Assembly: GCA_905250025.1 (NCBI GenBank)
Contig: CAJNOJ010000382.1
Coordinates: forward strand, 22,253-86,252
Source: Adineta ricciae
Taxonomy: Eukaryota > Rotifera > Eurotatoria > Adinetida > Adinetidae
DNA length: 64,000 nucleotides
Direction of reading: 5' to 3'
Below are positions 1-64,000 of the stretch, piece by piece (the stretch's first letter is position 1; every line of letters begins with the position of its first letter). A program made the position numbers and the translations under genes. A model generated the notes under the pieces. The model saw nothing but the letters and a program-made list of their open reading frames with translations, did not search any database and had not been told where the DNA came from.

Positions 1-1688
1 AAATCTTCGATTATCTCGATGGCATTGAACTCTTCCGAATCTTTCCTCATCTTAATTCACGTTTTACCGAACTCCTCTCGTTCTACTCACGCTATTATGA
101 TTTCAATTTTCAATCGATCACCAAGAACGAAATGGATTTGGTTTGTCAGGAATCATTTCGGGAGAATGTTTGGAAAATCTCCTCATTGACACTTTCCGAT
201 GATGATGATACGCCCTACCAGACTGAATTATTTTTCTCCTATAGATTACCTTTTCATAATTTCTTTTCATTACGATCGTTGTCTTTATATCATATCCGTT
301 CTAAAGTGGCATTCTATTGGTTATTATCAAACTTAAGGTTTTTTCCGCATTTCAACTACTTAAAAATCGATCAAATCGATATTGATCGACAGGATATTTA
401 TCCTTATTGTTACTCAATTTGGTCCCTGTTCGCTCTTACCGACCTTTACATATCCGATCCGAACCTTTTTCTCGATTATTTCTTGTACAATCTCGACATA
501 TCTGTATCTCTTAAGCGCCTACATCTATTGGAAATTTCGTTTCTTCCAACTGAATTCGAAACTTTACTCAAACATTCACCGTCCGTAGAAGAATTAACAA
601 TCGAAATCTACCAAGATTTGGATGACGATGATCTTTCCATTGACGCGGATTTGCAAAGCACTCTTCCATTAATAACAATCCTAAATCTAAAATTTACCGG
701 CTATTTCAGTGGATTAGATCATATTCTTCGATTAACACCACATGTACTCAAATTACACATCGAATTATTCAATCAGAAAATCGATGGCTATCAATGGCAA
801 GACTTGATTTGTAAACATTTACTGCACTTGTCAGATTTTCATTTAAAAATGTCGTTTTACTTGACAATGGACTACGATCTTGAAATGGAAGTCGATGAAT
901 TAGTTGAATCGTATCAGAGATCCTATTGGACTTTACAACGGCAACTGCATTTTCGTTGCCTATCCAATCTTGAATATAACAATTCGGAAGAGCAGTATTT
1001 CGTTCTGTTCTATAGTTTACCATACGTATTCGATGCATTCAAATATATCAAACCTGTTTACTCGAAGTCGACGTATAATTTTCAAGCCATCGAATGTGAA
1101 TCATATGACACCGTTCGCATTCTCTGTCTGGTTCCCGATGACGACAAACCTACTGATGAAATCGATGAAAGAATTCAATTTTCCAACCTTCGCCATCTTG
1201 TTATTGGTTATACATTCAAATATCTCGATATTTTCTGTCCAAAATTGAACTTTCTAACAATCCTCGACATTCAGTATCTCGATGGTCAAGTTCGATCGCA
1301 TGTGCAAACGTTACTCAATCGTGCACCTCGGTTACAAACGATCATTTTCAATAAGAATAACTGGTCGTTTTTTTTCCTTGCAAGTAATTCTGTTCGACGT
1401 CTGTCTATTCGAGATGGAATCTATTACAACATTCAACAATGCGAGCAACTATGTTCTTCTTCATTGTTTCAACAATGTCAAGTTTTAGAAATCAATCTTC
1501 AGAAGAAAACAAGTGTAGTCGATCTCATCAATCGAATAACGTGTCTACGAACACTAATTTTCCAGTGTCAATGCGAACAATGGAAAGAAAGTCCGACGAA
1601 ATTAGAAACATGGTTTAAACATTATTTACCATCGCGGTATTTGATTAAGCGAGACGAATTCGGATCGTTTCGACTGTCGCTACAGTAA
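1..1688 (+). CDS. F-box protein with LRR-like repeats, 5' end cut by window start
   Basis: The reading frame is open from base 3 to the stop at 1688, so the gene enters from outside the window. The first residues (EIFDYLDGIELFRIF) are the second half of an F-box, and copy B at 38476 shows the complete domain. The rest, about 520 residues, is rich in Leu, Asp and aromatic residues with irregular leucine-repeat spacing (RHLVIGYTFKYLDIF, LNFLTILDIQYL), as in bdelloid F-box/LRR-like proteins. F-box proteins are normally substrate adaptors of SCF ubiquitin ligases through Skp1; the substrate is unknown here. AATAAA at 1732-1737 lies 44 bases after the stop and is a likely poly(A) signal; copy B has lost it. 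No intron is visible. Family is clear, function inferred. Confidence 0.85.
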   Translation, partial: IFDYLDGIELFRIFPHLNSRFTELLSFYSRYYDFNFQSITKNEMDLVCQESFRENVWKISSLTLSDDDDTPYQTELFFSYRLPFHNFFSLRSLSLYHIRSKVAFYWLLSNLRFFPHFNYLKIDQIDIDRQDIYPYCYSIWSLFALTDLYISDPNLFLDYFLYNLDISVSLKRLHLLEISFLPTEFETLLKHSPSVEELTIEIYQDLDDDDLSIDADLQSTLPLITILNLKFTGYFSGLDHILRLTPHVLKLHIELFNQKIDGYQWQDLICKHLLHLSDFHLKMSFYLTMDYDLEMEVDELVESYQRSYWTLQRQLHFRCLSNLEYNNSEEQYFVLFYSLPYVFDAFKYIKPVYSKSTYNFQAIECESYDTVRILCLVPDDDKPTDEIDERIQFSNLRHLVIGYTFKYLDIFCPKLNFLTILDIQYLDGQVRSHVQTLLNRAPRLQTIIFNKNNWSFFFLASNSVRRLSIRDGIYYNIQQCEQLCSSSLFQQCQVLEINLQKKTSVVDLINRITCLRTLIFQCQCEQWKESPTKLETWFKHYLPSRYLIKRDEFGSFRLSLQ

Positions 1689-1759
1689 AAACAGTCCGCC
1701 CTTTTTTGTTTTGTACACATTGCATGACAGGAATAAATTATTTTGTTAAAAGTTTCTTG

Positions 1760-1767
1760 TATATAAG
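1760..1767 (+). promoter_or_regulatory. Candidate TATA box of the Cys-rich secreted protein gene
   Basis: TATATAAG ends 26 bases before the ATG at 1794 and is conserved at 40375-40382 in copy B, whereas neighbouring bases differ. If used, the 5' UTR would be very short. It sits only 72 bases after the stop of the F-box gene, so promoter and upstream 3' UTR overlap. Motif only; no transcript evidence. Confidence 0.35.
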
Positions 1768-1793
1768 AGACGGTGCGTTGATCGTATGTAGAA

Positions 1794-2747
1794 ATGACGG
1801 TGCTCTTCGTATTCTTCTGTATGTTGATACTTCGTTGTCAGAGTTTCATGAATATCGATCAATTTATGATGACGAACGAGACAAAAAGTCGAATGAACCT
1901 GACTTGTCTCTATTCCAATTATATGGTTACAGATTGTGAGTATTGCGTATACCAATATTATAGTTATGGATCGAACATCGAAGTCATTCAGGATTTTATT
2001 CAAATAACAAATACGTATAAAAGTTTCGCCGAACGATGCAATGGCTTTTCGAATCAAACTGATATTGGATATGGTAATTGTTCACCGTTGTCATATGAAA
2101 CATTTAATACATCGATCTTATGTATTTGTGCAACGAATTTATGTAATCATGATCTTGATTCGTGCCGATTTTCAGTTCAGAATCAAACACAATCAAATTC
2201 TGCACCAGTAAGTTTACCAGCATTGCTTCCTCGACTGCAGACATCGATTTCTTGTGTCAATTCATTGTTTTCTCAAACTGATACTGTCAATACGACTTAT
2301 TATTGTGCCAATTCGCACTCTCCTTATATCAATTTGACCGCATGCATTGAATATTATCGTGCAAATACAGTTTTATGTGTTCTTATACTTCAAGGCAATG
2401 GAACTTTGGCGGTCGGATTATCCGAAGACGAATATCGATTGATTCTGCTTGCAAATATCCAAAATATTCACTATTTTGATCAGTATTCCGGTGTAAGTGT
2501 AGCATATAATCAAAGTTCATCATACTTTTATGTGATTTACAAGCAAATAATTGATTCAAGTAACGAAACGTATATTCAACAAGTATGCTTTTGTGCCCAA
2601 GATAATTGCACGTCAAATATGACAAGCTGTCTTAATGCAAATCGATCATTAACCGTTACCAATAATGGTCAGAGTAATCGTTTTCTTTCTGAAGAAAATC
2701 AGATTAATATATACTTATTCATTTTCTTCTATTTCTTTTTTTATTAA
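1794..2747 (+). CDS. Secreted Cys-rich protein, Ly6-like motifs, possible GPI anchor
   Basis: The 317-residue product starts with a hydrophobic signal peptide (residues 1-17) and ends with a very hydrophobic tail after NQIN, consistent with a GPI-attachment signal or a C-terminal membrane anchor. Two halves each end in a similar Cys cluster: CICATNLCNHDLDSC (about 110-124) and CFCAQDNCTSNMTSC (about 265-279). The LCN-type ending resembles Ly6/uPAR three-finger domains, although the fold is not certain. There are many N-glycosylation sequons. The ATG is the first after the TATA-like site; AATAAA follows at 2767. It is probably a cell-surface glycoprotein. No ligand or role can be read from the sequence. 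Confidence 0.7.
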   Translation: MTVLFVFFCMLILRCQSFMNIDQFMMTNETKSRMNLTCLYSNYMVTDCEYCVYQYYSYGSNIEVIQDFIQITNTYKSFAERCNGFSNQTDIGYGNCSPLSYETFNTSILCICATNLCNHDLDSCRFSVQNQTQSNSAPVSLPALLPRLQTSISCVNSLFSQTDTVNTTYYCANSHSPYINLTACIEYYRANTVLCVLILQGNGTLAVGLSEDEYRLILLANIQNIHYFDQYSGVSVAYNQSSSYFYVIYKQIIDSSNETYIQQVCFCAQDNCTSNMTSCLNANRSLTVTNNGQSNRFLSEENQINIYLFIFFYFFFY

Positions 2748-4390
2748 GTGATTTAGATTTCTTTTCAATAAAACTACCCATGAAACTATCTTGAGGATGC
2801 GTGAGAGTGCATTAGGTGTGTACGATATTCTGTTCATTTTTCGTTACGTGTGAACTAGTGCACTATCAAATATGTTATAAAACAATCGATGGTTCGTATA
2901 AAATAATAGAGTCGGATACAAAATAACGCTCTCCTGAACCTTGAGAAAAGGTTTTGTAGGATAATACGAAAATATTAGGGTTCTCATTTTGTAAACTTGA
3001 AGCATTTTCAGAAGATATAGAATGCAGAGATGGATGACATGTGATGTGCGTATATATGTGCACATTAGTAGGTTCAATATATGTTTGTATATTCGAAGGA
3101 AAACTTCAACATGCATATTACGAAATAATCTATATTAACAACCGGATTGCACTTTTATTCCATCAGAGGATACTTTTTTGAAATAGTGGATCGTTGACGA
3201 TTTATATGAGAGGGATGCAAGACAGAGATGTCGATATCGTAGTATTCAGATTAACGATTATTACATGTCTGGAAACTAGGGAAACAGTTATAAAGAGAAA
3301 AGGTTTAGATATCGTGCAAGAATCACTACAGCGCGTATAGATAAGAAAATTAATCATTTTCTATATTATAATGTGTTGTTTTATTGAAACAGTTGAAAAA
3401 CAGCTTTTGTCATCAATCATCGCTTATTGCTAAACATTTGCTAAAGTCACGAAGGCATGTGTGAACGTTTTCAATATGAACGGATGAAAATCAAATGTTG
3501 TTAAAACGATCTATTATACCTGTTTTCTATAAAAATGCACTGAAGGTACAAAGTCTCAATAGATTTATTCAGTCTGTTTCGTTCATTTTCTTGGGCTCAC
3601 TCAGATAGATATTCTATCAACATACGAGAAACAATACTTTATATTCTTCTAAGTTATCAAGAACTCTTTAGGTGTTTTCTTAAAAAATCTGGTTTTCTAA
3701 TTTCATATTTATGTATCTAAGAAAAAGCGTTTCTTTGTTGTCCCCGTAATAGTTGTCATCCCCAAACTTTGTTCAGATTCGAAATAAAGATCAAAAGAAA
3801 GCGAACACAATTGTTAGAAGTTGAAGGTTCACGTGAGGCTCTATCTGATTTGCATACATTTTCATTCAGACTGATTTTCATGAGATTCGAGAAAGTTACC
3901 AATCCATTACCCTGAGCTTTTATATATCTATTTGCTCAAATGCTATAGAATTGGAGTACTTAGAAGTAAGGATCACAAACCTTTTGTATTGAGATATCTA
4001 AATGAACGTTAGAAAATGTACATAGGAAAGACTTGATTGTATAGAAAAGCGCAAATATGTAAATGTATATAAATTAAAACTTAGCTTCTGGTATCTCACG
4101 AATGTGTGTGAACTGAAATGAGCGCGTAAGTATAATTCGTCCACTCATCAATGTTTACATATCTTACTTCCTTCATCTAAAACAGTACCCACGTCCTATC
4201 TATTTCCAACCACTTGCACGTGGCACATAAAAGTTGTCTTTATTGATCATTTAGTACACAATCAATGTAAAAAAATAAGAAGGTTCGAGGCATTTTTTAT
4301 TTACGTCTTTTTCAGGCTGTTAAATAACGAGTGCATTGCAATTTATGAAATACATATATATTTACTGCTGTTGAAAGCGAACAAGTCTCA
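2748..4390. other. Intergenic, 1.6 kb, no gene recognised
   Basis: AT-rich sequence with no convincing open frame. It aligns to 41363-42962 in copy B but with many substitutions and indels, clearly more diverged than the flanking exons. Short ORFs here are not conserved between copies. It ends with the upstream region of the membrane protein gene at 4391. Confidence 0.6.
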
Positions 4391-5718
4391 ATGAATCTAC
4401 GGACCTTGTCAAAGCGTTATTTGCATCAAACCAGAATCTCTTTGAGTGAATTAAATTTCTTTTCAACTGAAGAAGACGAAGATACACATGAACTGCATAA
4501 TCAAACGCTTTCAACACGTATATATTTAATCTTATTAGTAGTGTCCGTGTTTGGCCTTTTGATCTATACATTGACTGTACCCATTACAGAAACAATCGTT
4601 ATCAAACAACCCTTCTATCATCAATATCAAAAACTCATATATGAACAACATAATCTTCAATGTCAATGCAAACAAACTTCGATCACTTTTGATGAATTTG
4701 TCGATTTGCAGCCGCACTATCATCCTGTTTGCACGTCAGACTTCATAAGTGATCAATGGCTTGACTTTCTAAGCAATATAAGTCAATTACCTCATCTAAG
4801 TGTCATCGATTTTCGTCGAACAGCAGTTTATTCGTTTCAATTTCTTCAACATTTATGTAAATTTGCTGAAACAAATATCGATCAATTTGTTCAACAGCAA
4901 TTCAAGTCTCGATCGTATATCAGTTATCATTTAAAGGGTAATGATATATTTCAAGAAGAAATTCGTTCATATGTTGATAAATTGATTGAGACAGAAGAAG
5001 TCAATTTTGTACAATTAATTCGAATATTTTCTGATTTTATACATTCGCAAGGCTTGGTATCCACATTATCTACGAATATTGTTCACTACAGAAATATACC
5101 ATCAGTTGTTACGTCAGACGTAGAGAATTTGCTTACATATTATCGTGATAGGAAATATTATGATAAGAAAACACATACGAATTGCCGATGTTTTTTTTTC
5201 AAATGTATTCAAGAATATGAAATTCGAGATTTACAAACTTCTAGCATTCTCTTTACAATTCCAAACTTTTACACAGGCTGTTTCATAGTTGATTCTTTAC
5301 TTGACTCAAGTCTCATATGTTTCTATAACCAAACATGTATCAAAGAATTAACATTTCATCTCAATTCTTCATTATCTATCACTACGATTAATTTGTCACG
5401 ATCATTCTCAAAAATAAATCAAACAGTCTACGAACTTGCAAGTCATCTAATGATTAACGAATGGAACACAACTACTTATTTTCACAAATACTATGACCTT
5501 TGTCAACCATTCCAATGCATATATACATATGAACATCGATTTGTTATATCTTATGTGATTACAACATTGTGGAGTGCTATTGGTGGTTTGGTAACTATCT
5601 TTCGAGTGTTAGTGCCAAATGTTGTAAAACTGATTAGAAAAAGAAGAAATGATACTAATGAAAGTAAGTTTTCGATTTGCTGGTAAATCAATAACTAATC
5701 TTTTCCATAGAAAAGTGA
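4391..5718 (+). CDS. Membrane protein with Cys-rich ectodomain, tandem paralogue 1
   Basis: Proposed exons are 4391-5663 and 5711-5718, giving 426 residues. The 47-nt intron (GTAAGT...TAG) leaves a final exon of eight bases that ends Lys-Lys-stop; without splicing the frame would run to 5686. Copy B gives the same 426 residues with a longer intron, which supports the model. Topology: short cytosolic N-terminus, TM helix at about 42-62, a Cys-containing ectodomain (QCQCKQTSI, HPVCTSDF, DLCQPFQCIYTYEHRF), and a C-terminal TM helix at about 385-410 followed by a basic tail. It is the first of three head-to-tail paralogues (5883, 7629). I recognise the family as bdelloid-type and lineage-expanded, but no function is known to me. 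Confidence 0.75.
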
Positions 5719-5882
5719 AAAGAACTGTTGGAATTCGATAGACTGAGAAGTGTAGATTCTGTTCTTGAGCTTTGGATTTAATGATATTTATTCCACTGAC
5801 AGAAACTAAAATATTAAAGTATAAAATGATTGCTTCTCTATTTTCTATACGATGTAATTTTGCTTAAAATTTGTGCAAATAG

Positions 5883-7283
5883 ATGATAACTCGGAGTGAA
5901 TTTCTATAGTTCACATTGATCTTGTTCTATTTTGTGCTTCTTTTAGAGATTTCCAAGCGCCGTTGGTTGGTTGGACAACTCAAATCCGTTAACTTATTTA
6001 AATCGACTCCACCATCCACCGATTTCGAAGTAGTTTATCTTGAAATTATTTCAACGTATATTTATATTTTCGTTTTTCTTGTCTCACTCATTCTCCTAAC
6101 AATCTATACAGCAGTCCTGCCACAAAAAGTCACAATTACAGTGTCTTCGCCATCTATCAAAGAATATGAACATCTAAATGTTCACCATGCTGATACTCTT
6201 ACGTGTGAATGTACACAGATTTCTATTGATTTACAAACATTTATCGAAATAACACCTAAATATCACCAAATCTGTTCAAGTGTCTATATAACAGACATAT
6301 GGTACCAATATTTAATTAGTCGTGCTGAGAATGTTTCATCAGGAATTCTTTATACTGCAGATGATTTTCCGACAGCTATCGGACCAGCTGTCTTTCGTAT
6401 GCTTGAAGCATTTTGCAAGTTGAGCCAGGAAAACGTTCAAACCAAGTTAAACAATCTGAAATTATCCACTTATATTACAAAAGAAGTCGTACGAAGGACA
6501 GTTTTTGTTGCACAACAAAGTCATACTGTCGAATTATTCAAACTTGATCAACATCTGACGAACGCTTTATCAATGGAAATGTTTGCAGAAATGATACAAT
6601 GGAACTCTCTATATTCCTACATGCAAATAAACTATTCGCCATATCTGCGATACCCTCCATGGTCAGTGCATATGGGATTTTCCTATGCTGATAAATGTTT
6701 ATGTATACTCCAATACAGACGCTGCTTTATCCCTGCGACCATTGCAGCTCTTGAGCCAAATAAGACTAGTGTATATGGATCTTTTTGGCCTGTACCAGGA
6801 ATTTTCGGCGGATGTTATCCATATTTTGGTACGTTACCGTCTACTTTAGTCTGTCTGTATAATAAGTCATGTTTATCTGGATTAATATACTATCTTCGAC
6901 CGACGTTTGAATTGAATATCACTGTACTAAAAGAACATTCGCCTCCATCGATATTCAATTCAACAACGAGAATTATTGAATTAATCCAAGAGTCAATGAT
7001 CGAGCATTGGCAAATAATCATTAGTTATGAGCAATATTATGAAAAATGTAAACCAAAGCAATGTACTTATACATATGTAAAACGATTTTTGATTACTTAT
7101 GTTATTTCAATAATTCTGGGTGTTATCGGTGGTTTATCTTGGTCACTAAGATTAATTGTACCATATTCAGTGAAATTAATAAGAAAACTATGGATCAAGA
7201 TAAGATATGAAGATGATCAGAATCAAGATGACATAAGTACGTTTACGACTTATCTAAAAGTATTATTCCTTCATATCACATAA
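5883..7283 (+). CDS. Membrane protein with Cys-rich ectodomain, tandem paralogue 2
   Basis: No ATG exists in the long frame upstream of its conserved start. I place the start at 5883 in a 13-base first exon (5883-5895, Met-Ile-Thr-Arg plus one base), then a 51-nt intron (GTGAAT...TTTTAG) and exon 2 from 5947. The predicted beginning MITRKISKRRWLVGQL is preserved in copy B. The product has 449 residues: N-terminal TM (about 40-60), ectodomain with CECTQISI, HQICSSVY and EKCKPKQCTYTYVKRF, and C-terminal TM with a Gly-Gly turn. A strong donor (GTACGT at 7237; GTAAGT in copy B) near the end may add another short terminal exon as in paralogue 1, so the C-terminus is uncertain. Confidence 0.7.
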
Positions 7284-7628
7284 AACGATCTTGAAGCATT
7301 CGGAACGTGACCGCAGTTCTGTTCAGAAAAAAACGCTATTCGATTCATCTTTTTATAACATATGCTTAGTATATTTTATGGTACAATGTTATTTGGAAAG
7401 TTTCACCTCCCTAATTGCCTTCTGTAGTATTCTAGCTAAGTATAGAATAAATATCATGGTATTTTGAAACGGCATGAAACTAATACATGCATATGAGCAT
7501 ACAAGTAAATACTAACTCTACAGCTTTTCTGAACTTTGATATTTTTATTATCGATGGGGAGGAAAATCATATAAATTTTTCTTCTATTCAAAGGTTCTGA
7601 CGTTCGGCTGGACATACTATGTTTAAGG
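7284..7628. other. Intergenic between paralogues 2 and 3
   Basis: About 345 bases, AT-rich. TTCAG followed by seven A (near 7325-7333) could be the acceptor of an extra terminal exon of paralogue 2; otherwise nothing is recognised. Confidence 0.5.
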
Positions 7629-8963
7629 ATGACTAGATTCGCTAAAAATTTCAATTTATTCAAACCTTTATCCAAACGGCCACCATCTGTACCGGTATTA
7701 GAATGTGAAAAGCAGTTACAATTGAAACAACAGCTTTTGTCAACGCGCGTCTACATCATTTTCTTATTTTTCTTTACAACTGCACTTATTCTTTACACAT
7801 CTTTACGCTATAATGTGGAAATGAGAAGATTCTCTGTGTCATCGTACTCTGACTATCAAAACTTATCAGTTCAGTTTCGGGCGAGTTCATTATCTTGTCC
7901 ATGCACGATCATCAGTAATGAATATTCGAATTTCATCTCAATTGCATCTAAAGCATTGCATCCAGTCGATGTTAGTCCCTTATTTGATCCAAGATGGATA
8001 GGACTACAAATAAGTCTTACAAATGTACCCATTGAAGAAAATTTACCTTTGATTTTTGTGTACTATTTACAGTTCACAAAAAATCTCTGCTTTATTGCCA
8101 GAACTTTTGCTCAGGCGAGAATTGAACGTTTTCTATCTACATTCTATACAACATCATTTTTAACTGACAAAAAGCACTTCGAGAAAGATCTCGAACTACA
8201 AGTAGACCGATTTATACAGTTACTTGCATCGCAATACAAACATCTAATAGAAGTAAGTCGTGCAATGATATCCTCAAATAGCCTATTACCTGCAGTTCAA
8301 ACAAATTACGAATGGGATCTGATCCGAACGCCAAATAATCAAAGTGGAATGCCGTACATATCAGACATTCTATACATAAATAAGAAATGGAAGAAATATC
8401 GTAATCAAACGTATTCGTGTCAAATACCATCGAAATTCTATAAAAAGCAACTATATTTTCCAAGAACGAAAATCCCTGTGCCTGGAATGTATCTTAGTTG
8501 TTATCTCATTGACGGTCTCCTTCAATCCACACTTGAATGTTTTTTCAATATCAACTGTCTTGAATTACTAAGAATTCATATGTTTTCACAATACAACATA
8601 TCGGCAGGCAAGTTTGACGAACCATCAAATTCATCTTTGTACCGAGCGAATTCAACAGTGCAAGAATTAATAGACATATTGTTTGTTGCAGAATGGTCTG
8701 TTAATATTACTTATTCATCATATTACGACAAATGTCAACCAAAAGAATGTCATTACGCAGTTATAAAAAAGTTTCAATTATCTTATGTAATGGCGATAAC
8801 GTGTAGTATTTTGAGCGGTTCACTCAAAGCATTGCCGATAGTTATTCCTCTACTAGTTAAAATTTGCTTTAAATTATGGAAATATAGGAAAGTTAGACAC
8901 TGCTTTCGACGACAAGGAAACAATAATCGAATCAAGCCTGTGAAACCATCTTTATCGGCGTAA
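7629..8963 (+). CDS. Membrane protein, tandem paralogue 3
   Basis: Single open exon of 444 residues beginning MTRFAKNFNLFKPL, with the same architecture as its two upstream neighbours: cytosolic N-terminus, TM at about 40-58, ectodomain, C-terminal TM and basic tail. It keeps the CPCTIIS and DKCQPKECHYAVIKKF motifs, but where paralogues 1 and 2 have VCTS or ICSS after HP/HQ, this one reads HPVDVSP, so one ectodomain Cys is missing in both copies. That suggests a changed disulfide pattern and perhaps a diverged role. Unlike paralogue 1, the C-terminus needs no terminal micro-exon. Function unknown. Confidence 0.75.
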   Translation: MTRFAKNFNLFKPLSKRPPSVPVLECEKQLQLKQQLLSTRVYIIFLFFFTTALILYTSLRYNVEMRRFSVSSYSDYQNLSVQFRASSLSCPCTIISNEYSNFISIASKALHPVDVSPLFDPRWIGLQISLTNVPIEENLPLIFVYYLQFTKNLCFIARTFAQARIERFLSTFYTTSFLTDKKHFEKDLELQVDRFIQLLASQYKHLIEVSRAMISSNSLLPAVQTNYEWDLIRTPNNQSGMPYISDILYINKKWKKYRNQTYSCQIPSKFYKKQLYFPRTKIPVPGMYLSCYLIDGLLQSTLECFFNINCLELLRIHMFSQYNISAGKFDEPSNSSLYRANSTVQELIDILFVAEWSVNITYSSYYDKCQPKECHYAVIKKFQLSYVMAITCSILSGSLKALPIVIPLLVKICFKLWKYRKVRHCFRRQGNNNRIKPVKPSLSA

Positions 8964-9754
8964 TTTTCAGAGAACAATGCTTTATTCATTTGTTGTGATA
9001 CGTAATCGCATGCACTAATGAAAATATTCTTTTCCTATTCAAATACCAATTTGACCAATATTTATTATTAAAGATACAACAAAACTATCGTTCTAATTTT
9101 GTTTCAGTAGCAAGCTTCACATAAGTGATCATCAAAGAATTTAGATACTTAACGAACATTTCTATGTCGTAGATCGATTTCGAGTAAACTTTGTCAGTAG
9201 TGCATACATACCGTATAGTATAACGTAGTCCTATACTATATAACTGATAGATTTCAATGCTCAACAAGATTCTTCTTGGTGAAATTCAAAATGATCGTAT
9301 TGGCCGTCGATATTTTTCACTGATTGGCATCATGCGAAAATATCGAAAACTCCTCCGAATGTTTCATACTTTCAAATATGAAATACGATATCTACCGATA
9401 TTCATCCGTATAAGCCAACTGTGTAATTCCGGAATAGACTAGAAACAAAAGAAGGTTAGAGTAAGTGTCTTTGTAATCGCTATTCTTGGCTCGATAGCGA
9501 GACTTCTCATTCTTCAAATGATAAAGTCAATTGATAAACCTAAGTGGGAAGCGTAACCGACGGGAGTATCTTTTCTATAAAACAAATTTATAATGATCTT
9601 TATTACATTTAATAAGCGTATAGAATCATGCATAATACCAAAAATAAAGATTCAAATAAACTATTAACAAATGATAAAATAAAGACTTAATCTGGAAAAT
9701 GTTCTATTCGTTTGATATTCACTACGTATGAAATTAAAGACTGGTTTGTTGGTT
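8964..9754. other. Convergent intergenic region
   Basis: Lies between the 3' ends of paralogue 3 (plus) and the peptide transporter (minus). A 61-codon open frame at 9257-9442 is broken by an early stop in copy B (near 47998), so I do not call it a gene. Several AATAAA-like sites (for example near 9646) probably serve poly(A) addition on the plus strand. Nothing else is recognised. Confidence 0.55.
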
Positions 9755-11682
9755 CTAGTCTATCGACGCTGGCGATACACGCACTTTGCCTTCATTACGA
9801 AAGACAAGAAAGAATATGATTCCAACGGTAAATGACATGATCGATAAGGATGCGTACATCCACAGTAGTTTGGGATTGACAGTTACTGGTACAAGTGCAA
9901 AACCCAACGCACTACCAATGGCTGACGTGAAGAGAAAAAGAGACATGACGATTGATTTCATAGACGCAGGTGCTTGGGTAAAGGCGTATTCGAGACCGGT
10001 GATGGAAGCAAAGATCTCCGAGATAGCAATAAAAAAATACGATGGGATTTGCCAAGCAACGATTATATTGTTGTATTTCTGACATCCGTCACATGGTTTC
10101 ACAGCATAGTTAAAATTGGGTCCAGTCTGATAGATTTGATGTTGAACAAACGCTGACCATGCCATGGCAATCGAAACACAGATGAATCCACATGTGATAC
10201 GAGGAATGGATGGAAAATTAATTTTAAATCGTCGTAAAGATGGATAGATCACTTTATCGAAGATTGGAATGAAAGCAATCAGTACGATTGGATCAATATT
10301 CTGTAAGACATCATTGGGTAGAGGACCTAAGGAAATAAATATGGTTCTCATGAGAAATTGGATGATTAAAACCGACTTACCAACATTCATTTGTGCTGCT
10401 TGTGATACTAAATTAGTTCCCAATTGATTGTAGCAAATCCAATAGAAAGGATAGAAGAGAAAGACACGACAAGCTCGTGCTGCTTGTTTGAGATCATCAA
10501 TAAATTGGTTTTCTTTTGCCAATGCTAGTTTTTGTTCTTCATCTTGTATCGGCGATGCTGGATACTCTTTGGCATAATCTAACAGACCGGACCGATCGGG
10601 TTGTTTACCTAACTTTGATCGCATTCGAATGGCTTTGATCACGACACGACCCGCACGAAGTAGTAATGAACCCATTGGTGGTGAGAGAATGTATCGCTTA
10701 CGACCAAGTATTAGAACAACGATAGAACCAGTGAAAACGACCAAAGGTACGAGATAAGCAAGCCAAAATGAATAGTATTTTTCAATATTTGTCGTGGCTA
10801 TTGAGGAGATCGCACCAATATTGATAGCCCAATAAAACCAATTGAACATCGACTGTACCGTACTGAAAAATAGATACTGCATGTATTATAAAGATAAAGA
10901 GATCATTTCCAACAACTTACACTTTCGGATCAACAATTTTCCTTTTGCCTTTAATGTCTAGAAAGTAAAATCATCAAATCGATCTTCATTCAATCCGTAA
11001 ATCAAGTACCTTTGACCACGGCCTTCGTCACAGTGTACTGTTCGGCCATCAGCGGACTAACATTACTTTTCACACCACCAGTTCCCATGCCGATAATAGT
11101 CATAGCAACGATTAAACCTGGAAAAGCAACACCGGCGTTAAGCGATGGCGGTATACTCGATAAGACAAGCACCAGCAGTCCAACCATATAGATACAACAG
11201 GCCACCATAATCGTTTTATATTTGCCCCAAAATTGATCAGCAAGAATAGCACCAGCGATCGGTGTGAGATACGCAAAAAACTGGAAATATGTCGTTAAAG
11301 CGGTAGCAGTCTGTTGACCACGATTGAGCGCACCTGGTTGGGTGCTGTTTTCACTCGCTGGGGGAAATTGTATATAGTTTTGAAAAGGACCTGAAAGACC
11401 ATAGAAAGCAAAACGTTCACACAATTCACAGACGACAATCAACCAAGCTCCAATGGGTATTCGATCAGAAACATGTTCTAACGATATCATTTCCTCTTCT
11501 GTTGGCTCTCTATCGACGGATTGATCAGTCCATCCTACAGTAGTCTCCATATTTGTATTACTAACAGCTTTCATTTCAACAGCATCTTTGTCATCCGTAT
11601 TGTTGGCATTGTTGTTTTCACTAAGGTATGGGACATCTGTACTGATTACATTATTCATCTCAATATCGTCGTTGGCGTCCAT
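9755..11682 (-). CDS. POT/PTR-family proton-coupled peptide transporter (SLC15-like)
   Basis: Three exons on the minus strand: 11682-11010, 10957-10921 (37 bases) and 10862-9755, with introns of 52 and 58 nt; 605 residues. Exon 1 carries the family motif GMGTGGVKSNVSPLMAEQY, and exons 2-3 join into KRKIVDPKVTVQSMFNWFYW followed by AINIGAISS, the PTR signature. The product is a roughly 12-helix plasma-membrane symporter taking up di/tripeptides with protons. The extended acidic N-terminus and PTR2-like motifs are closer in look to fungal/plant PTR2 than to animal SLC15A1, though I cannot test that here. Start: ATG at 11682, the conserved one in copy B. A premature TAG relative to copy B removes the last residues after SID. 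Confidence 0.9.
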
Positions 11683-12390
11683 GTTTGTATGCAAATTCTC
11701 TTGATAGTTCTCTTTAGACTTGAAATTTATTTGTCGTATTTAAAACTTTTGATAACACACTTTTTCTTAACATATTGTAAAGATAAAAGATGGCTCGTGC
11801 TCTTTCTATTCTTTTCCTCTCTTTCTTCTGCTCTCGGTTGTTTTATCTTTATTTTGCCTTTCAAGGTACTTCTCATGTAAATATCACGCACAAGGATTAG
11901 TTGTTATTTTTACTTTGTTTAAATCCTTCAGAGAAACAGTTACAAGACATACCGACCCTCATCAAATGTATAGATGACTCGTTGTTCCTACACAACCAGG
12001 TTCTTAACAATGAAGGATAATTAGAATACTTTATTTTTCGTTGTCGAGATTTTGGTCTCTGTAAATCAGCAGATATTCAACAAGTTTGTCCCATACATAC
12101 GTTTTTTACTTTTATATTCTGTTTAGTCAAAGTACGATAATTTTTTCAAGTGTCTTCAGTACCGATAAATTTCATATTAAATACGTACTTGGAAAATAAT
12201 CATATACTTCGTCTCAAGATTTGATTGAGGATGGCTGGTCGTAGGATTGGAGGTGTAGTCATTCTTTCGTCGTTTTGCTACATGAAAATGTGCATTACTA
12301 AGTCTAATACATTGATCAATTATTTACAAGAATCGAAAAAAAAAGAAAATGAACGTTGGTTTAGATGAAACTTTTTTATTCATCCGAGTA
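11683..12390. other. Upstream region of the peptide transporter
   Basis: About 700 bases between the transporter start (minus) and the 3' end of the tetraspan gene (minus). It contains a pyrimidine-rich stretch (11800-11860 on plus). No conserved open frame; the 119-codon frame at 11521-11880 mainly overlaps the transporter exon antisense. Confidence 0.5.
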
Positions 12391-13304
12391 TTAAAATCGT
12401 CCTATATTAGCAAGTTGTTGACGAGCTAAGGACGCGAGCAGTGGCGACGCTGGTGGTTCGAACATACCACCATAGCTAGGGTACGGATAGTTTGGATAGA
12501 ATTGCGGAGGTGGTAACACCGGTGCCGGAGCTGGATAACCCGTTGGCCATTGGTTATAAGATGGATACAAAGAGTAAGGTGGTGGATATACCAAATTTCC
12601 AGCTATCATTGGTGCAAAACCACTCCAGTTTTGTCGTCCTGGAGTGAAACCGTTACCGTTGTTCATTTTAGGTGTATTGGTTTGATATATATCAAGAACG
12701 AAGACAATTATGAGCACTACACAGATTATGGTGACGATTAATCCAAGAAGGCCGATCCACCAAGCCCAATCTAGATATGCACCGGGATGATTACTACGGC
12801 CTTGAGCACTCATTACACCTAATGCTGCCGATAAGAAGATAACTACGAAAGGAAAGAGAAAAGAACATTAGATTTGAACCATAAAATGTACTCACTGGTG
12901 AGAAAGAGAAGTGCAGCTGCAGCTAAAAACATGGTTTCCAGCGGCATGACTGCGAGATCGATAATACCAAGAATGATCAATACTCCAGCGATAATATACA
13001 GAATAATAGAAGTAATCTCGAGACCTTGAGCAGCTTGAATAAAACCCGGTTTTCCGCTGAAAATCACAACATTCGTAGCAGAATCGACTACATTCGAATC
13101 ACTCGACCATTGACTACATGTGCGTGTTGCAGATGCTGCTCCATAACAAACACGCCACAGACCAAACTGCAGATTATAATCTGTATACATAATCCATTGG
13201 AGTCCGCCAAACGAAACTAAATTTAGAATCAGCAAAAAAATATATAAGGCAATTATTGAAGCTAATACGCCTCGACCAAGTATAGTTGCCGGAATATACA
13301 CCAT
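12391..13304 (-). CDS. PMP22/EMP/claudin-like tetraspan membrane protein
   Basis: Two exons: 13304-12896 and 12842-12391, separated by a 53-nt intron (GTGAGT...GTAG); 286 residues. Four predicted TM helices: 13-36, roughly 105-125, 127-150 (crossing the splice junction, LLFLTIIFLSAALGV) and 170-190. The first extracellular loop has GLQW...GLWRVC...C, the W-GLW-C-C signature of the PMP22/EMP/claudin superfamily. The roughly 90-residue cytosolic tail is rich in Pro, Tyr and Gly and could bind SH3 or WW partners. Likely a cell-junction or membrane-organising protein; the exact subfamily cannot be set by eye. Confidence 0.8.
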
Positions 13305-13574
13305 CGTTATGAAAATGCGCAGTTTGAATATTCAGTCATCCTTATATTTTCTCTTTCTACCTTGATCACTTGTTTTGTTTTTCATTCTCAAGGTATTCGT
13401 AAATCATTAACAGATTGACTCATTTGTAACGCACGTGTTACTCCTCAACTAAACGTAACAGTCTATTAATATATTTCGTAGCTAAGTGTCTATAAACAAA
13501 AAATTGTTTATTCATAAACTGATCAAGCTAGCAGTTATTTGAAAAAACTTCTGAATAGCATTTTCCGCCGGAAT

Positions 13575-14224
13575 TCATCCGTGCTCATGTTCCTGTGTGT
13601 TGTCGTCGGAATGGCTCATGAACTGTTGATTGTATAATCTTTGTAGCTCAGCTCTAGCGATTTGTTGTGAGCGGAACCATCTGGCCTTGTTTTTGTCACC
13701 CTCATGTATACTCTTCATCTCTTGATCTAGATAATGGTTAATATAAAGATCGCTAGCGGTGCAGCAAGCGGATTGAATGTGCGTTTGGCATGCGCCTTGA
13801 ATTGAACGCGACCATTTCAGTTGAGGATAGAATCTTGTACACAATCGCTGTTTGTAGTAGCAGCCATTGTCCGATAGTATGAAATAAGTGTCTACGCCTG
13901 GACGATTATGTATGTTTTTTTGAATAAAGTCTACGATTTCGGCATATGTTTGGGTGGGTAGTACGACGATAACAGCAAATCTCCGACTTCTAGCATTTTC
14001 TATTTCCTCACGCCAGGTTGCTACATCAGAATGGATTTTAACAACGGTATAGTAAGGTCCTAAACTATCTGTTGGATGTTGGATCGATTCGTTCGGATCA
14101 ATAATCCGAATAAGGTATTCATCATCAAAGAGGTCTGACGGATATGATGAACCCAATTTCACACTCTTATAACAAAGAAGAATAAGTGAAGCGAAAAATA
14201 GGAAACATATTATAAACTCACCAT
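13575..14224 (-). CDS. Unknown ~197-residue protein with an ATG-only first coding exon
   Basis: The start codon occupies 14224-14222 and is followed directly by a 56-nt intron (GTGAGT...TATAAG) before exon 2 (14165-13575). Reading through gives a stop after four codons, and copy B has a 4-base length difference inside the intron, so this segment cannot be coding. An in-frame TAA lies upstream of the ATG. The product begins MSVKLGSSYPSDLFDDEYL, has no signal peptide, and contains six to eight Cys in its middle (CYYKQRLC, ACQTHIQSACC). No family recognised. It lies 200 bases downstream of the GTPase gene on the same strand, so co-expression is possible. Confidence 0.7.
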
Positions 14225-14423
14225 TAGAAGTTTTTACCAATCTAGAACAGAAGAAAAACGATTGAAGTTGTTTTTGTCAAATAGCACTGTCATGATGAAC
14301 AATAGTTATTCTTTATTAAGTTATTTGTTAAGTAAAAAAATGAAGCCTCATAAACTGTGTGTATAAACAGTAGATGCATTCACATCCTATCACAAGTGTC
14401 CAAAAATCACATCGACTGTCGAA

Positions 14424-15732
14424 TCAAATTACAGCTCGTTTCGTTTCTAATTGGAACATCTCGTAGCACGTTATCGATTTCGAGAGAAGCATTTCGATGG
14501 ATAGATGATCACCCTCATTCTCGCGGATGTGTACAGCTTCTTCTCGATAGAAGACAGCAAGATCATGGTACAGTCTGCGTATTAAATTATTTACACTATT
14601 GACGCAAGTAACGCATTGCAACGAATCGTTTTGCTTGCATTCGGAGTTCAAATAGTAAATCTTACCAATGGTATCTTTAGGTATTCTTGGTGGTTGTGAC
14701 GAAATATAGGTAATAAAATATGAAGCTTGAGAAGCCATTGGTGGAAACGAACCGAAATGTGCAATTTCAAGAAAGCAGTGTTGTTCAGACAGAAAAGCAT
14801 TGGACAAATATTTCTTATCCTCTTGGCATAAGCTTTTATCGTAAAGGAAATACAGAAACGGTGTTCGAATCTGATCACCTGTTGATGCTTTTTCGGATGT
14901 TGTAGAATTTGTTTCTTCAATGATATTTTCACACGGTTTTTCTATTAGAAAGAAAGATTTTTCTCACGTCAGTGAATATTATCAAAATTGTGATCTCCTA
15001 CCTTGTGGCATTATATAGGAAATCAATTCTTGCCAATCAGGATATTGGGCCGGGTTTAAAGCGTTGACAAACCAAACATTTCTCAAACATTTTAACCTAT
15101 GAATTCTGATCTGATCTCTTATATAGATCTTAAAAATCTGTTGAGATTTTAATTCCACAAGGTCCATTTTATTAACTACAATATCATAACTCAAGCCAAT
15201 GTCATCGAATAGACGAAGTATTTGAGCTAATTCGGTAACCGATGTGGTGATTACAACAATCCGTATATTTAGGCCTTTCCAAAAGCTAATATTGTCTTTA
15301 GTAAAATTTGTACTGATATCATCGAGTCCCGGCGTATCGTAGATATAGAAATCTTTTGCTTTATATGTCTGGGTTTGCTTTGTTACTTCACCAACACCCA
15401 CTTTGGCTACGTTACACCCTAAAAGCGTATTAATAAGAGTACTTTTACCTGTGCCCGAACGTCCGATGAGACCGATGGATGGACCAGCAAGTGATCGTGA
15501 TGGCGTTACTGCCGCCATGGGTACTAATATATCCATCATTTTTTTATTTAACGTTTGCCACGAAAGAAACGACTGCATATCCGTTTTTCTCAACTGTTTA
15601 TATAAATCTTCTACAACTGCATGAACTTGAAATTGAGCTTCGTAAGACGAAGAGACATTGTTAGAATTACCTGACATACACGTATTTCTTAGTCATATTT
15701 AAGTTTATTAGAATCGACTTACTCGCACCCAT
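14424..15732 (-). CDS. P-loop GTPase with possible N-myristoylated start
   Basis: Three exons: 15732-15723 (10 bases), 15670-15002 and 14941-14424; introns 52 and 60 nt; 398 residues. The GTPase half shows G1 GRSGTGKST (about 73-81), G3 DTPG (about 116) and G4 NKMD (about 170); it is of the TRAFAC/GIMAP/IRG-like type by general look, no closer class certain. The C-terminal half (about 230-398) is of unknown type with several Cys. The first exon ATGGGTGCGA, joined across GTAAGT...TGTCAG, gives MGASNSNN, which fits an N-myristoylation site; copy B gives MGASYSNN. An alternative start at 15677 (MSGNSNN) needs no first intron. Membrane-associated signalling or immune GTPase is inference. Confidence 0.75.
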
Positions 15733-16269
15733 TTCACGTAAGAAAGATTCGACGACACTATTCGATTTGAATCTAAAATATGAGTAACCGATGATACGCT
15801 AAAATCTCATGACTCTGTTTTTGTTGCAACACAATGGTTTATGGAGATCGTAGCGAAAGAATACTTTTTATTTTATTACTCTCAAAGTATGGATAAGATA
15901 TAAAAAGCGATAAGCATACGACAGAAAAGGTGAATTCAGTTTTTGTATTTGACTAATTTTATTCTTTAATTCAACGTCAACACAACATCAGAGATGTACT
16001 AGTTACAAAAAGTTATTTTTACTCTTAATTAACATTCTGTGTCACCAGTATATTGCAAAGATTTTCCACAATTAAGTGCGTCATTTTGAATTATGTTAAG
16101 TAGACTCAAAAAAGAAAAAAAAAACTTTCTTTTTTTTTCAACAAATGCTCTCGACAAAAAGGATAACACCAAAAGCTTTTCTTCTTCTCTCTTGACGTGT
16201 AAACATCTTCTTGCTGAAGAATAAGAATTCATTTGATGTAACTCTTCATTTGTTTTATCACTGAACAGA
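15733..16269. other. Divergent promoter region, GTPase / receptor
   Basis: The GTPase (minus) and the 7TM receptor (plus) start from opposite ends, so this is a shared upstream region. TTTGAC at 15948-15953 marks the point where copy B carries an extra 404 bp (54664-55067). A-rich and T-rich runs lie at 16110-16140. No coding potential. Confidence 0.55.
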
Positions 16270-17308
16270 ATGAGCACAGAATACATCGCATCACTTTATT
16301 ATGCAAGAATGAAATTTGCTCTCTACGTTTCCATTCCGATCTGGTTTATCTGTCTATTCAGTGAACTGTTCAGCATCATTGTTTTTCTCAGTCTGAAAAC
16401 TTTTCGACGAAGTTCATGCGCATTTTATCTTCTGATCATGTCCGTCTTCAATCTCATTCGATTAGTATTCAGCACATCACTTGTCACTATTTCAATGGCA
16501 TTTACGATCAACTGGACGTCGGCTATCGTTTTCTACTGTCAAATAAGAAATCTGATCGTGGCCACATGTGTCATCAGTGCCGTGACAATGCTGTGTTTAG
16601 CAATAATTGATCAGTATTTCGCGACTTGTACTCGACCACGATGGCAGAAATGGTCAAATATTAAAATAGCTTATCGCTTGACAATTATCATTTCGACAAT
16701 TTGGACAGCAAATGGTGTATTGTATATGATCTATTTGCGACAAATGTCACCAATAAATACCGCTGTTTGTATTCCAGTCGATCCAATTTTTCTTCAATAT
16801 CATGTTTACGGATATTTTCTAACATTAAGCAATCTTTTCCCATTAATAGCTGTTATTTTTGGCATATTGTCTTATCGAAATGCACGAACATTGACGACAC
16901 GAACGCATCCTCTAGTTAGACGTGAATTAGACAAACAATTGACAGTGATGGTTTTAGTAGAAATTACTGTTTATGTTTGTACTTACTTACCTTATTCGAT
17001 TACCAGTGGATTTTTACAACTAAATACAAATCGTGATCCTGTTACTCTCGCTCAACTCAATCTCATCAATGCTGTCACACTTACTATCAACATTTTGACG
17101 AATGGGGTAATGTCTTTCGTTGAGAAGATAATCGAACTTGTTTTTGTATATATTGCAGAGTTCATTTTACACATACATTTGTGTATCACAACGATTCCGT
17201 CGACAGGCGAAATATGTTCTTTGTGATATCTGTATGAATCGATTTCGACAAAATCGTATCGAACCTGATCAAGTAACCAATGAGATTTTCCTTGGCAATA
17301 TGCTTTAA
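16270..17308 (+). CDS. Rhodopsin-like 7TM receptor
   Basis: Exons 16270-17106 and 17159-17308, 52-nt intron; 328 residues. Seven hydrophobic helices are visible. Helix 3 ends with a DQY variant of DRY (LAIIDQYFATC). Helix 7 crosses the splice site as ILTNG-SSFYTY, a variant NPxxY, followed by a helix-8-like basic segment (QRFRRQAKYVL) and tail. Without splicing, helix 7 would be cut and the tail lost, and copy B supports the same junction, so the two-exon model is preferred. Likely a divergent peptide or small-ligand GPCR of the class expanded in bdelloids; ligand unknown. Confidence 0.85.
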
Positions 17309-18737
17309 ATCACACTTTATGTATATTCGAATATATTTTATACGGACGAAGGAGAGTAAAAATAAATGACTTGCACTTCAAACTATAGCTGCTACATTGC
17401 CTTCAATTATCAATTATCGGTCTTTTTTATTTTGCTTTTCATAGAGTGCATTAACACTAATAGAATGAAGCTGTTAAATTGAAAAGTATGTTCGCAAAGC
17501 TTTCTCAAAGATAGAGGGTGTAAATTAGGGAATAACTAATTCTGAATTTGTAAAAATCCTGTATGATTCTAAGGCTAATTAGGAAGTCAATTGCTTATCT
17601 TCTGAATCGTGCATTGATTTGATCTCGAAAATAACCAGTGTTTTAATGGTTATGTACTTCGACGTGTTGTTTTAATATCTCAATAGAGATTGCTTGTGTC
17701 GACCTGCTTTTTTTTTAAAGATGTAGAATTTGATTGTCTATCGATTATACAATACCTATCAAAGGTGAAAATTCATTTAAATTCTTTGGATAATGAAAAG
17801 TAAAGATTAACAGAATATTGGCAGTTCAACCAAAAACTGTCGAGATTTAAGCGAAGGACCTTGTTCAAAAACAGCCAAAAGATGGTACAATATGATAAGC
17901 AAAACGGGTTCCGTCAATGCTTCATCATTTCCAGATCGACTCTCGTCCGTACTATTCCAAAAAGAGAATTACAGTTCGATAATTATTATTTAATAATCTC
18001 AAAGCTTTTCGAATAAGTATTCATCGAATTTATTATGATGTGGCTTGGCGCACGTTCGAAAGAAATCACATTCTCGGTCATTTTCCAGCTTTTGTAAACA
18101 AAGATCGTTGGACAATAGATGGTCCGCATACAAGATCCACTGGCTAACGTAAATGAATAGAATCGAGTCATAGCAGAGAAAGACTTGATTAAAGGATTAA
18201 AAGCGGCTTCGACTACAAATTCGATCCGATGTAGTGCCTGAATGTTGTAAGTTTTTAAAAACGATGGAAATCGTTTAGATAAATAAAAGCATACGATCTT
18301 TGTAGAAAATTAGATTTTGCATCTTATAGGACGAAATCAGGCAGATTTATCAGTGTGAAAGTACACAACAAGATTTGAATGCGGTTCGTAATGATGAACG
18401 TGTCATCATAATTTCAAAGGTCGATCAATCCAGAAGAACAACACGTATTCTTCCCTGCCAGCAAAAAAGATTACACTCAAATTAGTCTGTTTCTTCTTAT
18501 ATTCTATAACAGGAAGTGTTTTTTCTCTTTTTCAAATAGAGAGCGAGAAGAGAAAGATGTCTTCCTCTTTCTTCTCCATTCCACCGTCCGTTTGCATTTT
18601 CTTTTAACTAAAATTTGTTTCCGCTAGCTAGAAGCTGCTCAAACTTCAATACACATCTAGATTTCATAAAAGGGAGACCACCAACATTGTTGTAGTTGAA
18701 AAATTTCATTATTTTTTTTTCAAAGAAAACTTCAACA
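17309..18737. other. Intergenic with transposase relic
   Basis: Mostly AT-rich. The middle part (17830-18150) is a decayed transposase, listed separately. The last 200 bases, upstream of the nuclear receptor, have a purine-rich stretch (18535-18560). The rest aligns to 56419-57793 in copy B and shows no gene. Confidence 0.5.
17830..18150 (+). pseudogene. Decayed Tc1/IS630-type transposase, N-terminal fragment
   Basis: Fragments in different frames read like the paired helix-turn-helix region of Tc1/IS630-type transposases: SKTAKRWYNMISKTGSV, then KRITVR, a stop, and LLFNNLKAFRISIHRI. Copy B (56950-57278) retains an extra 26 bases encoding RTIRKMKNKMKRKKRITVRQ and lacks the stop. No catalytic DDE region is found, so only the 5' part remains. 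The relic is in both copies and hence predates their split. Family assignment is from pattern memory, not alignment. Confidence 0.5.
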
Positions 18738-19904
18738 ATGATATCTAGGTGTAAAATATGTGAAGCACCAGCACAAGGTGTTTATTATGGATGCATCGCA
18801 TGTAAATCATGCAAAACATTCTTTAAACGAAACGCCGAGAAACAGGTTAGTTGACGCGTTGCATTGCTCGGAGAAATTGTGTTTGTTTTTAGAGAATACG
18901 TCGATGTTTGTATGGGAATAATTGTCATATTATAAATATTAGTAATGGACATATTTGTACATGTTGTCGATTGAAGAAATGCCTGGAGAACGGTATGGAT
19001 ACAGCCAGATTTCGAGAGCCTTGGAAGAACTCAAAGCAGAACAAATTGATTGCACAAAACTCGAATATAATCACACTTAAAACGCCTGAAAAGGTTCGAC
19101 ACATTCCTAATCTTCAGTGAATGATGAATCTGTTTTTATCTATAATTTCAGCTGCCAACTTTAAATCTACTGGCAGCAGATCAATCAGATTTGACCAGCG
19201 ATCAATGGAAACTTCTTTCGAATTTGTTACAATGTTATGACGAATACAGTGGGTTATTAATTGGTCGAAATTACCTGCATGAACAAAACAAACTTCCTGT
19301 TAAACTACGCTATAAGCCCGTAACAGTGATTGAGTTAATCACTTCACTAATGCGTCAGAATCCTCTTCTGTACATCAATAATCGAGATTTCATTGATCTA
19401 TCGGAAAATGATCGTGCACTTCTATTGGATAACACTCTTGTCTACACAACAACAAGTTCTGTGAACTTTGTTCATTCTCAAATCGGTCTCAATGATTTAC
19501 CTGTTTTTCTCGAGGCTGTCGGACTGATTAGTCATCCAAGTTACATTCCAACTGTTCAACAAGTTGCTCATCGTATAGTTCCGGATAGTATTATCATGAA
19601 ATTGTTGTTCGCAATCATCTCCTTCTCAACTGTGCAATACACGGTCTATCGAGACGAACCTCCTCGAAATCTATCGAACATCGCCCGAATCCTAAAAATT
19701 CAAGACAAATACGTTGACTTAGCATGGCGATACTTAGTCTACACTTACAAATTTGAGTGGACAGTGAAGTATTTTTCCGATCTGTTACGATTTTTATTTG
19801 TTATACACGATGGTGTAAGAAAAGCTGAGGAAGTTAAATGGTACACAAATACAATTGATTCTTTAACTCAACAAACAAAAGATGTTCTAACTGTCGAAGA
19901 CTAG
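18738..19904 (+). CDS. Divergent nuclear receptor (DBD + LBD)
   Basis: Exons 18738-18845, 18893-19093 and 19152-19904; introns of 47 and 58 nt, all phase 0; 353 residues. Zinc module 1 has C5, C8, C22, C25 with P-box CKSCK and FFKRN. Module 2 starts RRCLYGNNC and ends CTCCRLKKCLENGM. Between its second and third Cys are ten residues, one more than the canonical nine found in copy B. The C-terminal 250 residues are a diverged ligand-binding domain (helix-3-like segment near RDFIDLSENDRALLLDNT). It is a ligand- or constitutively regulated transcription factor acting in the nucleus; the subfamily is not recognisable. A decayed paralogue follows at 20427. Confidence 0.85.
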
Positions 19905-20426
19905 ATGTTGTATACCATGTATTTCTGTTTTTTTTTATCAAGAACAAATGCGTTTTTGCAAGTGTTTATCTCAATATACACCATGATCGTAGTCGTCAGC
20001 TATTGAAATTTTTAAAGTACCGAAAAAAAAGTTAAATGCCTATAAATTCCTCGTTAACAGGATGCTGATTCATAAGAAGAACTATTATGATCGAAAGAAA
20101 AGCGCCTGCTCTTCCACAGAATAAGACAAGTTCAATGGGTGAACTTATTTGTTCTTCTTCTATAGAGCGAGGTATTGTCTGCGCCTTTCTACTATATATC
20201 CAAACGTCGGTGCACAGTCACAGAACGAGAGGAAAAAATGATATTGTGTTATTTCTTTTCTCTTCTATCTTCTTTAGAAAATGTGCTACTAAAAGATAAA
20301 AGAAAGTTTAAGTTCGCAATGAAACCAGAGCTTATGAATGAAATAATAGTTAGATTCCTTTTGAAAAGCTTTTTGCATTCTATAGACAACAGAATAAAAA
20401 AGCATCTGCAAGGAACATCATTAATC
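19905..20426. other. Intergenic between nuclear receptor and its pseudogene
   Basis: AT-rich with no conserved coding frame. The longer frame 20175-20609 only becomes meaningful where it enters the pseudogene DBD exon. Copy B (58957-59450) is similar with indels. Confidence 0.5.
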
Positions 20427-21125
20427 ATGCAGTGTAAGTGTAAAATTTGTGGAGAATCTGCTACTTGTTGTTTTTACGGATGTATCGCATGTAAATCGTG
20501 CAAAATGTTTTTCAGAAGAAACGCCGAGAAACAGGTCAGTTCGCACGATCGTTGTTCGTCTCTTCATTCGACAGGTTTTATTCTATTGGATACACTTCAA
20601 TATCGTTAGGATGGCAATTGTGATGTGAATAATCGACATTTTTGTGGTTTTTGTCAATTGAGGAAATGTTTTGCAAGTGGAATGGAAGCTGTCAGATTTC
20701 GAGAAAGTTTGCAAAAGTCAAACAAAAACAAGTCGGTGACAAAACAATCAACTGCGGTCGGTGTGAAAACGCTCGCCAAGGTTCAGTTTATGACTAGTTT
20801 TTCCTTCATATATAATTTTAGTTACCTACATTGAACCCTTTAGCCGGAGATCAATCGGATTTGACTAGCGAACAAGGCGAGCTTGTTTCAAATTCTATAC
20901 ATTATTATGATGAGTATAGTAGATTAATAATTGGTCGCAACTATATGTATGAACAAAGCAAACTTTCTGTGAAACTACGCTATAAGTTCTGGATTTACTT
21001 CAGTCATTAATGCGCCAAAACCAATTGATCTACACCAACAACCGAGATTCTGCAGAGTTATCTGAAGATGATCGGTCGATTCTATTAGATAACACACGTT
21101 GACATTTGCTACATTAAGTTCAGTG
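20427..21125 (+). pseudogene. Nuclear-receptor pseudogene, paralogue of 18738 gene
   Basis: The first exon (20427-20534) is intact and the same 108-base length as in the neighbour: MQCKCKICGESATCC... with CKSCKMFFRRNAEKQ. The second exon has lost the first Cys of zinc module 2 (a TAG stands just before DGNCDVNNRHFC). The LBD exon starts like LPTLNPLAGDQSDL, then after KLRYK a frameshift and stop cut it short, and only broken pieces follow. It probably arose by tandem duplication of the intact gene. Copy B is more decayed. Confidence 0.8.
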
Positions 21126-21156
21126 AACTTCTTTTTATTTGGTAGCTTCAAAGAAA

Positions 21157-22116
21157 TTAGATACGCAAAGTCATGTTCGGATGAGTTTTGCTAAATTCCA
21201 TTCGTAGTGTTTGAATTTCTTCCGAGGAGAACATATTGTTATTAATATAAAGTTCCGCAAGGTATTTTAATTTGAAAATGCTTCGTGGCAAATGAACGAG
21301 TTTGTTATGAGACAAATCCAAATGATAGAGTCTTTGCAGTTTGTCAATCGTGCTCGGAATCGATATCAGTGTTGTATTTCGAAGTTCCAGAATAGCGAGA
21401 TAAGTGAAAGAATCGATTGAACTTATATCTTTCAACGGATTATTGTTCATCCGAAGAATTGCCAGACTAGTCGGAGTTTTGAAAAATGGTATTTCGGTGA
21501 AGAGATTATCAGCAACATGTAAGCAATCCACATCGGTTCGAAATCCTTCGATTCTTGACAGACGATTATTGTCAAGATAAACATGTCGTAAATACGGCAT
21601 GTTACTCAGACTGGGAATCTCGGAAAGCGAGCAATTATTCAAGGTTAATGAATAGAGATGAATGAGAGACGAAAATTGATTGGTTAAATTCATAATCGAC
21701 GAGTTCAACATTTGAATGGTGTTCACTTGTTGTAAATTTGCCAAACTATCGGGTACAATGCCTAATAGGAAAACTCAGTTGAACTCCAAACAACATGTTT
21801 TCATCTTACCATCTGAGAAAGCACCATTTACAATCGTCAGTCCGGTCAGTTTTTTCAAACAAAAGAGAATTTCAGGAATAGGAGTGTTTCCATCGATTAG
21901 TGAAAGTGAAGAAACAAAAGTATTCGTTCTGTCCATAGTCGCCGAATTGCTCGCTGGATAATGCAACATCGGGTTGATTCTAATACGAAATGGAAAATCC
22001 AATAGCACTTCATAGTCATTTGCATAGCGTGAACAATCGATTTTGAGTGATTCGTTGGTAGTTGTATACGTAACCAATGTACATGATATCAGAAAAAGAA
22101 TTCTGTAGACAGTCAT
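21157..22116 (-). CDS. Secreted leucine-rich-repeat protein 1
   Basis: Exons 22116-21810 and 21761-21157; 48-nt phase-1 intron; 303 residues. A signal peptide (MTVYRILFLISCTLVTYTTT) is followed by a Cys-containing N-terminal region (IDCSRY, FCLKKL) and about six to seven leucine-rich repeats, for example LRHVYLDNNRLSRIEGF and LYHLDLSHNKLVHLPRSIF, ending THPNMTLRI. It has no TM helix after the repeats, so it is probably secreted or peripherally bound. Neighbour 22221 is a paralogue with the intron at the same place. The partner is unknown; adhesion or recognition is the general LRR role. Confidence 0.85.
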
Positions 22117-22220
22117 TTATTTTTCTCTTTTCGAACGTCGTACAAAAAATGAATTTAGGATTAATAGAACATGAATATCGGCAGTTTGGTTGATATTTAT
22201 GTTGTTAAATGACATACTTA

Positions 22221-23197
22221 TTAAATACACAGAGTGATATTTGGATGACTCATATTAAAATACGTTTTGATTGTTTCAATTTCTTGATCGGAGAATGAAT
22301 TGTTATTAACGAAGAGTGTGTTAAGTTTATTTAATTCGAGAATATTGAATGGTAGATAAAATAAGTCGTTGTAAGATAAATCAAGACGCTCAAGTTTTTG
22401 CAGTTTGTTAATCGTCGGTGGAATGGAGGTGAGAGTTGTATTGTGAAGATCAACTCGCTCTAAGTTGATAAACGAATCAAGTTTGATGATATTTCGTAAA
22501 GGATTATTATTCATGGTAAGTTCTTCGACGTATGCGGGGATTTTTACAGTCGGTATTTCAGAGAAGAGATTGTTCGAGAGTGACAAACTGAGAATGTCCC
22601 CGTCTAATCCATCAAGTTTCGATAGATGATTGCGATCAAGTTCAATATGCCAGACATTCGACAAATTACTCAGATTAGGTAATTGCGGAAGTGAACAGTT
22701 GACCAAGATTAACCAATAGAGATGTTTTAAAACCGTTAATTGATTCGTCATCTTAGTAATCGTCGTGTTGATTATTTCAAGACGTTGTAATATTTGTAGA
22801 TCTGCCAGACTATCCGGAACTATACCTAAGAAAAACGTACACTTGATACTAATAGAGACTAATAAGAAAGTTTGTCACCATCGCTGAAGACCATATTTTT
22901 GATGATTAAATATTTAAGTTCTTTCAAGCAGAAGATACTCTCAGGAACAACACCATTTGGCTCGACGAGCGTCAGTGAATTGACAACACGTTCTGTCGGA
23001 TACATAGTAGCAATACTTTCATTCGTATGAATTGTTTCTGGATTAATTAAAACGGGAAACGGAAATTGTTTGAGAATTTCATAGTCATCAAGATAATGTT
23101 CACAACCGAGAGATGGTGATCGGTGAAATACAGCATCACTATATTTCACCGTCCAATAGAAGATGACGTATAGAACAACGATTTTACATTCAGTCAT
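22221..23197 (-). CDS. Secreted leucine-rich-repeat protein 2
   Basis: Exons 23197-22879 and 22825-22221; 53-nt phase-1 intron; 307 residues. The start is the ATG giving MTECKIVVLYVIFYWTVKYS, a signal peptide. The layout matches LRR protein 1: N-terminal Cys region (LGCEHY, FCLKEL), junction at GIVPDSLADLQ, then repeats such as VWHIELDRNHLSKLDGL and LERLDLSYNDLFYLPFNIL, ending SHPNITLCI. The exon 2 length is identical (605 bases) to that of the neighbour, a clear tandem duplicate. Extracellular recognition is likely; ligand unknown. Confidence 0.85.
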
Positions 23198-23354
23198 TTG
23201 TTTCGACAATCGATTAATCCTTTATTTCTTATTTAGATTCGGTTGGTATATTTGCGTACTACTTTACTTTGGATGAATGTCACACACGTTTTACATGTTA
23301 AGTTTCTCTAATGGAAGGAGAATAAGGGCTACTCCCGATCATGTTGATGTTCCA

Positions 23355-23867
23355 TTAGTTTTTTAATGTATACGTATTGTACCAATACGTCATTTCATCG
23401 AGATTTGGAAACGTCTTGGTTACTCGCTCAGCTGTTTCTTGATCCATGCTAGTACCTAAGCATGGTCTTCCTTTCGGGACATTACACCAAGCATGACCTG
23501 CTTGTTTGGGTTTTGTTTTAATATGTATTTCAAAACCAATATGCTTCCTTTGTTGACTGCCTTCAGGAGGTATGTCAGCATCGATAGTAAAGCGAACTTT
23601 CCATTCATGTCCGAGAGGAAATACTGATGTTTTCTTTTTAATTATTCCTTCAAATTCGGCGTCAACTTGCACGACTCCTTCGTCGATATGCTTGTGAAAA
23701 TTAACGAACGCTTCGCATAATTTTAATTCTTCCATAATGGCTTGTTGTGCTGCATTTGTAATTATGCCGCCGGCGAAGTTTTTAAGATGTTGATACATGA
23801 CTTGGATTATATCTCGATTTGCTGATTCCAAATTTGGAGCATCCCAGTCATAAACAATCTGTGCCAT
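23355..23867 (-). CDS. Unknown 170-residue conserved protein
   Basis: Single exon beginning MAQIVYDWDAPNLESANRD. An upstream in-frame ATG exists at 23960, but copy B is out of frame there, so the start at 23867 is chosen. No signal peptide or TM. The centre (HEWKVRFTIDADIPPEG, KHIGFEIHIKTKPKQAGHAW) looks like a beta-rich fold; two Cys near PKGRPCLG. Copy B has two extra C-terminal residues and one indel. I do not recognise the family. Confidence 0.7.
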   Translation of the reverse strand: MAQIVYDWDAPNLESANRDIIQVMYQHLKNFAGGIITNAAQQAIMEELKLCEAFVNFHKHIDEGVVQVDAEFEGIIKKKTSVFPLGHEWKVRFTIDADIPPEGSQQRKHIGFEIHIKTKPKQAGHAWCNVPKGRPCLGTSMDQETAERVTKTFPNLDEMTYWYNTYTLKN

Positions 23868-24425
23868 TTCAGTCGTGATTATTTCTGATCTGCTGATGAT
23901 GAAAATTAGCAATATATCACGCGTATTTATATTCAGCGACGTTGTTTGGTATTTTCCCATGGATGTTGTTCTATATGCGCTGACGTACGATCGTTGTTGA
24001 TAATTTTCTTTCCTTCACTAGACAAATGTGGGTCGTGTATCAGAACGATGCGGGTTTTGGTAAGACGAAGTGAATACGTCACTGAGCCCGGGAATGAATG
24101 ATTCACATACAGGAACATTCCGACACGTTGTCTTAGAGAAGATTGATATCAACTCCAAATAAACTAACTACTTTTATGAACAAAGATCATATGGGATTCG
24201 TACATGCTATACATCAATGGCACTGCATCCACCGTTAACAATCTTATAGCCATTTGTTACGTTCCATATGAATAGACGATTTACGTCTTTCGAAAAATTC
24301 GTATTCTTATATTTTTCCTTGTCCGATGTTATTTAATGCTATAACAACGATAACAATATCTACAAAGATATCAAAAATCGAATATTATCACCCTTCTCGA
24401 GTTATTGTAATCGATATTAATCATT
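23868..24425. other. Upstream region of the 170-residue gene
   Basis: Contains a 61-codon minus-strand frame (24118-23933, MFLYVNHSF...) that is also open in copy B, but most differences between the copies change the residue, so it is more likely untranslated DNA or a relic. No other feature is recognised. Confidence 0.45.
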
Positions 24426-24600
24426 TCATTCCCAATCTACTTCGAATTTTTCCACTCGATTATTCTCAGTATCAGCAACAATGAGATTTCCGTGCCTATA
24501 GAATCGTATATCATGTGGTTCACTTAAATATCCCACCCATCTTCCTTTACCATTCTCATCAATAAGAACTTCATCTTATTTGTCTCCTTGATATCATCGT
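24426..24600 (-). pseudogene. NHL-repeat gene fragment
   Basis: The minus strand reads DEVLIDENGKGRWVGYL, then EPHDIRFYRHGNLIVADTEN and NRVEKFEVDWE before a stop: one NHL (beta-propeller) blade and a gene's C-terminus. A TAA directly precedes the first residue and no further blades follow before the repeat boundary at 24632. The same fragment, with an added frameshift, lies at 63459-63640. Confidence 0.65.
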
Positions 24601-24644
24601 AGAATTCGGTTATTTTCTGAGTCTGCGATATAGGTATCCGTCAA

Positions 24645-24812
24645 GAATGTCCGTTAGAAAATGTCCTTTAGAAAACGTCCTCAAGTTTTGGTCCTTTTAG
24701 GAAATGTCTTGTGTTGTAAATGGCCTTTTAAAAAATGTCCTTTAGAAATAGGCCTTTGTCATTTGGTCCTATGAAAAAATGTCCTCCATTATTGGAATGT
24801 CCTTTCGGTATA
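24645..24812. repeat. Degenerate short repeats at the copy A breakpoint
   Basis: About ten imperfect units around AAATGTCCTTTAG (also GTCCGTTAG, ACGTCCTC, GGTCCTTTTAG, GGCCTTTT) begin 13 bases after homology to copy B stops. They look like a decayed minisatellite. Not found in copy B. Confidence 0.7.
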
Positions 24813-25667
24813 AAACAAAGAAACAGTCGATGGGTAGTGTAAATAATCTATTTTCTATTATAACGAGTCAAATTNGTCATCTATACCAGTATTAATTAGA
24901 TAACAAGTTTTCCATTTATGTTCGATATATTTGTTCATCTGATGTATTTTCTTTTCGATTTCAGTAGTAATCATTGGGTAAGCTTATTTTCTGTCAACTA
25001 TGACTGGACAAACTGATTACCAAGTACAAGAGGGCCGAATGAAGAGTCCCACGATGAACTGTTCCTCCATCCCCAGTTCCTCTAATGACTCGAAATGGAA
25101 ATGATCAAAGAGAACGGCATCGGCATCGGATGTCTGATTCTAGTTGCTTTGGAAATACATGCACAATTATACCATAATAGCTTGGGAAGGGGGACGCGAA
25201 AGAAAATGTCTACATCAACGACTGATTCACAGCGTGTTGACTTCGTGTAGAACGTATTAAGAATAAAATTTGTTCACGTTCTGACTGTACCGTGGATCGA
25301 ACGATGATAAGCTTTTGTTCCGTTATTGACAATCCTTTATCTCTTCCTTTGATTACAAATTTAATTGTGTTGTTTAGAAAAAAGTTCCGATGAACTTTAG
25401 TTTCTTTGAATGACAAAACATATATTAGTAGAAAGATAACACAAATCGAGGTCGATTCAATGACCAATCTACCCGAGTTGGAAAATTTTGTTTTCAGTCC
25501 GTGCAAGGGAAATTTTTATTATGTGAATAAAATATACACAACGCTCGTCGACATTAGCTCGCATTACCCTCGACTGAAATAGTAGTTCAGCGTACAATAG
25601 TTTTCATTCATGTTTCACATAAAAAAAACAGAAATATCTAATTAGATTTAACTTCTCGAGAACTATC
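24813..25667. other. Single-copy spacer with an ambiguous base
   Basis: AT-rich, no gene recognised. The only N in the window is at 24875. A minus-strand frame at 25210-25506 has no ATG start and no recognisable similarity. Confidence 0.5.
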
Positions 25668-25820
25668 TGTAACGATAATGATATCCTCTCCTTCTGTTTT
25701 CCTCTCTCTATATAAGCGTGTGTCTTATTGTGAAGCAGACACATTATGGATACGTGAGTAAGCTCAATAAACGTCTATACCGCCAGAAACGCTTAGCTGC
25801 TCAAACAGTTTGTCGTTACA
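25668..25820 (+). mobile_element. Probable solo LTR, 153 bp
   Basis: The element starts TGTAACGA and ends TCGTTACA, a perfect 8-bp inverted terminus of TG...CA type. Inside are a TATA box (TATATAAG, 25709-25716) and, 49 bases on, a poly(A) signal (AATAAA, 25766-25771) in the order of an LTR promoter and terminator. No primer-binding site, gag/pol or second LTR is next to it, so a solo LTR is most likely. No clear target-site duplication (left flank ACTATC, right flank CCTATT). A short terminal-inverted-repeat DNA element is the alternative. Confidence 0.55.
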
Positions 25821-26315
25821 CCTATTTCTCCATCAAAGTCGCCATTCGTCTATGTACTTGATGAAGACAACACTTTCGTTTCATAAGAGGGAGAAAGTCT
25901 CCTTTGGCGAAAGAGAGACAACTCGATACATTTTGTAAAACTATACTGAAGCTCTCAATTCGAAGCGTTTTCATTTTCACCCACCTAGTGTAGATATCAG
26001 TATCTGCGATAACATTGATGCGCACTAATCAAGCTGTATCATGATCATGATGAAGCTAAGCTTATTTCGTAGAAGTGCAGCACAAAAATATACTCTTGTC
26101 TACTTTCAAAAGAACGGGTGTATTGACAAATGATTGGGTTGATCTTCAACAACTTTCATCATCGGTATTGTCTTCATTTTCATGCATATACAAGTTCAAC
26201 GTTAAAACACATTACGAGAAAAACTTCAGAGAGAGAAAGGTCGCATACAAGGGAAAATTAGAAGGGGGGGGGGGATTCCCCTCCTGCTCCCCCCGCAAAT
26301 CGTAAACCCTGGATC
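25821..26315. other. Spacer with an 11-G run
   Basis: No gene is recognised. An 11-base poly-G run (26264-26274) followed by C-rich CTCCCCCC (26288-26294) could form a strong hairpin or G-quadruplex and may be a sequencing trouble spot. Confidence 0.5.
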
Positions 26316-26415
26316 TAGGTGCAAAAATAGTAAATGATAATTGTGTTCATTTTCAGGCATTAGGTGCAAAAATAGTAAATGATAATTGTGTTCATTTTCA
26401 GGCATTAGGTGCAAA
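26316..26415 (+). repeat. 45-bp tandem repeat, 2.2 units
   Basis: Two perfect 45-base units (26316-26360 and 26361-26405) and ten bases of a third. Each unit starts TAGGTGCAAA and contains GTAAAT...TTTTCAG, a splice-donor/acceptor-like pair only 27 bases apart. Perfect identity means the duplication is recent. Confidence 0.9.
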
Positions 26416-26650
26416 TTCTGATACTGGCGCCGCTGGTAGTAATTACTTCAGGAACAATTTTGAATCAACTATCGAATCCTCAATGAAATCGTCTTTTAAT
26501 AAACATAGTAATCTGACAGTTGCTGATAGAAGAGAGCATGCTCATTTAGCGAGAAATTTCCCGATCAATCTGGTAATGCATTTTATCGTATGGTGCGAAC
26601 GGTTAAACTTAGTTTTAATTAGTAGTTTGAACAGAACAATAACACGGTGG
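26406..26650 (+). other. Short open frame, possible gene fragment
   Basis: The plus strand stays open from the last tandem unit through AGSNYFRNNFESTIESS, then MKSSFNKHSNLTVADRREH and AHLARNFPINLV, ending near a GTAATG donor-like site. The sequence looks protein-like, but it runs into the 3' end of the minus-strand gene at 26651. Possibly one exon of a broken gene; family not recognised. Confidence 0.3.
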
Positions 26651-27310
26651 TCACTCAAAATATGTCATTACCGAAATAATCATATAGAATTTATGGTACT
26701 GTAATATTGTCATGGTAATTTTGATCGTTGGCAGAGCTTTTTGTTCATATCCACGAGCAAGAAATAATGCTATTAATATCAGGTTTAAAATAATTAACAT
26801 AGATTCTATAGCCATTAGACTTTTCAGTCGTGGGACTTCTCCTCGAGTTTGTCTACGAAGCTGAACGTATTGATAAAAAGTAAATAAAAAGATAAGCATA
26901 AAGGCGATGTGGTTCATTCCAGAATGTCCATTTCTATACTGCAAATGATCGAAAAAACCTCCGATTAATACTAAACCCGAAATAACCACGAAAAACCGTT
27001 GTACTTTCTGTCCGTTTTCTCCGATAAACAACGACATTGGATAACATAAAGACAGACTAATAAATACTCGAATAATCTCATGTGTTCGCCAGAAAACTGC
27101 TTTCCATTCAGCATACGTATCCGTATACAGAATATATCCTTCTGTCATAATAACCAATTCGTCCAAAATAAAGACAGCGAGCAAACGTTGAACGAATACT
27201 TTTAAATAGGGATTTTTCACTGGTTCCAAAGCAATAAGACCGATCATCATCGCTTCGCATATAATTCTTGCGACGAGCATTTCATTATTACAGCTTACAG
27301 CGATCGACAT
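26651..27310 (-). CDS. Orphan multi-pass membrane protein, 219 residues
   Basis: The first ATG gives MSIAVSCNNEMLVARIICEA. About six hydrophobic segments: 10-30, 42-65, 85-103, 115-130, 137-155 and 170-190. It has no signal peptide and short loops (GENGQKVQRF, RRQTRGEVPR). Present only in the single-copy middle region. The C-terminus (TILQYHKFYMIISVMTYFE) may include read-through of an unrecognised intron. Family not recognised; a channel, transporter or receptor-like protein is possible. Confidence 0.55.
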   Translation of the reverse strand: MSIAVSCNNEMLVARIICEAMMIGLIALEPVKNPYLKVFVQRLLAVFILDELVIMTEGYILYTDTYAEWKAVFWRTHEIIRVFISLSLCYPMSLFIGENGQKVQRFFVVISGLVLIGGFFDHLQYRNGHSGMNHIAFMLIFLFTFYQYVQLRRQTRGEVPRLKSLMAIESMLIILNLILIALFLARGYEQKALPTIKITMTILQYHKFYMIISVMTYFE

Positions 27311-28274
27311 GTTCGCAAACACAGAAATATCTATACGAATGCTCTATTCACGATATAAAAACACTGTAATAATATTTTTCCTACTGTTTTTATGCTTTTA
27401 TATCACGTGAGTCATAGTTGTTTTTCTCTCTCCTGAATATACTACAATGACGGACGGGGAACATGAGTCACATTGAAATTTTTGCGTTTCTCCTATAAGA
27501 AAACGGGAACATTGCTCCGATCGAGACGTGTACTTAGTTATTTTCATCTTCGTCTGTGTTGGAATAGGATAAAGAGAAAAAGTTTACTGCGTGTAAATCT
27601 CTTTGCACAGCAAAAGAATCGAGCGTTTTCTATTACGAGAACGATTTACTCATGAAAAATCGTTAAAAATTTTGTATTTTGGCAATTCTTTAAGTATATT
27701 ATGTGAGCCCAAGCATTCTCGATTGACAAAATACGTTGACCTATAATACCATTATAAATTTGTGTTTGAGTTAAAAATTGCAATAATATGGATAGAATGA
27801 GATAAGATCAGCAGAGTATCCAATCCAATTTGTTCATTTGCTTCAAGAAAATGACGACTAATTTTCTCAGCATTGTCGAATTTTATATTTTCACCTCTTT
27901 CAAATCTGAAGATGATGATAGCGATAAGTCAGCACTCTATCAGAATGACAATCTTCTTATAAAAAATGAAATAATAATCACGCTTTGTTGACTTGACGTT
28001 TCATCACATGAACGCTTCTGAAAATGTTAGTATCATTTGAGAGATGATATAAATACAATTATACATGACCAATGATTTTTACCTAATGGATTTATTGTTG
28101 CACTAGTGTTTGCGTTCATACAAAGAAAGTTACGTAATGTTACTGTTTTGTTGTCTCGATCACAGAGTTCTTGGAACATTTCACACATTTATATCTTTAA
28201 CACAAAACAACGAACGGTATAAACACAACTGAGAAATAAACCGTAACTGGCAACATTGGACAAATATCAGGCAC
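27311..28274. other. Spacer, no gene recognised
   Basis: AT-rich; a 60-codon frame at 27473 has no supporting features. Probably the shared upstream region of the minus-strand membrane gene and decayed DNA. Confidence 0.5.
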
Positions 28275-29496
28275 TATTATTGTGTGGTGGAATAACTATG
28301 TTGACGATGATAATCAAGATCATCAAAGAATATCTACACAACTCCAGTACACTTTACCCGAGATCAGTATATTCAATGACAATAATCGATGCATCAATTA
28401 CATTCTTGACAACATCGATTGAAAAGTATGTCTGATCATTTCAGTATCACTTGTACAGCATGTTGTATTGTGCATCGACGCACGTCCTAAGCATAAATTC
28501 AGTTTACATCCTTGGTGATGGAAAAGATCAACATGAGCAATCGATGAAAATATGGTCGAAGGTAAAAGATGTCTCCAGTGATATCACACAGATCTGTCAA
28601 CCGACCGACCGTCGATATCAGATCAATGGCAGTCCAATGAGCTTCGTGGCATCTGACAAAAGACTAGATCATTTGGATCCGTCATTGATGTACAGACAAA
28701 TCATCAAAGAAATCCTTTTGATGATGATTGAATTCGTAGACTATTACTGTGACATATTTGTTGACAATGACACCGATAAAAAGAAAGTGAAACGATTAGA
28801 AGATGAACATCACAATCATACACCCATCTGGTGATATACAACAGAGAGATTTCTGTTTGATACCCTCAATCGTGCATTGAGAATGACGAATGGTGAGGTG
28901 ATCACACTGATGGGAAAGATAATAAAGTCGTGAGCGTCTTTTTTTTATGATGAAGATTAATCCTAAGAAATCAACGATGCCACTTGCTTTGGTCGAACAC
29001 GTGAGTCAGTTTGGAGAAGAGAAAGAAGTTCTGTTTTCGATGCACAATGTATTTCGTGTGCTAACTCGAATAGCACAGACGGATATTATTGAATAGGTCG
29101 TTAAAGACCTGATCGATAAAACAATTCATGAAAACGGCACGACATGGATTCATAATCAACTTGGCTTAATTATATATCAACAAGGTCAATATGAAGACTT
29201 CATAGTACTGTATAAAAAATCTCTCGAAATACTACTTAAGCCATTTCCTTCTAAGCGTCCCGGTATGGTATCGTCCTACAGCAACATTGGTTTGATATAT
29301 TTTGAAATGAACGATTTTCAAAGGCACGTATAGCATATGAGCAGATTCTCCAAATTCAATGACAATCGCTCCTTCTCAGTAATCGTTCTGCGTTGGCTGC
29401 ATCGTGCAACAACGTTGATTTAGTGTATCATAGAACGGGCGATTATTCGGCGGCTCATTTGTTTTTCAAATACGCTCTGCAAATTTGACAACTAGT
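28275..29496 (+). pseudogene. Decayed ART/TPR-family gene
   Basis: Matches, in pieces, the bdelloid proteins that join an N-terminal region, an arginine ADP-ribosyltransferase-like domain and C-terminal TPRs. Order seen: NRCINYILDNID then a stop; after a frameshift VYILGDGKDQHEQSMKIWSK; HNHTPIWWYTTERFLFDTLN; EKEVLFSMHNVFRVLTRI; IHNQLGLIIYQQGQYEDF; SYSNIGLIYFEMNDF; and a last TPR with ALQI before the stop. The central part carrying the usual catalytic motifs is missing between about 28930 and 28960, and several stops and frameshifts interrupt the rest. It is clearly dead. Intact family members are thought to modify proteins with ADP-ribose. Confidence 0.8.
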
Positions 29497-30172
29497 TCTA
29501 TCATCAAGTCATCGTCATCTCCGACTCTATAAAAGAAACGTTGGAAAATACTGAGAATCTGTAACTTTTATTTGTGTTCTCTCATGAAGAGAAAAAAACT
29601 GAAGAAACAAGTGTACATCTTCATTGAATATCTCAACAACCACAAAATTGATTGTTTTGTACGCTATTCATTTTTTTCTCTTCACATATAACGCATAATT
29701 GTTCTGCTTAATCACAAGTTTTACAGCACTTCGTCTTCGATCATCTAACTAGTTATCTTGTCGAAATTCTCAATTGATTAATTGAAAGACCTAGTCTTTA
29801 TCCAGTCGCAAATGCTTTATTTCGATCAAAGACTCAATACAATCATCTAATTTCAATTCAGTCGAATTTACAAATTCAGGTTCAAATTGATGATACTGAC
29901 ACTACTCATAATTAGACACTTGCGCATACTCATTTTCATTTGAACAGATCGGATTGATGACGTGACATTTTGTTTCTCATAAAATGAAAAAGTAATGGTA
30001 TCAATGATAACTATATCCTTGAACACAATGTGAAACAGCTAAATAAAGGGCAGGTTGTGGAAATAGATGAATTGTTCAGGTTCATAAGAAAACGAGCCAT
30101 TTGTCTTCATTGGACATGATGAGCGTCGAACGTGCATCAACAAGGTTTTTATCGACAAACGTTGCTGCGACT
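29497..30172. other. Spacer, no gene recognised
   Basis: AT-rich with no similarity I can recognise; lies between the ART/TPR pseudogene and a small possible secreted peptide. Confidence 0.5.
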
Positions 30173-30298
30173 ATGTCTCTTCATTCATTCATTGCTTTTT
30201 TTTTCTTGACGATCCTTACAACAATCAAATGTATTCTTTTTCAGGACCCACAATGCATATCTGATTGTAGGAGACACTTAGCCATGTGTCAGGACTAA
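30173..30298 (+). CDS. Possible small secreted Cys peptide, 41 residues
   Basis: From this ATG the frame gives MSLHSFIAFFFLTILTTIKC, a good signal peptide, then a short region with Cys at PQCISDCRRHLAMCQD. An upstream in-frame ATG at 30116 would destroy the signal-peptide look. No copy in the repeats to test conservation, so it could be chance. Confidence 0.25.
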   Translation: MSLHSFIAFFFLTILTTIKCILFQDPQCISDCRRHLAMCQD

Positions 30299-30511
30299 GC
30301 AGCAGACAATTATTTTTAGCGGATACTTTAACATTTTTTTCAAGTGATCTATATTTGACTTCATCCAGTGTTACAAGAACAAATCTCTCTCTCACACAAC
30401 TAGATACAAAGGCACGCAAAGATCTTGTGACTCTCGTTCATGTTTTCCGATAATTAGTTCAATCCGTCTCGTTCTTCACAATTACAAAGATAGAAAAAAA
30501 ATGCGCTGTTC

Positions 30512-31510
30512 TTAATGAGGTTGATGAAGGTCTGTTATTGTGTGGATTTGATTGTTCGTAAAATGAGGACGATGTTTACTACGGTAAAATAATCTTTGTA
30601 CTTCGTGTCGGAGGTGTGGCGTTGAAATGAAATAAATATAAAAACTTGAAGCCGGATTTACGTAAAATAAAATTGATGAAATGACATGCAAAAGAAAGAT
30701 CAATCCGGATTGTTGTTGATTACCATGAGCGAACATTCCGTAGTAAAGTTGCTCAACGCAATATGGAATTGATGAGATAACAATTGCAATTGACATTAAC
30801 ACGAGCATTCGAGACAATTGTTTATCAACATTCAAATGACTTCGAACGTGAATTTGTAGTTGTTTCAAATGCTGAAAGGTTAGTGTGCCAAATATTGATA
30901 GAAATACGATGGGAAAGATCCCGTGTAAAAAGATTTGAGTAGCGTATAAATAATAGTAAGAATATTGATTTGAATTGACATCGCAATCACCGGTTGATGA
31001 AACTTCGAAGAAGATGAGTAGAGGAATGTTATGAAGACAAAAGAAAAGAAAGATCAGCAGAATTATTTGTTTTGTGTGGTGTTTGGTGGTGCTAAGATTT
31101 CTCAAATGAGCATTCCTGGATGTTATTAAATATCGATCGAAGGTAGCCATACAAAAATATGTTAAAGACATCAAATCAAAAGTGTGTAAAACGAAGAATC
31201 GAATTTTACATAGAAGAATCACTTGATTTGGTGAAACTGAATAATTAAATCCGTCGAAAATGATTCGAGTGACCAATGGATATAGAAGAACTATTAAATT
31301 AGAGATCGATGATACGAGTAAGTACAAAGAACTGTTATTGGCTTGATTTGTATTCTGATGTTGATCTTTGAGGACTTGTCGAGAACGAGACCAAAGAGTA
31401 AATACATAGATGTTCAGAAGATTACCAATTGACCCAAAGATTAACATAATTAGACCAGCGATGATCATCAGGAGATGAGCAATAGTATACGCTTCTTCCA
31501 TGTCAAACAT
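30512..31510 (-). CDS. Rhodopsin-like 7TM receptor, single-copy
   Basis: One exon, 332 residues. Helix 1 has IFGSIGNLLNIYVF (GN motif), helix 3 ends FCMATFDRYLITS (DRY), and helix 7 has NPASSFYIYFIS (NPxxY-like) followed by HLRHEVQRLFYR, an amphipathic helix 8. A short N-terminus with no signal peptide. This is a cleaner class A receptor than the one at 16270; ligand not inferable. It differs from the receptor in copies A and B and is unique in this window. Confidence 0.88.
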   Translation of the reverse strand: MFDMEEAYTIAHLLMIIAGLIMLIFGSIGNLLNIYVFTLWSRSRQVLKDQHQNTNQANNSSLYLLVSSISNLIVLLYPLVTRIIFDGFNYSVSPNQVILLCKIRFFVLHTFDLMSLTYFCMATFDRYLITSRNAHLRNLSTTKHHTKQIILLIFLFFCLHNIPLLIFFEVSSTGDCDVNSNQYSYYYLYATQIFLHGIFPIVFLSIFGTLTFQHLKQLQIHVRSHLNVDKQLSRMLVLMSIAIVISSIPYCVEQLYYGMFAHGNQQQSGLIFLLHVISSILFYVNPASSFYIYFISTPHLRHEVQRLFYRSKHRPHFTNNQIHTITDLHQPH

Positions 31511-32370
31511 GACGTTGTGAAATGATTATATGAATATGACTGAGTTTATAAGCCCGTTAGAAAGTAAAAAAACCACGCGGATCATTATAAACTGCGGAGG
31601 AATTTTTTTCTTAAAAGGACATAAATTTATTCTGCTGGATGAGTTTCATTTGACAATCAGACTTTGATTTTCTTTTAATAGTACTCTGTAATTGTTGACA
31701 TTCACTGCAAGAATTACGTTCTTTACATGGAGAAAAGACCGGCAAAAACTAATGAATAGATAAATTAAACCTTGTTTGTCGGGAAGATTCGCGATTATTC
31801 TATCTAATAATATGTACTCGAAGAACATTGTTTTGTGAAACATTCATTTTAATTTGAATAAAATATGACACAGTCGAATATATTATTAAGATGTCGTGAG
31901 TACAGTAGCAAGATTAAGCTTTTCTTGACATGATCAGTCTAATTCAAGTTGTGATGTAAACTGCACATTGGACCGACACCATCACGCTCGACATGCTCCA
32001 AAAACACTTTCACTGGAAAAGTACGACTCTTAAACTGTTTGATACTTATCGAACGGAAACGAGGCCATATAAACAAAGAAACCAAGGGAATGCCAATGTA
32101 AAATTTACGCTCGTGACATGCAGATACCTTTACATTGTGATGGTTAACAAAATGCATACTATTGTTTACCAACAAAATTCGTCTATAAGAGAATTTTTTC
32201 TTTGAAACTTGACAGGCATATCAATACATATTTTTATATACTGATATGTAGAAATCTGCTTTATTTGCCAGTTAAAATCATGGAATGAATACCGCTCAGT
32301 TTGGATTATTACTTTAAATCGAAGAGAGTGAATAATCATGACTTGTAATCTCATAGTATTGAGCTTGTAA
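31511..32370. other. Spacer, no gene recognised
   Basis: Upstream of the 7TM receptor (minus). Several short frames exist on both strands without start context or similarity. Confidence 0.5.
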
Positions 32371-32470
32371 TATAATAAATAATAATAATAATAATAATAC
32401 CGTTCCATAGGCTTTTACGCTCGTTGGAGTCGGCCGCGGTTATTATTAGTATTTTTTCCATATGCAGCCG
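32371..32470 (-). mobile_element. Possible non-LTR retrotransposon 3' tail with trinucleotide repeat
   Basis: On the minus strand a GC-richer stretch (CCGCGGCCGACTCCAACGAG, then CGTAAAAGCC and GGAACGG) leads directly into (TAT)n, 32399-32371. This is how many LINE-like elements end: unique 3' UTR followed by a simple repeat. No reverse transcriptase is visible upstream, so at most a 5'-truncated copy. The 5' limit cannot be set. Confidence 0.4.
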
Positions 32471-32707
32471 GGTTGTATCGTCTTTTCCTTTTGCGAGCAG
32501 TGGTTTCGGCACCCTCTTCTTCAAAAGTGTTCTCATCGACAAATCATGATGATTACAAAGCTGTTGTGAGCACGAAGAAAAACAATATCAATCAAAACCA
32601 TATTCATTAAAACACCTATACACTATGAATAATGGAAAGGAAAGGAAGATATAAGTGTCGAGGAAAACATGAACGAAGTCATTTCTACTTGACATACTTC
32701 ATTGAAT

Positions 32708-35700
32708 ATGTGGATAAAGAGTCCTTTCAACATTACTGTTGTTTTCCTGCTGATTCTCATCAATGGAATATCAGGTAAGCATCGTTTTTCCGAAGTATCT
32801 GACTTTGAGAATGAATTGAACTTGCTCCTTCGATCGTCTAGCTATTTGGTTCAATCAACCAAAATTCTGTCCAACAATAAAATGGAATCCGGTTGCAACG
32901 ACTTTTTTTCGTCAAGACGTGACATACACAGATTATGGTCTTATTCTATTTATTGATACGAATAATACAATTTATATCTCGGACACCGAAGACTATAAAA
33001 TTCTCGTTTGGCATAAGGGTATTGGTGATCCCACGATAATTCCTGTAAAAGATGGGTGCATATTTCAGTCTACGTATGTCTCCAAAATTCATGAAATTTA
33101 TATCCCTTGTGAAAATAAGAAACTCATTAAATGGGTACCAAATGAAAGGATTTTCGTTGACATCATGGACTTTGACAAAGTATGTGATCAGCTTTTCATC
33201 GATGTTGAGAATTATTTATATTGCTCAATTGCTTCTGGCACTGTAATTGAGAAAATATGGGTGGATAACACAAGCGAGACGGTGGTTGTGGCTGGCACAG
33301 GGAATCCTGGCTCAGCACCAAATGAACTCAGTGGCGCTAGTGACATCTTCGTTGACACAAATTTGGATCTCTATGTGGCTGACACCCAGAATCATCGCGT
33401 TCAACTTTTTCTCTTTCGCGAAACAAATGGAACAACAGTTGCAGGACGAACTTCATCAGATATTACAATTACGCTCTCTTATCCATTGTCAATCTTACTA
33501 GATGCTGACAAATATCTCTTTATTTCCGACAGTGAAAGTCATCGTGTTGTTGCCTCGGGACCAACCGGTTTTCGTTGTCTGGTTGGATGCGATGGCGAAG
33601 GTTCACAATCTCATCGGCTAAACTGGCCAGACAAACTTAGCTTTGACGTTTATGGAAATCTCTTTGTTAACGATCGTCTCAATTACCGTGTTCAGAAATT
33701 TCATCTGCATCAAGATTCTTGTGGTAAATATGGAGTATGAGCATGATTTACATTAGAATTCAGAAAAGATGAAATAATTAGATCATAACTCCCTTGTTTT
33801 CTTCATCTTCTCTTCAACTTTACCATCACCTTCACAACTATACTCTTCTTCATTATCGAACACTTCATTTCTTTTCCTATTTAGAAAATGTGCCACCAAC
33901 GGCTCAAGCGACATATTCAGCAATCTTAACCGACAATCATCCACTGTTTTCACGCACTATATTGCATCCCTCAGATTATCACTACGAAACCATCGAAGTA
34001 ATTGTCGTCAGTAAGAGTGACTTTTACATTCTCACTGCGAACAGCACAGTCGATCTTTATGGTCATCTCTACAAACATCATTTCGATCCATCGAATCCGA
34101 CAAGTGATCTGATTGCATGGTATGGAAAATGTTGCAACAAAGAGCAGTTCAAGTTCACTCTTGAACTGTTTGTCAACATCAGATACATTCTGGTTGTCAC
34201 AACATACAATCCAAATGTAACAGGCTCATTCTCAGTCACCGTCTTTGGTTCAAACCCAATTTGTCTGAAACCACCAAGTGAGTGACTAGATACGACTAAA
34301 ATGAATATTGGATGGATAAAGACCTTCACTATAATCTGATTGTAGGCTGATTCAGTTCAGTCTAGATGTGTGTAAGCGCAGGCACCCGTCATGACAGAGA
34401 GATCTGAAGTTATTCATCGAGTTTCCATACCAAATCAGATTAAAACTGCGATTGATGTTTGTATTTTGTGCTGACTAAGACATCACGCACATGTTGAATA
34501 CATTCGATCGGGCAATTACTTTAATACTTGAATAGCAGGAGCACATTCCCAATACTTTTTATGCTGTATAGATGCTGACCAACTGGTCGAATCAAACTAC
34601 AGGTTTGCACTCACACACAATCATCAGACATATTCTCCTCCTTCTTGTAAGATGCTCTCAAGATACTACTATGAAGCATTGCAAATAAGTGTGAACGAGA
34701 GTGGTTTCTATACTATTCTCAGTAGCATCGATAATACGTACATGGATACGTCGTTTTACATTTATAAACATGAGTTCTATGCACTTATTCCATTTGCAAA
34801 TTTAATACGTATGAAAAACGATGCTTGCAATAAATACGATTCATCTGAAAATACAAATACCATTGAACTTCAAATCAACATTCGATACATATTAGTTGTG
34901 ACAACATGTTCGTCCAACAGAGTGGGAAACTTCTTGATTAGAGTATCTGGCAGAAACCGTGTTAGTTTCGAACGAACAAGTGAGTAGTATATATGATCTT
35001 CACGAGTTGTACTAAGAAACACAACTCACATAAAGCAGATCATGCTAGTGGTATCGCAAATGAAACTTTTTATATTTTTCTACATAGATGCTTTGGCAAG
35101 TGTCCATTCGAACTATTCATCGGAACTAACAAAAGATAGTCCAAAGTATGATAAATATTGTAATGGCCAAGATTTTTACTATGAATCTATACAATTAACT
35201 GTACTCACTAGTGGAAACTATAGTCTTGTTATGAGTCAAGTTTCGAATGGACCTTTTGTTATACACATATATATGTATAAAAACCATTTCGATCCATTAA
35301 ATCCGCGCGAAAATTCAATGTCAATCGATGACTATGCTTGTAATAAAAAATCTGAGAAAGAATTCACATTCACAGCTGATCTTCGCCATGATGACACATA
35401 TATGCTAGTTGTGACGAATACTTATAATCGAGCGTATACACCGCGATTCTCAATCACTGTTTATGGTCCATCAAATGTTACTCTTCAGCGCATCGGTGAG
35501 TATCAACAACAGTCATACACTGAACACATAAAATGTTGTTTATATATAGAAAGACCACATTCATCTCTTACACCCTCACGCTTGACAGATAGCATAAAGT
35601 AGTGAGAAGACTGGAGATTATAGAAAGAAAGAAATTTTCAACTCTGTAAACATTTGCAATACACAGATGATACATGAAGATTCTGACAGATTGTTTTCTT

Positions 35701-36803
35701 TTTCAATGATTTGTTTAGTTGATGATAACTCTACTCGCTGTTATGTTGGTGGTCCGTGCAATACTCAAGTGAAAAGTATTGGTCTGACTCTCGATGACAT
35801 TCTTCGACTGGAAATCAAGCCAAACATGACAATACATAATCAACCATTGTCCATCAAAATCAGTGCTGCATTATCGGTAATTATGTTTGTCGCGGGTGTC
35901 ATCAACAGTCTCTGTTCATTCTTAACTTTTCAAAATCCAAATGCACGAACAGTCGGATGTGGCCTGTATCTTCTCGCGTCCTCAGTCACTTCTCTCCTCA
36001 CAATCACAATGTTCGGAATCAAATTTTGGTTTGTTGTGGTCATACAAATGGATATATCTGTTCCTCAATCTGTCCTCCAAGGTGGTTGTAAGTTGATTGA
36101 GACTCTTCTTAAACTCTTCTGCTACTGGGATGCTTGGCTCAATGCGTGTGTAGCAGTGGAACGTGCAGTGAGCGCTTACAAAAAAGTGAGTTTTGACAAA
36201 GAGAAAAGTAAACGCTTAGCTCGATGGATCATCTTCATTTTACCAATTGTGATCATGGGAACGATCATCCATGAGCCACTACACCGTCACATTGTCGAAT
36301 ATAAAAGACAGGAACGTAGGGAGATTGACGGAGCGATTTATACTGAAAAAGACGTCGTGATAGATACGGTTTTCTGGTGTATAACTACCTATCCACAATC
36401 ACTTCAAGATTACAATACAGCCATTCTCTTCATTCACCTTCTTGGTCCGTTCAGCATAAATCTTTTGTCTTCATTGTTCATCATCATTGGAAGTGCTCGA
36501 CGACGAGCAGAAGCTCAGCTGCAACAAACATATAAACAGCATCTTCGTGAACAATGGAGCGAACACAAACAACTTGTCGTCAGTCCCATCCTTTTAGTTA
36601 TTCTCTCAACACCACGTTTGGTCATTTCATTGCTATCTGGCTGTATAGGTGTGTCTCATTATACATGGTTATATCTTTGTGGTTATTTCATTTCATTCAC
36701 ACCTTCAATACTTGTCTTTGTTGTGTTTGTCCTTCCTTCGAGTTCTTATCGAAAAACTTTCAAGAAATCGTTTTTTCGACTTTGTAAAAGGCGGCGATCA
36801 TAG
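32708..36803 (+). CDS. Chimeric receptor: NHL propeller + three beta-rich repeats + 7TM
   Basis: Six exons: 32708-32774, 32842-33723, 33885-34277, 34572-34979, 35088-35495 and 35719-36803, all joined in phase 1 with GT-AG introns, giving 1080 residues in frame. Signal peptide 1-22. Residues about 25-316: NHL-type blades (GLILFIDTNNTIYISDTE, SDIFVDTNLDLYVADTQNHR, LSFDVYGNLFVNDRLNYR). Then three repeats of about 130 residues, one per exon, each with YYE-I-V...Y and an R/TYxLVVTT core, resembling the PPC-like beta-sandwich repeats common in bdelloid surface proteins. From about 750 a 7TM domain (AALSVIMFVAGVINSLCSF; VAVERAVSAYKK after helix 3; TPSILVFVVFVLP in helix 7) and a basic tail. Likely a surface receptor sensing an extracellular partner; ligand unknown. 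Confidence 0.8.
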
Positions 36804-37361
36804 GAGATGTCATCGGTGTTTGTCACTATTGTTATGCGGTGATTATTTGAAAAAATACATGTTGAAGAAAGTTCTGAATATCAATTTCAAAGGATTGGTA
36901 CAAGCTACTTATTCGCATTTTTATGTGATACACGCTAAAAATCACGCATATTCATGGTTGGATATTGATCTTTTTATAAGGTCTTGTTTGTCACAAGCCA
37001 GATTCAGGCGTCCAAGAACGTTCTGAATACGTTTTGTTTCTGACATGTCTTTAGTTAAGTATTGTCTACAGTATACTAAAAGTGTCGCATAAAAAGACCA
37101 TTTGGCGGAAAATAGATGAATCTCCATGCATTCACACGCTTTAGTGGCCATGCTTGATATTATTGCACGATAAGGACGCATAAGTAGATGTTACATACTC
37201 TACACTAAGCGAAAGAAATAGCATGCGTACAAAAGTACGTGCATGTGCTTTTCCACGACACTTTTCTCCATCGTGATAAAGGCCATATAAAAGTGCATTG
37301 ATTATGTTTGGAGGTACATGGGCGTACATAAAATGCACATTTTCATAAATGATCCTTCGTT
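36804..37361. other. Spacer, no gene recognised
   Basis: About 560 bases between the receptor stop and the sulfotransferase pseudogene. Frames crossing here are extensions or shadows of the receptor exon. Confidence 0.5.
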
Positions 37362-38110
37362 ATGATCAATCACTTGATAAGATTTGTAATCGCGGCAAAT
37401 ATTATTCTTGCCAAAGCAGTCCATAGTACTCATCCAACAACAACTAGCCTTCATATACGTAATTTAGATTCATTCAGAAAGTTTTGCAATAACAGTTCCA
37501 AGATTAAAACTAATAAATCCTTAACCATAGCCAAGCGCTACTCTCTCAATGTCGTTTATAGTCGGGGACTCAACACAACTAGTGAAATGCTTCGAAATCT
37601 ATTCTATGAACACGCACAAGCTCGACGTTTTATAATCAAGAACGAACAGATTTTCGTTCCCTTTCGTTTGACTCCAGATAAGCTCATCAAGAAATTGCAA
37701 GCGGTATGCTCAATGGGAAAACGCCTGTGCTCCACGAACGGCATATGTACTTTATCCATTTCAATTCTTTAAATTATCCACAACCGGTATACATTAATAT
37801 GATACGAAATCCTATGCGAAGAGTCGTGTCAAGAATACTATTGGACACGTGAAATTTGTCGCGACGAGAATCGATGCTATTTCGATTTGAAATTTCTGAA
37901 TGAAACATTGGATGAATGTGTTACTGTGCCACATGGAGTTAATACCATTCTAACTGTAACACTCCGTCTGGCTTTTCACTAGTGACAGCGAAGAAGAATA
38001 TTATTAACCATTACACAGTTGTTGGCATCGTTGAAGAATTGTGCAACTTCTTATTTGTACTCGAACGATTATTACCACGGTTCTTTAGCAATATCTGTCT
38101 CACATATATG
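37362..38110 (+). pseudogene. Decayed heparan/uronyl 2-O-sulfotransferase-like gene
   Basis: An open 136-codon frame begins with a signal-anchor-like helix (MINHLIRFVIAANIILAKAV) and includes VVYSRGLNTTSE where the family has its 5'-phosphosulfate loop (normally with a Lys, here lost). After a stop and frame changes the 3'-phosphate region is still readable: YPQPVYINMIRNPMRR, then CQEYYWTREICRDENRCYF and NETLDECV, and INHYTVVGIVEELCNFLFV with RLLPRFF. Intact members sit in the Golgi and transfer sulfate to uronic acid of glycosaminoglycans. At least two frameshifts and several stops make this copy dead. Confidence 0.7.
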
Positions 38111-38475
38111 ACATATAGAAAATAGCATACGAACGACTGGTAGACGACTAGAACCAAGCGATACGACCCTAGCGTCGTTAGGTACAGCACTTGATCTGGA
38201 ATATAAACTTTACCATTTTGTCAAGAAACGTTTTCGAGACCAATTTCAACAAGTTTTACTAATCAAATCTGATATTTGATCTTCTTTTGTGATGCATTTT
38301 GCTCTCCCGTTTTCTTCTTGTTTGTATCCGACAGGAAATATATTTTCTTTCGTTCGTTCTATATGATTTATGAAATTATACGTTCTCATTGTTTTGACTA
38401 CTCCTTGCGCACGTGTATTCGATTGTTGATTTCATCTATAGCTGATGAAAACTGAAAAAAAGCCAACGTGACGGT
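38111..38475. other. Spacer before copy B F-box gene
   Basis: No gene is recognised. Homology to copy A cannot be judged here because the corresponding part of A lies outside the window. Confidence 0.5.
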
Positions 38476-40302
38476 ATGAGAATCATGGATGAAAAGAATT
38501 GCAATGAAAGCAACGAAGAAAAATGTGATGCCAAATTTCTTTTGCTTCACAAACATCGAATGAATTCGTCTAAAAAAATGCAATTCGAATCGTTACCCAA
38601 TGACTTACTACTCGAAATCTTCGATTATCTCGATGGCATTGAACTCTTCCGAATCTTTTCTCATCTCAACTCACGTTTTACCGAACTCCTCTCTTTCTAC
38701 TCACGCTATTATCATTTCAATTTCCAATCGATCACCAAAAACGAAATGGATTTGGTTTGTCAGGAATCATTTCGAGAGAATGTTTGGAAAATCTCCTCAT
38801 TGACACTCTCCGATGATGATGACACGCCCTACCAGACTGAATTATTTTTCTCCTACAGATTGCCTTTTCATAAGTTCTTTTCATTACGATCGTTGTCTTT
38901 ATATCATATCCGTTCTAAAGTGGCATTCTATTGGTTATTATCAAACTTAAGCGTTTTCCCGCATTTCAGCTACTTAAAAATCGATCAAATCGATATTGAT
39001 CGACAGGATATCTATCCTTATTGTTACTCAATTTGGTCCCTGTTCACTCTTACCGACCTTTACATATCCGATCCGAACCTTTTTCTCGATTATTTCTTGT
39101 ACAATCTCAACATATCTGTATCTCTTAAACGCTTACATCTATTGGAAAGTTCGTTTCTGCCAACTGAATTCGAAACCTTACTCAAACATTCACCGTCCGT
39201 AGAAGAATTAACAATCGAAATCTACCAAGATTCGGATGACGATGATCTTTCCATCGACATGGACTTGCAAAGCACTCTTCCATTAATAACAATCCTAAAT
39301 CTAAAATTTACCGGCTATTTCAGTGGATTAGATCATATTCTTCAATTAACACCACATGTACTCAAATTACACATCGAATTATTCAATCAGAAAATCGATG
39401 GCTATCAATGGCAAGACTTGATTTGTAGACATTTAATGCACTTGTCAGATTTTCACTTAAAAATGTCGTTTTATCTGACGATGGACTGCGATCTTGAAAT
39501 GGAAGTCGATGAATTAGTTGAATCGTATCAGAGATCCTATTGGACTTTACAACGGCAACTGCATTTTCGTTGCCTATCCAATCTTGAATACAACAATTCG
39601 GAAGAGCAGTATTTCGTTCTGTTCTATAGTTTACCATACGTATTCGATGCATTCAAATATATCAAACCTGTTTACTCGAAGTCGACGTATAATTTTCAAG
39701 TCACGGAATGTGAATCATATGACACCGTTCGTATTCTCTGTCTGGTTCCCGATGACGACAAACCTACTGACGAAATCGATGAAAGAATTCAATTTTCCAA
39801 CCTTCGCCACCTTGTTATTGGTTACACATTCAAATATCTCGATATTTTCTGTCCAAAATTGAACTTTTTAACAATCCTCGACATTCAGTATCTCGACGGT
39901 CAAGTTCGATCGCATGTACAAACGTTACTTAATCGTGCGCCTCGATTACAAACGATCATTTTCAATAAGAATAACTGGTCGCTATTTTTCCTTGCGAGTA
40001 ATTCTGTTCGACGTCTATCTATCCGAGATGGAATCTATTACAACATTCAACAATGCGAGCAACTATGTTCTTCTCCATTGTTTCAACAATGTCAAGTTTT
40101 AGAAATCAATCTTCAGAAGAAAACAAGTGTAGTCGATCTCATCAATCGAATGACGCGTCTGCGAACACTAATTTTCCAGTGTCAATGCGAGCAATGGAAA
40201 GAAAGTCCGACGAAATTAGAAACATGGTTTAAACATTATTTACCATCGCAGTATTTGATTAAGCGAGACGAATCCGGATCGTTTCGACTGTCGCTACAGT
40301 AA
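38476..40302 (+). CDS. F-box protein with LRR-like repeats, copy B (complete)
   Basis: 608 residues from ATG 38476. Residues about 36-72 form the F-box (FESLPNDLLLEIFDYLDGIE, continuing LFRIFSHLNSRFTELL), which binds Skp1 in SCF ubiquitin ligases. The remaining 530 residues are Leu-rich with irregular repeats and acidic patches (SDDDDLSID). A later ATG (MNSSKKMQFES) just before the F-box could be the real start. Against copy A about 21 of 518 shared residues differ. The AATAAA after the stop in A reads GAAAAAATT here. The substrate is unknown. Confidence 0.9.
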   Translation: MRIMDEKNCNESNEEKCDAKFLLLHKHRMNSSKKMQFESLPNDLLLEIFDYLDGIELFRIFSHLNSRFTELLSFYSRYYHFNFQSITKNEMDLVCQESFRENVWKISSLTLSDDDDTPYQTELFFSYRLPFHKFFSLRSLSLYHIRSKVAFYWLLSNLSVFPHFSYLKIDQIDIDRQDIYPYCYSIWSLFTLTDLYISDPNLFLDYFLYNLNISVSLKRLHLLESSFLPTEFETLLKHSPSVEELTIEIYQDSDDDDLSIDMDLQSTLPLITILNLKFTGYFSGLDHILQLTPHVLKLHIELFNQKIDGYQWQDLICRHLMHLSDFHLKMSFYLTMDCDLEMEVDELVESYQRSYWTLQRQLHFRCLSNLEYNNSEEQYFVLFYSLPYVFDAFKYIKPVYSKSTYNFQVTECESYDTVRILCLVPDDDKPTDEIDERIQFSNLRHLVIGYTFKYLDIFCPKLNFLTILDIQYLDGQVRSHVQTLLNRAPRLQTIIFNKNNWSLFFLASNSVRRLSIRDGIYYNIQQCEQLCSSPLFQQCQVLEINLQKKTSVVDLINRMTRLRTLIFQCQCEQWKESPTKLETWFKHYLPSQYLIKRDESGSFRLSLQ

Positions 40303-40374
40303 AAACAGTTCGCCCTTTTTTTGTTTTGTACACATTGCATGACAGGAAAAAATTATTTTGTTAAAAGTTTCTCG

Positions 40375-40382
40375 TATATAAG
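40375..40382 (+). promoter_or_regulatory. Candidate TATA box, copy B
   Basis: TATATAAG, 26 bases before the ATG at 40409, conserved with 1760-1767 in copy A. Confidence 0.35.
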
Positions 40383-40408
40383 AGACGGTGCGTTGATCGT
40401 ATGTAGAA

Positions 40409-41362
40409 ATGACGGCGCTCTTCGTATTCTTCTGTATGTTGATACTTCGTTGTCAAAGTTTCATGAATATCGATCAATTTATGATGACGAACCAGACAAA
40501 AAGTCGAATGAACCTGACTTGTCTGTATTCCAATTCTATGGTTGCAGATTGTGAGTACTGCGTATACCAATACTATAGTTACGGGTCGAACACCCAAGTC
40601 ATTCAGGATTTTATTCAAATAACAAATACGTATAAAAGTTTCGCCGAACGATGCAATGGCTTTTCGAATCAAACCGATATTGGATATGGTAATTGTTCAC
40701 CGTTGTCATATGAAACATTTAATACATCGATTCTATGTATTTGTGCAACGAATTTATGTAATCATGATCTTGATTCGTGTCGATTGTCAGTTCAGAATCA
40801 AACACAATCAAATTCTGCACCAGTAAGTTTACCAGCATTGCTTCCTCGACTGCAGTTATCGATTTCTTGTGTCAATTCATTGTTTTCTCAAACTGATGCT
40901 GTCAACACGACTTATTATTGTGCCAATTCGCACTCTCCTTATATCAACTTGACCGCATGCATTGAATATTATCGTGCAAATACAGTTTTATGTGCTCTTA
41001 TACTTCAAGGCAATGAAACTATGGCGGTCGGATTATCCGACGATGAATATCGATTGATTTTGCTTGCAAATATCCAAAATATTTACTATTTTGATCAGTA
41101 TCCCGGTGTAAGTGTAGCATATAATCAAAGTTCATCATACTTTTATGTGATTTACAAGCAAATAATTGATTCAAGTAACGAAACGTATATTCAGCAAGTA
41201 TGCTTTTGTGCCCAAGATAATTGCACGTCAAATATGACAAGCTGTCTTAATGCAAATCGATCATTAATCGTTACCAATCATGGTCAGAGTAATCGTTTTC
41301 TTTCTGAAGAAAATCAGATTAATATATACTTATTCATTTTCTTCTATTTCTTTTTTTATTAA
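40409..41362 (+). CDS. Secreted Cys-rich protein, Ly6-like motifs, copy B
   Basis: 317 residues, same length as copy A, with the signal peptide (MTALFVFFCMLILRC), both Cys clusters (CICATNLCNHDLDSC and CFCAQDNCTSNMTSC), all Cys and the hydrophobic C-terminal tail conserved. The last 200 bases are almost identical to copy A, while the sequence after the stop diverges sharply. Surface glycoprotein of unknown role. Confidence 0.7.
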   Translation: MTALFVFFCMLILRCQSFMNIDQFMMTNQTKSRMNLTCLYSNSMVADCEYCVYQYYSYGSNTQVIQDFIQITNTYKSFAERCNGFSNQTDIGYGNCSPLSYETFNTSILCICATNLCNHDLDSCRLSVQNQTQSNSAPVSLPALLPRLQLSISCVNSLFSQTDAVNTTYYCANSHSPYINLTACIEYYRANTVLCALILQGNETMAVGLSDDEYRLILLANIQNIYYFDQYPGVSVAYNQSSSYFYVIYKQIIDSSNETYIQQVCFCAQDNCTSNMTSCLNANRSLIVTNHGQSNRFLSEENQINIYLFIFFYFFFY

Positions 41363-42962
41363 GTGATTTAGATTTCTTTTCAATAAAACTACCCATATGA
41401 TGCTGCATTACTGTGCTTTAATAGTAGAAAAAAATGCTGATCTTCAATGAAGAGTTTCGGTTTATATGACCAGAGCGTTCTTTATGTGTGAACGAGTGCA
41501 CTACCACATATGTTATAAAATATGGTCGCGGGGATACAAAACAAAGCTCTCCTCAACTCTGAGAAAAGGTTTTGTAGGATAATACGACAATATTAGGGTT
41601 GTTGAAGCACTTTAGAAGATATAGAATGTTGAGATAGATGACATGTGGTGTGCGTATATGTGTACACCTTGGTAGATTCAATATATGTTTGTATATTTAA
41701 AGGAAAACTGCAACATGCATATTATGAAATAATCTACAGATAATAACCGGATTGCATTTTTATTCCATCAAAGGATACCTTTTTGGAATAGCGGATCGTT
41801 GATGATTCACATGAGAGGGATGCAAGACACAGGTGTCGATATAATAGTATATTGAGATTAACGATTATTACATGTCTGGAAACTAGGGAAACAGTTAAAG
41901 AGACAAGAATCATTATAACGCGTATATTTAAGAAAATTAATCATTTTCTATGTCATAACGTGTTGTTTTATTGAAGCAGTTAAAAAAACAAGTTTTGCCA
42001 TCAATCATCGCTCATTGCTCGACTTTTTCTAAAGTCACGAAGGCATGCGAACGTTATCAATATGAGCAGATGAAAATCAAATCTTGTCAAAACGATCTAT
42101 TATACCTGTTTTCTATTAAATGTTCTGAAAGTAGAAAGTCTCAATAGATTTATTGAGTTTGTTTCTTCCATTTTCTTAGGCTCACTCAGATAGATATTCT
42201 TTCGATATACGAGAAACAATACTTTATATTCTTCTGAATCATCAGGAACTCTTATGATCAGTTTAACCGGTTGTACCCTTGCTGATTTCCGAAAAGTAAT
42301 TCCATATCTAGTCTATGTGTCTAAGGAAAAGCGTTTCTTTGTTGTCCTCGTAATAGTTGTCATCGCCAAACTTTGTTCAGATTCGAAATAAAGATCAAAA
42401 GGAAGCGAACGCAATTATTAGTCACATGAAGCTCTATCTGGTTTGCATTCATTTTCATTAAGACTGATTTTTAGGAGATTCGAGAAAGTTTTTTTATATA
42501 TCCATTTGTTCAAAAGCTATAGAATTGGAGTACCTAGAAGTAAGGACCGCAAATCTTTTGTATTGAGACATCTAAGCGAACGTTAGAAAATGTACATAGG
42601 AAAGCGCAAATACGTATGCTTTAGAAATATGTATATAAATTAAAACTTGGCTTCTGGTATCTCACGAATGTGTGCGTGGATTGAAATACGAGCGTAAGTC
42701 TAATTCGTCCACTCATCGGCGTTTACACATCTTCCTTCCCTTATCAAAAACAGTACTTATGTTCTATATATTTTCAATTACTTGCTCGCGGTATATTAAA
42801 GTTTTCTTTATTGATCACTTAGTACACAATCAACGTAAAAATTAAAAAAAGTCGATGCATTTTCTATTTAGACTACTTCTTTTTCAGGCTGTCAAATAAT
42901 GCGTGTATTGTAATTTATGAAATACATATATATTTACTGCTGCTGAAAGCGAACAAATCTCA
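41363..42962. other. Intergenic, 1.6 kb, copy B
   Basis: Aligns with 2748-4390 but with many substitutions and indels. No open frame is shared by both copies, which argues against a gene. Confidence 0.6.
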
Positions 42963-44421
42963 ATGAATCTACGAACCTTGTCAAAGCGTTACTTGCATCA
43001 AACTAGAACCTCTTTGATTGAATTAAATTTGTTTTCAACAGATGAAGACGAAGATTCCCATGAAATGCATAATCAAACGCTTTCAACGCGTATATATTTA
43101 ATCTTATTAGTAGTATCCGTGTTTGGCCTTTTGATTTATACATTGACTGTATCCATTACAGAGACAATCGTTGTCAAACAGCCCTTATATCACCAATACC
43201 AAAAACTGACATATGAACAACTAAATCTTCAATGTCAATGCAAACAAACTTCGATTGCTTTTGATGAATTTGTCGAATTGCAGCCACACTATCATCCTGT
43301 TTGCACGTCAGACTTCATAAGTGACCAATGGCTTGACTTTCTAAGCAATACAAGTCAATTACCTCATCTAAGTGCCACCGATTTTCGTCGAACAGCAGTT
43401 TATTCATTTCAATTTCTTCGAAATTTATGTAAAGTTGCTGAAACAAATATCGATCAAATTGTTCAACAGCAATTCAAGTCCCGATCGTATATCAGCTATC
43501 ATTTAAAGGCTAATAATATATTTCAAGAAGAAATCCGTTCATATGTTGACAAATTGATTGAGACAGAAGAAGTCAATTTTGTACAATTAATTCGAATATT
43601 TTCTGATTTGATACATTCGCAAGGTTTGGCATCCACATTATCTACGAATCTTGTTCACTACAGAAATGTACCGTCGGTTATTACATCAGATATTGATGAT
43701 TTGCTTACATATTACCGTGATATGAAATATTACGACAAGAAAACGCATACGATTTGCCGATGTTATCTTTCCAAATGTATTCAAGAATACGAAATTCGAG
43801 ATTTACAAACTTCTAACATTCTCTTTACAATTCCAAACTTTCACACAGGCTGTTTTATAGTTGATTCTTTACTTGACTCAAGCCTCACATGTTTCTATAA
43901 CCAAACATGTATCAAAGAATTAACATTTCATCTCAATTCTTCATTATCTATCACTACGATTAATTTATCACGATCATTCTCAAAAATAAATCAAACAGTC
44001 TACGAACTTGCAAGTCATCTAATGATTAACGAATGGAACAGAACTACTTCTTTTCACAGATACTATGACCTGTGTCAACCATTCCAATGCATATATACAT
44101 ATGAACATCGATTTGTTATATCTTACGTGATTACTATATTGTGGAGTGCTATTGGCGGTCTAGTAACTATCCTTCGAGTGTTAGTGCCAAATGCTGTAAA
44201 ATTTATTCGAAAAAGAAGACATACCACTAATGAACGTAAGTTTTCGATCTGTTCATGGTATGGGCAGACAGAGGAAGAAAGGTTGGATAAGCACTGTTCT
44301 CATGAAAAAAACTAAAACGAGCCGAAAGTTTTCAATTGGCTGATAAATAAATAACTAATCTGAACCATAGTTTATCGTCTCAAAATATTTTAAAAAACTA
44401 ATCTTTCCTGTAGAAAAGTGA
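42963..44421 (+). CDS. Membrane protein with Cys-rich ectodomain, paralogue 1, copy B
   Basis: Exons 42963-44235 and 44414-44421, 426 residues as in copy A. The terminal exon is again eight bases and codes Gln-Lys-stop. The intron here is 178 nt against 47 in copy A, so B has an insertion or A a deletion inside the intron; donor (GTAAGT) and acceptor (CTGTAG) are kept. Unspliced, the frame would run to 44315 with a tail not matching A. TM helices and all ectodomain Cys are conserved. Confidence 0.72.
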
Positions 44422-44578
44422 AAAGAGCTGTTGGAATTCGACAGGCTGAGAAGTGTACATTCTGTCTTTGAGTCTATTGATATTTATTCCGCTGACGGAA
44501 ACTAAAATATTAAAGTATAAAATGATTACTTCTCTATTTTATATAAGATGAGATTTTGCATAAAATTTGTGCAAATAG

Positions 44579-45980
44579 ATGATAACTCGGAGTGAATTTC
44601 TATAGTTAACATTGATCTTGTTCTATTTTGTGCTTCTTTTTAGAGATTTCCAAGCGTCGTTGGTTGATTGGGCAACTCAAATCCATTAATTTATTTAAAT
44701 CGACTCCACCGTCCACCGATTACGAAGTAGTTTATTTTGAAATTATTTCAACGTATATTTATATTTTCGTTTTTCTTGTCGCACTCATTCTCGTAACAAC
44801 CTATACAGCAGTCCTACCACAAAAAGTCACAATTACAGTACCTTCGCCATCTGTTAAAGAATATGAACATCTGAATGTTCACCATGCCGATACTCTTACG
44901 TGTGAATGCACACAGATTTCTATTGATTTACAAACATTTATTGAAATAACACCTAAATATCACCAAATTTGTTCAAGCGTCTATATAACAGACATATGGT
45001 ACCGATATTTGATTAGTCGTGCTGAGAATGTTTCATCAGGAATTCTTTATATTACAGACGATTTTTCGACAGCTATTGGACCAGCCGTCTTTCGTATGAT
45101 TGAAGTATTTTGCAAGTTGAGCCAGGAAAACGTTCAAACCAAGTTAAACAATCTGAAATCATCCGTTTATATTACAAAAGAAGTCGTACAAAGGACAGTT
45201 TTTATTGCCCAACAAAGTCATACTATTGAACTATTCAAACTTGATCAACATCTGACGAACGCTTTATCAGCGGAAATGTTTGCAGAAATGATACAATGGA
45301 ACTCTCTATATTCCTACATGCAAATAAACTATTCGCCATATCTGCGATACCCTCCATGGTCAGTGCATATGGGGTTTTCCTATGCTGATAAATGTTTATG
45401 TATACTCCAATACAGACACTGCTTTATCCCTGCGACCATTGCAGCTCTTGAGCCAAATAAGACTAGTGTATATGGATCTTTTTGGTCTGTACCAGGAATT
45501 TTCGGCGGATGTTATCCATATTTTGGTGCGTTACCGTCTACTTTAGTCTGTCTGTATAATAAGTCATGTTTATCTGCATTAATATACTACCTTCGACCGA
45601 CGTTTGAATTGAATATCACTGTACTGAAAGAACATTCGCCTCCATCGATATTCAATTCAACAACGAGAATTAATGGATTAATTCAAGAGTCAATGATCGA
45701 GCATTGGCAAATAATCATTAATTATGAGCAATATTACGAAAAATGTAAACCAAAGCAATGTACTTATACGTATGTAAGACGATTTTTGATTACTTATGTT
45801 ATTTCAATAATTCTGGGTGTTATCAGCGGTTTGTCTTGGTCATTAAGGTTAATTGTACCATATTTAGTGAAATTAATAAGAAAACTATGGATCAAGATAA
45901 GATATGAAGATGATCAAGATCAAGATGAAATAAGTAAGTTTACAACTTATCTAAAAGTATTATTCCTTCATATCACATAA
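44579..45980 (+). CDS. Membrane protein with Cys-rich ectodomain, paralogue 2, copy B
   Basis: Exons 44579-44591 and 44644-45980; 52-nt intron; 449 residues, the same as in copy A. The first exon (Met-Ile-Thr-Arg plus one base) is identical to that of A. The Cys motifs CECTQISI, HQICSSVY and EKCKPKQCTYTYVRRF are conserved. A GTAAGT donor near the C-terminus at 45934 may lead to an additional terminal exon. Confidence 0.7.
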
Positions 45981-46314
45981 AGCGATCTCCAAGCATTCAG
46001 AACGTGATCTCAGAAAAAAACGATATTCGATTCATCTTTTTATAGCATATGCTTAGTATACTATTTGATACGATGTTGTTTGGAAAGTTCCACCTCCCTA
46101 ATTACCTTTTGTAATATTCTAGCCCAGTATAAAATAAATATCGTGGTTTTTTTCAAGCCGCATGAAACTAATACATGCATATGAGCATACAAGTAAAAAC
46201 TAGCTCTACAGCTTTTCCGAACTTCGATATTTTTCTTACCAAGAGAGAGAAAAACCATAAATTTTTCTTCTATTGAAAGATTCTGATGTTCGGCTGAAAA
46301 TACTATGTTCAAGA
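45981..46314. other. Intergenic between paralogues 2 and 3, copy B
   Basis: AT-rich; CTCAG followed by seven A (near 46011-46020) parallels the acceptor-like site of copy A. Nothing else is recognised. Confidence 0.5.
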
Positions 46315-47649
46315 ATGACTAGATTCGCTAAAAATTTCAATTTATTCAAACCTTTATTCAAACGGCCACCATCCGTACCGGTATTGGAATGTGAAAAGCA
46401 GTTACAATTGAAACAACAGCTTTTGTCAACGCGTGTCTACATCATTTTCTTATTTGTCTTTACAACTGCACTTATTCTTTACACATCTTTACGCTATAAT
46501 GTGGAAACGAGAAGATTCTCTGTGTCATCGTACTCTGACTATCAAAACTTATCAATTCAATTTCGAACGAGTTCATTATCTTGTCCATGCACGATCATCA
46601 GTAATGAATATTCGAATTTCATTTCAATTGCATCTAAAGCATTTCATCCAGTCGCCGTTAGCCCCTTATTGGATCCAAGGTGGATAGGTCTACAAATAAG
46701 TCTTACAGATGTACCTATTGAAGAAAATTTACCTTTGATCTTTGTGTACTATTTACAGTTCACAAAAAATCTCTACTTTATTGCCAGAACTTTTGCGCAG
46801 GCGAGAATTAAACGTTTTCTATCTACATTCTATACAACATCATTTTTAACTGACAAAGAGCACTTCGAGAAAGATCTCGAACTACAAGTAGACCGATTTC
46901 TACAGTTACTTGCATCGCAATACAAACATCTGATAGAAGTAAGTCGTGCAATGATATCCTCAAATAGCCTGTTACCTGCAGTTCAAACAAATTATGAATG
47001 GGATCTGATCCGAACGCCAAATAATCAAAGTGGAATGCCGTACATATCAGACATTCTCTACATAAATAAAAAATGGAAGACATATCGTAATCAAACATAT
47101 TCATGTCAAATACCATCGAAATTCTATAAAAAACGACTATATTTTCCAAGAACGCAAATCCCTGTGCCTGGAATGTATCTTAGTTGTTATTTTATTGATG
47201 GTCTTCTTCAATCCACACTTGAATGTTTTTTCAATATCACCTGCCTGGAATTATTACGAATCCATATGTTTTCACCATACAACATATCGGCAGGCAAGTT
47301 CGACGCACCGTCAAATTCATCTTTGTATCGAGCGAACTCAACAGTCCAAGAATTAATAGACGTACTGTTTGCTGCAGAATGGTCTGTTAATATTACTTAT
47401 TCATCATATTACGACAAATGTCAGCCAAAAGAATGTCATTACGCAGTTATACAAAAGTTTCAATTATTTTATGTAATGGCGATAACGTGTAGTATTTTGA
47501 GTGGTTCACTCAAAGCATTACCGATAGTTATTCCTCTACTAGTTAAAATTTGTTTTAAGTTATGGAAATATATGAAAGTTAGACAATACTTTCGACGACA
47601 AGGAAACAATAATCGAATCAAGCCTGTGAAACCATCTTTATCGACGTGA
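46315..47649 (+). CDS. Membrane protein, paralogue 3, copy B
   Basis: 444 residues from the ATG giving MTRFAKNFNLFKPLF, equivalent to 7629 in copy A; an in-frame ATG 42 bases upstream is not available in A. Same TM layout and CPCTIIS / DKCQPKECHYAVIQKF motifs. The ectodomain Cys missing in A is also missing here (HPVAVSP), so the loss predates the split. Confidence 0.75.
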   Translation: MTRFAKNFNLFKPLFKRPPSVPVLECEKQLQLKQQLLSTRVYIIFLFVFTTALILYTSLRYNVETRRFSVSSYSDYQNLSIQFRTSSLSCPCTIISNEYSNFISIASKAFHPVAVSPLLDPRWIGLQISLTDVPIEENLPLIFVYYLQFTKNLYFIARTFAQARIKRFLSTFYTTSFLTDKEHFEKDLELQVDRFLQLLASQYKHLIEVSRAMISSNSLLPAVQTNYEWDLIRTPNNQSGMPYISDILYINKKWKTYRNQTYSCQIPSKFYKKRLYFPRTQIPVPGMYLSCYFIDGLLQSTLECFFNITCLELLRIHMFSPYNISAGKFDAPSNSSLYRANSTVQELIDVLFAAEWSVNITYSSYYDKCQPKECHYAVIQKFQLFYVMAITCSILSGSLKALPIVIPLLVKICFKLWKYMKVRQYFRRQGNNNRIKPVKPSLST

Positions 47650-48419
47650 TTTTCAGAAAAACAATGCTTTGCTCATTTGTTGTAATATATGATCGCATGC
47701 GCTAATGAAAATATTCTTTTCCTATTCAAATATCAATTTGACCAATATTCATTATTAAACATACAACAAAACTATCGTTCTATAGTTTTGTTTCAGTAGC
47801 AAACTTCACATAAGTGATCATCAGAGAATTTAGATACTTAACGAAAACTTCGATTTCGTAAATCAGTCTCGAGTAAACTTTGTCAGTAGTACATACATGC
47901 TGTATAATATAACGTAGTCCTATGCTATGTAGCTGATGGATAACAATGCTGGATGAGGTTCGTCTTGATGGAATTCAAAATGATCAGATTCACCGTCGAT
48001 AATTCTCATTGATTCGTATCATACGAAAGTATCGAAAAGTTCTCCGAATGTGTCATGAATATTTCCAAATATGAAATACGATACCACCGTTATTCATCCG
48101 TTTAAGCCAACTGTGTAATTCCGAAATAGACGGTTAGAGTGAGTGTCTTTGTAATCATCGCCATTCTTCACTCGATAGTGAGATTTATCGTTCTCCAAAC
48201 GATAAAGTCCATTGATAAACCTAAATGTGAATAAGTGTAACCGACAACATAGCATATTTTCTATAAAACAAATTTATAATGATTTTTATTATATTTAATA
48301 AGCATATAGAATCGTGCATAATACCAAAAATAAAGATTCAAATAAACTACTAATAAATAATAAAACAAAGGCTTAAGCTGGAAAATCTTCTGTTCGTTTG
48401 ATGTTCGGCACGCATGAAA
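47650..48419. other. Convergent intergenic region, copy B
   Basis: Counterpart of 8964-9754. The 61-codon frame seen in A is broken by TAA here. No gene. Confidence 0.55.
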
Positions 48420-50368
48420 TTAAAAGCTCGTTTGTTGGTTCTCTTCAATCGACGCTGGTGATACACGCACTTTGCCTTCATTACGAAAGACGAGAAAGAA
48501 TATGATTCCAACGGTAAATGACATGATCGATAAGGAAGCGTACATCCACAGTAGTCTGGGATTGACGGTTACTGGCACAAGTGCAAAACCTAGCGCACTA
48601 CCAATGGCTGACGTGAAGAGAAAAAGAGACATGACGATTGATTTCATCGAAGCAGGTGCTTGGGTAAAGGCATATTCAAGGCCGGTGATGGAAGCAAAGA
48701 TCTCCGAGATAGCGATAAAAAAATACGATGGGATTTGCCAAGCAACGACTATATCGTTGTACTTCTGACATCCGTCACATGGTTTCACAGCATAGTTAAG
48801 ATTGGGTCCAGTCTGATAGATTTTATGTTGAACAAACGATGACCATGCCATGGCAATTGAAACACAGATGAATCCACATGTAATACGAGGAATGGATGGA
48901 AAATTAATTTTAAATCGTCGTAAAGTTGGATAGATCACTTTATCGAAGATTGGAATGAAAGCAATCAGTACGATTGGATCAATATTCTGTAAGACATCAT
49001 TGGGTAGAGGACCTAAAGAAATAAATATGCTTCTAATGAGAAATTGGATGATTAAAACTGACTTACCAACATCCATTTGTGCTGCTTGTGATACTAAGTT
49101 AGTTCCCAGTTGATTGTAACAAATCCAATAGAAAGGATAGAAGAGAAAGACACGACAAGCTCGTGTTGCTTGTTTGAGATCATCAATAAATTGGTTTTCT
49201 TTTGCCAATGCTAGTTTTTGTTCTTCATCTTGAATCGGCGATGCAGGATACTCTTTGGCATAATCTAACAGGCCGGACCGATCAGGTTGTCTACCTAACT
49301 TTGATCGCATTCGAATGGCTTTGATAACGACACGACCCGCACGAAGTAGTAATGAACCCATTGGTGGTGAGAGAATGTATCGCTTACGACCAAGTATCAA
49401 AACAACGATAGAACCAGTGAAAACGACCAAAGGTACGAGATAAGCGAGCCAAAACGAATAGTATTTTTCAATATTTGTCGTGGCTATTGAGGAGATTGCA
49501 CCAATATTGATGGCCCAATAAAACCAATTGAACATCGACTGTACCGTGCTGAAAAATAAATACCGCATTTATCATAAAGACGAACAAATCACTTCCGAAA
49601 ACTTACACTTTCGGATCAACAATTTTTCTTTTGCCTTTGATATCTAGAAAGCAAAATCATCAAATCGATCTTCATTCAATCCGTAAATCAAGTACCTTTA
49701 ACCACGGCTTTCGTCACAGTGTACTGTTCGGCCATCAGCGGACTAACATTACTTTTCACGCCACCAGTTCCCATGCCGATAATAGTCATAGCAACGATTA
49801 AACCTGGAAAAGCAACACCCGCGTTAAGCGATGGCGGTATACTCGACAAGACAAGCACCAGCAGTCCAACCATATAGATACAACAGGCCACTATAATTGT
49901 TTTATATTTGCCCCAAAATTGGTCAGCAAGAATAGCACCAGCAATCGGTGTGAGATATGCAAAAAACTGGAAATATGTCGTTAGAGCTGTGGCAGTCTGT
50001 TGGCCACGATCGAGCGCACCTGGCTGGGTACTATTTTCATTCGCTGGGGGAAATTGTATATAGTTTTGAAAAGGACCTGAAAGACCATAGAAAGCAAAAC
50101 GTTCACACAATTCACAGACGACAATCAACCAAGCTCCAATGGGTATTCGATCAGAAACATGTTCTAATGAAGCCATTTCCTCTTCTGTTGGCTCTCTATC
50201 GACCGATTGTTCAGTCCATCCTACAGTAGTCTTCATATTCGTATCACTAACAGCTTTCATTTCAACAGCATCCTTGTTATCCGTATTGTTGGCATTGTTA
50301 TTTTCACTAAGGTATGGGGCATCTGTACTGATGACATTATTCATCTCAATATCGTCGTTGGTATCCAT
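48420..50368 (-). CDS. POT/PTR-family peptide transporter, copy B
   Basis: Exons 50368-49696, 49643-49607 and 49548-48420; 612 residues. Exons 1 and 2 have exactly the same lengths as in copy A (673 and 37 bases). Motifs GMGTGGVKSNVSPLMAEQY and FNWFYWAINIGAISS are conserved. The C-terminus runs seven residues longer than in A (after SIE: ENQQTSF), because A has a TAG there. A proton-coupled di/tripeptide importer by family. Confidence 0.9.
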
Positions 50369-51097
50369 GTTGTATGCAAATTCTCTTGGTAGTTCTCTTT
50401 AGATTTGAAATTTATTTGTCGTATTTAAAACTTTTGATAACACACATTTTCTTAACATATTGTAAAGATAAAAGACGGCTCGTTCTCTTTCTATTCTTTT
50501 CCTCTCTTTCCCCTGCTCTCGGTTGTTTTATCTTTATTTTGTCTCTCAAGGTATTCCTCATGTAAATATCGCGCACAAAGGATTAGTTGTTATTTTTACT
50601 TCGTTTAAATCCTTGAGAGAAACAGTTACAAGACATGCCTACCTCCATCAAATATATAGACGACTCGTTGTTTCTGCACAACCAGATTCTTAACAATGAA
50701 GAATAATTAGAATACTTGAATTTTCATTGCCGAGCTCTTAGTCTCTGTAAATCAGCAGATATTCAACAAGTTTGTCCCACACATATATTTTACATTTACA
50801 TCCTGTTTAGTCATACGTAGATTGATTATTTTTTCAATTGTTTTCAGTACCGATAAATTTTATATCAAATATGTATTTGGAAAATAATCATATAAATCGC
50901 CTCAAGGATTTGACATAGAAGATCTTTTTGATTGAGGATGACTGGTCGTAGGATTGGATGTGTAGTCAGTCTTTTGCCGTTCTGCTACATATGAAAATGT
51001 GTACTACTAAGTCTAATACATTAGTCAATTATTTACAAGAATCGAAGAAAAGAAAATGAACGTTGGTTTACATGAAGTTTTTTCATTCATCCGTGTA
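50369..51097. other. Upstream region of the peptide transporter, copy B
   Basis: Counterpart of 11683-12390, with a similar pyrimidine-rich stretch at 50485-50520. No conserved coding frame. Confidence 0.5.
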
Positions 51098-52011
51098 TTA
51101 AAATCGTCGTATATTAGCAAGTTGTTGACGAGCTAAGGACGCAAGCAGTGGCGACGCTGGTGGTTCGAACATACCACCATAGCTAGGGTATGGATAGTTC
51201 GGATAGAATGGTGGAGGTGATGACGCTGGCGCCGGAACTGGATAACCCGTTGGCCATTGGTTATAAGATGGATATGAAGAGTAAGGTGGTGGATATGCCA
51301 AACTTCCAGCTATCATTGGTGCAAAACCACTCCAGTTTTGTCGTTGCGGAGTGAAACTGTTACCGTTGTTCATTTTAGGTGTATTAGTTTGATATATATC
51401 AAGAATGAAGACAATTATGAGCACTACACAGATTATGGTGACGATTAATCCAAGAAGGCCGATCCACCAAGCCCAATCTAGATATGCACCGGGGTGATTA
51501 CTACGGCCTTGAACACTCATTACACCTAATGCTGCCGATAAGAAGATAACTGCGAAAGGAAAGAGAAAAGAACATTGGATTTGAACCATAAAATGTACTC
51601 ACTGGTGAGAAAGAGAAGTGCAGCTGCAGCTAGAAACATGGTTTCCAGCGGCATTACTGCGAGATCGATAATACCAAGAATGATCAATACTCCAGCGATA
51701 ATATACAGAATAATAGAAGTAATTTCGAGACCTTGAGCAGCTTGAATAAAACCCGGTTTTCCGCTGAAAATCACAGCATTCGTAGCAGAATCGACTGTAT
51801 TCGAATCACTCGACCATTGACTACATGTGCGTGTTGCAGATACTGCTCCATAACAAACACGCCAAAGACCAAACTGCAGATTATAATCTGTATACATAAT
51901 CCATTGGAGTCCTCCAAACGAAACTAAATTTAGAATTAGCAAAAATATATATAAGGCAATTATTGAAGCTAATACGCCTCGACCAAGTATAGTTGCTGGA
52001 ATATACACCAT
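51098..52011 (-). CDS. PMP22/EMP/claudin-like tetraspan protein, copy B
   Basis: Exons 52011-51603 and 51549-51098; 53-nt intron; 286 residues, same as copy A. The GLW...C...C loop and four TM helices are conserved. Most changes fall in the Pro/Tyr-rich tail (for example PAPASSPPPFYPNYPYP), as expected for a disordered segment. Confidence 0.8.
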
Positions 52012-52299
52012 CGTTATGAAAATGCGCAGTTTGAATACTCAGTCATCCTTATATTTTCTTCATCTACCTTCATTACTTATTTTGTTTTTCGTTCTCAAGG
52101 TATTTGTAAATCATTAACAGATTGACTCATTCGTAACGCACGTGCGACTCCTTAACTAAACGTAACAGTCTATTAATATATTTCGTAGCTAAGTATCTAT
52201 AAACAAAAATTCGTTTATTATTGAATTGATCAAACTAGCACTTATTCGAAAAGACTTATGAATAGCATTTTCTGCCGGAATTCATCCGTGCTCATGTTC

Positions 52300-52935
52300 C
52301 TATGCGTTGTCGTCGGAATGGCTCATGAACTGTTGCATGTACAATCTTTGCAGCTCAGCTCTAGCTGTTTGTTGTGAGCGGTACCATCTGACCTTGTCTT
52401 TGTCACCCTCATGTATACTCTTCATCTCTTGATCTAGATAATGGTTAATGTAAAGATCGCTAGCGGTGCAGCAAGCGGCTTGAATGTGCGTTTGGCATGC
52501 GCCTTGGATTGAACGCGACCATTTCAATTGAGGATAGAATCTTATACACAATTGCTGTTTGTAGCAGCAGCCATTGTCCGATAGTATGAAATAAGTGTCC
52601 ACGCCTGGACGATTATGTATGTTTTTTTGAATAAAGTCTACGATTTCGGCATATGTTTGGGTAGGTAGTATTACGATAACAGCAAATCTTCGACTTCTAG
52701 TATTTTCTATTTCCTCACGCCAGGTTGCTACGTCAGAATGGATTTTAACAACGGTATAGTAAGGTCCTAAACTATCTGTTGGATGTTGGATCGATTCGTT
52801 CGGATCAATAATCCGAATAAGGTATTCATCATCAAAGAGGTCTGATGGATATGATGTACCCAATATCACACTCTTATAACAAAAAAAAAAGAATAAGTGA
52901 AACGAAAAATAGGAAACATATTATAAACTCACCAT
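52300..52935 (-). CDS. Unknown protein with an ATG-only first coding exon, copy B
   Basis: ATG at 52935-52933, a 60-nt intron (GTGAGT...TATAAG), exon 2 at 52872-52300; 191 residues. The intron has a longer A-run on the plus strand (4 extra bases versus A), which would break the frame if translated, so the intron is real. An early TAG cuts six residues from the C-terminus relative to copy A. Family not recognised. Confidence 0.7.
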
Positions 52936-53133
52936 TAGAAGCTTTTACCAATCTAGAACAAAAGAAAAACGATTGAAGTTGTTGTTTCAGATAGCACTGT
53001 CACGTTGAAAAAAAGTTGTTCTTTATTTAGTCATTTGTTAAGCAAAAAAAATGAAGCATCATAAACTGTTTATATAAACAGTAGATGCATTCGCATCCTA
53101 TCACAAGTGTCCAACATCACATCGACTGTCGAA

Positions 53134-54442
53134 TCAAATTACAGCTCGTTTCGTTTCTAATTGGAACATCTCGTAGCACGTTATCGATTTCGCGAGAAGC
53201 ATTTCGACGGATAGATGATCACCCTCATTCTCCTGGATGTGTACAGCTTCTTCTCGATAGAAGACAGCAAGATCATGGTACAGTCTGCGTATTAAATTAT
53301 TTACAGTATTGACGCAAGTAGCGCATTGCAACGAATCGTTCTGTTTGCATTCGGAGCTCAAATAGTAAATCTTACCAACGGTATCTTTAGGTATTCTTGG
53401 TGGTTGTGACGAAATATAAGTAATAAAGTATGAAGCTTGAGAAGTTATTGGTGAAAACGAACCAAAATGTGCAATTTCAAGAAAGCAGTGCTGTTCAGAC
53501 AGAAAAGCATTAGACAGATATTTCTTGTCCTCTTGGCACAAGCTTTCATCGTAAAGGAAATAGAGAAACGGTGATCGAATCTGATCACCTATTGACGCTT
53601 TTTCGGATGTTGTAGAATTTGTTTCTTCAATGATATTTTCACACGGTTTTTCTATCAGAAAGAAAGATTTTTCTCACGTCAGTAAATATTATCAAAATTG
53701 TGATGTCCTACCGTGCGGCATTATATAGGTAATCAATTCTTGCCAATCAGGATATTGGGCTGGGTTTAAAGCGTTGACAAACCAAACATTTCTCAAACAT
53801 TTTAATCTATGAATTCTGATCTGATCTCTTATATAGATCTTAAAAATCTGTTGAGATTTTGATTCCACAAGGTCCATTTTATTAACTACAAGATCATAAC
53901 TCAAGCCAATATCATCGAATAGACGAAGTATTTGAGCTAATTCGGTAACTGATGTGGTGATTACAACAATCCGTATATTTAGACCCTTCCAAAAGCTAAT
54001 ATTGTCTTTAGTAAAATTTGTACTGATATCATCGAGTCCCGGCGTATCGTAGATATAGAAATCTTTTGCTTTATATGACTGGGTTTGCTTTGTTACTTCA
54101 CCAACACCCACTTTGGCTACGTTACGTCCTAAAAGCGTATTAATAAGAGTACTTTTACCTGTGCCCAAACGTCCGATGATACCGATGGATGGACCAGCAA
54201 GTGATCGTGATGGCGTTACTGTCGCCATGGGTACTAATATGTCCATCATTTTTTGATTTAACGTTTGCCACGAAAGAAACGACTGCATATCCGCTTTTCT
54301 CAACTGTTTATATAAATCTTCTACAACTGCATGAACTTGGAATTGAGCTTCGTAAGACGAAGCGACATTGTTAGAATAACCTGACATACACGTGTTTCTT
54401 AGTCATATTTAAGTTTATTAGAATCGACTTACTCGCACCCAT
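53134..54442 (-). CDS. P-loop GTPase with possible N-myristoylated start, copy B
   Basis: Exons 54442-54433, 54380-53712 and 53651-53134; 398 residues, every exon the same length as in copy A. P-loop is GRLGTGKST (Ser to Leu at a variable position, still GxxxxGKS), with DTPG and NKMD intact. The short first exon and its splice sites are conserved and give MGASYSNN, again fitting a myristoylation site. The C-terminal half is of unknown type. Confidence 0.75.
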
Positions 54443-55378
54443 TTCACGTAAGAAAGATTTGACGACACTATTTAATTTGAATCTAAAATATGAGTAACCG
54501 ATGATACGCTAAAACGTCATGAGTCTGTTTCTGTTGCAGCACAATGTTTTATGGAGCTCGTAGCGAAAGTATACCTTTTATTTCATTACTCTCAAAGTAT
54601 GGATAAGATATGAAAAGAGATAAGCATACGATAGGAAAAGTGAATTCAGTTTTTGTATTTGACGTTATTTAATCTTATTAATTCAATGTTTATGGTAAGT
54701 AGTAGACTCAGGTAACGAATAGGCTGTTTTTTGTTTTCGTTGATGACTTGAAAACAAATTGTTGATTTCTTGATTTTTAGATTTTCGACGTTTCGACTTT
54801 CAACTATGTGGTCATTGTCAAGAGGTAGATGTTGTTTGCAGCTCATTTTCTATTGTACCACCGAAAAATTGAAAAAATCAAAAGTCAGCAATTTGTTTTC
54901 AAGTCATCAACGAAAACAAAGTACAGTCTATTCGTTATCTGAGTCTACTACTTACAATAAATATTGAATTAATACAATTTATCTCATGCTGATCTCTATC
55001 GTCAATATCATTGAAACATATGATATCTTCAATTTTGAATAAAAAAAAGTTATCTAGTCTATTTGACTAATTTTATTCTTTAATTCAACGTCAACACAAC
55101 ACCAGAGATGTACTAGTCACAAAAATTTAATTTCACTATTAATTAACATTCTATGTCATCAGTATTTTTCAAAGATTTCCTACAATCAAGTGCGTCATTT
55201 TGAATTATGCTAAGTATGCTCAAAAAAGAAAAAAAAAACTTTCTTTTTCTCTACAAATGGTCTTGACATAAAGGATAACATCGAAAGCTTTTCTTCTTCT
55301 CTCTTGACGCGTAAACATTTTCTCGTTGAAGAAGAACTCAGTTGATGTAACTCTTCATTTGTTTTATCACCGAACAGA
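54443..55378. other. Divergent promoter region, copy B, with extra 404 bp
   Basis: Shared upstream region of the GTPase and the 7TM receptor. Relative to copy A it carries 54664-55067, bounded by TTTGAC at 54658-54663 and 55062-55067. Inside that block is a MITE-like element (listed separately) plus about 95 bp of other DNA. Confidence 0.7.
54678..54972. mobile_element. MITE-like element with ~90-bp terminal inverted repeats
   Basis: Left arm starts TTCAATGTTTATGGTAAGTA at 54682; the right arm, read on the minus strand from 54968, starts TTCAATATTTATTGTAAGTA. The two arms stay about 90% alike for roughly 90 bases (GTAGACTCAG, AACGAATAG, TTTTCGTTGATGACTTGAAA). Both ends abut TTAA (54678-54681 and 54969-54972), as a piggyBac-type target duplication would. 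The centre has no coding capacity. Absent from copy A. Confidence 0.75.
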
Positions 55379-56418
55379 ATGAGCACAGAATACATTGCAT
55401 CACTTTATTATGCAAAAATGCAATTCGCTCTCTACGTCTCCATTCCGACCTGGTTTGTCTGTCTATTCAGTGAACTGTTCAGCATCATTGTTTTTCTCAG
55501 TCTGAAAACTTTTCGGCGAAGTTCATGCGCATTTTATCTTCTGATCATGTCCGTGTTCAATCTCATTCGATTAGTATTCAGCACATCATTTGTCACTATT
55601 TCAATGGCATTTACAATCAACTGGACTTCGGCTATCATTTTCTACTGTCAAATAAGAAATCTGATCGTGGCCACATGTGTCATCAGCGCTGTAACAATGC
55701 TGTGTTTAGCAATAATTGATCAGTATTTCGCGACTTGTACTCGACCACAGTGGCAGAAATGGTCAAATATTAAAATAGCTTATCGCTTGACAATTATCAT
55801 TTCGACAATTTGGACAGCAAATGGTGTATTGTATATGATCTATTTGCGACAAATGTCACCAATAAATACAGCTGTTTGTATTCCAGTCGATAGAATTTTT
55901 CTTCAATATCATGTTTACGGATATTTTCTAACATTAAGCAATCTTTTCCCATTAATAGCTGTTATTTTTGGCATACTGTCTTATCGAAATGCACGAACAT
56001 TGACGACACGAACGCATCCTCTAGTTAGACGCGAATTAGACAAACAATTGACAGTGATGGTTTTAGTGGAAATTACTGTTTATGTTTTTACTTACTTACC
56101 TTATTCGATTACCAGTGGATTTTTACAACTAAATACAAATCGTGATCCTGTTACTCTCGCACAACTCAATCTAATCAATGCTGTCACACTTACTATCAAT
56201 ATTTTGACGAATGGGGTAATGTATCTCACTGCAAGAAGACAGTCTAACTTGTTTTGAATGTATTTCAGAGTTCTTTTTATACGTATATTTGTGTATCACA
56301 ACGATTCCGTCGACAGGCAAAATATGTTCTATACGATGTCTATATGAATCGATTTCGGCAAAATCGTGTCGAACCCGAACGAGTAACAAATGAAATTTTC
56401 ATTGTCAATATGCTTTAA
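55379..56418 (+). CDS. Rhodopsin-like 7TM receptor, copy B
   Basis: Exons 55379-56215 and 56269-56418; 53-nt intron; 328 residues as in copy A. The intron sequence differs strongly between copies, while the coding tail (SSFYTYICVSQRFRRQAKYV) is preserved, confirming the splice junction. Motifs DQY after helix 3 and NGSSFYTY in helix 7 are kept. Confidence 0.85.
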
Positions 56419-57793
56419 ATCACACCTTATGTATATTCGAATATATTTTAGACAGATGAAGAAGATTAAAAATAAATGGCTTTGCACATTAAACTATAGC
56501 TGCTACATTGCCTTCAATTATCAATTATCGGTCTTCTTTGTTGTTCTCTTCATAGAATGCATTAACACTAATATAATGAAGCTGTTAAATTGAAAAATAT
56601 GTTTGCAAAGCTTTCTCAAAGATAGAGCGTGTAAATTAGGGAATAACTAATTCTGAGTTTATAAAAAGTTTGTATGATTCTGAGGCTAATCTGGAAGTTA
56701 ATTGCTTGTCTTCTGGATCCTGCATTCATTTGATCTCGAAAATAACCAGTGTTTCAATGCATATGTACTTTTACGTGTTCTTTTAATATCTCAATAGAGA
56801 TTCCTTGTGTCAACCTGCGTTTTTAAAGATGTAAAATTTGATTTTCTATCAATTTGCAATATCTATCAAAGGTGAAAATTCATTTAAATTCTTTGGATAA
56901 TGAAAAGTAAAGATTAACAGAATATTGGCAGTTCAACGAAAAACTTTCGAGATTTAAGCGAAGGATCTTGTTCAAAAACAGCCAAAAGATGGCACAATAT
57001 GATAAGCGAAACGGGATCCGTCAGTGCTTCATCATTTCCAGATGACTCTCGTACGTACTATTCGAAAAATGAAAAATAAGATGAAACGCAAAAAGAGAAT
57101 TACTGTTCGACAATTATTATTTAATAATCTCAAAGCTTTTCAAATAAGTATTCATCGGATTCATTATGATGTGGCTTGGCGCATGTTTGAAAGGAATCAC
57201 ATTCTCGGTCATTTTCCAGCATTTCTGGCCAAAGATCGTTGGGCAATAGATGGTTCGCATACGGGATCCACTGGCTAAAGTAAATGAATACAACCGAGTA
57301 AAAGCATACGATCTCTGTAGAATATTAGATTTTGCATCTTAGGACAAATTCAGGCCAATGCAATGAATTCTGATTGAGATATTGAAAAGATACGTAGAGA
57401 GAGATTTGTCAGTGTGAAAGTACAGAACAAGACTTGAATGCAGTTCATAATGATGAACGTTTCATTATAGTTTCAAAGGTCGATCAATCTGGAAGAACGG
57501 CACGTGTTCTTCTCTGTGAGTAAGAAAGATTACACTCAGATTAGTCCTTTTTTTCTTATATTCTATAATAGGAAGTGCTTTTTCTTTTTTTCAAATAGAG
57601 AGCGAGAAGAAAAAGCTGTCTTCCTCTTTCTCCTCCATTCCATCGTCCGTTTGCATTTTCTTTTAACTAAGATTTGTTTCTGCCAGCTAGAAGCTGCTCA
57701 AGCTTCAATACACTTCTAGATTTCATAAAAGGGAAACCACCAACGTTGCTGTAGTTGAAATATCTCATTATCTTTTTAAAGAAAACTTCAGCA
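56419..57793. other. Intergenic with transposase relic, copy B
   Basis: Counterpart of 17309-18737. Apart from the relic at 56950-57278 no gene is recognised; a purine-rich stretch lies at 57597-57612. Confidence 0.5.
56950..57278 (+). pseudogene. Decayed Tc1/IS630-type transposase fragment, copy B
   Basis: Less damaged than copy A: SKTAKRWHNMISETGSV in one frame, then RTIRKMKNKMKRKKRITVRQ continuing to HYDVAWRMFERNH in another. This looks like the two helix-turn-helix parts of a Tc1/IS630 transposase N-terminus. The DDE domain is absent. Family call by pattern only. Confidence 0.5.
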
Positions 57794-58956
57794 ATGATAT
57801 CTAGATGTAAAATATGTGAAGCACCAGCACAAGGTGTTTATTATGGATGCATCGCGTGTAAATCATGCAAAACATTCTTTAAACGAAACGCCGAGAAACA
57901 GGTTAGTTGACGCGCTGCATTGCTCGGAGATATTGTGCTTGTTTTTAGAGACTACGTCGATGTCTGTATGGGAATAATTGTCATATAAATATTAGTAATG
58001 GACATATATGTACATGTTGTCGATTGAAGAAATGCCTGGAGAACGGTATGGATACAACCAGATTTCGAGAGTCTTGGAAAAACTCAAAGCAGAACAAATT
58101 GATGGCACAAAACTCGAATATAATCACACTTAAAACGCCTGAAAAGGTTCGACACATTCCTATTCTTTAGCGAATCGTGAATCTTTTTTATCTGTAATTT
58201 CAGCTGGCAACTTTAAATCTACTGACAGCAGATCAATCAGGTTTGACCAGCGATCAATGGAAACTTCTTTCGAATTTGTTACAATGTTATGACGAATATA
58301 GTGGATTATTAATTGGTCGAAATTACATGTATGAACAAAACAAATTTCCTGTTAAACTACGCTATAAGCCTGTAACAGTAATTGAGTTAATCACTTCATT
58401 AATGCGTCAGAACCCTCTGCTGTACATCAATAATCGAGATTTCATTGATCTATCGGAAAATGACCGTGCACTTCTATTGGATAACACTCTTGTCTACACA
58501 ACAACAAGTTCTGTGAACTTTATTCATTCTCAGATTGGGCTCAATGATTTACCTGTTTTTCTCGAGGCTGTCGGACTGATTAGTCATCCAAGTTACATTC
58601 CAACTGTTCAACAAGTTGCTCATCGTATAGTTCCGGATAGTGTCATCATGAAATTGTTGCTCGCCATCATCTCCTTCTCAACCGTGCAATATACGGTCTA
58701 TCGAGACGAACCTCCGCGAAATCTATCGAACATCGGCCGGATCCTAAAAATTCAAGACGAATACGTTGACTTAGCATGGCGATACTTAGTCTACACATAC
58801 AAATTTGAATGGACAGTGAAGTATTTTTCCGATCTGTTACGATTTTTATTTGTTATACACGATGGTGTAAGAAAATCTGAGGAAGTTAAATGGTACACAA
58901 ATACAATTGATTCTTTAACTCAACAAACAAAAGACGTTCTTACTGTTAAAGACTAG
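57794..58956 (+). CDS. Divergent nuclear receptor, copy B
   Basis: Exons 57794-57901, 57949-58146 and 58204-58956; 352 residues. It is one residue shorter than copy A: three bases in zinc module 2 are absent, so the spacing is C-x5-C-x9-C-x2-C (CHINISNGHICTCC), the canonical form. Module 1 and the P-box CKSCK are identical to A. The LBD differs by only a handful of residues. A nuclear transcription factor of unknown ligand. Confidence 0.85.
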
Positions 58957-59450
58957 ATGTTGTATACCATGTATTTCTATTCTTTTTCTCAGTTGTTTAA
59001 CTCAATATACACCATGATCGTAATCGTCAGCTATTGAAGTTTCTAAAGTTTCATTCGAACCTGAATGTGCGAATTTAAAATATCGAAAAAAAAGTTAAAT
59101 TTCTATAGATTCCTCGTTGATAGGACGCTGATTCACCAGAAGAACTATTATGGTCGAAAGAAAAACACGTGCTCTTTCACAGAATAAGACAAGTTTAATG
59201 GGTCGATTTATTTCCTATAGAGCGAGGTACTGTCTGCGCACAGTCACATGAAAGAGAGGAAAAAATGATATTGTGTTATTTCTTTTCTCTTCTATCTTCT
59301 TTAGAAAATTTGCTACTAAAACATAAAAGAAAGTTTAAGTTCGCAATAAAACCAGAGCTTACGAAAGGAATAATAGTTCGATTCTTTTTTTAAAGTCCAA
59401 AATGGTTCATTTTGAAAAGCTTTTTTGCATTCTATAGACAAGAGAATAAA
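58957..59450. other. Intergenic between nuclear receptor and its pseudogene, copy B
   Basis: AT-rich, similar to 19905-20426 with indels; no gene recognised. Confidence 0.5.
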
Positions 59451-59940
59451 ATGCTACTTGTTGTTTTTATGGATGTATCACATGTAAATCGCGCAAAATG
59501 TTTTTCAGAAGAAACGCCAAGAAACAGGTCAATTCACAAGACCGTTGTTCGCCTCTTCATTCGACAGGTTTGATTCTATTGGATGCACCTCAATATCGTT
59601 AGGATGGCAGTTGTTATGTGAATAATCGACATATCTGTGGTTTTTGCCGATTAATGAAATGTTTTACAAATGGAATGATAGCTGTCAGATGTCGAGTCAA
59701 AGAAAAAAAGTCGATGACAGCAAAATCAACTGTCGTCGTGTTGAGAATGTCCGACAAGGTTCGACGAATCGTCAACTTTTCGCTATCTATAACTTTAATT
59801 AGCTACTTTGAATCGATTTGCCGGAAATCAATCAGATTTGACTAGCGAACAAGGCGAGCTTGTTTCAAATTCTATACATTATTATGATGAGTCTAGTAGA
59901 TTAATAAATGGTCGCAACTACAGTACATTAAGTTCCGTGA
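59451..59940 (+). pseudogene. Nuclear-receptor pseudogene, copy B (more decayed)
   Basis: The DBD exon has lost its start and first Cys pair, and in the P-box the sequence reads CKSRKMFFRRN, so a zinc-binding Cys has become Arg. Module 2 (NNRHICGFCRLMKCFTNGM) is still readable, with the same preceding TAG as in copy A. The LBD remnant is shorter: after SRLINGRNY it is deleted up to the sequence TACATTAAGTTC. Shared and private lesions together show decay began before the A/B split and continued. Confidence 0.8.
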
Positions 59941-59970
59941 ACTTCTTTTTATTTGATAGTTTCAAAGAAA

Positions 59971-60930
59971 CTAGATACGCAAAGTGATATTCGGATGAGT
60001 TTTGCTAAATTCCATTCGTAGTGTTTGAATTTCTTCCGAGGAGAACATATTGTTATTAAGATAAAGTTCCGCAAGGTATTTTAATTTGAAAATACTTCGT
60101 GGCAAATGAACGAGTTTGTTATGAGACAAATCCAGATGATAGAGTCTTTGCAGTTTGTCAATCGTGCTCGGAATCGATATCAGCGTTGTATTTCGCAGTT
60201 CCAGAATAGCGAGATAAGTGAAAGAATCGATTGAACTTATATCTTTCAACGGATTATTGTTCATCCGAAGAATTGCCAGACTAGTCGGAGTTTTGAAAAA
60301 TGGTATTTCGGTGAAGAGATTATCAGCAACATGTAAGCAATCCACATCGGTTCGAAATCCTTCGATTTTTGACAAACGGTTGTTGTCAAGGTAAATATGT
60401 CGCAGGTATGGCATGTTACTCAGACTGGGAATCTCGGAGAGTGAACAATTCGTGAAGGTTAATGAGTAGAGATGAATGAGAGACGAAAATTGATTAGTTA
60501 AATTCATAATGGATGAGTTCAAAATTTCAATGGTGTTCAATTGTTGTAAGTTTGCCAAACTATCGGGTACAATGCCTAATAGGAAAGCTCAGTTGAACTC
60601 CAAACAACATGTTTTCATCTTACCATATGGGAAAGCACCGTTTACAATCGTCAGTCCGGTCAATTTTTTCAAGCAAAAGAGACTTTCAGGAATAGGAGTG
60701 TTTCCATCGAGTAGTGAAAGTGAAGAAACAAAAGTATTCGCTCTGTCCATAGTCACCGTGTTGCTAGCCGGATAATTCAACATTGGGTTGATCTTGATAT
60801 GAAATGGAAAATCCAATAACACTTCATAGTCACTTGTATAGTGTGAACAATCGATTTTGAGTGATTCGTTGGTAGTTGTATACGTAACCAAGGTACATGA
60901 TATCAGAAAAAGAATCCTGTAGACAGCCAT
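59971..60930 (-). CDS. Secreted leucine-rich-repeat protein 1, copy B
   Basis: Exons 60930-60624 and 60575-59971; 303 residues, exon lengths identical to copy A. Signal peptide MAVYRILFLISCTLVTYTTT; repeats such as LRHIYLDNNRLSKIEGF conserved. Differences concentrate in the N-terminal Cys region and first repeats. Confidence 0.85.
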
Positions 60931-61034
60931 TTATTTTTCTCTTTTCGAACGTCGTACAAAAAATGAATTTAGGATTAATAGAACATGAATGTCGGCAGTT
61001 TGGTTGATATTTATGTTGTTAAATGACATACTTA

Positions 61035-62011
61035 TTAAATACGCAGAGTGATATTTGGATGACTCATATTAAAATACGTTTTGATTGTTTCGATTTCTTG
61101 ATCGGAGAATGAATTGTTATTAACGAAGAGTGTGTTGAGTTTGTTTAATTCGAGAATATTGAATGGTAGATAAAACAAGTCGTTGTAAGATAAATCGAGA
61201 TGCTCAAGTTTTTGCAGTTTGTTAATCGTCGGTGGAATGGAGGTGATAGTTGTATTGTGAAGATCAACTCGCTCTAAGTTGATAAATGAATCAAGTTTGA
61301 TGATATTTCGTAAAGGATTATTATTCATGGTAAGTTCTTCGACGTATGCGGGCATTTTCACAGTCGGTATTTCAGAGAAGAGATTGTTCGAGAGTGACAA
61401 TCTGAGAATGTCCCCGTCTAATCCATCAAGTTTCGATAGATGATTGTGATCAAGTTCAATATGCCATACTTTCGACAAATTAGTTAGATTCGGTAGTTGT
61501 GGAAGTGAACAATTGACCAAGGTCAACCAATAGAGATGCTTTAAAGACGTTAATTGATTCGTCATTTTAGTAATCGTCGTGTTGATAATTTCAAGGCGTC
61601 GTAAAATTTGCAGATTTGCCAGACTGTCCGGAAGTATGTCTAAGAAAAACGTACATTTGATACTGATAGAGACTAACGAAAAAGCTTGTCACCGTCAGTA
61701 AAGACCATATGTTTGATGATTAAATATTGAAGTTCCTTCAAACAGAAGATACTCTCAGGAACAACACCATTTGGTTCGACGAGCGTCAGTGAATTGACAA
61801 CACGTTCTGCCGGATGCATCGTAGCTATGCTTTCATTCGCATAAATTCTTTCTGGATTGATTAAAACGGGAAACGGAAGCTGCCTGAGAATTTCATAGTC
61901 ATTAAGATAATGTTCACAACCGAGAGATGGTGATCGGGGAAACACAGCATCACTATATTTCACCGTGCAATAGAAGATGACGTATAGAACAACGATTTTA
62001 CATTCAGTCAT
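61035..62011 (-). CDS. Secreted leucine-rich-repeat protein 2, copy B
   Basis: Exons 62011-61693 and 61639-61035; 307 residues as in copy A. The residue formed over the splice junction is Asp here (DDILPDSLANLQ) rather than Gly. LRR consensus segments (VWHIELDHNHLSKLDGL, LEHLDLSYNDLFYLPFNIL) are conserved. Secreted; ligand unknown. Confidence 0.85.
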
Positions 62012-62088
62012 TTGTTTCAACAATCGATTAATCCTTTATTTCTTATTTAGATTCGTTTGGTATATTTGCGTACTACTTTGGATTAATG

Positions 62089-62294
62089 TCAAACACGTTT
62101 TATATGTCGAATTTCTTTAGTGGGAGAAAAAGAGAAAGCGACACTAAGTTGCTGAGTTCCTGTGCAAGAATTGAGTAATTGATTCACATCTTCTAGCGAA
62201 GAATTCGTTCTTGATATGACCAACTGTTCAGCAGTCGAACCCATTATGTACGAATATCCATAGTCATTTTCATTTTCGGATTTTATTGTATAAA
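62089..62294 (-). pseudogene. Orphan lipocalin-like terminal exon
   Basis: Directly after an acceptor-like TTTGCTGTAG on the minus strand a frame of about 68 codons runs to a stop: VYTIKSENENDYGYSYIMGS, TAEQLVISRTNSSLEDVNQL and LNSCTGTQ. The pattern Y-SYIMG...LVISRT...LEDVNQLL matches the C-terminal strand and helix of lipocalins of the ApoD/Blc type. No other lipocalin exon lies upstream; the next gene is the unrelated 170-residue protein. Copy A keeps only about 50 bases of the 3' end. Probably the last piece of a lost gene. Confidence 0.5.
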
Positions 62295-62359
62295 CTACAG
62301 CAAAGAGAGAGAGAGAGAGGGTTCATAATAGTAAGTTGATGTATACGAAATTTGATATC

Positions 62360-62881
62360 TCATTGATTTTTTCGTAGTTTATATGTAGTATACCAATACG
62401 TCATTTCATCGGAATTTGGAAACGTCTTGGTTCTTCGCTGAGTTGTTTCTTGATCCATGCTGGTACCTAAGCATGGTCTTCCTTTCGGGACAGCATCACA
62501 CCAAGCATGACCTGCTTGTTTGGGTTTTGTTTTAATATGTATTTCAAAACCAATATGCTTCTTTTGTTGACTGCCTTCAGGAGGTATGTCAGCATCGATA
62601 GTAAAGCGAACTTTCCATTCATGTCCAAGAGGAAATACTGATGTTCGCTTGTTAATTATTCCTTCAAATTCGGCGTCAACTTGTACGACTCCTTCGTTGA
62701 TATGTTTGTGAAAATTAACGAACGCTTCGCATGATTCTAATTCTTCTATAATGGCTCGTTGTGCTGCATTTGTAATTATGCCGTCAGCGAAGTTGTCAAG
62801 ATGTTGACCCATGACTTGGATTATATCTCGATTTGCTGCTTCCAAACTTGAAGCATCCCAATCATAAACAGTCTGTGCCAT
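62360..62881 (-). CDS. Unknown conserved protein, copy B, 173 residues
   Basis: Begins MAQTVYDWDASSLEAANRD. The core (HEWKVRFTIDADIPPEG, KHIGFEIHIKTKPKQAGHAW) is nearly identical to copy A. One added Ala-type residue (WCDAVPKGRP) and a different end (LRKNQ). The sequence upstream is out of frame with A, so this ATG is the shared start. Family not recognised. Confidence 0.7.
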   Translation of the reverse strand: MAQTVYDWDASSLEAANRDIIQVMGQHLDNFADGIITNAAQRAIIEELESCEAFVNFHKHINEGVVQVDAEFEGIINKRTSVFPLGHEWKVRFTIDADIPPEGSQQKKHIGFEIHIKTKPKQAGHAWCDAVPKGRPCLGTSMDQETTQRRTKTFPNSDEMTYWYTTYKLRKNQ

Positions 62882-63458
62882 TTCAGTCGTGATTATTTCT
62901 GATCTTCTGATGATGAAAATTAACAGTAAAGTATGTTATTAGCAATATATCACGCGTATTTATATGCAGCGACGTTGTTTGGTATTTTCCAATGGATGTT
63001 GTTCTATATGCGCTGACGTACGATCGTTGTCGATAATTTTCTTTCCTCCAGTAGACAAATGTGGGTCGTGTATCAGAACGATGCGAGTTTTGGTAAGACG
63101 AAGTAAATACGTCACTGAGCCCGAGAATGAATGATTCACATGCAGGAACATTCCAACACGTTGTCTTAGAAAAGATTGATATCAGCTCCAAATAAACTAA
63201 CTACTTTTATGAACAGAGATCATATGGAATTTGTACATGCTATAAATCAATGGCACTGCATCCACCGTTAACAATCTTATAGACATTTGTTACGTTCCAT
63301 GTGAATAGACGATTTGCGTCTTTCGAAAAATTTGTATTCTTATATTTTTACTTGTACGATGTTATTTATTACTATAACAACGATAACAATATCAACAAAG
63401 ATATCGAAAACCTAATATTATCACACTTCTCGAGTTATTGTAATCGATATTAACCATT
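62882..63458. other. Upstream region of the unknown gene, copy B
   Basis: Counterpart of 23868-24425. The minus-strand frame (63151-62960, MFLHVNHSF...) is open here too but with many residue-changing differences. No gene is called. Confidence 0.45.
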
Positions 63459-63640
63459 TCATTCCCAATCAACTTCGAATTTTTGCACTCGATTATTCTC
63501 AGTATCAGCAACAATGAAGATTTCCGTGCCTATAGAATCGTATATCATGTGGTTCACTTAAATATCCCACCCATCTTCCTTTACCATTCTCATCAATAAG
63601 AACTTCATCTTATTTGTCTCCTTAATACCATCATAGAATT
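63459..63640 (-). pseudogene. NHL-repeat gene fragment, copy B
   Basis: Same remnant as 24426-24600, with one extra base (CAATGAAGATTTCC against CAATGAGATTTCC) that shifts the frame. Homology with copy A ends 26 bases further, at 63666. Confidence 0.6.
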
Positions 63641-63666
63641 CGGTTATTTTCTGAGTCGGCGATATA

Positions 63667-64000
63667 CAATTGACCTATTGCTTATTCTTAGGGATAAAGT
63701 AATCAACTTTCATTATTTACTCCATCAAAACTAGTTTGCTCTACCACATCCTTTAGACATTTCATCGCCCGATTCTTCACAGAATCTGAGATGTGGTGAG
63801 TAAAATTATCGTCAACTCCCATGTAAACACCAGACGCAGGATAAACGCGTTCAGGCGCATATGACTTTCAAAGTCGCACCTAGACGCGGTTTAAAGTCAA
63901 TTTTATCGCGTTCAAATGCGTATTACTATAGAAGTGCATCTGGACGCAAAATGAAATAATTTTCCGTTGCATGTTGACGCAATTTTGTGTATAGTCGCGT
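63667..64000. repeat. Sequence beyond the copy B boundary with degenerate GACGC repeats
   Basis: Unrelated to the sequence after copy A. From about 63830 to the window end there are several units around GACGC / GCGTC spaced 20-40 bases (GACGCAGG, GCGTTCAGGCGC, TAGACGCGG, GCGTTCAAATGCG, TGGACGC, TTGACGC, GTCGCGT). It may be a decayed minisatellite or an element end, cut by the window. Confidence 0.5.

Follow-up and report, generated by a model that had tools for sequence, protein, structure and literature searches.

Homologous blocks residing on the same scaffold have been reported in bdelloid rotifers, and formerly served as an argument that chromosome pairing is impossible in these animals (per PMC5916493). 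In the 2013 assembly of Adineta vaga, 23 of 25 such blocks were palindromes, and 2 were tandem arrays (per PMC5916493). A single palindrome was found in another A. vaga assembly (PMC7749112), and A. vaga long-read assemblies contain uncollapsed haplotypes (PMC8178825). Jaron et al. counted 19 palindromes in A. vaga and none in three other bdelloids, and warned of scaffolding errors (PMC7953838).

In Adineta ricciae, homologous blocks share a scaffold in two cases only, ARIC00305 and ARIC00659; the linked blocks are arranged in tandem in both, and palindromes are absent among them (PMC5916493). The assembly was made with SSPACE, GapFiller, SSPACE-LongRead, transcript scaffolding and Redundans, and PacBio reads were among the scaffolding data (PMC5916493). 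Many collinearity breaks cross scaffold gaps, and Nowell et al. suspected from this that at least some of them are scaffolding errors; one break was found in the unscaffolded assembly, a test limited by the fragmentation of the latter (PMC5916493). In vertebrates, gaps on the same scaffold between duplicated pairs, or unsupported gap-fill, mark false duplications, and such gaps were not found for true ones (PMC9516828). Literature searches for a later long-read or ploidy paper on A. ricciae, and for tandem or segmental duplication in this species, retrieved neither, no rotifer title being among the matches listed.

A direct repeat in A. ricciae

The stretch of A. ricciae DNA analyzed here, 64,000 nucleotides in length, is referred to as the window. 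When the window is compared to itself by blastn, positions 1–24632 (copy A, forward strand) pair with positions 38615–63666 (the part of copy B, forward strand, having a counterpart in the window) in six main collinear same-strand blocks, 86–93% identical. The extent of both copies was defined by blastn and mafft. In the global alignment up to 24632, 1,734 substitutions were counted over 24,101 aligned bases (7.2%), with a transition/transversion ratio of 2.3; the gaps are 85, in an alignment extending past the end of the repeat. Differences per 500-base segment mostly range from 3% to 15%, with peaks of 22% at 18001 and 16% at 20501. No match at E<=1e-3 was obtained when copy B was shuffled in blocks of ten bases. 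The collinear blocks, the global alignment and the null control together indicate that the repeat is truly present in the sequence.

The coding potential of the two copies was compared in 17 ORF pairs, corresponding to every listed copy A ORF of at least 150 codons and paired via the alignment. Codons broken by gaps, and codons replaced by a stop in copy B (one each in 4 of the 17 ORFs), were left out. Over 5,044 codons, 93.4% of the residues are identical; as the ORFs are stop-to-stop frames rather than curated gene models, some of the codons compared may be intronic. The collinear direct copies described in the initial annotation are thus confirmed by the six blocks, while the residue difference, put there at about 4%, is 6.6%. 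Two diverged leucine-rich-repeat ORFs lie in tandem in both copies (21157–21774 and 22221–22874 in A, 59971–60588 and 61035–61688 in B; about 65% identical DNA), and a second, older direct pair is found within copy A (18746–19468 and 20435–21130, 66% identical).

SLC15A4-like peptide transporter ORFs (Pfam PTR2) are located at 48423–50398, minus strand, with counterparts at 9755–10885 and 11002–11739 in copy A. The best PDB matches of the 48423–49568 segment are SLC15A4 chains, and two GT...AG intron-like gaps were seen by eye in both copies. This transporter and its intron-like gaps speak for animal DNA. No tRNA was found in the window by ARAGORN in its bacterial setting, and no Rfam match at gathering scores. 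Relatives of the SLC15-like protein were not found in a genome contig collection, nor were relatives of an F-box-like protein (see below) and of a 20-base pattern at the end of the repeat in a viral contig collection; as these collections include viruses, bacteria and archaea, the result says little.

Copy B carries a 396-base hairpin insertion (54664–55059) missing from copy A. The insertion is flanked by 8-base direct duplications TATTTGAC, located at 54656–54663 and 55060–55067, and is matched in copy A by a single empty site (15946–15953). The right tail of the element, about 80 bases, is non-palindromic. A private insertion facing an empty site denotes independent histories of the two copies, as expected of alleles, but also of old duplicates, and is equally compatible with both.

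Edges of the repeat

Base 38615 aligns to the first base of the window, and falls inside an ORF (38449–40302, first Met at 38476) which is weakly F-box-like, below the Pfam cut-off. The ORF begins upstream of 38615 in copy B, and the equivalent ORF in copy A (3–1688) is open at its 5' end, at the window edge. On its left, the block is therefore bounded by the edge of the window itself, and of the repeated unit only the right break, at 24632 and 63666, is visible. The initial annotation had placed the copies 14 kb apart; a spacer of this size is not established, as the figure reflects the truncation of copy A at base 1.

The middle stretch, or M (24876–38614, forward strand), continues without N into copy B, the F-box-like ORF spanning 38615. 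M has no match at E<=1e-3, by tblastx and blastn, to copy A, copy B or the last 334 bases of the window, and could form the left portion of the unit of copy B instead of a spacer. At 32820–36803, forward strand, an NHL-repeat ORF is followed by same-strand ORFs which terminate in a weak rhodopsin-like 7TM match, under the Pfam cut-off, and these frames could possibly encode one receptor with an NHL ectodomain. A perfect 45-base tandem repeat (2.2 copies) is found at 26316–26415.

The sole true break visible in the window lies between 24632 and 24633 in copy A, and between 63666 and 63667 in copy B. In both copies, it falls where a decayed NHL-repeat relic ends (24429–24632, minus strand; counterpart ending at 63666), recognized by Pfam NHL at 27.5 bits in the 24429–24575 piece. 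Stops were found at four positions in at least one copy among the 60 codons scanned; one of these positions is common to both copies, two are confined to copy B and one to copy A. The 137 bases at 24453–24589, directly before the break, feature no substitutions and one internal 1-base indel. Such runs reach 171 bases elsewhere, compared to about 100 expected if changes are evenly spread; as longer runs thus exist, nothing is concluded from this stretch.

Past the break, no similarity was found between the sequences following the two copies. Copy A is followed by a tail of 242 bases (24633–24874, forward strand), in which AATGTCC/TTAGAAAA motifs are irregularly arrayed. The tail has no counterpart after copy B, and may perhaps derive from gap-filling or from the terminus of a mobile element. 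Runs of two or more TGTGGG units were not found in the window. The sequence after copy B (63667–64000, forward strand) has no detectable similarity to that following copy A; several GACGC and CGCGTTC motifs are found there, and the CpG observed/expected ratio is 1.44, versus 1.18 for the window.

The tail is followed by the only N of the window, at 24875, 243 bases beyond the break. The chance that a uniformly placed N falls this near the break is 0.8%, a figure calculated post hoc. We infer a scaffold join at this N, though an isolated N may also stand for an ambiguous base. SSPACE outputs a single n where a gap is negative and no overlap exists. In the excerpts of the scaffolding literature available, SSPACE-LongRead turns a positive gap into one or more N, and no statement of the one-n rule for negative gaps was found.

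Origin of the two copies

Ks between copies A and B is 0.129 (bootstrap over ORFs 0.111–0.147) and Ka 0.030, both over 17 ORF pairs, and the GC content of the window is 35.4%. Mean homolog KS is 0.135 in A. ricciae, given also as 0.14 +/- 0.036, and 0.05 in A. vaga; ohnolog means are 1.27 and 0.61, respectively. The published GC content of A. ricciae is 35.6%, compared to 30.8% for A. vaga and to 32.6% and 31.9% for two Rotaria (all values from Nowell et al. 2018, PMC5916493). Divergence of the copies fits the allelic level of A. ricciae, not that of A. vaga nor that of ohnologs, in a comparison covering published values of four bdelloid species, which other bdelloids could share. The likeness to A. 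vaga allelic divergence proposed in the initial annotation does not hold, as both GC and Ks are nearer A. ricciae. The A. vaga assembly papers meant there are presumably Flot 2013 and Simion 2021.

A real head-to-tail duplication and haplotypes joined by the assembler had both been left standing as explanations. The second is favored here, on account of the allele-level Ks, the N placed 243 bases past the break and the published precedent. Since the copies differ like alleles and a putative assembly gap lies next to their junction, an error of scaffolding is the most likely cause of the doubling, and we assign a probability of about 0.7 to the reading that two haplotypes were set head to tail by scaffolding. 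Copies A and B would be two alleles of one chromosomal region of A. ricciae, sufficiently diverged for the assembler to keep them in distinct contigs. One of these, carrying haplotype A, would end in short repetitive sequence just beyond 24632, and a scaffolding step would have set it before the contig carrying M and B, leaving the single N at 24875. Both features of false heterotype duplication (PMC9516828) which could be tested in the window were found, namely copies diverging as much as the alleles of the genome (Ks 0.129, against an A. ricciae mean of 0.135), and a gap on the same scaffold between the pair, provided that the N is indeed a join.

Some considerations weigh on the other side. 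An allele-level Ks would equally be produced by a true joining of two homologues. PacBio reads were among the scaffolding data, and a join made by long reads carries some weight. Misjoins occurring at random would rarely bring together alleles of one locus, and the scaffolding reading therefore presupposes that misjoins are more frequent between haplotypes. Moreover, the 24633–24874 tail differs from the sequence following copy B, which calls for a further event, whether a rearrangement, faulty gap-filling or a true difference between the haplotypes.

The main competitor is a real tandem duplication by unequal joining of homologues, in which haplotype A is followed by haplotype M-B on one molecule, for example when breaks situated at non-equivalent sites of two homologues are repaired. 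The region involved would span at least about 39 kb. The head-to-tail geometry suits it, as the left limit of the block is out of view and M may start the unit; if so, the unit would measure about 38.6–39.0 kb, and no spacer would exist. Divergence at the allelic level is its expected outcome, long reads were used in the published scaffolding, and both linked cases in A. ricciae are tandem, none palindromic (PMC5916493). Unbroken sequence is expected across a true tandem; here the determined sequence at the A-M junction is interrupted by the N, 243 bases beyond the break, and gaps of this type were not found for the true duplications of the vertebrate study (PMC9516828). Unequal joining is held unlikely, about one chance in five.

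An ordinary old tandem duplication in one chromosome, the copies of which have since drifted apart, would account for the direct orientation, the collinearity and the private insertion in B. It is regarded as improbable, as agreement of the copies with the allelic divergence of the genome would be a coincidence, and an N adjoins the break. Bdelloids carry ohnologous blocks (PMC5916493), but the bringing together of two paleotetraploid segments is hardly credible for copies which are collinear throughout and have a Ks of 0.129, as Ks values around 0.6–1.3 and lower collinearity would be expected.

Comparison with linked homologous blocks

If the copies were joined by scaffolding, the window adds one more reason to discount same-scaffold homologous layouts in bdelloids. 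A genuine arrangement would directly record repair between homologues. In a real tandem, heterozygosity would be fixed permanently in cis; the other homologue would retain a third copy, differing very little from A or B, and read depth would be 2:1 between the copies.

The window resembles the 2013 A. vaga blocks in having homologues linked on one scaffold. In contrast to those blocks, which are mostly palindromic, copies A and B are in tandem, and their Ks is more than twice the A. vaga mean. False heterotype duplications (PMC9516828) are similar to the window in that divergent alleles are adjacent on one scaffold and a gap falls where they meet; they were described in vertebrates, and diagnosed there also by read depth and discordant pairs. 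The closest likeness is to ARIC00305 and ARIC00659, which like the window feature homologous blocks on one scaffold, tandem and not palindromic, and from which no difference is known; the window may itself be one of these two cases.
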